Shown here: positions 1 to 64,000 of the stretch, in pieces
How positions within the stretch are numbered: position 1 is the first letter of the stretch
Layout of the letters: the number at the start of each line of letters is the position of its first letter
Source of the DNA: Sphaerolaimus hirsutus
Lineage: Eukaryota > Nematoda > Chromadorea > Monhysterida > Sphaerolaimidae
Length of the DNA stretch: 64,000 nt
Direction: 5' to 3'
NCBI GenBank assembly: GCA_964036195.1
Contig: OZ038459.1
Location: 16,799,206-16,863,205, forward strand
Notes under the pieces: model-generated
Databases searched by the model: none
What the model saw: only the letters and a program-made list of their open reading frames with translations
What the model was told of the DNA's origin: nothing
Made by a program: the position numbers and the translations under genes

Positions 1-409
1 GGGTATTTCGAGGGGGGTTATCTTTTCACCAGAAATTTCTACAAAATTCCCAGTACTAATTTGTTGTTTTTAATGTACTCAGATGTAGGGTTCAAACGGG
101 ATCCCGATCCTGAATCCCGAGAAATTTCGGGATTTTTGGTCCTGATCCCGATCCCAATCCCGAAACCTCAATCCCGATCTCGATCCCGATCCCGAGATTT
201 TGAAAATCCCAATCCGATCCTGAAAAAATGTCCCAATCTTGATCCTCATCCCGGAAAAATCCACAGACACAAAAGGTGCCAGAAATGGCCTTTTAAAGAC
301 CCATTTTGTATGCAGTTTGCACAAAATTTGCGCGCAAGCGCACTTTTCCTCACCTCCCTGTTTATCGCTGTTGCGTGGGCATGGACACCACTACAAATGG
401 AGTTGATAC

Positions 410-1306
410 TAGGGTGTCAAAAAATTTTTTTTACGGAAAACGGAAAGGTAAAAATTTTTCACTTTACGGAAAACGGAAAGGTAAAAAAATTTCACTCAGC
501 GGAAAATGGAAAACGGGAAGGTAAAAAAAATTGTTGGCCAGAAAATGGAAAACGGAAAAATGAAATGCCGGAAAACGGACAACGGAAAGCGAAATTTTCA
601 TGGAAATGGAAAAAAATAAAGTGAAACTTGCATGGTAATAGACAAATTTGCAGAAGGAATACCTGCATGCAGATTTGCCTGTTTGGCTTTGATTGTGGTA
701 GCTGTACATTCTGCAACTATGGATCATGCCAGTAACTTCACTTGTAGTTCAAGCTTAACTGAACCAACAAAAAATCATCAAAAGGTAGCAAAAATACACT
801 ACAACAACAATAAGAATTTAGCAAAAGTGAACTTTGATGTAACTGAACAGTAAAAAGTAGAATCAGCGGACTGCAAAGTATGTGTCCAAAATTACTTTGT
901 GTTTTTTACAGATTTGGATACAGATAAAAATTATGAATGACAGAAGAACCTGGTAGTTGAAAACACCATAGTGGAAAAAGATAAATACAGATTGGAAAAC
1001 AATGGAAAAATGCTAGAAAACTGAAAATCGAGCCAGAAAATGGAAAAATGGCCTGGAAAAATGGAAACGGAAAGGTAACAAATTTTCAGCCGGAAAAGGG
1101 AAAAGTGGGCTGGAAAAACGGAAATGGAAAGGTAAAAAATTTTCAGCTGCCGGAAAACGGAAAACAGAAAGGTAAAAAAATTTTGGCCGCTGGAAAACGG
1201 AAAACGGAAAGGTAAAATTTTTTCGGCTGTCGGAAAACGGAAAGGTAAAAAATTTTTCCTGCAGAAAGGTAGAAACGGAAAACGGAAACGGAAATTTGAC
1301 ACCCTA
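410..1306. mobile_element. hAT-like MITE with GGAAAACGG subterminal repeats
   Basis: The ends TAGGGTGTCAAA and TTTGACACCCTA are inverted repeats. The exact 8-bp target duplication GTTGATAC occupies 402-409 and 1307-1314. Both ends are lined with 'ggaaaacggaaagg' repeats. The centre has no coding potential; the Lys/Asn-rich reading frames here are translations of the repeat. Confidence 0.9.
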
Positions 1307-1349
1307 GTTGATACAGTACCCATTACCGTAGTTTAAGGTTAATACACAT

Positions 1350-2126
1350 TAGGGATGGCTGAAGTTTTTTTCAAAGGTTTTTTTCAAATGAAAAGGGTTT
1401 TATTTTTTTTTTAACACGACCATCAAAACCATTTTTTTAAACCTTGGCCAAAAATTTTAGTACTAAGCACTAGGTATTCTGCAAATTTTTGGGCGCAAGC
1501 GCGCAATTTCACCTGCACTTTACTATTTGTGGTTCTTTTCATTAAATAAATAAATAAATAAATGATATTTGGGAGTGTTTGCATTGATCTTATAGCAAAC
1601 TGTGATTATCCACGTTTACGGTGTACCGCTCCAATACAACTCATTCATTGGTTTTGAGACATTTTTAGTGTAAAAGCTTCCATTTGTTCCTGTTATTGTG
1701 TCATAATAAGCCGAGATATGTTAGTGTAGTATATAATATCCAGTCAATGTGCCTTCATATACTTGTACAGTGTGAAAAATAACTGCTAATGAATTAGCCT
1801 TCTTTTGTAACCTAATTAAAACACTATTCCATGGCCAACTTCACTTAGTCATGAACATTCGACAAAAGCTGATATACGTAATAAGTTGACATATTCAGTA
1901 CATAACGGATATTCTTGACAGAAATCACCACTTATAATGCTATATCATTACTCTACAGCCATTCTATGACTATATCTAACATCACAAAGTACTGTCACCA
2001 GTCTGATTTACCTGTATATGCTGACTCATGGCCATATCTGGGAGCTTTGAAAGAAAAATGGTTTTATTTTAAAATAAAACCCTTTTTTGAAAAAAAAGTT
2101 TAAAAAACCTTTTTCGGCCATCCCTA
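1350..2126. mobile_element. hAT-like MITE with AAAAACC/GGTTTTT subterminal repeats
   Basis: The ends TAGGGATGGC and GGCCATCCCTA are inverted, with the exact 8-bp duplication ATACACAT (1342-1349 and 2127-2134). The core, from 'agtactaagcactaggtat' to 'atatctgggagctttt', also occurs in the copies at 4124-4802, 7837-8516 and 38573-39273. Confidence 0.9.
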
Positions 2127-2754
2127 ATACACATGCATATATGGTAGACAGTGGTGTGAATGGCAATGCCAGGCAGCCCATTGCGCAGTGCCTAAATGAA
2201 TCTATAGCATTGTTTTGGATGCCAATTTAATGTTTCAGGCATCCATTGTTTTTGGTGTTTTGGGTCATTTTGTGAAATATCAGGAAAAAAACTCCCTGAA
2301 AACAAATTTTTAGGCCAAAATCCCGATCCTGAAAAAAAGCCAATCCCGATCCTGATCCCGAAAGCCCAATCCCGATCCCGAAATTTTAGAAACATTCTGA
2401 TCCCAATCCCGAAACCCCAATCCCGATCCCAATCCCAAAATTTCAAAAAGCCAATCATGATCCCGATCCCAAAAAGTCAATCCTGTTTGAACCCTACTCC
2501 GATGTACAAAAATGTACAAAACCACCATGTAAAAGACTCAATAGACTTATATTGAGGTATGTAGCTAGTATTTATAGACCCTGGCATTTTACAGGGTCTA
2601 ATTCATGACACATGACATTTTACACTTTACCGGGTATTTTACATGGTCTTGGACTGCCTCCTGGGGGTATTTTGAGGAGGATCAATTCAAGGAGTGATAA
2701 TTCGAGGTAATACAGTACATGCATTCCCCCTATCACTCACTATATACTACTTGC

Positions 2755-3640
2755 TCACACACTTATATAAGCAACTGTGGTAATCTTCAGCACGTTGTAA
2801 AATTTACTCATTGTCGTCACAAAAAAAATGAAAAAAACACGTTCGCAGCTCGTGGCGACAATCGAACACAAAAATAAGGCTCACATGACAACATTTTTTT
2901 TCTTGTGACGACAAGCGCTCATCGTCGCATTGTCGCCGATCAAAAGCTTGTGCCGACAACGAGATTTTTTCGATCAAAAAAAGCAAACCGACAACGTCAA
3001 ATTTTTCAAATACTTATAACTTTGGGCCTAAAAGCCCGATTGATCTGAAATTTGGTATGTGAGTGCACTTGACTAGTGAGTATAATTACTGTTTTTTTCT
3101 CGCAGATATGGAACTTTATTCCGGATTAATGGAACTTTTTCACTTTTTGATTTGTCGGCACATTTTGCAGTGTAAACGCCGCTTAAAGCAGCGTTTACAC
3201 GCTTTCGTGTGCCGACAAAAAAGTTTGGTGGAAAAGTTCCATAATTCTGGAATTAAGTTTCATATATGCAAGAAAAAAACGGTGAATTGTGCTCACTAGT
3301 TATGTGTACACACATGCCAATTTGCAGATAATTTGAGCATGTCGTTCACGAATTGTAGGCAATTGAAAATGAATTTTAGTTGTCGGTTCGGTTTTCGTTT
3401 TGAAACCGAACCGACAACTGAAATTCATCTTCAAATGCAAATAAGTTTTGAACGACAGGCTCAAATTATATGCAAATTGGCATGTGTGTAAACTTAACTA
3501 GTGAGTATACTTCACTGGCTTTTCCCGCAGATACGGAACTTTATTCCGGAATTATGGAACTTTAACGCTTAACTTTTTTGTCGGCACACGAAACCGTGTA
3601 AACGACCCTTAAGGCAACCAAATCAAAATAAAATTTAGCG
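2755..3640. repeat. Inverted-repeat block carrying GTCGGCACA motifs
   Basis: Roughly 3060-3186 folds back on 3187-3320: 'aaacgccgcttaa' meets 'agcagcgtttacac', and 'ggaactttattccgg' meets 'ccataattctggaatt'. A further inverted half copy lies at 3340-3620. The flank 2800-3000 repeats 'gtcgtcac' and 'gtcgccg' words. I could not define ends or a target duplication. Bases 3640-4115 show nothing I can annotate. Confidence 0.55.
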
Positions 3641-4123
3641 ACTGCACAGGATAAAAGCGATCAAGTCATGTTCATCAGAGAAAACATTAAAACGTGAGAA
3701 AACAACAAAATTTATAGTGAATTCTACAAAAAAGTGGCAAAAAGTTAAGTTTCGAACATGAATCGTGGATATAGTGCAACTAGGTAACTTCAAGCTGAGG
3801 ATTCGTGACGGGGGGGGGGGTTATCGCAAAAGCAATTCTTATGAATGAATAAGCTTATTTGACGCGCTGCACACTGGAATTTTGAGTTATGCGTTGAAAC
3901 GTGTTTTGGAAGCGAAACTAAAATGCAGAAATAAGAAATCTACCCGAAAGTGAAACTGTAAATTGTGCGTAAAAGGGACAAAAGTGTGGCCTGTATGCGA
4001 ATTGTTAAGGCACCATGAATTCGATCAAACTTTTTGGTGGACCTGCCTTTTCATCCCAAAATTATAATTTTTATAAAATTATAATTTAAGATTTGAGTTC
4101 CACGTCCAAAAATACGTTCGGAT

Positions 4124-4802
4124 TAGGGATGGCCAAGGGTTTTTTTCAAAGGTTTTTTTTAAATAAAAAACGTTTTATTAAAAAAAACCCGACCATCGAA
4201 ACCGTTTTTTTAAACCTTGGCCAGAATTTTTAGTACTAAGCACTAGGTATTTTGCAAAAAAATTTGCGTGCAGGCGCGCAATTTCACCCACTTTACCATT
4301 TGTGGTGGTTTTCATTGGTTTTGGAGCATTTTTAGTGTAAAAGGTTCCATTTGTTTGTGCTATTATGTCATAATAAGCCATGATATGTTAGTGTAGTATA
4401 TAATATATACAGATAATGTGCCCCACATACTTGTATGGTGTGAAACACCACTGCTAATGTGTTAGCCTGCTCTTATATCCTTATTTAAGCAGTTTTCCAT
4501 CACTTGAAGACGAATCATCGACAAAAGGTGATATCCGTAATAAGTCGACATAAAACAGATATTTTTGACAGAAATCACCACTTATAATGCTATCCCATGG
4601 CTGTAAAGCCATTCTATGGCTATATATAAGATCACAAAATACTGTCACCTGTCTGATTTACCTGTATCTGTTGACTCATGACCATATCTGGGAGCTTTTG
4701 AAAAAAACGGTTTTATTTGAAAATAAAACCCTGTTTTTGAAAGAAACGGTGTTTTTTATAAAAAACCCTGTCGTTGAAAAAAACCTTTTTCGGCCATCCC
4801 TA
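4124..4802. mobile_element. hAT-like MITE, same family as 1350-2126
   Basis: The ends TAGGGATGGCC and GGCCATCCCTA are flanked by the exact 8-bp duplication GTTCGGAT (4116-4123 and 4803-4810). The A/T-run subterminal repeats and the core 'agtactaagcactaggtat' are shared with the first copy. It lies upstream of the SOSS-B-like gene. Confidence 0.9.
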
Positions 4803-4810
4803 GTTCGGAT

Positions 4811-5547
4811 GCATAAATATCTCAAAATGTCTGTGTGTGTAGCGCCTGTACGTGACTCGGGGCGAACATCGACCGTAAAACGCAACATTAAAAACCTCAA
4901 ATCTACCAAATAAATGACAATTTATGCGCGCGCAATAGGCACACTTCAAAAGCAGAACGTCTGAATATTGATTCAAAATTTTAGTATTCCCTTCCCCCGC
5001 ATAATTCCGCTAAAAGCCTTAAGCAAAATGAGGCCGGTGCTGCAACTTATCGATTTGTGTCCAAGGGAAGCTCGCCGCTAACTAGATATGTATTCTTTGT
5101 TGAGGTGCAAATTTTCGCGTTTGTTTAGAGTATGATAAGGAAAATGAGTTCAAAGCGGCTTTATGATAATAAAATTTTGGGGATGGGAATTGAATTTGTC
5201 AAAATTTGTCGCGGCGACGGATTAACTCTTTCGAAACGGAGAGGCGTTTCGAAATATTTTTTTGTTTATTATGAAGCTGAGTGAAGAAAACAATAATTGG
5301 ATACATTATGTCTTCATAAATACCTGACTCTACGAAGCCTAAATTTAATAGAATGGTGTCAATCAAAACCAAATTAGGTCTAGCAGCGTGTGATCTTTAT
5401 GGTATAAAATTTGCCGCGTGAAAAATCAGCGCACGGATAGTATTTGCGATTTTATTGTTGGAAGAATCATTATTTTAATACAGTATACAAAACACTTAAT
5501 TCCAATTTGGCGTTCTAAAAACAGAAAAATTTCGTGTGTCTTTTACT
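4811..5547 (+). other. Upstream region of the SOSS-B-like gene, no feature resolved
   Basis: No repeat seen elsewhere in the window and no coding exon was found here. By position it should hold the promoter and 5' untranslated region of the gene starting at 5548. I see no confident core promoter element. Confidence 0.3.
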
Positions 5548-8500
5548 ATGGCTGCCGCTTCGGTTGAGGCTCCGAACGTTTCCGAACACAATTCTGCAGG
5601 GAATAATAGCAGTCAACGGTGCACATACATTCGTCATTTGGTGCCGAATATGCGCACTGTCAATTTGCACTTTATAATTTTGCATATCGGTGTGTTGGCG
5701 GTGTGCCAAAAAATTTTTCGCTTTGCTTTCAGTACTTTATCGAATATTTCCTGCCAAGGTTATATTATTAAGCTTGGGTTACACCCTCGGGTCAGAATGC
5801 TGCACATTATTGATCGTAAAGGGGAATTATATTGATAACGATAAGAAAAGGGGAAAGCAAAAAGCTTACCGCATAAATTCACCAACAAGATTAGTATTTG
5901 CTGCTTGGCAAGGTGCTGCATTGACGATTGAGCGTCAGAATATCATTTCCTAGCTTTTCCGCTCAACATAGGGTTCAAACGGGATTGACTTTTCGGGATC
6001 GGGATCGGGATTCACTTTTTGAGATTTCGGGATCGGGATCGGGATTGGGGTTTCGGGATCGGGATCGGGATTGGTTTTTTGAGATTTCGGGATCGGGATC
6101 GGGATTGGCCGGGATTGGGGTCACGGGATCGGGATCGGGATTGGGATAGGCATTTTTCCGGGATCGGGATTGGGTTCTAGGGATAGAGATTTTAGCCAAT
6201 TTTCTGGCATTCACAGTTGTTCATAAAGGTCTCAAAACACTGTTGGATGCCAGAAAAGTGGCATCAAATTGACGCTGGGGGTTTGCATCCACTTTTTTGC
6301 ATGCAAAAACGTCATTATTTCACTTCTTATAATTTCCACTAATTTTTCCGGGATCGGGATCCCGGACTTGGGAGTTTCTCGGGATCGGGATCGGGATTTG
6401 AAAATTTTCGGGATCGGGATCGGGATTGGTATTTTTGAGATTTCGGGATCGGGATCGGGATCGGGATTGGGGTTTCGGGATCGGGATCGGGACTGGTAAA
6501 TCCCGGAATTTCACGGGATCCGGGATCGGGATCGGGATCCCGTTTGAACCCTAGCTCAACACCCCAGTTTTGGCACAATTCCAAGTCCACTTTCTTCCTT
6601 CAGACCCGCAAGTGCGCCACACAACGAAAGGGCCAATGTGGAGTATGCAAATCGCGGACCAGTCCGGATCAGTCACTTTGAACGTTATGTATGAGGATTG
6701 TTCGGATCTCAGGGCGGCCGATATTGTGCGGATGAAAAATGCTTACACCAGTGTGCATAAGGTGCCTTCTTTGAATGGTTTGGGGAAGCTGTGGTTAACA
6801 TTAGGGTTGGGGAACCGAACCGAGAACCGAGCACTATTTTGGAACCGGAACCGAGCTTGAGAACCGAACCGGAACCGAGAACCGGCACTTATACCCGGAA
6901 CCGAAGTAAATACCCGAAAGAACCGAAATTTTCTAGGAATCTTAAAGTTTTTAAACAGCGTTTTTTCAACACCTACATCTAAGCCATTAAACAGCAGCTG
7001 AACATCTTGGTGCGTGTTCAGAATTGCAAAATTCATCATTTGCAAAATTTGCGTTTGCAAAATGATTGCGCGGGAGCGTGTAATTTCACATATACTCCAG
7101 CGACATTACACCTTACAATGAAATCTACCATATCCCACCTGAATAAAAGAACAAACATAAAAAAATTTCATCATATTTATCAAAATGCTTTGATAAATAT
7201 GATGAAATTTTTTATGTATGTTCGTTTATTCAGATGGGATATGATAGATTTCATTGTAAGGTGTAATGTCGCTGTAGTATTATCACAGGTAGTAGTTTTC
7301 ATTGGTTTTGTGGCAGTTTTAACCGTAGTTGGCAAAAGTTATTTATGTTTGTACCCAAAATAATACGTGTACTCAGACTCACTCGCGTACTACATAAATA
7401 CATTTACGTTCCCTCCAGAAAAAAACACCAGTACTCATTTACTCGTGTACTTTTTGAATGTACGCAAGTACAGAAAACTTATAAATGTTTGCTTTTACAC
7501 TTTTTTAAATACCAGTATTATTATAAGAACTCTGATTTCTGCATTCTACCATGAAATAATACCGTATTTCCTCGAAATCCCCCGGGGGGTTTATTTTTTC
7601 AGAGTGAGAATTTTGAGGGGGGGTTTAACGAGGGGGGTATTATTTCGCCAGAAATTTTTTGAAAACCAAGTACTAAATTGTTGTCTGAAACGTACGCAGA
7701 CGTTGAAAATGCAACAAAAATCGCCATTTATAAGACTCTAAAGACTTGTATAAGTGTGTAGACGTATAATCACTGTTCTCACATAACAGAGTCATCGTTT
7801 TTAACGTGTGTTTTGCATTACCCAGATGACTGAGGGTAGGGTTGGCCGATGTTTTTTTTAAAACGTTTTTTATTAAAAAAAACGTTTTTTTTGTAAAAAA
7901 AACATGACGTCCGAAATGTTTTAAAAAAACAAAAAACATCGACCGAAATTTTTAGTACTAAGCACTAGGTATTTTGCAAAATTTTTGCGCGCAAGCGCGC
8001 AATTTCACACGCAAATTGACATTGGTGGTTGTTTTCATTGGTTTTGTGGCATTTTTAGTATCAAAGTATCCATTTATATATGCTACCATGGGTTAATAAG
8101 CCGTCATATGTTGCTGTAGTATATAATATTGAGGTATGTGCTTCCATGTACCTCCACAGTGTGTAACTTCACTCCCAAAGTAACAACCTCGTTTTATAAC
8201 CTTGTTTGATCACTATTCCGTGCCAAACTTTACCTGAAGTCACGAACATTCGACTATAAGGCAATATACAAACGATATGTCGACAAAAAATGGATATTTT
8301 TGACACAAATCACCACTTATAATGCTATCCCATGGCTCCACAGACATTATATGGTCATATATAACATCACAGAGTATTGCCACTGTCTGATATACCTATA
8401 TATGTTGACACAAGGTTATATCTGGGAGCTTTTAAAAGAAAACGTTTTTTATTTAAAAAAACGTTGTTTTTTTAAAAAAACATCGAGTTAAAAAAAACGT

Positions 8501-11500
8501 TTTTTTTCCAACCCTAACTGAGGGGGGGTATTTCGAGGAAATACGGTAAGCTGTGATATGCTCCTGTAGTATGAAATATACAACCAATGTACTTACACAT
8601 GTAAACTTGGGTATATTGTTTTTCTGATGTTCAGCCGATTATTACCCGATACCCGGTTATTTTATCACCCGGAACCGAAATTTTGATCATTTTAGAACCG
8701 AAAGAACCGAACCGGAACCGAGTTTAAGAACCGAACCGAGAACCGGAACCGAAAATTTTCAGGAACCGAGAACCGATACCCGAACCGAAATCTTTTGGAA
8801 CCGAGAACCGGAACCGAAAATTTTGAAATTCCCAACCCTAGTTAACATTGTATAAATCTCGAGAGATTTTTATTTTTAAATGTAGAAATTATAAAAATTT
8901 ATATATTTATATATAGGTATATATTGGCATGGCCCGGGTTTTTCAAAGGTTTTTATCTTTTTCAGTGGTTAAAAAACGTTCTTTTTAAATAAAAACTGTC
9001 CTTGAAAAAAACACACTAATTACCTGAAAATACCTGATTACCTTGCAAATCGCAGGGCCAGCTGCACGTGAATTGCGGCAAGCACGGGGACTTTGTCAAA
9101 GTGGGCGAGTTTATGATGGCATTTGCAAAGGAGCCGAACATGAGCGAGTTCAAGGACGAGTATTTGCACGTGCAGCCGGACACTGGCGCCAAACAGAGAT
9201 CGGGCAAACACGAGTCCAGAGGTACGTTTGATTTGCAACATCGTGGAACCATAATACGAACTCGGAAATTCAAATAACCTGTCCCTGTGACAAATCCCGA
9301 TTCCAAAAAGTCGATCCGGTTGGAACCCTAGCTGAATGTTGTCTGTGTCTTAGTTTTCTAATTATCACACATTCACTTAAACAGAAACATGATGGGAATG
9401 TGAGAAATTTCGTTCAATCATTGCCCATTTCGTTAAGTTTCTTTTCTAAGTTTTATTGTACGGACATCCGAGTTGAAAATGCTTTTGTTTCAGGTGATCC
9501 GCGGTCAGGCGCCGGTGGCCAACCTCCGATGAAAAAAAGTAGGTAAATGGGGAAAACGTGAACTTATATTTGTAGATATTGTGTCAATTGTGCGGTTGAG
9601 AAACGTTATGTGCGGAAATCAGCCTTTTGATTTTTATGCCTGTGCGTGTTTGATCTCAGTGCTATGAATGTGTTTTTGTCGATTTTTCAAATGGACCAGA
9701 TTGTATTTAGGTAGTTGTTTATTAAGATTATTTATTTTTAGTATTTTCAATGCGATTAATTGAATTGGATAAAAAAGTAAACAAATGACCGGACCGAAGT
9801 TTTGATCAGTTTCTTTGTTTCCCCTTTAGCTTTGTTTCATTTTGTTCCCGGGTATCATTTATCATTTCATGCGGTGTTGGCCATGGGGTGGTAGCGTAAT
9901 TTTCAGTTCGCGGCAGTTCGCGGATAAAAATTAACGCTGGCGAGAGGAACTGCGCTGTCAACCGCTACCGTAACTCGTCAACTACTGCAGTGCCTGGAAG
10001 CGAAAACGTCCAGTCTGTTTTCTTTGAATTTGTGGTATATTTATGCGGTGTTGGTCATTTTACCTGGTTACCGTATTCGCCTTAACCCCTTGAATAATTC
10101 CCCCTCATAAATAATTCATGCGTGAATAATTCCCCCTTTAGGCTTGATCAATTTATGTCCAATTTGAAAAAAATTGGCATGTTATTGGTTATAAAGCATA
10201 TTTTGTGGATTGACTTGGCAGAAACATACTTCAAAAATTTGACAAAGTAATAATTCCTTCCCTTTAAACCTCCCTCGAATAGTTCCCCTCTAAAAATAGC
10301 CTCCAAGATTATTCGAGCAAATACGGTATATTCAATTTGATGCCATGTGATGTGGTCGTTGTTATACTTTCAGCTTCAATTTTGCGTGCCAATGTCCGTT
10401 TTTTGTCGCTTATCCACTACTGCGCAATGCGCACCACAATGTTTAAGACTAAGGCTATGTGTGCATTTTTACCCGCTGTGCCTGTAGACCTTAATTTTCA
10501 CACAAAATCGCTCATTTTCATACCATTTTACACATTTTCACCTTCAAAATCACTAGTTCATGTGTTTTATTGTCTATTTAAAGCTATTTCTTGTAGTATA
10601 TGTGCTTATATACCCATTTTTAGTCATTTTTCACCTACTTTTAGCGATTTTTCTACCTTTTTGCCTCATTATGAAAAAGCCTATACAATGAACCCCCAAA
10701 CCCCCAAAAGAATTTTTCTAGCTATCTATCCCTCCAGAGGAGCGATTAGCCATCTATCCAACCCCATGGAGGGTCAAAGTCTTGAATACTCCTGACATGC
10801 ACAGCGGGTAAACATGCACAGAGGCACAGGCCCATGTTTAATCGCACTCAACCAATCCCCTTTCAAGGGACAGACCCCCAGCCAGAAACGTGACCATGGC
10901 ACCACCAACTGCTGACAACTCTCGCTCTGACATGAGTGATGGCCACACTGCCATCTGTGGCACGGCAGCTGGGCCAGTGCAAAGTGCTGCCGTTGCTGTG
11001 TCAGCTGGGCACGGCCAGTTGAGCTTCGATTCTTTGTGCCAGGTTGGGTGATTGCGATTGGTGGATTGGGGGATTTTTTCCTATTATTGTCGTCGGTGGG
11101 TTTTTACCATGTGTTGGGCAGTTATTCGAAGGGAGGAGTTATTTTTCCTTAAGTGTCTAACATGGGGGAGTTATTCGAAGGAAGGAGTTATTTTCCTCAA
11201 GTGCCTATAGGGGTGAGTTATTTTTCCTCACGTGATTAACAGGGCGGAGTTATTTTCCCTGAAGTGCCTCACAGGGGGGAAGTTATTCGAATGGAGGAGT
11301 TATTTTTCATCGAGTCCCTAACTGGGGGCGTTATCCGAGGGGGAGGACTTATTCGAGGATTTACGGTATCACCATAACGGAACAGACTTCGACCACCAGC
11401 GGCGGGGGTGCGATGGATGAAAACCAACATCCAGTGGATATGGATGTCGATGTAGACCCCGTGGCTGATGATTGGTGAGCGTGCGATTGTGATTGGGTAC

Positions 11501-12597
11501 TTCGATCACGGTGAACAGCGCCATTCTTAATGCACGTTTTTCAGTCAAAATCAGTCGATTTCGGTTCCCGCTGTCAATGTTGACAACAATGTGTCAAATG
11601 TGAAAGATCTCCGCACCGATGCTCAACAAAGTTGGCGGGCTGATGTCGCCCTGTCTACCGTCAAGCCAAGTGCGCAATGTAAATGTCACTAGTGATGGAA
11701 AAGCGCCAGGAGATTGGCGCCAAAAGCGCCATGGCGCTTTTCCAAACCACAGCGCCAAGCGCCATGGAGCTTCTTGCTTTGGTGCTAGTACCAGCTTTTG
11801 CCGAGCGCCGTAGCGCTTTTCATGGATGTGGCGCCAAGCGCCACTGTAAAATAGCGCCAAGCGCCATTTCAATCACTAATGTCACACTGCACATGTTCAA
11901 TTGCAAAATGCGACACGCCTTTACCAAAACAATCGATCTTTAAATGACACAGGTTTTGCGAATGTCCCATTTTTCATGCTGTACCCGCCGCCGCCCCTTG
12001 GAGTGATCCCACCACTCGTGAATTTCAATCCCATGATGCCGATTTCGCGTGCGAATGCCAATGTTACAAACACCGAGAAGTGTGGCAACGGGTCAAGTGC
12101 CGTGATCAAGGTTTTTATTTTTTCACTCGCAGTGATGGGGAAGGGCCTGTAAAGGCAGTGGTGGGGTGTGCGTCAGCGCCAGAGCTAATAGGCGCTATTT
12201 ATTTTTCTACCAGCACTTTTGGCGCCATCAGCCAGGCACGCCAAGTTGTTTTTTTAAATGGCGGTCCCTTGTAAATAACAACGGAAAATGGCGCCAGCGC
12301 ACTTGGCGCTATTTCGTCAATAAATAAGTTAAATGTTTTTAAAATGAAATGAAAATACATTTTCCGGTTGTATGACATTCCGGATTTCTCAAAATACTCC
12401 CCCTCGAAATTCTCACTTTGAAACAATCACCCCCGGCCCCGGGGGTAATTCGAGAACATACGGTATTTACTTTGTAAATGAATATCTATTTGTGAATTTA
12501 CATTCTGCAGAGTCTGCGCACTCCTTTGTGGCTGCAAAATTACAAGCTCGGCATGCAGGGAATGTATGCAGACAAGCAGGTGGCGATGGAAAAGTAA
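5548..12597 (+). CDS. NABP2-like: SOSS complex subunit B / NABP2-like single-stranded DNA-binding protein (multi-exon)
   Basis: OB-fold ssDNA-binding protein of the SOSS-B (NABP1/2, hSSB) family, which acts in DNA-damage signalling in the nucleus. Exons: 5548-5689, 6604-6761, 9056-9221, 9494-9542, 10874-11042, 11386-11474, 11545-11678, 11953-12110, 12511-12597; all phases join and give 383 residues. The OB fold (first ~150 residues) is clear: 'YIRHLVPNMRTVNLHFIIL', then 'MQIADQSGSVTLNVMYEDC', then 'GDFVKVGEFMMAFAKEPN', matching the family's KPGLKN-, KVADKTGSI- and LQKIGEFCMVY-like segments. Exons 4-9 encode a Pro/Ser/Asn-rich tail, longer than the usual ~210-residue total and not recognised. 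The ATG at 5548 is the first in frame after an in-frame GTG. The 3' end is uncertain: the last donor (gttttt, 12111) is weak, and without that splice the frame stops at 12152. Introns carry several transposons. Exons 1-3 are strong; 4-9 are moderate. Confidence 0.8.
5969..6553. mobile_element. hAT-like MITE with GGGATC repeats in intron 1 of the SOSS-B-like gene
   Basis: The ends TAGGGTTCAAACGGG and CCCGTTTGAACCCTA are flanked by the exact duplication GCTCAACA (5961-5968 and 6554-6561). Both sides are long 'cgggatcgggat' arrays. It ends only 50 bp before the exon 2 acceptor at 6603. It is the same family as 86-2496. Confidence 0.92.
7101..7271. repeat. Near-perfect 170-bp hairpin inside the GAACCG element
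   Basis: The arm 'cgacattacaccttacaatg' and following bases (from 7101) pair with '...cattgtaaggtgtaatgtcg' ending at 7271, around a short central turn near 'caaaatgctttg'. The inverted copy is at about 46953-47124. Confidence 0.85.
7561..8551. repeat. CCGTATTT-family palindromic element interrupted by a hAT-like MITE
   Basis: It starts 'accgtatttcctcgaaat' followed by C-rich sequence and ends 'gtatttcgaggaaatacggt'. Flanking TA dinucleotides suggest a 2-bp target duplication. The insertion at 7837-8516 splits it. Confidence 0.75.
7837..8516. mobile_element. hAT-like MITE with AAACGTTTTTT subterminal repeats
   Basis: The ends TAGGGTTGGCC and TCCAACCCTA are flanked by the exact duplication ACTGAGGG (7829-7836 and 8517-8524). 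The core is near-identical to 38573-39273, for example 'cacttataatgctatcccat' and 'ccactgtctgatatacctat'. Confidence 0.92.
10070..10330. repeat. CCGTATT-family palindromic repeat (intron 4 of the SOSS-B-like gene)
   Basis: It begins 'taccgtattcgccttaac' and ends 'attcgagcaaatacggta', with 'aataattccccc' words inside. A one-ended relative lies at 11100-11370 in intron 5, ending 'ttattcgaggatttacggta', and a degraded copy at 12381-12470. Bases 10500-10810 hold a separate repeat with 'ctatctatcc' and 'cttatatacccatttttag' words, also seen at 12880-13400 and 36480-37000. Confidence 0.6.
11690..11877. mobile_element. GGCGCC-rich hAT-like MITE directly after a splice donor
   Basis: The ends TAGTGATGGAA and ATCACT, with duplication AATGTCAC (11682-11689 and 11878-11885). 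The interior is almost entirely GGCGC/GCGCC words. The left duplication overlaps the exon 7 donor region of the SOSS-B-like gene (GTAAAT at 11679-11684). Confidence 0.85.
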
Positions 12598-13455
12598 CGA
12601 GATTTTGTTGCAACTGTATCATAAATTTTTGTGTGGATCATAGGGGTTTAGTAGGAGATAACTCAGTAGCCCCCCTGATGTTTTCAGTTATAAATTGCTT
12701 TCTGAGAGGTCGCAACTCGCAACTATCTAATTTGGCCACTCAAGAACTCCACAATCTATCTACTAAGCCTCTGTTGTCGATTTAATGTCGATCGATTCGT
12801 GCCGCTTAAGCTTGTTATAAAGTAAATGTTTGCACTGTACTGTTGAGCTGCAAGCGTAGGGTGGACCAATGAAACCTAAACAGGACAAAAATGATGGGTG
12901 GCAGGGGTCTCCTAGGGGGGGGGGCTGGGGGGGGCTGCCCCCCCCAAATCGGCCAGCTATCTATCTATCCCGGAGGCCGCTCAGCTATCTATCTATCCCG
13001 AGGCAAAATTTTTGGCTACTACCCCGAAAGACCCCCCCCCCCCAAATCGCTCAGCTATCTATCTATCTGGAGTGGTTTTTGAGAAATTTTGCCCCAATTT
13101 TCGCTCAAAATCACTAATGTTCGCACCATTTTATAGTTTTTCACCTTCAAAATCGTGCTTTCCGGCTATGTACATGGTTATATACCTATTTTTAGCCATT
13201 TTATACCTACTTTTAACTGATTATTAGCGATTTTTCCCCCTTTATGCCTTCTTAACCTTGAAAAAGCCTATATATTGTGCCCCCGCCAGCCCCCCCCCCA
13301 AGCCCCCCCCCCCAGCCCCCCCCCAGAGAAATTTTCCAGCTATCTATCCCTCAGGAGGAGCGATTTGCTATCTATCCAGCCCCCGCGAGGGCCAAAATCC
13401 TGGAGACCCCTGATGGGTGGTACAGATACAAAAATGGGCATTCACGATTGATGAC
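12598..13455. repeat. 3' flank of the SOSS-B-like gene and a CTATCTATC repeat element
   Basis: Bases 12598-12880 are plain sequence, probably 3' untranslated or intergenic. Bases 12880-13400 are an imperfect repeat with runs of C or G, several 'gctatctatctatc' blocks and 'tatacctatttttagccatt'. Relatives occur at 10680-10800, 28650-28850, 36480-37000 and 61020-61090. Pro-rich reading frames here are artefacts of the C runs. Confidence 0.6.
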
Positions 13456-13756
13456 TAGTGATGTAAAGGCACCGGTGCCCCGGTGCTGGGAACCGAGGAG
13501 CACCAGCACCGGTGCTGGTGGTGCAGTGCTCTTTCGATTTTGACAGGGGACCTTAGGTGCCGGTGCAATTTTTTTCTGAATGGCACCGGTGCGGTGCGGT
13601 GCGGTGCGGTGCCGATGCGGTGCGGTGCGGTGCCGGTGCTGTGCCGGTGCGGTGCGGTGCCATTTTCTGGCCGGGGCTCCAGGTGCCCTTTTCACGCGAC
13701 GGGAAAGGTGCCGGTGCGGTGCGGTGCCATTTTTCCCGGTGCCTTTAACATCACTA
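13456..13756. mobile_element. hAT-like MITE with GGTGCGGTGCC subterminal repeats
   Basis: The ends TAGTGATGTAAAGGCACC and GGTGCCTTTAACATCACTA are flanked by TTGATGAC (13448-13455) and TTGATCAC (13757-13764), one mismatch. The interior is 'ggtgcggtgc' and 'ggtgccggtgc' arrays. A partial relative lies at about 19225-19285 in intron 6 of the protease gene. Bases 13765-14320 show nothing recognisable. Confidence 0.88.
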
Positions 13757-14319
13757 TTGATCACCACAACCTCATAAGGGTGCTATCAAAATCACTTGCA
13801 AATGAACACGTCCATTTTCCTGTGGTTGATTTAACTCAATACAAAATATCATATTGCCAAGCCCACCTCAACTTGTGCTCAACATTTGGCAATTGACAGG
13901 TGTAAGTTCCGCATGAAATTTTTTCCTGAAAACTGCATTACCATTGCTATATTTATGAGACTGAAATTGCTTTAAAAATGTGATTTTTATGTATGGACTC
14001 GTTACGCATTTCCCACAGTGACCACTACGTATGGATTTTGGTGATAATATTTTGATTCGGAGATATTCTTTTCGACATGTTTTATGTCGAGCCGTTTTTA
14101 CTAGTCGCTTATTTTCCTGTTTTAGTGTGATTTTGCATATTAATGGCTATTCAGTATTCGTGAAACAGTCACATTAAATGTGATGTAAAATGTCGACAAA
14201 TGTGTCAAAGTTCATGTAAAATGTAAAACAAATATTTATATCGTCATCCACATTTCTTCCTGACATCATGGAACACGGCATACGGCCATTTTATTTCCAC
14301 TTTTGTCCGTTTAATGGTG

Positions 14320-14540
14320 CTGCGCACACTAGTTTTTTACCAGTAAACTGAGATTTTGGTAAACTCATCAATCAGCTTTGAACACATTTGAGTTTACCAG
14401 AATGAGGTGTCTGTCAACTACAGTTGACACAATTTTAAAATGACTCATTCTGGTAAACTCAAATAGGTACGTTCATAGCAGATCTGAGCATCCAATTTTA
14501 GTTTACATCTGTTAGTAGTAAACTAGTGTGTACGGCAACG
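14320..14540. repeat. Palindromic MITE-like repeat (CACACTAGTTT ends)
   Basis: 'gcacactagttttttaccag' at the left and 'agtaaactagtgtgtacg' at the right are inverted, with internal inverted pairs 'gagtttaccagaatgag' and 'ctcattctggtaaactc'. A different element with similar CACACTAGTT ends lies in protease intron 3 at about 16927-17120. Confidence 0.65.
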
Positions 14541-14628
14541 ATAACAAAAATATTTTGACAACGATCACGTTATTCCCATTTTTACACCGCGCCCATGTAA
14601 TTACACCCATGTAATTATTTACCGTATT

Positions 14629-15075
14629 TACTCGAAATACCCCGCCCTCGAAATACCACCCTCAAAATGGACACTGTATTTATAAACCTCCCTCGAAATA
14701 CCCTCCCCCCACAAATATAGTGTATAGAGAACGTAAATAACAAACGCTGCGGTTTGTGATCCGGGAAACGCAGAACACACGTTAAAAACAATGACTGTGT
14801 TATGTTAGAATAGGGTTTATTTTTTACCGTCTACGTATTTATATACCTAGTAAGTATTTAGAATTTTATACATGGCGGTTTTTGTTGCATTTTTCGACGT
14901 CTGTGTACGTTACAAACAATAATTTAGTAAAATACTAGGATTTAAAAAAAAATTCCGGCGAAATAATAAACCCCTCCTCGTAATACCCCCCTCGTTTAAC
15001 CCCCCTCAAAATTTCAACTCTGAAAAAATAAACCCCCCCCCCCGGGGGGGGGGGGTAATTCGAGGAAATACGGTG
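14629..15075. repeat. CCGTATTT-family palindromic repeat upstream of the protease gene
   Basis: It starts 'taccgtatttactcgaaata' and ends 'tcgaggaaatacggt', with C-rich then G-rich tracts. It ends about 130 bp before the protease start codon, so it may have brought sequence into the promoter. A second, partial copy (15466-15720) lies in intron 1. Confidence 0.8.
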
Positions 15076-15203
15076 TATCGATTTCAAGTGTCTTGATCGA
15101 TTGAAACCGATTATAAATTATACTTCTTCATTGCCCGCCGTCCTGACGTCAAAAAAGTCGCCATGAATTTGCGTGCAAAAATAATTACAAAACTCCCGGC
15201 CAA

Positions 15204-18200
15204 ATGTGCGGCAGAATATCGCCTGGTTTCGCAGTTGTGGCGTTGTGCATTCAGTTGGCGGTTTGCCAATATGGATATGACGATTATTACCCAGATGACT
15301 ATTATCCCGTTGAAGATGAGCCAGTGGTTGAAGGAAGTGCCCAATGTGATGATGGAACTGTGATCGCCCGGTGTGTTTTGGTCATAAATATATTTGTGCT
15401 TGATGAGCGATGCCTGCGCATGGCTGGTCATTAGCGATGGCAAATCACTTGTAAAAAGTGTCCTGTGCGCTCGAAATACCCCCACCTCCAATTGGCAACT
15501 GAATTAATAAACCCCCACCTCGAAATACACCCGGCTGGAGAGTCTTATACATGGCGGTTTTTGTTGCATTTTTCAACGTCTGTGTGCGTTACAGACAACA
15601 ATTTAGTACTGGGATTTCAAAAAATTTCTGGCGAAATAATAACCCCCCCCTCGATTAACCCCCTCAAAAATCTCGCTCTGAAAAAATAAACCACCGGGGG
15701 TACTTTGAGGAAATACGGTACATCATCTCCTGTCGATCAAGCGTGAAGAATTGCATTATCTGATGTCAGTCGCCGTCATCATCTCTCGCCATCACGTCGT
15801 CTTCATGACGTCATCATTTCGTCATCATCACGCCTTCCATAAGTTCTCGGCTGGCCGTCTGCCAGCCGAGACATAACTCCTATCTGTTTGTAGAGTATCG
15901 TGTCTGCCGAGTATACCTATATACTATTTAGGATGTTGAGTATTTTGATGCCCATCATGCTGGGGGGTATTCAAGGGCGTCATTTTTTCTCACTTGCTTT
16001 ACAGGGGATTATAGATATCAGTCACACCCAGATCAACCCCCCCCCCCTCCAAAACCCAAAAAAAACCCCACTAAACAGCCAAAAATTCCCATTTAATCCC
16101 CAATGGTCAGTTCCGCTTTCTGTGACGGCACGGCCGACTGCGACAGCGACGAAACGGACTGCGTCGAATGCGCGGACGCCCAATGGTTCATACCCAGGCA
16201 ATGGCTGTGCGATGGGGAGGCTGATTGTGCGGATGGCAGTGGTGGGTTTGGAGTGGACCTGGTGCCAGTCTCAGACCCTGTAAAATGTCACGCAAAGTGT
16301 CAAAAGTCACGTAAAATGCCCGGTAAAGTGGCAAACGTACGTGGACATTTTACAGGGCATTTTGCAGGGTCGGTACGTTTGCCATTTTACTGGCCAGTTT
16401 ACGTGACTTTTGACACTTTGCATGACATTTTACAGGGTAGGTACGTTTGCCATTTATCCGGGCATTTTATGTGACTTTTGACACTTCGCATGACATTTGA
16501 CATGCGTAGGTAGGCTAAATATATGGATATGCATGCTTATGCACTTTTAAAAAAATTTATGAACACAATTCGTTTTTGTCCCAAAACATCTCACTGTGGA
16601 ATGTGAATTGAGGTCGAAATTTTTTCGTGTTTCTTCTTTTCACAAATCTCACTTTCCAACCACCCCCCCCCCCCGATCGCTCAGACGAAATCTGCTTCCA
16701 ATGTACCTCCGGCCAGCCGCAATGGATCCCATCCGAATGGCTGTGCGACGGGGAATCAGATTGCGGGGATGGTTCTGATGAAAATTGCCATCAATGCGCC
16801 GATAATTCGGGATTTGTGCACGCGCAGTGGCTTTGCGATGGGGACGATGATTGTGAAGATGGCAGTGATGAACATGAGTCCACTTGTAGTGGGTTCTTTG
16901 GTCAACTTAATACCGTATTGGCGGCATCACACTAGTTGACACACGTGTGTCAACTGGGCTGTGTCAACTCAGATTTTGGCTCCACGTGTTGCAGAGCAAT
17001 CCCCAAATGAACTTTCCATAATATTTACTTTTCAACATTGCCGTATGCGCATTTGGAAATCGCTATAAGACACGTGAAGCTGAAATCTGAGTTGACACAC
17101 ATTTGTTAACTAGTGTGCGGGCCGCCATTATTGTTTTGTGCAACACGAAAACAATGCGCCTCCAATTTTCGTATCCTCTGGCACTTTTCTGTTTAGTCTT
17201 AAGGACCATGTTGATCTTGGACGTAGCCAGGGGGGCGGGGGGCGGCCGCCCCCCCCCTTCCCGGGCCGGACCAAAAAATGTGCCACAAATGGCACTTTCA
17301 GAAGACGATTTTGTCAACAGCTTTAAAAATTTTTGCACGCAAGCGCGCATTTTCCCTTCACAACATATATTTTCGGCTGACCAGTCTCCGCGGCCTCAAA
17401 GCCAGTGAAAATGGACGCAATTCCAGTCCATGTCGCACTTTATGCCTGTAAAATACAGACGTATACTGCTGTTTTGGCGCCAATGCCAACGCCATTGGCG
17501 CCATGGCATGGAGCCTACGAATGGCGCCAGCAATCCCACACATAACACCACATCACTAGAATACCCCTCTCCCAGAACAACTCCAAGGCTCCAACCCCCG
17601 GCCCGCCACCCGCAGACCGGTACAAGTGCAGCCAATTAAAAATCCAGTCATTACGAGACCCAAACCAAGGCCTGTACAAAATGTGCAACCCAGACCAAAG
17701 TCAGATGAGAAATGTGGATTGAGTGCCGTTGAACATCCCACTGATTTGTCCATTATTGGGGATTCTGTCAGGGTGGCTAAGAGGATTTTGGGTGGCACTG
17801 AGGTGAATCCACACTCGTTCCCTTGGCAGGTCAGTTTTGTGTTGTGGTTTTTATGGCAGGGTGCAATCACACTTAAGTTGGAAAAATTCACCTGGTGGTC
17901 CACTTTCTACTTCTACTTGACAGATCAATCTAAAGTATTTGCTTGAATAATTCCCTGGGGAATTATTATTTCGTCAGCTTTTTACTGAGGGGGGACAATT
18001 CAAGGGGAGGAATTATAATTTCATCAGAATTTTCAATTGTTCTTATCCACTCATTTTGCGAAATATGCTTTATTGACTGACACAATAACATGCTATTTTT
18101 ATTAAAATTTGGTAGCAAATTCATCAAATCCGTTAAGGGGGGATTATTCAATGGGTGGAATTATTTTTTCGTCAATTTACAGAATGGGGTTATTCAAGGG

Positions 18201-19980
18201 AGAACTATTCCTAGAATGGGGGTAGAATGCCTCACCCCGAGCCCCCTTTTTGGATACATATGTTCTCAATATGTCATCAAAAAACAAACAATGTTCATAT
18301 TAATGCCTGTTTAGGGATGGAAAAAAACGTTTTCTTTAACGACCATGTCTAAAAAAACGTTACAAACACTGGCCATCCCCAGTCCTCCTAAACCCACATC
18401 AACTCTGCTACAGGTACAAGTGCTTTCCTCCCGAGGCCTAACTCGTTGGTTCTGCGGCGGCACCCTGATCAGCCCTGAATGGGTCCTCACTGCGGCTCAT
18501 TGCATTAAAAAGCCCGGCATCAGAATCGATGTCGTTGTCGGCGCGCATAGGAAAAATTCTGGCAGGAAAATTAAGGCACGAACTTGGATTATGCATGAGA
18601 AGTATGGAAAAAGCAGGGGGTATGATATTGCCCTGGTGAGGTTGAATGAGAAGGTGGAGTTTGAGTGAGTTGTTATTTCGCTTTTTATGGGGTTCTGTTT
18701 CTGGGTTGTTTACCTGCGTAGGGTTCGAACGAAATGAATTTTTCGATATAATAGGTAATTAGGTTAAAAAATGCGTTCGATATCATATACGGTTCCGACA
18801 CCGTAAATGATTTTGTATTTGCCCGGCGAACGTAACAAGTAGAATATTCATGCATAACCCTGATATAATTATTTGCGGAGATCAAATTTCAGCAGACGAT
18901 TCAATTCAATCATCTCTAATAACCACATATCATCCTAAAATTATCATATTTCTATAAAGTCCATGAAACTTTGCCAAAAAATGCGCAGTGAAAAAGTGCG
19001 CCCTGCCTGTTTGCCTGAGGCCAGTGACTCATTTCAATATGATGGCCGTGATGCGGTTGTATCAGGTGCGTGTCTGCAAGGACGTATCCCGGGGGGGGGG
19101 GGCAGGAGTTTTTCAAGGTACGGTATTTTGCTGACTAGAAAATATGGAGGAAAGAATATTATAGAGATAGAAAATAATATCACGTATTTAAATGCGTAAT
19201 ATTGTAAATACAGCCGCCTTTAGAATCACCCGGTGCTGGGCACCGAAGGGCACCAGGTGCTGGTGCGGTGCCCAATTGCCCAAAACCCATCCCCATTCAG
19301 GCTGGGGCCGGCGCAGTGAATCTGGAAGTGGCTCAGAATACCTTCAATTGGTCGTGTTGACCACCGCGCAAAGTCAATGCAGACAGGCTTATGGACCGAA
19401 ATTAACTGGGAGAGATATGTGCGCATATAAATTGGGGAAAGATAGTTGCAAGGTGGGATGAAAGCTCGGGATTTATTTAAAAATGTTTTTTAAATGAATT
19501 TTTAAACTTTTAACAGGTACACCATTTGCGTTGAAAAATGTCAGGAGATTTATATTTTTGAAAAATCTTCATTTGTTCATATTTACTTCCTCCAGGCTTT
19601 TCCAAAAATCCAGAGGGATTTAATTATATTCTTGGTAAATATGTAAATATTTATCAGAAGAGAATATAAAAACATCATTTTTATGTTTACTACTTTCTCG
19701 GATTTTTCAGGGACATTGAATCATATTTTCTTCCTGGGATATTTTCTGAGACACTATTGAATTACACGTACTTCCCAAAATCACCCATTTTTCAATGCTA
19801 AACACAATCAAATGCACACAGGGTGACAGCGGTGGTCCATTGGCAGTGGTGATAGATGACCGTTTTTATGTCGCCGGTGTAGTTTCATGGGGTCACGGCT
19901 GCGCTAGAGAAGGCTACCCAGGGGTTTACACCCATGTGCCCAGTTTCAGGGATTGGATTAACAGATATGCGGGGGTTTAA
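15204..19980 (+). CDS. Secreted trypsin-like serine protease with tandem LDL-receptor-A-like modules (eight exons)
   Basis: Exons: 15204-15370, 16111-16241, 16685-16888, 17576-17829, 18414-18664, 18989-19065, 19301-19452, 19822-19980; every phase joins, giving 464 residues. A signal peptide (hydrophobic [10 protein letters not shown] near residues 10-20) is followed by an acidic Tyr-rich stretch and four LDLa-like repeats (about 45-165; WLCDG..DC.DGSDE). A Pro/Arg/Gln linker follows, then the chymotrypsin-fold domain. Activation cleavage should be at KR|ILGG (R237/I238). Catalytic triad: H281 (TAAHC), D323 (DIAL), S415 (GDSGGPL). D409 in DSCKGDSGG fits trypsin-like S1 specificity. The linker Cys in 'EKCGLSAV' may tether it to the protease domain, as in clip and modular proteases. 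Likely an extracellular zymogen in a proteolytic cascade or defence; that role is inference. The ATG was chosen because it gives the signal peptide. Confidence 0.93.
16270..16500. repeat. Inverted TGTCATGCAAAGTGTCAA-type repeat in protease intron 2
   Basis: 'cctgtaaaatgtcacgcaaa' folds against 'gcatgacattttacaggg', with several 'cattttac' words between. Similar words make up 33215-33600 and 2575-2645. Confidence 0.6.
16925..17120. repeat. Palindromic MITE-like repeat in protease intron 3
   Basis: 'cacactagttgacacacgtg' at the left end pairs with 'gacacacatttgttaactag' near the right. Farther on, 17219-17350 resembles one end of the GGACGTAGCCAGG family (compare 40432), and 17470-17545 has GGCGCC words. 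Confidence 0.6.
17935..18215. repeat. Degraded TATTTGCTTGAATAATT/CCGTATTT-type repeat in protease intron 4
   Basis: 'gcttgaataattccctgggg' at the left and 'ggggttattcaaggg' at the right are related to the 25700-25933 and 44877-45096 copies. A 65-bp solo piece of a TAGGGATGG element follows at 18313-18378. Confidence 0.5.
19453..19821 (+). other. Protease intron 7, nothing recognised
   Basis: A/T-rich sequence with imperfect repeats of 'aggagatttatattt'-like words. It begins with a GT donor after codon AAG and ends in the 'cacacag' acceptor that restores DSCK-GDSGG. Confidence 0.5.
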
Positions 19981-20429
19981 GTTGGTTGGGCTTTATGCCT
20001 TTGTATTTTAAATATCTTGTATTGTTCAGTGTATAGTCGTTCATTGTTACTTGATGTAAAATATGTACTTAATTAATTCATATCTATTACAGCAGAAATT
20101 TGGTGCATTTTAGTATATTTATGAAACGTATTGAGCGATTTTTTTCTCTGTATTTCACGCATCTTAATTAATTGTAACCAAACAAAATGTTACATCAACT
20201 TAGGCATTTACCTAAACCATCACAATGTGGAAATCTACACGTAGAATAGTGAAAGTTGGGTACAGAAGTCACGCTCGCAGTTTTGCACCTCAGTGGTGTT
20301 TTGTTCCCATAAAATCGATAGAAACTGTGAAAGTGTTCAACGCAAGTCAGCGCAAACCACTACGCAAATGGAGGAACAGTTTAGAATGAATCTCGATCCA
20401 TGCACAAAACAAATATTTGTACCGTATTT

Positions 20430-20536
20430 CCTCGAAATACCCCCCTCGAAATACCCCCCCCCCTCTCGAATTACCCCCCTCAAAATGCTCACTCTAAAAC
20501 AATAAACCCCCGGGGGTATTTCGAGGAAATACGGTA
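20430..20536. repeat. Short intact CCGTATTT-family palindrome between the convergent protease and NCS1 genes
   Basis: About 107 bp from 'accgtatttcctcgaaatac' to the inverted 'gtatttcgaggaaatacggt'. It is the most compact copy of this family here and useful for defining its ends. The surrounding 19981-20583 should contain both 3' untranslated regions. Confidence 0.85.
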
Positions 20537-20583
20537 AATACATTTGTAAATATCCAAAAAATGATCATAAATAAAACATTTTT

Positions 20584-22726
20584 TCAATTGCTGCCATCAT
20601 ACAGTGATAACGCATGTACGATGTATGGATCTGCCTTGGCGCCTTGTTTGAACTCCTCCATATTCAAATCTTCTCCCTCATGCTGCAAATTCATATTTTG
20701 TGGTATTTATTAGCGATTTAGAATATAAGTGAAATGGAATGCTGAGCAGTGCTAAAACCTGGGAGATGCTTTAGAACCAACGGAACTGGTGCAATTTTTA
20801 TACAAATAGAACTTTAAGGAAAAGCATGTGCAGAATACTAGCATATAATTTAATGAATAAAATTTTGTGATAAATTTTGTAATAATTATTCCGTAGTAAA
20901 AACTATATATTTTGATGAAAAAGTGTATAATTTTTTGTTCATTATTCAGATGGGTAGGTAGGTAGGTTTCCATACCAAGTGTGGTGTCCGCCGAATACAC
21001 ATGTATTCACTTGCATTCAACGATCAAAATTCATTCACCCATCCGAAAAAGCAGCTAACCTTATTCACCATGGCAAATATCCTTTCAACCCTCTGTTTGG
21101 GGGTTTCTTCCATTTGCGCGCTGGACCCCCTGGCGTGCGCGTGGTGGGGTGCCGGCCCCACCATTTTATAAATGGCCGTTACAATTTGCAACATTTCCGA
21201 CTGAGATATTCGACCGTCGCCGTCGAGATCGTAAAGTTTGAAGGCCCCTGTTTTGTGGGGTTTTTTTAGCTTCTTAAGATAATTTTTAAGTAAATGAGTT
21301 TAATATTTAAGTTGCAGCAAAGGTCGTATTTATATTTACCGTATTTCCTCAGGATACCCCCTTGAATTAACCCCCCTCGAAATACCCCCAGGTGTTTTAA
21401 AGCTGAGGGGAAAAAACCCTCGAAATACCCCCCTCAAAATTTCCAGTCTGAAAAAATAAACCCCCTGGGGTATTTCGAGGAAATACGGTATATTTCAGAA
21501 AGTGGGGCGCAACTCAGTTTTCCACTCTGGAACGGATCTGTGTTTCCTATACATCATCGTGATATTTTTTATAAGTGGAGTGGCACAAGCTGTCACGTTC
21601 AAAATGTTCTATGATGCTACTTTTTTGCAAATTCGCTTTCACATAAGAACGGAAAAAAATCCAAACTTGAGTGCAGTCAAATTTAGTTTTTGAGTGCTCC
21701 ACGGAATATGGATGTTTTATACTCACAGTGTAATTTTTCATCCAAACTGCCTCTGGATGTAATTGAGAGCGCCTTCATAAATTCACCAAACTCTATGCTT
21801 CCATCCTGGAAACAAAATAGTGACAAGTTAATGCAAACCAAGACTACAAAACAAAAAATGAATTTTTATATACCCCATTGTCATCGAACACTTTGAATAC
21901 ATAAGTTGCGAAGTCTGTGGCATCTCCCTGTGGGAAAAACTGCTTGTAAATCTTTTGAAAACCCTGAAAAAATGGACAAAATGTCAATGAATACAAGCGA
22001 AAATACACGAGATGAATGTAAGAAAATCTGGAACTTACAGCTTCACTTAATTGGCCATCTGGACAATCTTGAGTAAAACATTTGTACCTGTGAGTATTTG
22101 ATTTTCAGTTTAGTATTTTAGTTAAAAGAGCCTTCACCCGGTATTTTTGTGACGATAACATGCTTTCAAACATGTTTTAACCATGAAAACTCAAGATTTG
22201 ATTCGTGTGATCTTGCCTCGATCTTGATCGGCTTCGTTGCCGAGGGAAAGCATCAAATTTCATGGATTACATAATGCTTCAAAAATTCAAGAAAAACGTG
22301 GTGATCGTGTGTGCATAATTATGGAATCTTTGAAATTAACGTTTGTCCTTGGAAGTGAGGATAATCAAATCTTGATCGATCGGGGAATCATTCATCCCGA
22401 AAAAGTGATTTTAAAAAAACACAAATTTGCCGTCACAGAAAAACCGTGTGAAAGCGGCCTAAAAGGTTTCCAGAATTTTCGGAAATGTGATCATTGTGCA
22501 AATAAAATCGGAAATTCGAGGTGAACATACCACTGCCGCACCTCCTTCTTGGTGACTGAAAGAAGTGTCAATTACTTTGTATATAGGTAGTAAATGTAAA
22601 TTTATAAGTTCAGTACAACATAGTCAAAATGTAGTGAAATGCAAAAAACTCACAATATGTATATGATGTGATCTCATTGATCTGTTGTTTAGTGAGACAC
22701 CCTTTCCTTGAAAATTTCTGTCCCAT
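20584..22726 (-). CDS. NCS1: Neuronal calcium sensor 1 (frequenin) homologue, seven exons
   Basis: EF-hand calcium sensor; family members regulate exocytosis, PI4-kinase and receptors at membranes. Exons on the minus strand: 22726-22654, 22555-22531, 22087-22039, 21963-21874, 21805-21727, 21247-21060, 20682-20584; phases join and give 200 residues (family ~190). The N-terminus MGQKFS fits an N-myristoylation signal (Gly2, Ser6). EF1 has the family's inactive loop ([12 protein letters not shown]). EF2 ([12 protein letters not shown]) and EF3 ([12 protein letters not shown]) are canonical. EF4 ([12 protein letters not shown]) lacks the usual D1, N/D3, D5 and G6 residues and probably does not bind calcium. 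NCS1-specific signatures include '[11 protein letters not shown]', '[11 protein letters not shown]' and the C-terminus '[14 protein letters not shown]'. Exon 2 is a 25-nt micro-exon. It converges on the protease gene 600 bp away. Other NCS-family members fit less well because of the C-terminus. Confidence 0.94.
21338..21490. repeat. CCGTATTT-family palindrome in an NCS1 intron
   Basis: 'accgtatttcctcaggatac' at the left and 'tatttcgaggaaatacggta' at the right, with C-rich and G-rich arms. It lies in the intron between exons 5 and 6. Confidence 0.8.
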
Positions 22727-23965
22727 GCAGAAAATGATGAAATTTTCATGCATTCCACGTAATCACCATTTACATGGATTACATGGATACTCTCACATAA
22801 TCAACACCACAATCCTCAGTGTACAAATAGATTATTATTTATTTAGTGTGGGCCTGTCGGGGTACAAATTATTCACGTAATGGTATAAATAAGCTCACAC
22901 TTTGAAATAAAACAGGTGGATGTAGAAAATGCGTCAGTAAATTGTGGAATGGGAATTATTTACCAAGTTGAAAATTACTGAATAGCGATGAAAAAGCGCC
23001 ATTTTTCTTATTTTTGCGCCATTTTTCTGTGACGGCTGGGCTTGGTGCCTTTTGTGCCGTGGCGAGTTTTGTGTCGCTTTACTTTCACCGAATGTAACCG
23101 AGCACTTATTGCAATTGGGTTTTTTTCACCGATGTTTCAGAGCGTAGACGGTGGGAATCACTTAAGTGCGCAACAAGCTGGTATGCGGCATCGAATAATC
23201 TTGGGAGATTTTATTTTTATTTTTAAAGTCTCAGAAAATATAAGAAAATTTTCCAGGTTCGTACATTTTTTCATAGTGCAAATTTTGAGGGGGCTAAACA
23301 AGGGGTGGGGGAGGGGGGTCTTTCGAGGGTTATTTTTATCCATATTGGCTATTTTGGTGGGGGTATTTCGAGGAAAAACGGTATATCGACGTGGGATATC
23401 GCCATTAATTTAGCAGTTTTCTTCTTCCAAGGGATTTTCTAGCACGTTTGCACTTGTGAATTTGCATTTTTGGCAAAACATGTTTTTTGGCAAAAGGGAA
23501 GGATATGGACTGCACGGTTTTTTAGTTGCTGGTGTTTGCAGCGGGAATATTGATTTTAAAGAAGTGACGAAAACAATGGTGCAACAGTGCTGTATAAAAA
23601 TGCACCAACAACCAATGGAGTTTTTTCATCACTCAACAGAAGAGCACCTATACCTTAACTTACAATATGTAAAAGCATTATTTTTGCACAAGCACAAGCA
23701 TGTCCGCATAGAATCCTATTGTGGGAAACAGCTGTAATGGCATTGGCATGCATAAACATGCAACTCTGAGCTCACTCTACTGCTTGAGCGTTGGTGCTGT
23801 CTAGCATACAAAAATCCTCAAGATTTTCATTTTCGAAAATCTCAATAAATATAAATATATATTTATAAGATTTATATCTATTTATATTTTTCAAAATTCT
23901 GGCAGATAAATTTACCGTATTACCTACCTCCAATTGTATCCAAAAAAGTATCTCTAATTTAAAGT
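22727..23965. other. Upstream of NCS1: mostly unique sequence with one half repeat
   Basis: The NCS1 promoter should lie here (minus strand). Bases 23270-23385 are one arm of the CCGTATTT family, ending 'tatttcgaggaaaaacggta'. The rest shows no repeat or exon that I can support. Confidence 0.4.
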
Positions 23966-25018
23966 ACCGTATTTCCTCGAAATACCCCCAGGGGGTTTAT
24001 TTTTTCAGAGTGGAAATTTTGAGGGGGTATTTCGAGGGGGGGGGGTTATTATTTCGTCAGAAATTTTCACGAAATTCATAGTAAAGAGTACGCTTTTATT
24101 TACACAAAACAGGTAATCAACGTGTCCAAGTAGCGTATATTTAGACATATCAACGTCTATCGCTACACAAACTAAATAGTACATGTGTATTTTAGCTGCA
24201 ATGCAAACTGCGACCAATATATACATAATGCACACTGCATACATCATGTACATAATTCCAGACGGGGGTATTTCGAGGGAGGTGGGTTTATTTTTCCCCC
24301 AGCCCAAAAACACCTGGGGCCAGATTTAATTCTCCCTACAGATTTGTAGGGTAGGGCAGGGCGTACGCCCGATAGATTTTTTAAAGTTCAGCCGCATCGA
24401 CGCACATGCACCGAGAGCAAGGCAGTTTGTAAAATATACGAAACCATCCCTGTAGGTCGCCGATATTGCAATATGGCGTATATCACTTCGATTTTGGCAC
24501 AGAAATCATGATTTCATCATTTCTTGGTCGTCGGCCAATTCGTTTTTTATTTTATTTTGTCGGGCGGGTTACTCGCATAAGTCACGCTTTTGTTTAGTCA
24601 GGTGGTCGCTTTTTTAGTGTTCACTGTCTGCAACCAAAACCATGAGGGCAGCGACAAGAAAGAAATGCATGCATGAGTGTACAAAAGCGCGACTTATGCG
24701 AGTAACCCGCCCGACAAAATAAAATAAAAAGCGAATTGGCAGACGGCCAAGAAATGACGAAATAGTGATTTCCGGGCCAAAATCAAAGCGAGATACGTCA
24801 TATTGCAATATCGGCGACCTTAAGGGATCTTTTCGTATATTTTAAGAACCGCCTTACTCTCGGTGCATGTGCGTCGATGCGGCTGAACTTTAAAAAAATC
24901 TATCGGGCGTACGCCCTACCCTACAAATCTGTAGGGAGAATTAAATCTGGCCCCAGGGGGTATTTTGAGGGGGGGTTAATTCAAGGGGGGGGGGTAAATC
25001 GAGGAAATACGGTATATA
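23966..25018. repeat. CCGTATTT-family element split by a 640-bp palindromic element
   Basis: It starts 'taccgtatttcctcgaaata' and ends 'atcgaggaaatacggtatat'. The insertion at 24316-24954 divides it. Confidence 0.8.
24316..24954. repeat. Large palindromic element with GGGGCCAGATTTAA ends
   Basis: The left arm 'ggggccagatttaattctcc' and following 'ctacagatttgtagggtagg' pair with the right arm ending 'gagaattaaatctggcccc'. Pairing continues through 'gttcagccgcatcgacgcac' and into 'gggcgggttactcgcataag'. A minimal 88-bp version lies at 60900-60987. Confidence 0.9.
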
Positions 25019-25062
25019 AAAAGTGTTGAAATCAATATACATACCTACAATTAGTAGAGGTA

Positions 25063-25494
25063 CCGTATTACCTCGAATTATCCCCCCTTGAATTAACCCC
25101 CCTCGAATTAACCCCCCCCCCTCAAAATGAGCTGGGGAAATAATAAACCCCCCCCCCTCGAAATACCCCCCCCCCAAATACAGTGTACACAGCATGTACA
25201 CAACAAATACCACAGTGTGTGAGCTGTATTATGCAGAAAACACGTTAAAACCGATGACTGAGTGATGTTAGGGAAGGGTTTATGTGTATAGGTATACAGT
25301 AGTATATGCCTATAAACACTCAGACGCCTCTGACAATGTTGTATTTTTCTACGTCTGAGTACAGGAAATTTTGTAAAATTTCTGGCGAAATAATAGAACC
25401 CCCCTCGAATAAACCCCCCCTTGAATTAACCCCCCCTCAAAATTTGCTGGCGAAATAATAAACCCCCATGGGGGTATTCAGAGGTAATACGGTA
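25063..25494. repeat. CCGTATT-family palindromic repeat
   Basis: It begins 'taccgtattacctcgaatta' and ends 'attcagaggtaatacggta'. Very C-rich left arm and short G-rich right end. Confidence 0.8.
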
Positions 25495-25699
25495 ATATAA
25501 TATTTTATATATATTTTTGAATTTTGAAAAAATCGCCCATGCTGCACATTCTTGCGCTTTGTAGCTACACCTACAATTGTAGTATTTGATAAATATTGTA
25601 GTAATTCAATCAAATACTACACAATGTATTTATACATATTTTCTGAAAAGCTACAGATTTAACTATCTATATTAATATTTTTCCAAATTCTGAGTGATA

Positions 25700-25934
25700 T
25701 ACCGTATTTACTCGAATAATTTCCCCAGGGAATTATTTTTTCATCAGACATTTTTGAGGGGGTTTGATTTCATCGATTGTCTTTTTAATAAATGTGCATT
25801 ATTTATTCTCCATCATTGTGGGGGGGGTTATTCTAGTGGGGGAATTATTTTTTCTCACTCTTCTAGCAGGGGGGATTTATTCGAGGGGGGGGGGGTTATC
25901 CAAGTGGGTGGAAGTATTCGAGTAAATACGGTAT
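25700..25934. repeat. CCGTATTTACTCGAATAA-type palindromic repeat
   Basis: 'taccgtatttactcgaataa' to 'attcgagtaaatacggta', flanked by TA on both sides. A variant of the CCGTATTT family with AATTATT words, like 44877-45096. Confidence 0.8.
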
Positions 25935-26032
25935 TTATGTATATTTTGCAGAAAATTGGCCATTTTTTCTAATGCTAGTCTGGTCTGATGTATCTAGTGC
26001 CTTTATCTAGTGGCCACGTCTGCACTACCTAG

Positions 26033-26520
26033 TGATTGAAAAACGCCATGGCGTTGGCGCTTGGCGCTAGCGCCAAAGGAAAGAGCGTCATGGCTAAAAA
26101 GCTTTTGGCACTTGGCATTTTGGCTGACCAATCTTGTTTGTACACGATTGTATGGTTGAATGGAAATGAATGAAGGGTATACTCGGCGGACAGCACACCT
26201 AGTATGAAAACCTACCATAATTTAATGAATAATTTAATAAAATATTCTGTCAGATATGACTATGCTAGGTTCTGTCAGATATGTTCATTGGTAGGTTTTG
26301 CTGTTAGTCTTGTTTTTGTTGAATACAGCATGTATGTGAAGGAAGTGCACAAACGGTGTCACTGTCGCTCACAGGAAATAAGATACGTAATAAAAAATGA
26401 TTTTACATCTTTTCCTGTGGCGACTGTGGCACCTGGCGCGCTATATTTCTTGAATGGCACCCTTGTCTATTAGTGCCTTCTTGCCTTCACTTGGCGCCTT
26501 TCGAACACTTTGCCATCACT
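26033..26520. repeat. GGCGCC-family element interrupted by other repeats
   Basis: 'ctagtgattgaaaaacgcca' at the left and 'actttgccatcactg' near 26500-26520 on the right resemble the TAGTGATGGAAAAGCGCC ends. Inside, 26165-26195 contains 'ggtatactcggcggaca', a word also found near 39281, 48930 and 49170. Bases 26520-26740 show nothing recognised. Confidence 0.5.
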
Positions 26521-26744
26521 GGGTTGAATCAATGATCAAATCAAATCATATCTTTATTGCTCCAGACTATGCGAGTCAAAGGCAATAACTTCTACCTAAA
26601 GTAACTTCATAAAAATGACAGCTAGCGTTAATGTTAAACACTGAAAATAGGAATTTCTATCATCGATATCCTGTCGTCGGGTGATCAGTGAAAATTTATC
26701 GTCAGTGAATTCATCTATTAAATGAAAATACGGTCATGTTTGAT

Positions 26745-26975
26745 TGTCATTAGTGATGGAAAAGCGCCAGAAAAAAAGGCGCCAGGCGCCAATGGCGCCA
26801 TGGCGCCATTCGGAAAATGGGCGCCACAGAAAAAGGGCGCCAGGCGCAATGGCGCCATTCGGAAAGTGGGCGCCAGGCGCCAATGGTGCCACGGAAAGAG
26901 GGCGTCAAGCGCCAAGTGTGCCATGGCGCCATTTGAAAAATAAGGCGCTAGGCGCCAAGGGCGCCAGGATAAATC
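26745..26975. repeat. GGCGCC-family repeat
   Basis: It starts 'attagtgatggaaaagcgcc' and is followed by 'ggcgccaatggcgcc'-type words. No clear right end. Ala/Pro/Trp-rich reading frames across it are repeat translations. Confidence 0.65.
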
Positions 26976-27170
26976 GCTGCGTACAATACCCTGCATGTGC
27001 TAAAATGATTCTCCAACACTGTGGTGCACACATTCACTTCCTTATTCACGTTCCCCAGGATGTAATCACCAAAAACGATACAAGTACCGAAATTTTTTGC
27101 ATAACATCACACTCATACATGACATTCAATTTAAACACAATGAAAATAGTCATTCAAAAAATGCATTCAC

Positions 27171-27283
27171 TCAAATAGATTCGTCCAGGGGAGTTTTCAA
27201 CAAATGGACGAAAACAAAATTTTGACGATTTGAATCCGTTGATTTACACATTTGCAAGTTCAACGGTTCATCATTGTCAGCTT
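27171..27283 (-). CDS. Possible orphan terminal exon or coding remnant, product unknown
   Basis: After a potential acceptor (GATCAG, read on the minus strand) there is a 36-residue frame running ADNDEPLNLQMCKSTDSN to LLKTPLDESI then stop. The composition is protein-like and outside any repeat recognised here, but I found no upstream exon and do not recognise a family. It could be a decayed transposase fragment or chance. Confidence 0.2.
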
Positions 27284-27439
27284 CTGATCCGTCAGATATT
27301 TACGTCTGATGAACATCCGACGAAATATTTCCATACCACTCCCATCATTTCGTCCATTTTTAGCGAATTTCGAATCATCAACGGACACACACAACAATTT
27401 TTTACGTTTACGCAGCACTACTGACCTAGAAACCCGGAC

Positions 27440-27610
27440 CGTGCCATTTTGGCGCCCTAAAAGGGGCAGGGCGCCAGGCGCCAAGGGCGCCACAGAAAAA
27501 TGGCGCCATGGCGCGGCGCGCTTTGGCGCCCACAAATTGCGCCATTCCATCACTACAGGGCACAGGGCACCACGGAAAAAATGGTGCCACTGACAAGGGG
27601 CGCGCCAAGG
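27440..27610. repeat. GGCGCC-family repeat
   Basis: 'ggcgccctaaaaggggcagg' and 'ggcgccacagaaaaatggcg' words are followed by 'gcgccattccatcacta', which matches the usual right end. No target duplication was read. Confidence 0.6.
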
Positions 27611-28227
27611 ACGTTATATTTTACATTACATATACCTTACATAGGTAGGTTGAAAAATTTCTGTACTTTTAACAACTCTTATTTACGCCAAGCCCCTGCG
27701 CCGGAGTGCTTTTGTACCGATCCATGGCGCTTTTAATGGCATTCGAAAATTTGAAAGTACCTTTTGAATTTTCGCATTTCTCGCGTTACAAATTTCCCCT
27801 TAAAAATACTTGACAGTTCTTTCTTCAAAACTAGAAACATAGAAAATCAATCTGGTATTAATATTCAATGACCTCGTATTTATATTCAATTCAATGACCA
27901 ATATTAATATTCAATGACCGAGTAATTAAATAACTGTGTCCGTCAGGTTTAATAAAACGTACAGAATTGGAATGCAAAATTATGCAACTGAAAGATGGAG
28001 GCTTTGAGTGATCGTTGCTTCCTTCCGTCGTATTCTACGACTGCTTTATATTTAATACCTTGTGCAATAATTGCTGCATCTATTCACATCTCGTGGCAAA
28101 GTACCGTAATCCTCGATTAGTTCCCCTCTGAATAGACCCCCCCCTGTTAATCGACTGAGAAAAAATTCTCCTTTGAGTATCCGCTGCGGTGAACAGGATA
28201 GCTGCACAATTGAAAAACAGACACAAC

Positions 28228-28452
28228 TAGTGATGGAAAAGCGCCATGGCGCTGGCGCCTGGCGCTAGCGCCAAAGCAAAAAGCGCCATGGCGCTTTTGG
28301 CGCTTGGCGCTTAAACGCTCTGGCGCCATTGGCGCTTGGCGCTGGGGTCTGGGAAAGCGCCATGGCGCTTTTGGCGCTTGGCGCCATTTTCTAGTGGCGC
28401 TATTGGCGCCTGGCGCCGACATTTTAAATGGCGCCAAAAAAGCGCCAACCAT
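28228..28452. repeat. GGCGCC-family repeat
   Basis: The left end 'ctagtgatggaaaagcgcca' is clear. The interior alternates 'gcgccatggcgcttttggcg' words. The right end, near 'aaaaaagcgccaacc', lost the TCACTA terminus. Flanks 27620-28100 and 28460-28650 are unassigned; 28102-28160 has a partial CCGTAAT/CCTCGA motif. Confidence 0.65.
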
Positions 28453-28649
28453 GATAAAACAAAGTGTTATAATAAGGTGGAATCGACACTGCAGTTGATC
28501 AATTTTGAGGCAACTGAATAAATATTGATTAATATTAGGGTAGACCTTATATACCTAAATAGATCTGCCTACATCGAATAAAAGCAGAGGTGTTAAAATC
28601 GAGGTAAATCCTCTTTTATGCTTTGCTCCCAATTCTTTCTTGTAGTTTA

Positions 28650-28860
28650 AATCAGGGGTTCAGTCTGGCGGGGGTTGGAGGGGGGTTACCCCCCAACAAA
28701 TGCTCCAGCTATCTATCCCCGGGCCGCTCAGCTATCTATCTAACCTGAGGCTAAATTTTAGGCTACTATCCCTCGAGCCCCCTGGCCCTACCCCCTCAAA
28801 TTGACCAGATATGTATCTCTTCAGAGCGATTATTTGAGAAATTTTGCCCCGATTTAATGG
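28650..28860. repeat. CTATCTATC-type repeat
   Basis: 'gctatctatccccgggccgc' and 'agctatctatctaacctgag' resemble 12880-13080 and 36800-36960. Confidence 0.55.
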
Positions 28861-28949
28861 TTGTTTGAGTGGGCAAAAGTTCAATAGACTACTATGACGT
28901 CACTCACAGTTATGCACTCATTTTTCTACCATCAAATTGTAGAAGTAAT

Positions 28950-29157
28950 TTTTTGGCGCTGGCGCTATTGGCGCTTGGCGCCATTACCCTCTGGCGCCAT
29001 TGGCGCTTGGCGCTGTGGTTCAGAAAAGCGCCATGGCGCTTTTGGCGCTTGGCGCCATTTTGCTCTGGCGCCATTGGCGCTTGGCGCCGGGGTCAGAAAA
29101 GCGCCATGGCGCTTTTGGCGCTTGGCGCCGAAAGCCTGGCGCTTTTTCCATCACTAG
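28950..29157. repeat. GGCGCC-family repeat
   Basis: The interior repeats 'ggcgccattggcgcttggcg'; the right end 'ctttttccatcacta' is intact and the left end is eroded. Confidence 0.65.
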
Positions 29158-29889
29158 ACACAACAGACACTATAAAAAGCTGTAAATTGGTCTGATTAAT
29201 CAAATACAATAGCAGTGCATCCTGCGCGGGGATGGAATTGGATTTTCGCTGTGTTCAGCGACAGTGACATAATTACTGTGTGTTCACTTGACTGATAGCA
29301 ATTTGCGGGAATGTCTTATCCGTTGAACATTGTTCAAACTATGAATTGATAGAAATATGGTTGATAACTTTGACGTACGAAACAATACCTCCCCTTGAAA
29401 AATACTTCAAATTAATTAATTCCCCCTCTTGAGTAGTTCCCCTAAAAATGTCTGACATAAAAATAAAAAGCCAGGAGATTTATTCGAGTAATTAGGGTAT
29501 CAACTGGAAATACACGCTGTGGAAAACAAAAAAAACCGTATCCAATCCATGAAATCCAATCGCATCAAGTATTTTAACAATAAACAAACAGTCCATATCA
29601 CCCCTGGTAAATAAAAGTTCCTAAAAAGGTGCCAAAAATCCACACACACAAACGCCAACATAAACGGGCCACCCTGTAAACACAAAAGCTAATCCAACTC
29701 TGGGCGGGCGCGCGTGCAACTTTATTTAAATGCGGTGCGCCGCACTCGCGTCGGATGGGCGGCCGGCTGCGGCGACACTTGATTAAAATCTAGCGCCTAT
29801 GGGCGTGCGTGTCAAGAAATGGCGATGGATTGGGGTGGGACCGGGGAGTGGGATGAGGCCATGGCGCTGGCGCCGTGCATTGATACATA

Positions 29890-30136
29890 CCGTATTACCT
29901 GGAAATACCCCCAGGGGGGTTATTTTTTCAGAGTGGAAATTTTGGCATCAATATTGGCAGCAATTTATACATCATGTACCCTGCATACATGATGTACCTT
30001 ATTCCAGACAGCGGTATTTCGAGGGTTTTTTTATTTTTTCCTCAGCGTGAAAAGACCTGAAGGTCGGGGGGGGGGTTAATCCATGGTGGTATTTCAGGGG
30101 GGTTATTCAAGGGGGGTATTTCAAGGAATTACGGTA
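29890..30136. repeat. CCGTATT-family palindromic repeat
   Basis: 'taccgtattacctggaaata' to 'tatttcaaggaattacggta'. A weaker relative lies at 29380-29500. Between them, 29700-29790 is a short GC-rich unique patch that I cannot assign. Confidence 0.7.
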
Positions 30137-30253
30137 GTTGTTAAAACGTATTAACGTTTACTCGAAAAATACGTATATTGGAGTACTGAGCAAATATGTT
30201 AACATTTCCTCTGAAAAAATTCCAGTACTCATCTTTAGGTGTACTTTCAAAGG

Positions 30254-30683
30254 TACCGTATTACCTCGAAATACCCCCAGGGGGTTTATTATTTCGCCAG
30301 CAAAATTTGAGGGGGGGATAATTCGAGGGGGGGGGGGTTATTCGAGGGGGGGTCTATTATTTCGCCAGAAATTTTCGAAAATTCCCCATAGGCAGACGTA
30401 GAAAAATCGAACAATTACATAGATGTATGTGTGTTTATAGGCATCTATAACTGTATATAGTCAAAAACCCTTCCCTAACGGCACTTAATCATCAGTTTTA
30501 ACGTGTGTTCTCATTGTACAGTACACAATCTGCGGTATTTGTCATGTACGTTCACGTTACACTCACGTTTAGGGGGGGTATTTCGAGGGGGGGGGTTTAT
30601 TATTTCCTCAGCCGAAATTTAGGGGGGTATTTCGAGGGGGGGGGTTAATTCAAGGGGGGGTTAATTCGAGGTAATACGGTATG
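30254..30683. repeat. CCGTATT-family palindromic repeat
   Basis: 'taccgtattacctcgaaata' to 'aattcgaggtaatacggta'. The centre contains 'agacgtagaaaaatcgaac' and 'ttaacgtgtgttctca' words common to the longer copies of the family. Confidence 0.8.
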
Positions 30684-32069
30684 CAAATACAGAAAACGTA
30701 TTTTAATGGGCATTTACACTTACAGGCATTGGTCTTAACTCACTGTAAAATAAAGGAACGTTGAATAATAGCATATCACAGTCCTGATAAATACGTAAAG
30801 TCGGCAGACGTATCGCCCTACAAACATTTGCGTCAGTCTCTCCAGTGGAGAGTGCATGACGGCATTAGGTATTGTGACGCAATATTTTAACGATTGGAAT
30901 AGATCGGGTCACGTATGAAAACTTGGCCCTTATCCCACTTACCAGTTGCGTATTTTAAAAATGAGAGTGAAAACTCATAGTTAGCTAAAAATCGTTTAAA
31001 TTTGCTTCGCTTTGCCAATTTCCACCTTTATAATCGCTATTTTTGTTTATTTACATGGTTATATAGCTATTGTGAGCCTATTTTATTCATATTTATAGTG
31101 GATTTCGAAATTTTGGCCGGCTGCCAAGTTCTCTTCTGTTGGAACGGAGCCAACGAATGAAAAATAAAATAAAAACAAAAACGGTAGTTTGAACGGTCAA
31201 ATTCTTTTCGAGCAACGTTGGAAATGTAGATAACTAGGGCGTGGCACGCACGGACGCAGCGAAACGTCCATTTTTCTTTTAATATGATTTTCTTTTTCAA
31301 TTCCTAGCGTCCGCATGGCACACAAGTTTCGTTGTTCGCTCTATTCACGAGCGAATTCTAACTCTCCGATTTTGTAGGGTGAAATGTCCGCCGACTTTAG
31401 GTATAAAGAGTTTTTTCGTCATTAAAATGAAACACATCATTGCTGTCTTCCAGAGTAAAAATTAAAAAATACTCACTTTTATTTACATTTTATGTGGAAA
31501 AAACACGCTTTTACGTTTTACCTGAAGGTGAAAGAAAAGTTATTTTCTCACGTAAACAATTTACTTTTACTTTTTACAATTTTACTCAAGTAAAAAATTT
31601 ATACATTAAGTTTTCTGTACTCAACGGTGAGTAAAATAAAAATACTTTACGGTTTCCGTTTACTTCGAAAAAAGTTCAGTAAATACTTTTAACAACTCGT
31701 TATGCCTTTGACTGAAATTCCCCCATGGCGATGTTGCCCCCTGCGCCATTCTTTTCGAATGGTGATTTGACTGATTTTCCTTTGGCGCTCGGTGCCATTT
31801 TTGTTTGGCGCTTTTCCATAACTTATAGTGCACCGGCTGACATGCAGTATTGACTTGTTTTAAATATAACGTGGGAAATTGAAATATAAATAAGTGAATC
31901 TTTGGGGGCAACAAACTATAGTTTCATTCTTTATTGTACAATAATTTATCAATTTTTGCTCTTCTTGAATTTTACAATTTTCATTATTGCTGAAGTGCAG
32001 AGTATTTTACAGTATAATGAATTCAAAATAATATCAAATGAAAAGTTTGAGAAATCGTGTCTGCTATAT
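30684..32069. other. Intergenic region with weak repeats only
   Basis: Bases 31440-31690 carry words of the TTTACTC/GTAAATACG family (compare 41916-42233). Bases 31705-31820 carry a few GGCGCC words. No exon with splice support was found. Confidence 0.4.
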
Positions 32070-32360
32070 AAACACCTTCCCGGTCACGTCCGGCACCCTA
32101 TTTTTGATCGTACTTGTGACACCCTATCTCCAGTTCTAGGGCGCGCCAGAAGCTGAAACTTGGGGTAGATATTGGCGCAACCCCCCTCTACCTCGCATGA
32201 ATTAGGGGGGTCGCGGCGACCCCTCTAATTCATGCGAGGTAGAGGGGGGTTGCGCCAATATCTCCCCCAAGTTTCAGCCTCTGCGGCACCCTAGAACTGG
32301 GTATAGGATGTGAGAAATAAAATCAAAAAATGGGTGCCGGACGTGACCGGGAAGGTGTTT
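32070..32360. repeat. 291-bp near-perfect inverted repeat
   Basis: 'aaacaccttcccggtcacgt' at the left is matched by 'acgtgaccgggaaggtgttt' at the right. The arms stay paired through 'caacccccctctacctcgca' up to a centre near 'gggggtcgcggcgacccc'. No clear 8-bp duplication, so it is not obviously part of the hAT-like set. Confidence 0.9.
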
Positions 32361-32819
32361 AAAAATATTTAAACCACTAATTCTGGTCCCATTCTGGTAC
32401 GAAAGATGTTGAAAAAATAAATGGAACTGAATTAATTAGAAGTAATACCGTATATCCTCGAATAATCCTTGGGTAATAATTCTTTCATCAAACTTTGCTT
32501 AGGGAAAATCTTCAAGGGGAAACTATCTAACGGATGAAACATTTAGGCGGAATTAAATACTTCTTCATGGAATTTTCCAATCAATTTCTATCAATTCATT
32601 GAATACCTAAACACCGTTAAGTAGACAAAGTAATTTGTCACTTTGCTGCAACTAAGGCACCACAAATTTGTCATAAGATGGCTAAAATTCACATGTAGCG
32701 ATTCATGTTCGATGAATTGGAACACTGGCCAATTATGCAAATGAAGAAGTAAACCGTAGCTGTTAAAACATATTTATGTTAACTCAAAAAATATGCACCT
32801 ACCTATATATACTTGATTA

Positions 32820-33860
32820 CTGAGCAGGGTTGGTTTTATAAAAATCATTTGTATACAAATTGTATAAAAATTGTATAAAAATGTATTTTATTTGTATTTT
32901 ATTCTTGTTTCATTTTATTTTATTTTATTTTATTCCAAAATCATAATAAAATAATAAAATGGAACCATTTTACAAAATTTTTACAAAAATGTACAAAAAT
33001 TTTACAAAAAATCAGAATCTTGCATGCGAGGCCAGAAAAACTTTATAATTAGACCTAAACATGAAAAACTGGTGACAAATCTTTCCATTACTTTGCAGAA
33101 CTTACATGCAGTAGGTAGTTGCATGCAATAGGTAGCAAGTGTAAAGTAACAATTATTGATAATAATGGTTCGCATTTTCAGTAGATGGAGTACTGGAGTG
33201 TGCGGGGATATTTGTAAAATGTCATGCAAAGTGTCAATTGTCATGATGAATGTAAAGTAGAGTCAATTGACATCTCAAATGTCAAACAAAGTGTCAATTG
33301 TCATGATAAATGTCATGCAGTGTCAATTATGTATCCAAATCTTGTGTTTTTATATCTAAATCTTATGTTTTTGTATCCATATCTTATTTTTTGTATCCAA
33401 ATGTTGACATAAGATTTGCATACAAAACCAACACCAAGATTTGGATAGAAAACAAGATTTGAATACAATTTGCTTGACAGTTGCCACTTTACTTGTTATT
33501 TGTCATGACAATTGACACTTTACTTAACATTTGTTATGACAATTGATGCTTTGCATGACATTTCATATGACATTTGACACTTTACCCAGGGCTTGGGACT
33601 GATCCAGCTCCATGGATAAACATGTTGAACCATAAGCAAGAAAAGAAAAATTTTACAAAAATTATGAATTTTTATACAATTTTTACAAAAATATGAATTT
33701 GTATACAATTTTACAAAAATTTTACAAAAATTTGAATTTTTATACAATTTTTATTTTTATTTTGAAATGTTCCATTTTATTTTATTTTATTTTATTCTCA
33801 AATTTTCCATTTTATTTTTATTTTATTTTTATTTATTTCTGAGATTTTGCCAACCCTGTT
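32820..33860. repeat. A/T-rich inverted repeat block with TTTTATTTTATT ends
   Basis: 'tttgtattttattcttgttt' and repeated 'ttttatttta' at 32880-32940 pair with similar words at 33740-33830. The middle (33215-33600) is a fold-back of 'gtcaattgtcatga' words. It reads like one large non-coding element ('gcagggttgg' near 32826, 'gccaaccctg' near 33850). Confidence 0.6.
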
Positions 33861-34817
33861 ACTGAGTAACTAAGTACCTTACCTTTGAGAAAAATACCTG
33901 GCACTTTTCCATCACTAGTATTGGCCGAAGTTCTCTGAAGTCAGATTACATGTATACCTAGATTAAAAATGTGTCACAAAGTGTTTTTTTCAACTTAAGA
34001 CGGTCACAACCAAATAAAAATGGCTGCTGAAATAACTGATGTAGATACACTTGAAGTGAAGTAAGTAAAAACTGGCAAGTACTTGCAAAAACAGATTTAC
34101 TTGGCATTTTTCGATCTTTTTGGCGTGGCTTACGATTTTTAACTTACTTTTAGCTTAGTTTTATCACACAAAAAACCGTTTTCTCGTAGTTTCTCCACTC
34201 GTTGGATAAACACCGCATTGAGAGAGGAAAAAGTAAAACTGAACTTTGGCGAGATAAACACTCATCCTGCACTTAATTTCAATGAGGAATTAAAACTTTC
34301 GAAAAGATTCAGCCAAAGACATGTCACGTATTTATGTACATGGTCACCGTAGAGTGAAAAGCGCCTGCCAGCGACACTTCCTTGAGAATTGTTAATTGCT
34401 TGAGCCACGGATTTCCTTTTTATGTATAACCTCAAAGGCAATAAGTAGAGGGCGCGCTCGCGGGCGGGATAATTTCTTACAGTGGTACGAATGTCACCAC
34501 CAGCAGAAAAAAACCGAAAAGACTCCTTGGCAGGGAAAAACAATTTCGAAATCGCTATAAATTTATATAAAATACGCCAAAACGGCTGAAAATTGGTATA
34601 TAGCCATGTATATAGATGTAAAACTATTAAGAAGGTGAATTGGCAAAATCGAGCGAATTTTAGGGACTTTGCGCAAAAATTGGTTGAAAATGCGTTCATG
34701 TACAATACATAATCAATAACTTGGACGTGGGCCAAGTTGTGAGAAATGACCCGATCCAAAAACTAGAAAAATTCTCGGGAGGCGGTCCGGTGTTCAGTTC
34801 AAAAAGTCCGGTTCAAA

Positions 34818-37380
34818 ATGTCCGCGATATCTCCGTTCCCCATTCGGAACCGGCGGCGTTCTCTGTGCTCCGAAACTCCAACTTCCTCCGCATTCAATTC
34901 GGAAGAACAATTAGATGCAGCGAGAGATTTCATGCAACCTGAAAGGAAAAGGGCGAAGTCTAGTGAAAATACAGTTGTTGAATCTTTGTGGCAGCGGGTT
35001 GGTCCGTTTCTGTTCAGTTTTATTAAAATTTAGCGTGTTGGGTGCATTTTGGGCAGATTTGCGGTCTCGCTGTACAGGTGGAATACTGTTGGACACGTAA
35101 ATCCGGGAGATTACTCGTATATAAACTTGGCCGCAGGCCAAAAACAGCCAGCCAAAAATTATTACGAAATCGCTATAAATAAAATAGGCGAAAAATAGCT
35201 ATATAACCATTATAAAGACGAAAATAGCGATTATAAGAGTGAAGATTGGCAAAATGTAGTTAATTTGAGCTATTTTGAGCACTTTCACTTTCGTTTGCAC
35301 GATACGAAACTCAAACTTGGGCGTGTGCCAAGTTCATATACAGTCCCCGATCCGTAAATCCGTGATGGCGATTGGCCCGTTGCCTTGCATATTTGGGAAA
35401 AAAATATTTTGTCCCAATCTGAACCCACTATAAATATGCTTCACGGATCCTTAGTTATCATTGGTTGATTGAAATATTCATAAATATTAAATATAAATAA
35501 ATAGATGGATATCAAATATAAGTAAATAAACATTCAAAATATTTATGCGTAAAATATCTATATGTGTCCTTGGTCGTCACTAGGGTGGCAGACGGTACGG
35601 CCTTGCTGTAAACCGTACGGTACGGTAAATTTTCCATTGTGCGGTAAACGGTACGGTACGTCAAATTTTAAATTTTGCTGTAAACGGTACGGTACGGTAA
35701 ATCCCAAAAGTGCGGTACGCGGTACGGTATGGTAAATTCTGCCACGCTAATCGTCACTGGTCGTTATGTTATGATCAAACACCCATTTATCACTCAGATC
35801 CAGCGTCTCAGCGACATCGGGGCCACGCTAGCCGAATCGGGAAATTTTTCCCGCTCATGCGACACGTTCACCCAAGCGATCGACCTGTTCCAATCGCTCG
35901 CGACTCCGCCTTTCCGCAAATCGACGGGCGGCGACGCGAGCGAACAGAATACCGGCGAGTTTGCCGCCAGGCTTTATGAAATGCGGGCGCAAGTGTTTCT
36001 AGAGTTGGAGGATTATGATAGGGCGATTGAAGATTCGCTGCAGGCTGTCAAGGTGGCGCCCACGTGGTTCGTTTGGGTGTATGGGTGAGATCGGCGGTGC
36101 ACTAGTATGCACAAATGCCCATTACGCACATTTTCCCGTTTTTTCACTTGTCACTTTTTCAAGTGATTTTCAGATATGAGTGAAGTGAAAAAAAGTTGCG
36201 CAATGACATTAGTGAACTTTTGTCACTTCACTCATATCTGAAAATCACTCTAAAAATTGTCAAGTGAAAAGCGGTGAAAAATGGCTATTTTTGACCGTTT
36301 TTTCACTTGACACTTTTTCAAGTGATTTTGAGATATGAGTGAAGTGAAAAAAAGTTCACTAATGTCATTGTGCAACGTTTTTTCACTTCACTCATATCTG
36401 AAAATCACTTGAAAAAGTGTCAAGTGAAAAAAACGGGAAAATGTGCGTAATGGGCATTTGTGCGTAATAGGCATGCCCCGATTTGGGCGACCCCTCCGGG
36501 GGTTCAGATAGATAGTAAATCGCTCCTCCGGAGGGATATATGGCAAAAATATGTATATTTTGGGGGGAGGGGGGTTCGTGGGGGTTCAATATAGTGGCTT
36601 TTCCAAGGTATAGAAGGAAGAAAAAGGGAAAAAATCGCTCAAAAAAAAGTAGGTGAGAAACAGCTCAAAATAGGTATATAAGTCCGTATAGTACAAAAAA
36701 AACAGCTGAAAATAGGCGATACGGAACATGAATTAGAATTTTGAAGGTGAAAAACTATAAAAGGGTACAAAAATTAGCGATTTTGAGCGAAAATTGGGGC
36801 AAATTCTTTAAAAGCGCTCCAGATAGATAGATAGCTGGCCGATTTGGGGGGGGGGTTAGGGGATAGTAGCCCAAAATTTTGCCTCCGGGATAGGTAGATA
36901 GCTGAGCGGGCCTCCGGGATAGATAGATAGCTGGCGGATTTGGGGGGGGGGGGGGGTAACCCCCCCCCAACCACCCCCCCCCTACTAAACCCCTAGCACC
37001 ATTCCATGCTGAACTTCACAATTTAGTATTTAGCATTTGAACTCAGACCAAATCACTAGTGATTGTAGCTTATTGACTGTTTTCGGCTATTTTTGTTCTA
37101 TATGTGCTTATATACCTATTTTTCAATCAACTGAACATGCCCTTTTCACAGGATGGATTCCTACCTTACATTGGCACACTCGTACCGGAACAAAGGTCAA
37201 CCAAACCTGGCAGTTTTATCAGCCCAAACCGCTCGTCTTTTACAACCGTTCAATGAGGATTTGAGGCAGGAATGTTTAGAGTTGCTGCAACTTGTGGAAA
37301 AGGGGAGAGAGATTGCAAGGGGTGAATGTGATGCGGGAGTAACCGGGGCTTGTCAGATTGACAGGCCACTTTTGGTGTGA
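34818..37380 (+). CDS. TTC33-like: TTC33-like tetratricopeptide repeat protein (three exons)
   Basis: Exons 34818-34997, 35798-36066 and 37152-37380 join in phase (0, then 2 to 1) for 225 residues; vertebrate TTC33 is about 262. TPR-type helices: 'IQRLSDIGATLAESGNFSRS', then 'ARLYEMRAQVFLELEDYDRA' with 'IEDSLQAVKVAPTW', then 'SYLTLAHSYRNKGQPNLAVL' with 'LLQPFNEDLRQE'. The splice APTW|MDSYLTLAHSY restores a TPR helix pair that matches TTC33's HSWESWQTLGRAQ. An insertion of about 25 residues separates the first two helices. The first exon (basic, Ser-rich, 60 residues) is not similar to TTC33 and is linked only by phase and a CGG|GTTGGT donor, so the start is less sure. TPRs are protein-binding scaffolds; the partner is unknown. 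PTPA begins 485 bp downstream on the same strand. Confidence 0.78.
35100..35345. repeat. MITE-like repeat in intron 1 of the TTC33-like gene
   Basis: 'tataaacttggccgcaggcc' and 'cgtgtgccaagttcatata' are imperfect inverted ends. The interior has 'cgaaaatagcgattataaga' words. Confidence 0.5.
35581..35749. mobile_element. hAT-like MITE with GGTACGGTA repeats
   Basis: The ends TAGGGTGGCAGA and TCTGCCACGCTA are flanked by GTCGTCAC (35573-35580) and ATCGTCAC (35750-35757), one mismatch. The interior is 'ggtacggtaaa' arrays. It ends 48 bp before exon 2 of the TTC33-like gene. Confidence 0.85.
36109..36463. repeat. 355-bp palindromic element in intron 2 of the TTC33-like gene
   Basis: 'gcacaaatgcccattacgca' pairs with 'tgcgtaatgggcatttgtgc'. 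Both arms carry several copies of 'ttttttcacttgacactttt' and 'agatatgagtgaagtgaaaa'. Confidence 0.85.
36475..37000. repeat. CTATCTATC/GATAGATAG-type repeat
   Basis: 'agatagatagctggccgat' blocks, G-runs and 'aaaataggtatataagtc' words match 12880-13240 in inverse orientation. It lies in intron 2 of the TTC33-like gene. Confidence 0.65.
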
Positions 37381-37864
37381 CCTTTAGGTTTTTGGTTTAT
37401 TGGTTGGCACGAGATTTTTAAAACTATTTTTGTAAAAAAATTCTATTAAAATTGTGGCTGCAAATCGTTCTTTAAATTACCATAGATTTGTTTTGTACAG
37501 ATTGTTTTCCAGTCCTTCCTTCCAGCGTGTGTCGTTCATTTTCGATTTGTCTGTGTATTTATGTGGTTATAGTGCTCATCTTTTAAAATAATAGATTTTT
37601 CAGATTTTTTTTGGGCTTTTTATTATTATTAATTATTGATTGTTCGTTTTGTATCACCCAATGAACATGCTCTGAGTAACCAGATGAATATTTTAAGAAA
37701 TTGCCTAGCAGTTTTCGTTTATTCTGCATTTACTTACACACTCTCTAAAATTCCAAATTGACACACATCTGTAATAAAATACAAACACATTTTACAATCA
37801 CAACAATTTCTCAAAAAAATAAATATTGAATATTACAAAACCAACGCAGTAATATCGCCTAGCC

Positions 37865-40800
37865 ATGTCTCAACCCGGACCCATGCCACCCCCTATTGGA
37901 AGTGTGATCGGCGACCCTAGTAGAAAAGCCAACTTGCAGTCCCTGTGCGATTTGCCCCTGCCTGACGAGTACACCAAACCTGTCAGGTCGATTTTGGCGC
38001 CTACCGATGTCCCCAAGTGGCTAAAGTCTAAGGTGTTTACGATCGTTATTGTTTCGCTTGGGGGCGGGGGTGGTCCGAAATTTACGATTCCGAAATTTTT
38101 TGTGATTTTGCAGTCACGATCCCGAAAACTCGAAAACCGATTCCTATCCCGAAAAGGAAACCCGTTTGAACCGTGGGGGCTTATTTTATCTCTTGGTTAG
38201 GCTGTCGTTTGATCCGCATTATGCTGCCGAATATTAAGTGTAGACAGTGTGGATAAAGTCAAGTGATATGAGAACTGGAATAAATCTGTGTTGTACGCCT
38301 CTTGAGTTAGGCATAAATATGCTATCAAATGATATTCATCCCGATCCCTCTCCAGGCGTACGATTACTACAACCGCTTTCTACACGATGTAAACTCTGCT
38401 CTCATGAATAACCCGTCGCCGCCGAAAGAGGCATCTCTGGGCGAAAATGTCACTAGTTTGATGGAAATGCTAAATGGATTGGACAAAATTATTGACGATT
38501 GTCCCCCTGAAACGACCGCTCAAAGATATGGGAATAAGGCGTTCAGAAAGTGGCATGAAAGTGTGATGCAGGTAGGGTTGGCCGATGTTTTTTTTAAAAC
38601 GTTTTTTATTTAAAAAAAACGTTGTTTTTTTTAAAAACATGACGTCCGAAATGTTTTTTTAAAAAAAAAACATCGACCGAAATTTTTAGTACTAAGCACT
38701 AGGTATTTTGCAAATTTTTTGCGCGCAAGCGCGCAATTTCACACACAAATTGACATTGGTGGTTGTTTTCATTGGTTTTGTGGCATTTTTAGTATCAAAG
38801 TATCCCTTTATATATGCTACCATGGGTTAATAATCCGTCATATGTCGGTGTAGTATATAATATTGAGGTAATGTGCTTCCATGTACCTCCACAGTGTGTA
38901 ACATCACTCCCAAAGTAACAACCTCCTTTTATAACCTTGTTTGATCACTATTCCGTGCCAAACTTTACGTGAAGTCACGAACATTCGACTATAAGGCGAT
39001 ATACGAACGATATGTCGACGAAAAATGGATATTTTTGACACAAATCACCACTTATAATGCTATCCCATGGCTCCACAGACATTATATGATCATATATAAC
39101 ATCACAGAGTATTGCCACTGTCTGATATACCTATATATGTTGACACAAGGTCAGATCTGGGAGCTTTTTAAAAAAAAACGTTTTTTATAAAAAAAAAACG
39201 TTTTTTATAAAAAAAAAACGTTTTTTTTAATAAAAAACATCGAGTTAAAAGAAACGTTTTTTTTCCAACCCTAGATGCAGGTATACTCGGTGGACATGAT
39301 ACTCTGCCCTCGCACTTATTTATGTTTCACGTTGGAAGCGTGCCAATGATGATAAAGCACGCGATTTTGTGTAAAAATGAAGAAAATCATTGTTGTGAAT
39401 GAGTTAGCGTATAGCGTTATAAAAGCTATGACTTTTTGAACTTTGAAAGAAAATAGTATGCGAAATAAAATCGTTGGCACGCTTCCAGTGGGAACCACGC
39501 GTGCAGGGCGTAAAGTAACTGGAGTATAAATATGCCGTCAGGGACGTATCCAGGATTTTTGAGCGGGGGGGGGCTGCTTGTTTACGGGGGCCGGTGTGCG
39601 GGGGGGGGCAAATTTTTTCCCTATATAGGGACGGAAAGGTGTTTTGGCGCTAGCGCCATACCAAGGCGCCACGCCATGGCGCTATTGACGTTGGCGCCAG
39701 CGCCAGGAACCGCTTTATATAGATATAAATATGCATACATATGCAGCGAAAGTCGCAAAAATGTGTTCATTTTCAAGGATATTTGTTTACGGGGACCGAT
39801 CCGCTAAAAATACAATGTATGGGGAAGAAATTGCGCGATTTTTTTTTTTTTAAGAAACCTCGAAAAATGTATAGGGAAAAATTGCATTTTCCGGGACTTT
39901 TTAGGTCTCACCCCGGGAGGGGGGGGGGGGCTGCAGCCCCCCCGCCCCCCCCCCCTGGATACGGCCCTGTATGCCGTGTTTCCTCGAAATTATTATCATT
40001 ATTTCTCCAGCAAATTTTGATGGGGTGTTAATTCGAGGTGGGGCTTATTCGAGGGGGGTTATTTTTTTTGTCGTGAAAGATCGTATAAATAATAGGTTTT
40101 TACGTACCCATTGTAATAAATGTGACAAAACGGGATCTATCGGCGTACATTGCTACACAAACTAGGTAGTCTATGTGTAGCTGCGATGCAAATTGAAAAA
40201 AATTTATACATCATGTACATGATGTATCTCATTCAAGACGGGGGGAGGGGTTATTTCGAGGGTATTTAGTTTTCTCAGATCGCTCAGACGCGAGTATTTC
40301 GTGGGGGGTTTATTCAAGGGTTTGTTGTTAACTCCCCACTCTCAGACCCACAACTACCACTTATGCGTTGTTCATAAAAAGGCAGTTCAGGCAATTGAGT
40401 TCAGTTTCAGCTAATGAAAGTACAATGTCAGCAGGGACGTAGCCAGGATTTTTGAGCGGGGGGGGCGGATTGTATACGGAGCCCGGCGAACGGGGGGGGG
40501 GGCGGCGCCCCCCCCCCTAAAATTTGAAAAAAGGAATGGCGCCTTGTCGCCAGCGCCATTCGTAGGCGCCTTGCCATGGCGCCATTGGCGTTGGCAATAG
40601 CGCCAAATACCGCTGTAAATGTATGTATTTTACATAATATACTGCGACCGGGACAACTTTTGGGTGCTTTTTTGTCCCAAACTATAGGTATCAAAAAATA
40701 TACTGTAGGGCGACGAAATGCGCGCTTGCGCGCAAAATTTTTCCGATCTACCAACAACGGAAGTGCCATTTCTGGCATATTTTTTTGTCAGACACGGGAA

Positions 40801-43800
40801 GGGGGGGGGCGGCCGCCCCCCGCCTAGGGTTCAAACGATATCACTTTTCGATATCGATATTCGATATTTTTTCAAAATTTTCGATATCGATATTCGATAT
40901 TCGATATTTTTTCAAAATTTTCGATATCGATATTCGATACGATATGGACCCTCGATATCGATATTCGATATTCGATACTAAAAAATGGTCGATATTCGAT
41001 ATCGATATTTCGATATTTTCGATATTCGATATTTAGCTTTTGGTATAGCAAGGCATATTTCAAGCAGCATATTGTATTTTCATATGGTTGCAAACATGGT
41101 TGATTATCTCTTTACTGAAAAGTACAATTGATTTTAACAAGGTTTACAATGGTCAGAATGAGAAAATCGAAGAAAAAACATGATGAATCAAATTGTATCA
41201 GACAAACAAAAATTGGTAGATATTACAATTCATACTTATAACCCAATTGATTAAGGGCATGTCAGAGTTGCGAAAGTGTATTTACACTTACCCAAAATAC
41301 CCGGGTAAATGGGTATTTATATTTACACTTACACTTTCATAAAATACCCTTACACTTTTATTACACTTTCCTGAGCAAAATACCCAGGTACAGAAAGTGT
41401 ATTTTTAGTCTTTCAGATGGCCCTGTTTTATGCATTTGAGAAAGCATAAAATAGAGTCATGTACAAAAAAATAACTGCACAGTGCACACATGCAGTTATG
41501 CATTGAATGTAGAAAATATGGCAAATGTACAAACTAGCCTTTGATCTCCAACCATGGTATTCTACAGTTTCATCATACTTTTGTAAAAAGGACAAAATCA
41601 ATGGAAATTCACCAGCTGGAGACAAAGTCTACTGGCTTTTGCATTGACATTTGCTGCATGTCCAATCTTGCATTTAAGCAGTGTTTATCGCATTGCTTAA
41701 TCAGTTAATATCAACACTGAAAAAGTGCCATTATTAGTGAACTTCATACAACTACAGTATTTGCTACAGTCTGAAATGTTTCATAAAAGGCAGTAAAATG
41801 TGAAATGATGCATAAAAATGACAAATACATTGATCTAAATGTGAAAACAGTGGTGTATTCGGCGAGATCTCGGCTGTAATGTAAACCCGGCCGTAAAGTA
41901 AATACGGCCGTAATGCATAGTTGTTAGAACGTATTTACGTTTACTCGATAAATACATATACTCGAGTGCTGCGTAAATACGTTTTCGTTTCCTCCCAGAA
42001 AATACTGGTACTCACTTACTCGCGTACTTTTTGAAAGTACGCGAGTACACAAAACGTAATTGAGAACATTTTTTGAGTGCATAAAAAGCAAAAAATCTCT
42101 CACACGAATATAAACGGCTGAAAAAATAGCGTAAAATATTACTTTACGTTTTCTGTACTCAGGTGTGACTAAAAATAAAATACTTTACGTTTACGTTTAC
42201 CTTGAAAAAAGTTCAGTACTTTTAACAACACTGCCGTAATGAAGCCCGGTCTAAAGTAGCACCCTCTACTTTACGGCCGGGTTTACTTTACGGCCGGTAC
42301 ATTCCCGGTGTATTCTAATGCTCAACAGTGAGAGATCTATCTAAAAAAATTTTTACACTTACACTTTTTTTACACTTTCCTGGGTATTTTTAAAATACCT
42401 TACACTTTTGGTATCCATACTCAAAATTTGGAAAGTGTATTTACACTTACACTTACACTTTCCAAAAATACCGGTATTTTAACAACTCTGGGGCATGTTG
42501 CAAAAAAGCAGCATATCAGCATTTTCTGGCTTCAAATTTGAGGTAGGTAGTTCAGTAGGTATGTGGCCAAGCCAAATACAAGAAATGTGGAGTAAGCACT
42601 CCAACAAAGATGACATTAAATACTTTACTTTTACTCATCAACTTAGATACTATAAGCAAATCAAATTAATCACAAATATCTCAAAACAAAAATAATAACT
42701 TAATTAAGGACATTATACAGGTTCGATATATCGAAAATATGGTCGATATTCGATATCGATATTCGATATTTTTTCAAAATTTTCGATATCGATATTTGAT
42801 ATTCGATATTTTTTCAAAATTTTCGATATCGATATTTGATATTCGATATTTTTTCAAAATTTTCGATATCGATATTCGATATTGAAAAATGGTCGATATC
42901 CGATATTCGATATTCGATACGATATATCGTTTGAACCCTACCCCCGCCCCCCCCCCCTGGCTACGTCCTTGAATTTCAGATAATCTTTTCTCACTTAATT
43001 TCAATAACAAATACTTCAACTTTTTCAGTCAATGGAGGAACTTTTAGCCAGAGTCATTTCAAAGTGCGATATCAATAAAAATGCATCTATCGAACTAATG
43101 GCATATTTGAGTGATTCCTTTGGTAACGCGACTCGAATCGATTATGGAACCGGTCACGAAGCCTTTTTCGCGATGTTTTTGTGCTGTTTGTACAGATTGA
43201 AAGCATTTACAAAGTCGGATTTGAATAAAATTGGTTTGTGCGTCTTTGTGAGGTTGGTGGATCTTGGAATTTCTTGAAGCGTGGTCCTAAAATCCTGGGT
43301 ATTTACGTCCCTGGCATAGCGTAAAGTTTTGTTTGGGTCAATAAAAATGTCAACTAAAGGACAAACTTGTCCATGTAAAAGAGGTCTGAAAATGTAAAAA
43401 AATATTCTCCCCCCCCCTAGGGTTGAGACCCCGAACCGAACCGAACCGCGGTTCCAAGCATTTTTTGGAACCGATAACCGAGAACCTGAACCGAAAATAA
43501 TACCCGAACCGGAAGCGAGAACCCACACTTTTACCCGGAACCGAACTTAATACCCGGAACAACCGAGAGTTTTGTAAAATTACCGGATCAAAATGTAGCG
43601 GTTTGCACCCTTAGCTTTTTGTCCATTTGCGACTGCAGATGTAAATATAACAGTGATGTCAGTGGTTTATTTCTTATTCAGATGTGGTATTTTTATTGTT
43701 TTTATAAGACAGATCACTGATCACATGCAAAAATAGGAAGAAAAAACCGGTTTGGTTACTTCCCCTTTTAAAACTCCCTAATATTTATGGTTGTGTAGTT

Positions 43801-46800
43801 ATGTAAAGGCGCCATGCCCATGGCGCTCTTGGTGCTTGGCGCTATTTTCTGCTGTGCGATTACCCCACACATTCTGCAGTGTAATGGCCATTACAAAATT
43901 TTAGCTACTATCCCCAATCCTATTTTTGCAAGAATGTATTCTATGAAATATAAATTGTCATTTGATTTGACACTCACTGTATCTGTGATGTAACACTTTG
44001 AAAAACCTTGCCAGAATCTGAAAAAATGGGCAGCTTCCAATAGAATCTAAAAAAGTATCTAAAAAAGTTGACGAAAAAAGTAGAAGGGTGCCTTTCTATT
44101 ACACAAAATATGGTACTACTTTCTAGCTATTTTTGACCTATTTAAATTATTTTTAACCTTTTCTTAGTGACTTTCTCCTTTTTATGTCTTCTTTATACTG
44201 AAAAATCCCATTTATATTGAGCCCCATAAGCTTATGATTTCATACCTGGTGTTTCCTACAGTACATTTTGTTGTTGTTCCATAATTCAGTCAATTATTAC
44301 CCGATACCCGATTATTTTATTACCCGGAACCGATATTTTGGACATTTTAGAACCGAAAGAATCGAACCGGAATGAGAACCGGAACCGAAAATTTTGAGGA
44401 ACCGAGAACCGATTTTTGAACCGTAACCACCTTTTACTTCACAAAAACTTACCCAAACTTTAATCCCATTAAAAAACACAGGTACCTCGAATTAGTGCGC
44501 CGCTTACAAACTGAATATCAAATGGAACCAGCAGGGAGCCAGGGTGTGTGGTCCTTGGACGACCACCATTTTATACCTTTCATTTGGGGCAGTGCGCAGC
44601 TTATTCGTGAGTTTTTTAATTGAAAATTTGGGGGCTAGCGAAGCTATTGTAGCTTGAGTGTCGACGGTGTGCTAAATACAAATAATTTTGTTAATCTTGA
44701 TGCAATGGGAGTTGCGACTTAAGTTACAAAAATATTGTGTGCTGAACGAAATTTAATACGGTTCAAATACATTTAATTATTTGCTTCGGTTTTTATATTT
44801 ACTTTTGCAAAATATGTATTTATGCACAATGTGATTTTCAGCGCATTTGTTTTGCACATTTTCTTCTGTAGATAATACCGTATTTGCTCGAATTTTTCCC
44901 ATGGGAATTATTTTTCTTTTTTGAGGGGGAACTATTCAAGGGTGGGGGAATTATGGTTTGGTCAAAAATTTGAGGCAAGTTTCTATATACTCATTTCACA
45001 AAATGTGCTTCATAACGCGATAATGCTTGAGGGTAATTATTCAAGGGGGTTATTTTCGTCACCTCTTACAGAGGGAATTATTCAAGCAAATACGGTGTGT
45101 ATAGATATAGGACCTGTCTGTGATGTGGTAGGTGGAGTAAACCTTCGTTCTTTTCTGCAGAGGACAACTCATTGTTACCGCGGCACATGCTCGATTTGGA
45201 TGCGGTCAAGCGCTGCGCCGATGAAAATTTATTTTTCTCTTGCATCCGGCACATAAATGAGGTCAGTACTCAGTAGTATTGGTGCATGTGCTGTGCCATA
45301 AGTAGACAAGTGACATTCAAGTTATTCCTTCTGATTTCGGCAGGGGTCATTCCTATGGAATGAACTTGATTGACTCTTATTTTTTTCTAAAATGGACAAA
45401 ACTTATTATGTCAATGTCAGAAGCAAAATGTCAAAGCCACGCCAGACTCGATTTATCTGCGCTTCCCTTGCTTTAACGCGCTTTTCAAACCTCTCCAATT
45501 GTCCTCCACTTGTTTTCACCTAATTAAAACGATGACGTTTAAAAATCGTTTTTTTTTCTGCACTGTACTGGATATTGCGCAGAGTCTGTGCATCCAGATA
45601 AAAAAATGACAAAATTAAAACAACCCATGTAGTATTTATGTGATCGCAGGTAAAAACTGGCCCCTTCGCTGAACACTCAAATCAGTTGTGGAACATAAGC
45701 GGCGTGCCATCGTGGAACAAAGTGAATCAGGGCTTGTTCAAAATGTACCACGGAGAGGTGAGTTTTTTCGTTGGTGCCTTGCACGTACCGTATTACCTTC
45801 AATTGTAGGCATACGCTCAAATAAGAGACAACTCTGTTAGGTCTGTTTTTGTTACATTCCTGTCTGATAAAATGAATTGAGTGTTCACTGTTGTTTCAAT
45901 GTTTGCGAAATCTGGGAAACAATAGTGTGCATTCCACGAAATAAGAGGTACCCTCTAGTTGTAGATGCTAAAAAGTGACAAAATTGATACCCACGAACAC
46001 GATTAGGGTTGGGAATTTTAAAAAATTTGGGTTCAGGTATCGGGTCCAAAAATTTCATCGGGTTCGGTTCCAAAAATGTGCTGTTTCGGATTCGGGTCGG
46101 GTCGGGTCGCGTTCTTAACTCTACCTATGTTTGGAGCTATTACGGTATTTAGCTTATGTGGGCTGTGCAGAAGTTAATTATTGTGGGCTATGTTAACGTT
46201 CAGTAAATGATTGCCATGTTTGATTCGCGTTTGATACACTTTTGCGTTGCGGTGGAAAGGGAATGATCCAGACATTGGCAAGAAAATTCTCGTTCTGCGG
46301 CCAGTCCCGCAAGTTTACAAGTGCTTTACTCTTGACTCTCCACTTGACTCTTTACCTTGCTCTCGACTTTTAACTTGACTCTTGATTTTGTCACTCACGG
46401 AACCGGCAAGTGACAAAGTCAAGAGTCAAGTCGAAGGTCAAAAGTAAAGCACTTGTCAACTTGCTGGACTGGCCCCCGGTAGGGTTGGGAATTTCAAAAT
46501 GTTCGGTTCCGGTTCTCGGTTCCAAAAGATTTCGGTTCGGGTATCGGTTCTCGGTTCCTGAAAATTTTCGGTCCCGGTTCTCGGTTCGGTTTCTTAAACT
46601 CGGTTCCGGTTCGGTTCTTTCGGTTCTAAAATGATCAAAATTTCAGTTCCGGGTGATAAAATAACCGGGTATCGGGTAATAATCGGCTGAACAACAGAAA
46701 AACAATATACCCAAGTTTACACGTGTAAGTACATTGGTTAGATATTTCATACTGCAGGAGCATATCACAGCTTATTTATTTATGGTAGAATGCAGAAATC

Positions 46801-47926
46801 AGAGTTATGTATTTAAAGTAAATGTATTTATGTAGTATGCGAGTGAGTACGCGTATTATTTTGAGTACAAACATAAATAACTTTTGCCAACTATGGTTAC
46901 AATTGCCACAAAACCAATGAAAACTACTACCAGTGATAATGTGTATACTGCAGCGACATTACACCTTACAATGAAATCTACCATATCCCATCTGAATAAA
47001 CGAACATACATAAAAAATTTCATTATATTTATCAAAGCAATTTGATAAATATGATGGAATTTTTTCATGTTTGTTCTTTTATTCAGGTGGGATATGGTAG
47101 ATTTGATTGTAAGGTGTAATGTCGCTGGAGTATATGTGAAATTACACGCTCCCGCGCAATCATTTTGAAAACATATGAATTTTGCAATTCTCAACACGCA
47201 CCAAGATGTTCAGCTGCTGTTTAAAGGCTTAGATGTAGGTGTTGAAAAAACGCTGTTAAAAAACTTTAAGATTCCTAGAAAATTTCGGTTCTTTCAGGTA
47301 TTTATTTCGGTTCCGGGTATAAGTGCCGGTTCTCGGTTCCGGTTCGGTTCTCAAGCTCGGTTCCGGTTCTCGGTTCTCGGTTCCAAAATAGTGCTCGGTT
47401 CTCGGTTCGGGTCGGTTCGGTTCCCCAACCCTAGCCCCCGGTAGGAGATCGAATACGAATATTGTACTTTGGTAATCGTAATAGAATTTTCAAATTACTG
47501 TATATCCTTGAATAAGACCCCGGGAGAGTTATTATTTCGTCAGAAGTATTCGAGGGGGAGTAAGTGTTTCCTCAGAAAACATGGACTTAGTTCATCGTAT
47601 GAATGCATTCCGTCAATTCATGTAATCGAGGTATTTACGGTTCAACTACTACAAAAATGTGTGTACACTGCGTGCGCGTAATGTATCTGCTGTCGCTGCC
47701 AATGTCGATCGTTTTTAAAATTATTCAGCGTCTTTTTCATTCAGAGGGGGGTTATTCAAAATAGGGGGTTATTTCGAGTAGGGTCTTATTCGATGATATA
47801 CGATATGTAAATTTATGATTGAGTAACTTTTTAACTGACTCCAGCCATGTTTTCCCATCGCAGGTAATGTCAAAGTTTCCGGTGGTGCAACATTTCGTGT
47901 TTGGCAGCTTACTGCCATTTGAGTAG
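37865..47926 (+). CDS. PTPA: Serine/threonine-protein phosphatase 2A activator (PTPA), seven exons
   Basis: PP2A activator, an ATP-dependent chaperone/prolyl isomerase that remodels the PP2A catalytic subunit in cytosol and nucleus. Exons: 37865-38032, 38356-38571, 43029-43252, 44482-44606, 45161-45261, 45650-45757, 47864-47926; all phases join for 334 residues (human about 323-358). Family signatures, in order: '[12 protein letters not shown]', '[12 protein letters not shown]', '[20 protein letters not shown]' with 'FLCCLYRL', '[20 protein letters not shown]' with '[10 protein letters not shown]', '[11 protein letters not shown]', '[20 protein letters not shown]' and '[15 protein letters not shown]', and the C-terminus '[16 protein letters not shown]'. 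The start has a Pro-rich leader before the first helix. Intron 2 (4.5 kb) and intron 6 (2.1 kb) are filled with transposons, and the exon 2 donor lies inside a transposon target duplication. No missing conserved segment is evident. Confidence 0.97.
38565..38580 (+). promoter_or_regulatory. PTPA exon 2 splice donor formed by a transposon junction
   Basis: Exon 2 ends ...GTGATGCAG and is followed by GTAGGG. The G comes from the 8-bp target duplication GATGCAGG and TAGGG is the first five bases of the inserted element. The second duplication at 39274-39281 carries the presumably ancestral site, CAG|GTATAC. Confidence 0.8.
38573..39273. mobile_element. hAT-like MITE with AAACGTTTTTT repeats at a PTPA splice site
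   Basis: The ends TAGGGTTGGCC and TCCAACCCTA are flanked by the exact duplication GATGCAGG (38565-38572 and 39274-39281). It is near-identical in core to 7837-8516, which suggests recent movement of both. Confidence 0.93.
39539..39969. mobile_element. hAT-like MITE with CAGGGACGTATCCAGG ends in PTPA intron 2
   Basis: The ends CAGGGACGTATCCAGG and CCTGGATACGGCCCTG are flanked by the exact duplication TATGCCGT (39531-39538 and 39970-39977). The interior has G/C runs and a few GGCGCC words. The following 39975-40330 is a degraded CCGTATTT-family repeat. Confidence 0.9.
41861..42307. mobile_element. MITE with GGCCGTAAAGTAAA repeats
   Basis: Inverted arms 'gtaaacccggccgtaaagta' and 'tactttacggccgggtttac' are flanked by GTGTATTC (41853-41860 and 42308-42315). 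The outermost bases (GGCGAG) do not fit the hAT consensus as well as the others do. It contains 41916-42233. Confidence 0.75.
41916..42233. mobile_element. Innermost hAT-like MITE with ACGTTTACTCG repeats
   Basis: The ends CATAGTTGTTAGAAC and TTTTAACAACACTG are flanked by the exact duplication CCGTAATG (41908-41915 and 42234-42241). Related sequence occurs at 7360-7540, 30140-30240, 31440-31690, 48680-48940 and 49200-49360. Confidence 0.85.
43410..44430. repeat. Degraded GAACCG-family element in PTPA intron 3
   Basis: 'ctagggttgagaccccgaac' at the left and 'gaaccgagaaccgatttttg' at the right resemble 6802-8840. The right terminus and the target duplication are no longer recognisable. A single GGCGCC patch lies at about 43810-43850. 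Confidence 0.65.
44877..45096. repeat. CCGTATTTGCTCGAA-type palindromic repeat in PTPA intron 4
   Basis: 'taccgtatttgctcgaattt' to 'attattcaagcaaatacggt'. It lies 64 bp before exon 5. Confidence 0.75.
46014..46120. repeat. Solo end of a TAGGGTTGGGAA element in PTPA intron 6
   Basis: 'ttagggttgggaattttaaa' is followed by 'ggttcaggtatcgggtcc' and 'cgggtcgggtcgg' words. No matching right end was found. Confidence 0.5.
46299..46475. repeat. 177-bp palindromic repeat in PTPA intron 6
   Basis: 'ggccagtcccgcaagtttac' pairs with 'caacttgctggactggcc', with 'gagtcaagt'/'acttgactc' words inside. The neighbouring hAT-like element inserted immediately at its right edge. Confidence 0.75.
46481..47433. 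mobile_element. Intact hAT-like element of the GAACCG family (inverse orientation) in PTPA intron 6
   Basis: The ends TAGGGTTGGGAA and TTCCCCAACCCTA are flanked by the exact duplication GCCCCCGG (46473-46480 and 47434-47441). 'cggttctcggttcc' arrays and the central hairpin at about 46953-47124 match 6802-8840, without that copy's nested insertions. Confidence 0.93.
47499..47805. repeat. Degraded CCGTATTT-type palindrome in PTPA intron 6
   Basis: 'actgtatatccttgaataag' to 'cttattcgatgatatacgat'. It lies just upstream of the last PTPA exon. Confidence 0.55.
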
Positions 47927-48128
47927 TGATTCCCAAAAAAAACTGTAATATATTGTGCTTATTTGCTAATACATACGAGGTCGGTTTGAATATTTTTCAT
48001 TTTTTCGCTTCGAAATACCTATTTTCTCAAAGAAATTTTTTTCGAGTGACATGAATAAATATTCTGTGAAACAAATATACAGGTGAAACGAGCGATAAAC
48101 GGCTTGAGTAAAAAAATCTGATCGTCCA

Positions 48129-49567
48129 TTAGCAGTGCAATTCTTTCGCACACTTGAAATGGCATCGGATCGGGTTGGCGCCTCGCCAATAACGCAGACA
48201 TCGCCTGTAAATCGAGCATTCGATCCATTATTTTCATCTTTTCGAAAAAATTAGAAAAAAACTATCCAAAAAATCGCGACCATTCAGATTGCTAACTTAT
48301 GTCTAACCTGCCGCAGCGCCAGTATTCTTCATAGTCACAACCTTCCCTCATGTTCTGCTGCTCCGCCTGAGTGTGGTGCAGCTCGATAATCAATGGACGC
48401 TTTGTAAACTATTTACCGCACTATGTAAATTCGAAATGCTCCCCTAGAAATGCACCCACCCTCTAAAAAACCTCGCCGTCAAAATACCCCCCCCCGCAAA
48501 ACGTACACTCCGTAAAAATGAACCCACTGGGGGTATTTCGAGGAAATACCGTACGTATAAACTATTGGCATAAACTATTGCGTACATTGACCACCTTCCA
48601 TTCAACTGCTTTAAGTTCTATCCATTACGGTATTTTTCGGTTGTTTAGACTACCTACTGTACTTGTCTGCTGCAGCGTACCTAGTTCTTAAAACGCATTT
48701 ACGTTTACTCGAAAAATACGCATACTTGAGTAGTGAGTAAATACGGTTACGTTTCCTCCAAAAATACCTTTAGGTACGCGTACAGTATCTCTGCGAAAGT
48801 ACGCGAGTACATAAAACGTAAAACGAAAAATTTACCTAATGATGTGCATGAAATATAACCAAAAACGACTCGATAGGGAAAGTGACTTATTTTACTTTTA
48901 CTCACTTTTATGTTTTCCTTGGTATTTATACTCGGCGGATCGCATGCTGTGCATATTTCTGAAGGAAACACCATCATGACGTCATCATTAAAAAAATAAA
49001 AAAAATTCCAGAAAAAAAGAAAAACATGCCGGGAAACAACATTCCTCGTTTGTACGCGACCCCGCCTTTTTCTTTTTTGAAATATTTTTCTTTTGTGAAA
49101 GTGCATACATAAGTTTCCAGCTCGCGCGTTAGCAAACAAGACATAAATAATTTTGGGCGCATACTTTGCGGTCCGCCGAGTATACAAACTAAAAAATACT
49201 CAACCCTAAGCAAAAATGTGGGCATTTACGTTTACTCACCGTTTACGCAGTGTAAAAGTAGAAAAATTACTTTACGTTTTCTGTACTCAGGGGTGAGTAA
49301 AAAAATACTTTACATTTATCTTTACTTGAACAAAATACAGTCAATTTAAACAACTCTGTGCCTCAGGCCTACCTTCTCAGTATCTGTGCAGTTCTGCACA
49401 ACACACTGATAACTCTGCTTGCACGCGTCCACACACTCCTCATGCAACTTCTCGTCGCTAGTTTGCATCGGTTTTGTGTCCGAGTAGGTGGTCGATTTTG
49501 CCAGCGCCACTGAAATCACGAACAAGTATGGCAGCGTTTGTGTCCATAGAAGGGTTTGGGTGGGCAT
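48129..49567 (-). CDS. Small secreted ten-cysteine protein, three exons, family unknown
   Basis: Minus-strand exons 49567-49373, 48366-48308 and 48204-48129 join in phases 0 and 2 for 109 residues. A signal peptide (MPTQTLLWTQTLPYLFVISV, cleavage probably after the following ALA) precedes a Thr/Ser-rich linker. A first Cys block follows (C-x3-C-x5-C-x4-C in 'ECVDACKQSYQCVVQNC'), then an acidic hinge, then a second block: C-x7-C-x3-C-x11-C-x3-C-x5-C, ending 'CHFKCAKELHC' and stop. Ten cysteines suggest five disulfides, so an extracellular or granule peptide such as a hormone-like, antimicrobial or protease-inhibitor-like factor; none is demonstrated. No known family recognised. It converges with PTPA, the stops being about 200 bp apart. 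A CCGTATTT repeat and other MITE sequence fill intron 1. Confidence 0.8.
48408..48553. repeat. CCGTATTT-family palindrome in intron 1 of the ten-cysteine gene
   Basis: C-rich 'cgaaatgctcccctagaaat' leads to 'gtatttcgaggaaatac'; the left terminus is eroded. Bases 48680-49360 hold words of the ACGTTTACTCG family, plus an inverted pair 'tatactcggcgga' (48929) and 'tccgccgagtata' (49172) that may bound another MITE. Confidence 0.6.
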
Positions 49568-49775
49568 CTCGTGTTGCTATTGTTATTTAAATGAATATAA
49601 TCTGTGTTAATTTTGAGTGTGTTACCGTGACACATTTTAACAGCAACACCAGTCAGCAGGTAAAAATTGGCTCACTTTTTGGGCATACACTTAGATGTTT
49701 ACGCTTGAGCACAAGCTGGAAAAAATTTATAGATAGTGTTGCCCCAATTATCAAAAGACGCAGAAAGAATGGCTT

Positions 49776-50665
49776 TTGAAAAAAAAGAAAAAAAGACCGG
49801 AAAAAATCTTCCGGTCAAAGACGACAAGGAGGCTGTTTTCAGCTTCTCGGCACGCGGTTCGTTCGTTTTTAGGAAGGGCAGATGAGTTTTCTGCCCTTCG
49901 GTCGCTCTCGTTACCCAGCGAGGTACGAGAAACGACCAAAATCAACAAAGTAGTCGATTTGGTCTTTTTGGCCAGATGTCAAAAGTTGGCGTCAATAATT
50001 CTGAACCCAAAATTGGGTCTTAATCTACAAATTCTTGATCTATCAATCTATAATGTGTCTGAGTTTGACACAATATGTCTGTGCTCTTGGCAAAGTGCTG
50101 AGGTGCTGATCTCTGTCAAAATGACAGTTGTATACATATGTATACTGACAAAAAATCGGACCTTGGCAACTTGCCAAAATTACCGAAAATTGTTTCTATC
50201 ACTACTTCATGGCAGTTTAGTGCCAGATTTATCACTGGGCATTATTCCTATCAATATATATTACCTCTATCTATCACAAAATCTAATAAAATTGACAAAG
50301 TTCGTAAAATTGTACAAGCTGATTATAATTTTTGAATTTACGCTGAAATATGGATTTGCTTTGTTCAATACATTCAATACAGGGAGTTATTCAACCTCTT
50401 ATCAACTGATTAACAGAACGCGCTTGTGTGACATGACTTGGGCCCAATGTAAAATGTTCTTGGCACCAGCAATGTCCCAAAAGTGTATCTCTGACACAAA
50501 GAAATGCCAATTAGTATGGCTTGAACGATATGACTTTTCGATATTGATATTCAATATTCCATATTTTTTCAAAATTTTCGATATCAATATTTGATATTCA
50601 ATATTAAAAAATGGTCGATATCCGATATTCGATATTTGATACGATATATCGTTTGAACCCTACCC
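49776..50665. other. Region between the ten-cysteine gene and the LINE; one unrecognised open stretch and a GATATC repeat
   Basis: A 272-codon plus-strand open frame (49776-50594) begins Lys/Arg-rich and becomes hydrophobic. Its end runs into GATATC-family repeat sequence (50518-50662), so at least the C-terminus is artefactual. I do not accept it as a gene. The 50518-50662 repeat is a solo right end of the 40825 family ('atatcgtttgaaccctac'). Confidence 0.35.
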
Positions 50666-53600
50666 ATCAGTGAATGGTGATATTGATAGTACCTACTCAA
50701 CTATATTGATATGTAAAATTTGTAATAATTACAATTGTGTGCACAGGTTCGATTGGCTGTCACATTTTACATTTTTTCTAATCAAATTTGCTAACATAAT
50801 GAACAAGATGGGGTCTGAAGAAAAACAGAATACATACTTGGACCTGCGCGCCAGGGACATGTGCGATATTTGATTTTATGCATTTTTTATCATTTGTATA
50901 CATTTCCTAGCCAAACTTTTTATCCAAAGCATGTCGCATTTGTATTTGTGTATATTGAGACACTTGACTATTTTATCTGCAAATCTATGTCGTGCTTTAT
51001 CCCATGTGATTTTCATTTGAATATCAATAATTTATTCATATCAAATGATGGGTTTCTAAGTATCAAAAAAGTTACACCTGCCCTGACAGATGATGTACAT
51101 CTCAGTGAAACCAACATGTACTCACATTTCGATACTTACAAACTCATATCGAATTCTGAGGATACATTTGTATTCACATGCAATAAAACTGCATCGCCAA
51201 AAAGAAGCCTGAAGGGTAACATTGCCAATACAAGAACTACTGCATTCAAGCTACTAGATGACATTCTAATGGCACTTCTGACCCTATTGTTAAATATTCT
51301 GCATTTTTTTGATGGACGGTGTTTAGGTAGAACACTGAGCACCTCAAACCATTTATTTGTATTGTTCATTCTCATGGCATTTTTCACTCCGGCTAGTGTG
51401 GGAGTCACCAACACTGGCTCTGCGAGTGTAGTGAGTACTTTCTTGGTACTCTCCCTCTTGTATCAAAATGTGAGATGCTTTGCAATCAATCAGTGTGTTT
51501 ACTGGATACTATTTTAAAAACTGGAGCAGATATACTATGTTTTACAGAAACTCAGTATGAAAATGTGCCGAGTGTGCTCGTGTGGGGGGGATACAACACA
51601 CTCCACACATACAAATCCAATAAAGGGACTGGGGGTATCTGCACATATATTAGAAAAGGTATACAATATTCACAAAACAAAATTGCAAAGGGTTTGGAAC
51701 ACAACATCATGAGCATTAAGATAACAGATCACCCAGCATTCGAAAATAGGAGACCCATTGACATGCAGTCAAAACCTATGCATAGTCAATTACTGCATCG
51801 CAAATCTTACAATTCAAACAGCTCAACCAATTCAAACAACTTAAACATACTTGTTGTTTACATGGAAAACAATACTAAAAGCCGAAAATCAGCTGCAATC
51901 AATAAGCTCAACCAGGATATATTGCTTGAGCTAGAGAACATGGTGAGGAAGAACAGAAGCAGTGGAGAGAATACACTTATAGTACGAGATTTCAATGGGC
52001 ATATTGGATTTGATGCTCTTGGGATTGAACATAACAATGACATCATAAATGCAAATGGTGTTATGATCAGGAAGTTTCTAGCATCGGCTAGTCTCTCCAT
52101 CCTGAACAGAGAAATGACAGGGCTATAGACATACAGCAGGAAAAATGCTAAATCAATCATTGATCTCCATGCACCAGGGGAAAATTAATGAGTGTGGCGA
52201 CCTAAGCAGTATACACTCTGATCATAATGCAATGTTGATTGACTTGGAACACACAGTTATGGTCACATACGACATGAAGAAACAACTTTGTCCCAAAACT
52301 GATGCAGAAGAGATATCATTCCAAAAAAAAATTCAAAAAAGAGGGGTACTGGCTATGACTCACTAATTGGGGCGATACAGGCTGCTTCAGAGCAACACAT
52401 CACTGATGCTAAACCAATCAGGGTGCCCTCAGGAATAAAAAACAATGTAAGACAATAGCAAAACTGAGAAGGAAGCTGAAAAGAAAAACCGCTGTATCCA
52501 ACACAGGGATCACTCACGATGATTCACTTAAGGACACAAAAACTTATAATGACCTAAAATGGGAAAGAAAAACACTGAAACATATGAAAATAAAATTATG
52601 TAGGAAACAGAAAGAAAAATACATTAAAAGGTTGGCAGTTCAATCTAAAGCTCATACAATGAATGACATATTCAAAAGGGTTAATCTAATCAGACAGGAT
52701 GGCAAATCCATCATACACACAATCTATGACCACACCGGTACACAGATCACAAGCAAAGATGGGATGAACAAAGAAATGAAGACAGCATGGGGGGTAGTTA
52801 TGAAAAACAACCCAGGGGCAGATCTCGGTGAAGTTGGATCTGTTCAAGCAGTACAAAGTAAACCAAAAGAGCTACAAAAATTAAAATCTCCAATCACTAC
52901 AATTGAGATAGAAAAAGCTATAATATTAGAAAAAAAAACAATAAATTGGCTGGGACAACCGGAGTATATCATGAACACTTGAAACTATTGGAGGATGAGC
53001 ATCAAGAGGTGCTTAGAAAAACGTTCAATACATGGTTTGCTGGAGGTATACTCCCAGAACCGGTATGCATATGCAAGATGATAAATACTACTACACAAAA
53101 AGGGAGATAAGGGAAATTTACTGAATTATCGTACCCTAGGCCTGTCATGCAATATTAATAAGGTCTACATGTCAGTGCTCAACAGACACTTGATAAGATG
53201 GTTGGAAGATACAAATGCCCTTACTGAAATGCAGGGGGGGTTTAGACCAGGCAGAAGAAAACTAGATAACATACAAATATTGAAAACATGCTATAACTAG
53301 GGTTGGAAAAAAATCGATTTTTTTTAACGACCCCGATTTTTTTTAAAAAAAATCGATTTTTTAAAAAAAAAATCGATTTTTTTAAATAAAAATCGCTGGG
53401 GTCAAAATTAGCCCCATTTCTGCCTAAAATCGCCTCTGGGGGTAATAAAAGCCATATAAATAGGTAAGGAGTGCACACTTATGTTTTCTGTGCTAATATA
53501 AGTATTGTAGAGCTTCGGAAAAGCGTGAAAGTCAGTTATTTTTAAGTGTAAAAGTGATTAAATTGGTATATTTGTGACGTGAATCACATTTCATCAACAA

Positions 53601-55560
53601 TTTGCAATTTTGTTTGCAGAAATAGCATGTTCTTGCTCAGAACAATATATAAATGATATTGGAAGTTGACGCGGATGCATTTGCATAAATTTTTGATGTG
53701 ACAACACAAAGCATAACTATGAATACTTCCTAAAATGATTCACAGCCTACCTTACACGCTTAAAAGCACACATAATGGGTACTACACCCCCAAAATTGGT
53801 TGTAAAAGCCATGAAAAAAAGCAACTGATGGATTGTATGCATGAAAGTGCGCGCTTGCGCGCAAAATTTTTGCATTTTACCTAGTGCTTTAGTACCAAAA
53901 TTTTTTGCCAGCGATTTTTTTTAAAAAAAATCGGTACGGGTGCTGCGATTTTTTAAAAAAATCGGAATTTTTAAAAAAAAAATCGCTTAAAAAAAATCGC
54001 TTGCCAACCCTAGCTATAACTATGCTGCAACTAATGGCAATCCATTTGTGACATGATTCATAGATGCTGGTAAAGCGTTCAATAGAGTAGACAGGAAAAA
54101 ACTTTGGCTGAAAATGGAATTGATGGGCATACCGAAACAATTGATAACAGCAATCTCTAATGTATACGCTCAAACTAAAGCTGTAATGACATATGGAGGA
54201 CATGAAAGTGACATATTAGACTACCTGATTGGAGTGGCTCAAGGGTGCTCACTCAGCCCAACATTGTATGCTATATACATACAAGATCTTGCTACAGAGC
54301 TCCTAAGTACAAATATGGGTACCAAATGTGGTGTGGGATTACATAAGATACCCGCACTGTTCTTTGCAGATGACATCATTCTTCTTGCCTCTAAAGATAG
54401 TGAACTAGAGCACCTGATGAACATCTTTAGCCAAAGGGCATGGAAATGTAGCGTAAGTATAAATGCATCCAAAAGTGAGGTGCTGCTCTGGGGGAAGAAC
54501 AATATACAAAAAAGATCTTGGTATATACATGTGGGAGATCAGTCCATTGGACATAAAGAGATAATCAATGAAACTGAGAAAATACAATATCTGGGAGTTA
54601 CAATCAATAGTGGAGAAGACCCATTCTCATCGCATAAAATGAATGTGATCTCAAACATGCAAAAATTGAGCAGCCTGATGGTGAGCGTCTTGCCACTGAA
54701 TACGGCCTACATCACCTGGAAAGCCTATGTGGTACAGAGGAGTATGTATGGTGTTGAAGTAACAGGCTTGAACGATAAACAACTAGCAGAAATAGATAAA
54801 ATATACATATCAACATTAAAAAAGGTGTTGAAACTACCAACAAGTTGCAGCAACAGTTCCGTACTTTTGGATGCTGATGGTATTTTACCATCAGACAAAT
54901 ACAACCATTTTACTATCAGACAAATACAACCATTTTACTATCAGACAAATACAACCAGCTAATTTTGACAAATGATAATTATATGTATAGAATGAACAAA
55001 TCACGATGGTTGGTCCGAGCGCATAAAGGTGACAAATGTCTGTCAAACAACAAGAGGCTACATATTGACAACACTAACAAGTACCTAGTAACAACCAGTA
55101 AGAACAAAATAGACCTGAAAGTAGATACAAGCAAACTACAGAAATCATATATTAAAAGACACATCTACCACCAGCGTAAGTTAAAAATAGAGATAAAAGT
55201 AAAGAGTGTGACTGCCATCAACCAAAGAGGGGGGGGAAATTGATCAGGCAGAGAGGAGTAATATACATTATAATAAGCTTAATTGGTTAGCAGCTCAGTA
55301 AAATGTGCTGAGAACAAGATCAGGAAAATCCCGCAAGATATGTAGATACTGTTCAAGCAGACATGTAAAGATAGTAGCTAATCTGCATCACATACTCTTT
55401 ATGTGTGGTGCAAATATACATGAACAACATAAACTTACACAAATACAGTGTACAATACCTTGCACATGGAAAGAAAACATTCTCGGAGCAAAAACATGTC
55501 ATGCGCACCAACAAATGTGCAATGAAATGATATGAAAATGTATCACACAGATAACCAATC
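50665..55560 (+). mobile_element. Decayed non-LTR retrotransposon (APE-type endonuclease plus reverse transcriptase)
   Basis: Broken plus-strand frames show, in order: a possible Cys-containing ORF1 remnant (50670-50873, 'ILICKICNNYNCVHRF'), endonuclease motifs ('YQNVR' near 51465, 'TGADILCFTET', 'TGGICTYIRKG', 'VRDFNGHIG', 'SDHNAML' at about 52220), and RT motifs ('QGGFRPGRRKLDNI' near 53240, 'FIDAGKAFNRVDRKKLW' near 54060, 'GVAQGCSLSPTLYAIYIQDL', 'FADDIILLAS' at about 54360). A C-terminal Cys/His motif follows ('CRYCSSRHVK...HHILFMC', about 55340). Frameshifts and stops make it non-functional. The layout fits the Jockey/CR1/L2-like side of the LINEs; the exact clade is unresolved. A hAT-like MITE (53298-54012) interrupts the RT. 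The 5' and 3' ends are not defined. Confidence 0.88.
53298..54012. mobile_element. hAT-like MITE with AATCGATTTTTT repeats inside the LINE
   Basis: The ends TAGGGTTGG and CCAACCCTA are flanked by the exact duplication GCTATAAC (53290-53297 and 54013-54020), splitting the RT frame. The core word 'gcgcgcttgcgcgcaaaatt' is the inverse of that in the 1350, 7837 and 38573 elements. Confidence 0.93.
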
Positions 55561-57660
55561 GATAGATCAATCTGCCCTGCTGGAATAACAGCAGAGGTGA
55601 CCATTACACATGATATAATTAAGTGGGGAGTGATGGGCAGACAGATGGTATGGCTGCCACAACACAGTTATGTCGGACACTCTGCCTTCCCTTGGGTGTG
55701 AGAAGAGCGTAACCTCGCCAAGAGGTATGGTGTCATGAATTTTCACCCGACTACTTTTTACTCAACCAAATTCTACTATGGCACACTGCCAAGTTTTAGC
55801 GATCTCACACCTACTCGTTGGATGAGCGTCAAAGTAAGGCAACGGAAAAACGACTACCGATTTAATTCGCAACGCACAATGGTGAATCCACCGGAGTGAA
55901 TTCACAGGTGTACGCTACATCAATTATGTTAGCATTTAGCGAATGGCGTTTTTATCAATGCGCTAGAAATTAGTTGAATGTCTAATTTACACCAAGGGGT
56001 CCGAAGTTTTTTAGAAGAGTTTTTATTTTAGGTGATTTTAGACTCAGAATTCACACATTCAAGTAGAACACAGGGAACAAACTGAGAGCGAGTTTCTAAA
56101 CAGCGGCACAAAACTTTCGAAATACTCCAAGAAATAAAACCGAAGCAATTCGACTGAATCGACCCCTACTCTAAATTACGGTACGCTTTTATACGCAACA
56201 ACATAAGCCAAGTCCAGACAGCACTTCCACATACCACGAGAAGCATACTTACAGCCGATTTGACGGACACACGGAATTTGAAAATAGACATACCTAAAAT
56301 TATTCACGGCGTCAGTTTGCAGGATATGTCGATCAAGGCACACACACAAAGAATTCACACACACAAAAAATGGATGGGAACAAAAATAGAAAAATGAATG
56401 AATGCGAGAAGAATGGAGAGAAAAGGAAAAACACAAGAGATACTGTAAAAACAAGTTTTAGCGCAAAAAAAATGGCGGGCGATTCAAAAATATTCAGCGA
56501 ACTCTACAGAAAATCCAAAACCACCACCACGAACGGGGAAACACACGGCGATAAGCGAAACGAATAGACAAGCAAACAATAATCCCATCAGCAAAAAGAG
56601 CGTATGGTAAACGAACACAACGTTGATATCCAAAACGTAAGACGCAGACGTATTATTAATGCACAATGACAAAATGTCGTAGGGGGGATAATCCATGATG
56701 AGATTAGGATACCGGTAAGGCAAACGGAATTAACTTTCACACTGACTGTCAAGGAAAACAAAAATTACGGTACCGTTTTAAAGACGCTGAACGGAAATTC
56801 CACTAAAGTGATAAACTACATATTCAAATCAAATCACCTTTACACTTATCAAAATATTCGGGAAAAACAGAAAAAACTAAGCGGCTTATTATTTCATCTC
56901 TTTGTATACTAAAGATCAATCACGAAATTTGCATAAATTCCTAAATATCCAAATGTCAAGCTATCAGTTTAGGAAAAGGAAATACTCAAAAACGATCTAG
57001 GATTAGGTAGATAAAAATTAGCGAAGTTGCAAAACTAAGAAAAATCAAATAAAAATTAACATAGTCGAGTTTTACCTATTCCCTGCCAAACCTAAAGTTG
57101 AAATAAATGTGAAATCGGTATGACGCAAAATACAAACGTAAATGATTGGCAACCAGAAACTTGACAATTTCAATCTTTTTAAAACTCAAATGCATGTTTA
57201 GATCGCATGACTTTAGAAATTCGAAACTGAACGAAATATTTAAGTGAATCCACTGCCACATGCCGAAACGCAACAGCCGCTAACCACCGAAGACACTTAT
57301 CTCTAGAAAATGACCACTTTCGCTGCTACACTACTCATTCTGCTACCAGAATTATAATTAATTCACCATGACTTTTGGTCCCATACGCACTGCACAAAAA
57401 CCACACCCCGAAATAACCGAACTGTTCAATCTAATCAAAAATAAGTACACTTGTCACTGTATGGGTGCTTGTTTCGATGAGATCGGCGGACTGGGCTGCT
57501 CTCACAGCAAGCCGAGGGAGTAGGCATTTAAACATGAAATCATGTTTGTCGAGTTAGACTCAATTCTTTTAATTACCTCTCATCTCAACACCAATCATCA
57601 CCGCACCACTATATTTCAGTGTACTTTTGTAAAATGGCTTGAAAATCAACTTTTGTCTTT
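55561..57660. other. A/T-rich region with no recognised gene or repeat
   Basis: No exon with splice support, no copy of the repeats seen elsewhere in the window, and only short reading frames. Part of it may be LINE 3' sequence or decayed retroelement. Confidence 0.4.
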
Positions 57661-58008
57661 CAACCGGAAATGCAGAAATGCACAGTGCATACTAGACCAA
57701 TAGCCACGGCCTTCACCTCCAAAATTGCAGCGAAAGTTAAAGTCAAATATCAACCTATGTGTCCTCAGTCATCACTGACCATTCACGCAATACGACACGT
57801 AACAACAGTGTCACTCCTTTTTCACTTAGAGGAAAAAAAATCAAACTTTAATTTGCAATCTAAACCACAGGTAAAAATTATTCTTTTAGTCAATTTGCCA
57901 CACAAATTGTTGCCATCTCACTTGTATCACTTCTTTACTCAAAAAAAAACTCTCTAATAGATAAAAAAAATATAAAAATTGAAAAAAACACCTATTTACA
58001 TCACAGCG

Positions 58009-58193
58009 TCAACTTTGTGTCAGATCCTCAATACCTCCAATCCTTTCCTCGGCCAAATGGACACACAAAACACAATGGGGCACCGGAAAAACGGAAATAT
58101 ACATTGCGTTGCCAGTGTAACGCAGCAACATCGCCAAAAACGTCAACGCCACGTTCGCCCACTGAATCGCCCAAACCCAACGTCGAAGTAGAA
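58009..58193 (-). CDS. Possible hydrophobic exon, product unknown
   Basis: On the minus strand an open frame of 60 codons follows a potential acceptor (CATTTCAG). It reads 'RRWVWAIQWANVALTFLAML' then 'YISVFPVPHCVLCVHLAEER', with one membrane-helix-like segment. A potential donor GGAG|GTATTG lies near its end. No neighbouring exon was found and no family is recognised, so it could be chance. Confidence 0.2.
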
Positions 58194-58647
58194 CTGAAAT
58201 GTTTTGATTACTGTAAGCTCGGAAGTGTAAACAAACCTCTACATAAATTCACTATATGAACGGTATATACATTTACGTTTAAAATTTTTGGAATTTCAAA
58301 ATTGTTGACGCCCACTTTTACTCACAATGGCTCTATATCTCGTAATGCTTAAATAAAAATAAAAATAATGGCTATGAAAACACAATAATTATTTCAGTAA
58401 TGTTAAAATGCCTGTACAAATATGATAATGAATTATTCAGAATAGGTAAAGTCCCATCTAAAGAAACCTGTATGATAATTACACAATTAGTCACTTTGTG
58501 AACTGTTGGTTGAATATTTGCGAAATATGACAAGAAAGGCACCTTCTGATTGTAGGTGCGGAAAAACGTGATCAAGTGTAGGTACAGCTACAATTGGGGG
58601 TGATACGGTATACCTATATTTATAATACTTAATAGGCATTCAATTTA

Positions 58648-59814
58648 CCGTATTTCTTCGAACCCCCCTTGAATTAACCCCGCCCCTCGAAATACCCCCA
58701 GGTGTTTTTGAGCTGGGAAAAAATAACTCTCCCCTCGAAATACCCCCGTCTGGCATTATGTACATCATGTATGCAATGTACGTGATGTATATATTGGTCG
58801 CAGTTTGAATCGCAGCTACACATATACTAAAATAGTTTGTGTAGCAATAGACGTTGATATGTCCAAATATACATAGGGTTCAAACGATATGACTTTTCGA
58901 AATTGATATTCGATATTCGATATTTTTTTCTGAAACTTGATATCGATATTCGATGTTTTTTTCTGAAACTCGATATTCGATATCGATACGATATGGAACC
59001 TCGATATCGATATTCGATATTAAAAAATGGTCGATATTCGATATTTCGATATTCGATATTGCGATTTGCTTTTGGTATAGCAAGGCATATTTCAAGTGAC
59101 ATATTGTATTTTCATGTGGTTGCACGCATGGTTAATCATCTCTTTAGTTAAATGTGAATGGTACAAATGATTTTAACAAGGTTTACATCACTCAAAAGTA
59201 GAACATGTAGAAAAAAACATGATGAATCAATGTGTATCAGACAAATAACAATTGGTAGATATTACAGTTCATACTGATAACCTGATTGCTAAGGTCATGT
59301 TGCAAAAAATAGAATATCAGCATATCTGGCTTCAAATTTAGCACTCAAACAAAAATGACATTATAAGTACTGTACTTTTACTCATCTAATACAATTCTCA
59401 GATCAGATCAAGCACATCAGATCAATCATAAATATCTCAAAATGAAACAAAATCAAACTTTTTTTAGGGATACAATATAGGTTCGATATATCGAAAAAAT
59501 GGTCGATATTTGATATCGATATTCGATATTTTTTCAAAATATTGATATCGATATTCGATATTAAAAAATAGTCGATATCCGATATTCGATATTCGATACG
59601 ATATATCGTTTGAACCCTAAATATACCCTAATTGAACACTCCCATTACCGGTTTTGGGTGTATAAAGCGTATCCTTTACTATGAATTTCGTGAAAATTTC
59701 TGATGAAATAATAGCCCTCCCCCTCGAATATGCCCCCCCCCTCAAAATACCCCCCTCAAAATTTCCACTCTGAAAAAATAAACCCCCTGGGGTTATTTCG
59801 AGGAAATACGGTAT
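58648..59814. repeat. CCGTATTT-family palindrome split by a GATATC hAT-like element
   Basis: 'accgtatttcttcgaacc' at the left and 'tatttcgaggaaatacggta' at the right; the insertion at 58874-59619 divides it. Confidence 0.8.
58874..59619. mobile_element. hAT-like element with GATATTCGATA repeats
   Basis: The ends TAGGGTTCAAACGATATG and ATATCGTTTGAACCCTA are flanked by AATATACA (58866-58873) and AATATACC (59620-59627), one mismatch. It is the same family as 40825-42940 but without nested insertions; the cores share 'gcaaggcatatttcaag'. Confidence 0.88.
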
Positions 59815-59909
59815 GTAGTGGTTAATAAATACATATTTAAAATTAGTTGAGCATGCGTGAAATGCGACACTAAATAATTTGAGCGACACTATAAATAGGT
59901 AGGTAGGTG

Positions 59910-60210
59910 TTTTCTAGTGACGGGATGGCGCCACGGCGCCGCCGAAGGGCGACGCGCCTTGATGCGCTTTTTCTGTAGCGCCATTGGCGCCTGGCGCCCA
60001 TTTTCCAAAAGGCGCCATCGACGCTTGGCACCCTTTTTCTTTGGTGTTCTTGGCGCTTCGCACGCAGTCCTTGGCGCAGTCGTTTGGCGCCCGGCACCAT
60101 ATTTATTGGATGGCGCCATGGGCATGGCACGCTTGGCATCCTTTTTCCGTGGCACCTGCGCCGCATTTCCGAATGGCGTCATGGCGCTTTTCCATCACTC
60201 GTTTTGTCTG
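59910..60210. repeat. GGCGCC-family repeat
   Basis: The left end 'ttctagtgacgggatggcgc' and right end 'gcgcttttccatcactcg' match the family ends. The interior is GGCGCC words with 'tttccaaaaggcgccatcga'. Confidence 0.7.
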
Positions 60211-60664
60211 CTAACTGTCTGATGGTCTTACAGTGGATAGCATCATTCAGGCTTGTAATTAACCCCCGTGTGTAATTTCCTGTAGATTACATTTGTGGTG
60301 CAGGTTGGCTCACATTGAATCATATAATTTTAATTTTTGTGCCTCAAAACAAACCTTGTTCACTATCGGTAAACTCGGCGGACATGATGGCATACAATGT
60401 TCTGAAAGAATACGCAACGACTGTAGCCTTAATCGAATGGGCACTTCGCCAAACGTGGCTGCACAAATTATTTAGCAATATGACGGAAACGAAATTAATG
60501 AAATCTTCCCGATAGACCTAGAAAAAAAACAATTGATAAATCTTACGTTAATAATGTTCGAAGAGTTCATGTTTCGTTAAAACGAGTGATTTCGCTCGTT
60601 TCTCAACAATTAGTTTTTCGTTTATACAACTCTTTCTGTACATCTCTATCTGCTTGTGGGTTAG

Positions 60665-60805
60665 GATGAGTGATGCGAAAAGCGCCAGACGTTTGACGCC
60701 AAGCACCAAAAGCGCCATGGCGCTTTCCCGAACCTTAGCGCCAAGCGCCAAAGGCGCCAGGAGCCCATGGCGCCAAGCGCCAATGGCGCCAGCGCCAAAA
60801 TGATT
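60665..60805. repeat. GGCGCC-family repeat
   Basis: 'gagtgatgcgaaaagcgcca' at the left; the interior has 'gcgccaagcgccaaaggcgc' words. The right end is eroded. Confidence 0.6.
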
Positions 60806-60899
60806 TTACTTTTAATGGTACAGGTGAGACACACAGTACCATTTTCTTCAATTTCGATAACTTGTGTTGCCGTGTGTCTATAACTTGTGCACCAGACCA

Positions 60900-60987
60900 G
60901 GGGCCAGATTTAATACTCCCTACAGATTTGTAGGGTAGGGCGTACGCCCTACCCTACAAATCTGTAGGGAGTATTAAATCTGGCCCC
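60900..60987. repeat. Perfect 88-bp palindrome, minimal form of the GGGGCCAGATTTAA element
   Basis: Every base from GGGGCCAGATTTAATACTCC inward pairs around the centre GCGTACGC. The ends match the 640-bp copy at 24316-24954. A copy this perfect implies either very recent origin or repair-templated formation. Confidence 0.95.
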
Positions 60988-61420
60988 AGGTGACAGTAGC
61001 CGAAAAAATTCCCCTCAAGATAGATGGATAGCTTAGCTGGTCTGGGTTAGATAGCTGGCCGATTGGGGTGGTAATACCAGCTCAGCCTCCTCCCCCTTGG
61101 AGACCCTGCACGCCTGCAGTTCCATGAGAAAGGTGAGCACACTCTACTGTGATATTCAATATACCGCATCAATAACAAAACAGGACAATTTTAAATCTCA
61201 TCACTATTTGTGATATGATGCATAATTTATCACATCACATTGTTGTAACATTCTTTATACAAAGCAAGCAGTGAAAATACCAATCACTATAAACAATTAG
61301 AAGTGGGAATGCAGAATGTAGATTTTAGAATTTTAAATGTTTGACAAAATTGCATTTGACACACATCTTTTTGCATCAATTAATGCAGAAAATTGTCAAG
61401 TATGTGGCGTTTTTAAAAAC

Positions 61421-61600
61421 ACTAGCGCCAATGGCGCCAGGGCACTATAGCGCCAAGCGCCAAAAGCGCCATGGCGCTTTTCAAAAGTCCAGCGCCAAGC
61501 GCCAATGGCGCCACAGCAAAATGGCGCCAAGCGCCATGGCGCATTTTGCTTTGGCGCTAGCGCAAGGCGCCAGCGCCATGGCGCTTTCACATCACTAGTT
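61421..61600. repeat. GGCGCC-family repeat
   Basis: The interior has 'gcgccaagcgccaaaagcgc' words, and the right end 'gcgctttcacatcactagt' is intact. Bases 61030-61420 include a short CTATCTATC-like patch and otherwise nothing recognised. Confidence 0.65.
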
Positions 61601-61713
61601 AGGATACATACGTGTTATTTTGGCACTTTTCCGCATAGTATCTAACATCCTGGTTCGATTTCAAACTTTGTCATTGCGCCAAAATTGCAGAAACGTTTTG
61701 TTCGCACATCACA

Positions 61714-61895
61714 TGTAGTGATGGAAAAGCGCCAGGAAAAATGGCGCCAGGCGCCAATGGCGCCATTCAAAATAATGGCGCCAGCGAAAATGGCGCCAGG
61801 CACCAATGGCGCCACGGCGCCATCTGAAAAAATGGCGCCAGGCGCCAGAAACAATGGCGCCGGGCACCAAAATGGCGCCAACAATAAAAGTCACC
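61714..61895. repeat. GGCGCC-family repeat
   Basis: The left end 'tgtagtgatggaaaagcgcc' is intact. The interior is 'ggcgccaggcgccaatggcg' words; the right end is lost. Bases 61900-62580 show nothing recognised. Confidence 0.65.
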
Positions 61896-62584
61896 ATTTT
61901 AGCATGTATATTCTAACAGAAGCATTTTTTTGTTAAGGGTAATATGTTATAATGGTTACCTGATGAATAAAAAACACAACAACATCATAATCAAGGATAT
62001 AATACATTTATCAAGTCACATGTCATTTGTGGTTGTAAACAATTTACAATTGACCCTGAAGTGACATGAGACAGCATTAAATTGGTGATTTGTACAGAAA
62101 ATCTATTTTATGTTGAGTTGCCACATATTTATCCCACCTTCAAATGAAAATTTTGTTACATGTAAAAATGAAATTAGATAGGGTAGTGTTTAGAATAGAA
62201 CAGAAGGTAATAAGAATGCATTGAGAATGATGTTTCATATTTTGTATTTTGTATAGAAGGAAATTGACTAGTTGTTAAATCTGCTACTACCATTATCACA
62301 GATTATTACATGCTAGCAAGCATAGATGGAAGTTATCACACTAGAGTGTAACAAAACTGGTGTAAATGCACTAGTGTTATTTTTTGCCATGCCAAATGAA
62401 AGCATTCTGGTGCTAATCTCAGCGTGGGGGCATAGTGTTGCTGTTTATGTAGAATAAAAACAATGAACAGCAAGCCAAACTTGTAATTCTAGCAAAAAAT
62501 GACATGGTTGAATATGCTAAATAATAAAATGATGTCACTCAGCAGATAAGGTACTTGTATATGGAATAATGTAAGCACTCATCG

Positions 62585-62802
62585 CGGCATTTTGGCGCCA
62601 TTTCTGGCGCCATGAAAAATAATGGCGCCGGGCGCCAAATTGGCGCCAGCAACAATGGCGCCAAGCGCCAAGGGCGCCATGGCGTCATTCGAAATGATGG
62701 CGCCAGCGCCAAGAGGGCGCCAGAGAAAATGGCGCCATGGCGCTGGCGCCGTTTGGCGCCATCAAATGGCGCCAGCGCCATGGCGACATTCCATCACTAA
62801 TC
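62585..62802. repeat. GGCGCC-family repeat
   Basis: Dense 'ggcgccagcgccaagagggc' words; the right end 'gacattccatcactaatcac' fits the family. A smaller remnant is at 62943-63005. Confidence 0.65.
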
Positions 62803-63031
62803 ACATGGTTGCACAAAAGTAATATCGACCAGGGACAGAGCGAAAATCATCCGTCCAAACTTGAATGTGAGACATAAGTATTAGGAATTAAGTCCAACAA
62901 CACAAGTTACAAGTGATGAAGTGATATGAAAGCGCTTCTCTGATCCATGGCGCCAAGCGCCATGGCGCCTTTTGCATTGGCGCTAGCACCAGGTGCCAGC
63001 GGTGTGGCTCTTTTACATCACATTCACTACT

Positions 63032-63261
63032 AGTTCCGCAAAATGAGAAGTGAGAAGTGACATGGCAAAGGCGAAGTAAAAGCGCAAAGGCGAAGTGAAA
63101 TGGCAAGTGAATTGGCAGATGAAATGGCGAAAGGGAAGAGAAATTACTTTTATTATTATTTTTTTACTTCGCTTTTGCCAATTCACTTGCCGTTTCACTT
63201 CGCCTTTGCGCTTTTACTTCGCCTTTGCCATTTCACTTCTTACTTCTCATTTTGCGGAACT
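63032..63261. repeat. 230-bp palindromic element with AGTTCCGCAAAATG ends
   Basis: 'agttccgcaaaatgagaagt' pairs with 'cttctcattttgcggaact'. Both arms repeat 'aaaggcgaagtaaaagcgca' words. Confidence 0.88.
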
Positions 63262-63675
63262 GGCCCCTGGTCTGTTCCAACCAGAAAAGTAAAAAATTAT
63301 CGCCTAAAACGCCTATTAAAATCGCCTAAAACATTTTCAAGGTTTTACTTCAGGGTTCTCACTTTTTATATCAAAAATGCTGTTGAGTTGACTCAAATTT
63401 GCTTACTTAAGTACACTGCGTGCACGTGCAATATGTTTTTCAATAGGATTTTCGTTTGATTTTCCATATTTATCAATTAGTAAAATAAACAGACAAAATT
63501 CATCTTATAAATTAACGTACCCTCGCCACCTACACCATCTACCTATATCGCTAATTGTATTGTGGTTCCGCCTTAATCTGTTTTTCAACAATATAAACTG
63601 TAAACAGCATGGCTTGATCCCGTGGCGTCACCGCAACCGTGTACCACATAGTAATTCACTCACCGTACTGCGGTT

Positions 63676-63762
63676 ATGGCACGCGATAAAAACCTGACTT
63701 TACAAAAAAACACAGACGGCGAGACCGCGACGCAATCCGTTAGCCAGACAAATGATGTAAAA
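63676..63762 (+). CDS. Possible first exon of a gene running off the window
   Basis: An ATG opens 29 codons (MARDKNLTLQ ... SVSQTNDVK) up to a good donor, AAA|GTAGGTAT. The composition is protein-like and outside any repeat. Downstream sequence holds two direct copies of an AATAGAAGGGCGG repeat. No second exon is visible before the window ends, and the product is unknown. Confidence 0.3.
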
Positions 63763-63779
63763 GTAGGTATCGTATTTCT

Positions 63780-63885
63780 TCTAATAGAAGGGCGGGCTCC
63801 AATAGAAGGTACACACTTTTGACTTAATTTGGTCCACGAAATAAATAGAAGGGCGGTCTCCAATAGAAGGTACACAAAGTACTGG
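63780..63885. repeat. Direct repeat AATAGAAGGGCGG..CCAATAGAAGGTACACA
   Basis: Two copies at about 63784-63816 and 63844-63878, one base apart in the shared 'gggcggKctccaatagaagg' segment. Not seen elsewhere in the window. Confidence 0.6.
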
Positions 63886-64000
63886 AATTGTGCCAAATGC
63901 ATAATAAAATAAAAATATCAGCGGACGCTGTGATTTAATGGGTTGATGGTCCAGTGATTTTGTGCTATTTTAACATCAAATGTTGAATGAGTTCTTTGTA

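Follow-up and report, generated by a model that had tools for sequence, protein, structure and literature searches.

How can the specificity of a DNA-binding protein change when dozens of sites per element, in thousands of elements, must follow? This open problem matters for the evolution of transposons and of transcription factors, and it is raised here by the window, a 64-kb stretch of DNA in which elements with similar tips carry arrays of different short words just inside their ends. An earlier note on this DNA had regarded them as a radiation of hAT-like miniature inverted-repeat transposable elements (MITEs) whose arrays may be alternative transposase-binding codes. The observation of hAT-like tips with family-specific subterminal arrays is confirmed, and the interpretation as a whole is partly supported.

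All 15 start positions listed in that note bear the end and motif it gave for them (its 46481 is 46480 here). In what follows, elements lie on the plus strand unless marked minus, and the sequence given after the coordinates is the target site duplication (TSD). Exact 8-bp TSDs flank a B element (GGAAAACGG code, 410..1306, GTTGATAC) and a J element (GGTTTTTT code, 1350..2126, ATACACAT), both of which are inserted in an A element (GGGATC code, 86..2496, CTCAGATG/CTCCGATG, one mismatch) that is also supported by the held-out motif test described below. Exact 8-bp TSDs also flank a second J element (4124..4802, GTTCGGAT), a second GGGATC-coded A element (5969..6553, minus, GCTCAACA), a C element (GAACCG code, 6802..8840, GTTAACAT) and the H element that it hosts (AAACGTTTT code, 7837..8516, ACTGAGGG), as well as another H element (38573..39273, GATGCAGG), another GAACCG-coded C element (46480..47433, minus, GCCCCCGG) and an I element (ATCGATTTTTT / GCGATTTT code, 53298..54012, minus, GCTATAAC). 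An E element (GGTGCC code, 13456..13756, TTGATGAC/TTGATCAC) and a D element (58874..59619, minus, AATATACA/AATATACC) have one mismatch each. The GGCGCC code is carried by F elements at 28228..29156 (exact TSD GACACAAC) and 61716..62799 (exact, ATCACATG; outside the range of the earlier note), and by a short one at 11690..11878, where AATGTCAC was found by eye on both sides as an 8-bp copy overlapping the element's last A. The single copy of G (GGTACGG code, 35581..35749) has flanks GTCGTCAC/ATCGTCAC, also by eye, with one mismatch.

Exact TSDs also delimit an M element (CAGGGGTCTCC ends, 12902..13412, ATGGGTGG), a Q element whose ends were read (CAGGGTTGG ends with A/T-rich subterminal repeats, 32825..33858, TTACTGAG) and an N element (CAGGGACGTA ends, 39539..39969, TATGCCGT). 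A second N element (40432..42971, AATGTCAG/AATTTCAG) is the outermost of a four-level nest. It encloses a D element (GATATC/TCGATA code, 40825..42940, minus, exact 8-bp TSD CCCCCGCC), whose remnant of a transposase hATC domain is interrupted by an L element (CAGAGTTG ends, GTATTTAC code, 41263..42490, exact TSD GGGCATGT) that holds a short, innermost L element (41916..42233, exact TSD CCGTAATG).

Across the window, exact TSDs with matching tips numbered 3, 0, 1, 17, 0 and 0 for lengths of 5, 6, 7, 8, 9 and 10 bp, and a looser tip rule gave 11, 7, 4, 16, 0 and 0, with 73 at 4 bp and none at 11 bp. The described association of hAT-like tips with 8-bp duplications is thus borne out (16–17 at 8 bp against 0–7 at 6, 7, 9 and 10 bp). 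Two of 23 one-mismatch pairs (17857-21250 and 23585-27021) were left out as probably fortuitous. In a catalogue of the named families with 95 rows, 83 of which have an exact TSD, a short terminal inverted repeat (TIR) beginning YA and a TAGGG/CAGRG-like tip, as in hATs, are found, which is partly circular since the tip pattern is part of the search rule. Moreover, 78 of the 95 rows measure at most 1.4 kb, and the set agrees with the definition of MITEs as short, high-copy elements with TIR and TSD and no full transposase; many of the longer rows contain nested elements. Genome-wide, we counted 11,996 TAGGGTTCAAACG ends (an under-count for D, whose second end type is missed by the pattern's last letter, not T), 12,270 TAGGGTTGG ends (control 1,344) and 13,435 ends of TAGTGATG type. 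The cleavage ends, said to have stayed fixed, are indeed similar but not fully so: D and D' have the same code and tips that differ in their inner half.

To quantify the arrays, words were learned from half of the copies and scored in the other half against dinucleotide shuffles. In 14 of the 15 families with held-out copies (A, A', B, C, D, E, F, H, I, K, L, M, N and O), the family word occurred at 5–45 times the shuffled expectation, and in all held-out copies bar one of N. For example, GAACCG was found 245 times in nine held-out C copies against 11.6 after shuffling, although these loci were fetched with a tip pattern that itself contains the word. J was missed by the automatic motif rule, which left out two-letter words, and the single held-out copy lacked its top word; J ends nevertheless contain GGTTTT at 20.3 per kb, compared with 1.0 in the background. 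AAACGG reaches 46 per kb in B. The motif-by-family matrix, with words set by hand, is near-diagonal, so the family-specific arrays hold up. Held-out copies are kin, and the array is therefore a family-wide feature rather than proof of many independent origins. An apparent internal box in two of four A copies was rejected, as it lies within nested J and C elements.

The proposal that the motifs are unrelated goes too far. The words do differ from family to family, yet several are variants on shared frames. H, J and I are homologous end to end and carry ACGTTT, GGTTT and CGATTT, respectively; S, known from one partial copy, shares this scaffold with the word TGATTT. Likewise, A, A' and D combine a common 13-nt tip with three codes (GGGAT, GGGAC and GATAT), and E and F place GCACC and GCGCC on one frame. 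Word positions coincide between J2 and I1 in 6 of 9 cases (null 1.6, fraction 0.001), and between S and I in a non-significant 2 of 6 (null fraction 0.28). The H/J/I/S motifs adjoin T-runs, which can help alignment, and the coincidence is only moderate. The left array of J2 contains one H word.

Which transposases go with these ends? The earlier note suggested a search for hAT transposases with matching ends, and pieces of them were found in some families. Of 28 places with an hATC domain (PF05699), 25 could be assigned by their end words (B 11, K 7, L 3, D 4), and three could not (L020, L031 and L035). Among the D elements, hATC and a checked TSD occur together in L019 (one mismatch) and in the nested element of the window, whose remnant lies at 42553-42503 (E 5e-5), with a weak second part at 41261-41229 (E 0.32). 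In a tree of 14 hATC rows, K and L separate from B and D (100/100), and K (98/100), B (91/92) and D (81/70) each group together. The end types B, D, K and L are therefore of hAT origin, with hATC domains of distinguishable lineages. The D and D' sublineages also differ by eye; since they share a code despite this and their differing tips, a new code need not accompany each new lineage. In a search of families other than G and S, in which a minority of the candidate matches was read, A, A', C, E, F, H, I, J and N yielded no transposase; among 150 scored places, the 21 with ends read were all B, D or D'. We infer that A, C, E, F, H, I and J belong to hAT as well. The earlier note had named partners with the signature of another superfamily as an adverse result; where partners could be examined, none was of this kind.

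Searches for PF14372 and DUF659 gave no match, and their controls were likewise silent throughout. Of the hATC copies read, most have been truncated or have decayed. The idea that such fragments are functional small proteins was rejected, as four copies each of B and K bear no trace of purifying selection (variable sites by codon position 5/2/3 in B and 7/7/9 in K; non-synonymous variable codons 7/10 and 13/18). A pairing of Q with an hATC lineage was also discarded, because the Q-like end belongs to a distinct element of 162 bp that has its own TSD (L049:4708-4869).

One L element of 6,006 bp with an exact TSD (CGCCAAGG) holds transposase pieces together with a subterminal array. Its hATC domain (E 4.9e-17) is 75% identical to that of L012 and 49% to K; in the tree, it stands beside L012 and L015 (92/83) in a polytomy with K. 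In the PDB, it matches the Hermes transposase (E 7.8e-13), and candidate D and E motifs of the RNase-H-like DDE core were picked out by eye. A BED finger is probably present: zf-BED matches at E 5.2e-5 once two pieces are joined at a guessed splice, and not when they are left apart. The zf-BED search gave eight matches, seven on C1 and six of these within 23 kb; no BED finger was seen for families other than L. The exact 24-nt end of this element occurs 490 times in the genome (control 0), and the first 186 bp and last 132 bp of the element are matched by the MITE at L053:116-931, at 90% and 92%, respectively.

We favour, with a probability of roughly 70%, a reading in which these are non-autonomous elements of several hAT lineages, their arrays are putative transposase sites, and the code changed in concert. 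Most elements would be deletion-derived. The first 5–9 bases would form the cleavage tip, and over the following ~150 bp the arrays would offer repeated sites, many per end, to the N-terminal BED-type zinc finger of the transposase. By analogy with Ac, Herves and Hermes, the arrays may be bound by a transposase multimer that docks by avidity and mobilises the elements with its own code, and different codes would presumably not be cross-mobilised. Within one lineage, the code would have changed at many sites and at both ends on a scaffold that remained homologous, the expected trace of a DNA-binding domain co-evolving with its dispersed sites.

The location of the arrays bears on whether they might instead be bound by a separate protein, encoded by the element or the host, and have diverged for that reason. 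The anti-silencing VANC proteins of Arabidopsis provide a precedent, as their targets are described as short tandem-repeat motifs that vary among related elements, with proteins that "evolve together with their targets" (PMC5735166). Here, the arrays are confined to the last ~170 bp at both ends, with the family's own word nearly absent from the bodies, which is what transpososome docking predicts, whereas VANC21 motifs are reported in introns and upstream regions (PMC5735166). Moreover, no accessory gene was seen in the one long element read, and we consider this explanation unlikely.

Neutral repeat turnover, in which slippage expanded microsatellites within MITEs and each family fixed its founder's word, appears quite unlikely. 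The commonest word spacing of 5–7 bp in A, A', B, C and E does resemble slipping tandem repeats, and a burst from one founder would by itself make all copies alike. Against this, code agrees in 25 of 25 facing A/A' end pairs, each joining an L-type with an R-type end; the words are found in both orientations, in near-equal numbers in all but E (71 to 39); the H, J and I words lie mostly 13–20 bp apart, not in tandem, yet at the partly shared positions given above; and the array is also present in the 6-kb transposase-bearing element. Nor are the arrays missing from most copies, as ordinary microsatellites might be: in the families A, A', B, C, D, E, F, H, I, K and L, no held-out copy with a TSD lacks the word.

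Decay of a single ancestral code, by CpG or other mutation and with no adaptive switching, would suit the single CpG transitions that separate F from E (GCGCC to GCACC) and I from S (TCGATT to TTGATT) and the 7 of 100 sampled TAGTGATG ends that mix E and F words, but it is very improbable given a CpG observed/expected ratio of 0.98 in the window, the intact CpG of CACCGG in E arrays, an S body that is J-like (81%) rather than I-like (55%), the other changes that separate H/J/I and A/A'/D, and the discreteness of the codes (agreement in all 81 TAGGGTTCAAACG ends that have two readable sites, under sorting rules set after viewing the list).

Concerted change of transposase sites thus remains our reading, and its new part is the serial, concerted code change within one genome. 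A bolder extension is that the arrays are an address code defining hAT compatibility groups, whose lineages repeatedly switched address at both ends together with the transposase DNA-binding domain, so that a natural series of specificity switches was left against a constant scaffold; we advance this tentatively, as possible rather than probable. Maize Ds-like elements with at least three AAACGG words are reported not to respond to Ac, so the motif alone may not suffice (PMC3260210). In H/J/I/S and A/A'/D, tips and scaffold are held (in H/J/I, some site positions too) while the letters change, and the question of specificity change thereby becomes testable with a few BED domains and end swaps. 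As a caution, annotation based on TIRs may group together elements that depend on different transposases.

Subterminal transposase-binding repeats have long been known in hATs. The tip of maize Ac is TAGGGATGAAA, unlike the B tips here (TAGGGTGTCAA); the J tip (TAGGGATGG) is close to it, with a GGTTTT array, and neither family combines the 11-bp Ac TIR with AAACGG. The Arabidopsis VANDALs are MULEs with a 9-bp TSD, against 8 bp here, which separates them from the present families.

Among the likenesses, Ac/Ds share the 8-bp TSD, short TIR, deletion derivatives and TIR-sharing Ds-like classes, and Ac transposase is reported to bind copies of the hexamer AAACGG within the terminal 200 bp (PMC3260210), the core word of family B; here, in contrast, one tip serves several code classes, each a large family. 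The Mar elements of Drosophila are also short, non-autonomous members of the hAT superfamily, with no mention in the abstract excerpt of dense family-specific arrays or a code series (PMC3517528). VANDAL/VANC resembles our case in element-specific motif arrays that diverge along with a DNA-binding protein, and differs in that this protein is an anti-silencer with motifs not only at the ends (PMC5735166). The short subterminal repeats bound by hAT transposases differ between elements, which is said for Herves to ensure specificity (PMC3143072), and Hermes BED domains are described as binding AAGT-type repeats (PMC10368747). The suggestion that such a set had not been described together therefore fails for the principle of one subterminal motif per hAT (PMC3143072, PMC3260210, PMC10368747) and stands for the series of codes in one genome. 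Herves, Hermes, Tol2 and Tag1, as described, all have element-specific short subterminal words; they are single elements in separate species, whereas here a related series occupies homologous scaffolds within one genome.

Under the stricter tip rule, 17 elements in the window (G000:C15:16799206-16863205) carry exact 8-bp target site duplications (TSDs), versus 3, 0, 1, 0 and 0 at 5, 6, 7, 9 and 10 bp. A looser scan (TAGGG, TAGTG, CAGGG or CAGAG tips plus an exact flanking duplication) found 16 at 8 bp, compared with 73, 11, 7, 4, 0, 0 and 0 at 4, 5, 6, 7, 9, 10 and 11 bp. With one mismatch permitted, 23 were found at 8 bp versus 13, 2, 2 and 0 at 6, 7, 9 and 10 bp; two one-mismatch 8-bp pairs, 17857-21250 and 23585-27021, were put aside as likely chance matches. 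These counts (17 exact at 8 bp versus 0-3 at neighbouring lengths under the stricter rule) bear out the 8-bp duplications with hAT-like tips proposed in the earlier note, whose 15 element start positions all proved real. At 40432-42971, N, D, L and short L elements are nested four deep, each with its own TSD. A decayed non-LTR retrotransposon lies at 51397-54962 (a weak endonuclease piece, and RVT_1 at 1e-21), with an I element (53298-54012) between its pieces.

From the window and fetched loci we established the anatomy of these elements in a catalogue of 99 rows, 95 of them in named families and 83 of these 95 with an exact TSD. The assembly searched comprises 348 Mb in 762 contigs; this size, together with the hAT and LINE-type elements, suggests a eukaryote. 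For the word counts, an F and a G element were entered manually. In each family, the top 6-mer was taken from roughly half of the copies and scored in the remaining ones, with 200 dinucleotide shuffles as the null, two-letter words excluded and five chimeric or doubtful rows left out; D', G, P, Q and R, with one usable copy each, fell outside this test. Observed counts over shuffle means were 50/4.6 (A), 13/0.9 (A'), 153/15.9 (B), 245/11.6 (C), 57/8.1 (D), 22/0.5 (E), 77/3.9 (F), 20/3.3 (H), 12/0.8 (I), 50/9.4 (K), 39/3.9 (L), 15/0.5 (M), 15/1.4 (N) and 5/0.2 (O), while J failed (0/0.06) under the exclusion of two-letter words. Because the copies are kin, this enrichment is a family-wide feature and not a sign of repeated origin.

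Moreover, a hand-set word per family, counted in 10-170 nt of each end with six rows left out, reached 18-116 per kb at the ends of its own family and mostly 0-3 in other families, and 0-8 per kb in the bodies of its own elements. The exceptions were the word of D in D' (96.9 per kb; the code is identical), GGCGC, TCGATA and GGGATC in N (18.8, 5.8 and 2.7), AAACGG in G (13.3) and J (4.7), CGATTT in K (5.9), and a density near 3 per kb for GTATTT or GGCGC in C, H, J, D' and K. Together, the held-out enrichment and the near-exclusive densities confirm that family-specific arrays lie just inside the ends. It should be noted that GGCGC inside the N arrays is the word of F, yet the N and F tips differ.

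The homology of H, J and I (codes ACGTTT, GGTTT and CGATTT) was established by end-to-end alignment of four, two and two copies. Body identity between single copies is 0.76 (H1-J2), 0.49 (H1-I1) and 0.50 (J2-I1), with 9-bp tips at 0.89-1.00, and blastn aligned H1-J2 at 73% over 707 and H1-I1 at 62% over 743. In the terminal 117 nt, 7 of the 8 copies have no sister word; J2 has one H site. Unaligned distances from the tip, overlapping reverse sites omitted, are 15, 28, 66, 80 and 93 (J2) and 14, 28, 49, 67, 80 and 101 (I1) on the left, and 18, 36, 73 and 94 (J2) and 18, 37, 57, 77, 98 and 135 (I1) on the right. Counting sites within 3 bp and in the same orientation, with fractions given per single test among eight, J2-I1 coincide at 6/9 (null 1.6, fraction 0.001), J2-I_L058 at 5/9 (0.005), H2-I1 at 6/11 (0.004), H2-J2 at 4/11 (0.015) and S-J2 at 3/6 (0.019); S-I1 (2/6, 0.28) and S-I_L058 (2/6, 0.29) are at chance level, and the same-family control gave 8/14 (0.00025). 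The fourth code, TGATTT (S), is represented by a single incomplete copy whose tip is CAGGGTTGG; compared with J2, it is 81% alike in the body and 57% in the array. Ends of the TAGGGTTGG type number 12,270 genome-wide (control 1,344), and by eye the listed ones with a TCAATT core look like the other end of S. Three TAGGGTTGG ends whose core is GTCATTG are spaced exactly 160 bp apart at G000:C1:608602-608954, where an element end has become a tandem array.

An internal block, GCGCGCAAGCGCGCAATTTCA (at most 4 mismatches), occurs in the window at 1491, 4266, 7068, 7987, 17335, 38721, 40713, 47137 and 53842 (reversed control, 0). It belongs to 4/4 H, 2/2 I, 2/2 J, 14/18 C and 6/9 N copies, is found in 0/4 A copies after nested elements are left out, and is absent from B, D, E, F, K and L copies. 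In H, I and J the block directly follows the left array on its inner side. It may be an ancestral promoter or a site for a host factor.

Code agreement, within ends and between facing A and A' ends, was established on TAGGGTTCAAACG, which occurs 5,983 + 6,013 times genome-wide (control 3 + 3). Among the first 100 places listed, all on contig C1 and sorted by rules that we set, the following letters were GGGAT (A) in 51, GGGAC (A') in 24, GATAT (D) in 18 and other in 7. The second site agrees with the named first code in 81/81 readable ends, 12 more giving no reading. Facing A and A' ends, paired by distance (<2.5 kb) alone, share their code in 25/25 pairs (15 A, 10 A'; chance agreement ~0.40 per pair), each joining one L-type and one R-type end; second ends of D are missed by the TAGGGTTCAAACG pattern. 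For TAGTGATGKWAAAR (13,435 genome-wide, control 44), 100 places comprised 61 F/F, 16 E/E, 7 mixed and 16 other or unread. For C, the end word TAGGGTTGGGGAACCG has 581 occurrences (control 0); further C code variants on C1, in the TAGGGTTGG list, are TAGGGTTGGGAACCCGACCCG, and ends running into TTTTCGGGTTCGG have an ACCCGA code. On the same contig, a series of ends at 1721101-1727514 recurs ~96 kb away at 1817216-1823704, which suggests a segmental duplication. D and the single D' copy have array and body in common (63-76% over long matches), with a tip reading TAGGGTTCAAAC or TAGGGTTGGGAC, a counter-example to the idea that cleavage ends stayed fixed.

The genome profile search for the hAT C-terminal domain (hATC, PF05699) matched 28 places, 25 of them assignable by end words: 11 to B (TAGGGTGTCAA), 7 to K (TAACGATGGC), 3 to L (CAGAGTTG) and 4 to D (TAGGGTTCAAACGATAT), leaving stretches L020, L031 and L035. 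A tblastn search with the D hATC gave 407 candidates, of which 150 were scored; the 21 whose ends were read are all B, D or D', including L061 and L062 (D), L063 and L066 (D'), L064 (B) and L065 (a shortened D'-like piece). By eye, D'-type ends go with an hATC form containing SSVxLECLxSC. In the D element of the window, a 17-aa hATC stretch (E 5e-5) survives and seems to resume on the far side of the L insertion (11 aa, E 0.32). In a tree of 14 hATC rows, K+L separate from B+D (100/100), with K at 98/100, B at 91/92, D at 81/70 and L012+L015 at 92/83; the row of the 6-kb L element falls in an unsettled fork with the latter two and K. When the catalogue rows were queried with these hATC sequences, A, A', C, D', F, H, I, J, M, O, P, Q and R gave no match at E 1e-3, and the matches in one E row and one N row belong to nested B and D elements, respectively. 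The proposed hAT origin is therefore supported by domains for four end types (B, D, K and L), and no domain of their own was found in the A, A', C, E, F, H, I, J or N rows.

The 6,006-bp L element, across adjoining stretches L011 and L060, has an exact TSD (CGCCAAGG) and CAGAGTTG ends carrying GTACG-type repeats. The last exon has matches to PF05699 (4.9e-17) and to the PDB Hermes transposase (7.8e-13); zf-BED reaches 5.2e-5, above the family cut-off, only when two exon pieces are joined at a guessed splice, and neither piece matches separately. This copy may be broken, since H and F element stretches lie inside it. Its 24-nt end occurs 490 times in the genome (control 0), and the MITE at L053:116-931 shares both ends with it. 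A genome search for zf-BED gave 8 matches, six within 23 kb at G000:C1:7466186-7488779, perhaps a host gene array, and another 190 kb off.

By analogy, the arrays would be putative transposase-binding sites, and the codes may have changed together with the binding domain of the transposase. The main rival is that they are read by a non-transposase protein, as reported for VANDAL/VANC (PMC5735166). Transposase binding has published counterparts: Ac transposase is reported to bind repeats of AAACGG within 200 bp of the ends (PMC3260210), BED domains of Hermes to bind subterminal AAGT-type repeats (PMC10368747), and Herves transposase to bind CG/AATTCAT, its authors stating that differing motifs ensure specificity (PMC3143072). 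Binding to subterminal repeats is thus published for Ac, Herves and Hermes, whereas the arrays described here are only presumed to be such sites. Among the open-access papers listed (subscription papers and Repbase aside), none, by title and start of abstract, sets out for a single genome a series of hAT families that share one tip and carry several array codes. The kind of system is already known from these transposases, and the within-genome code series is the new part.
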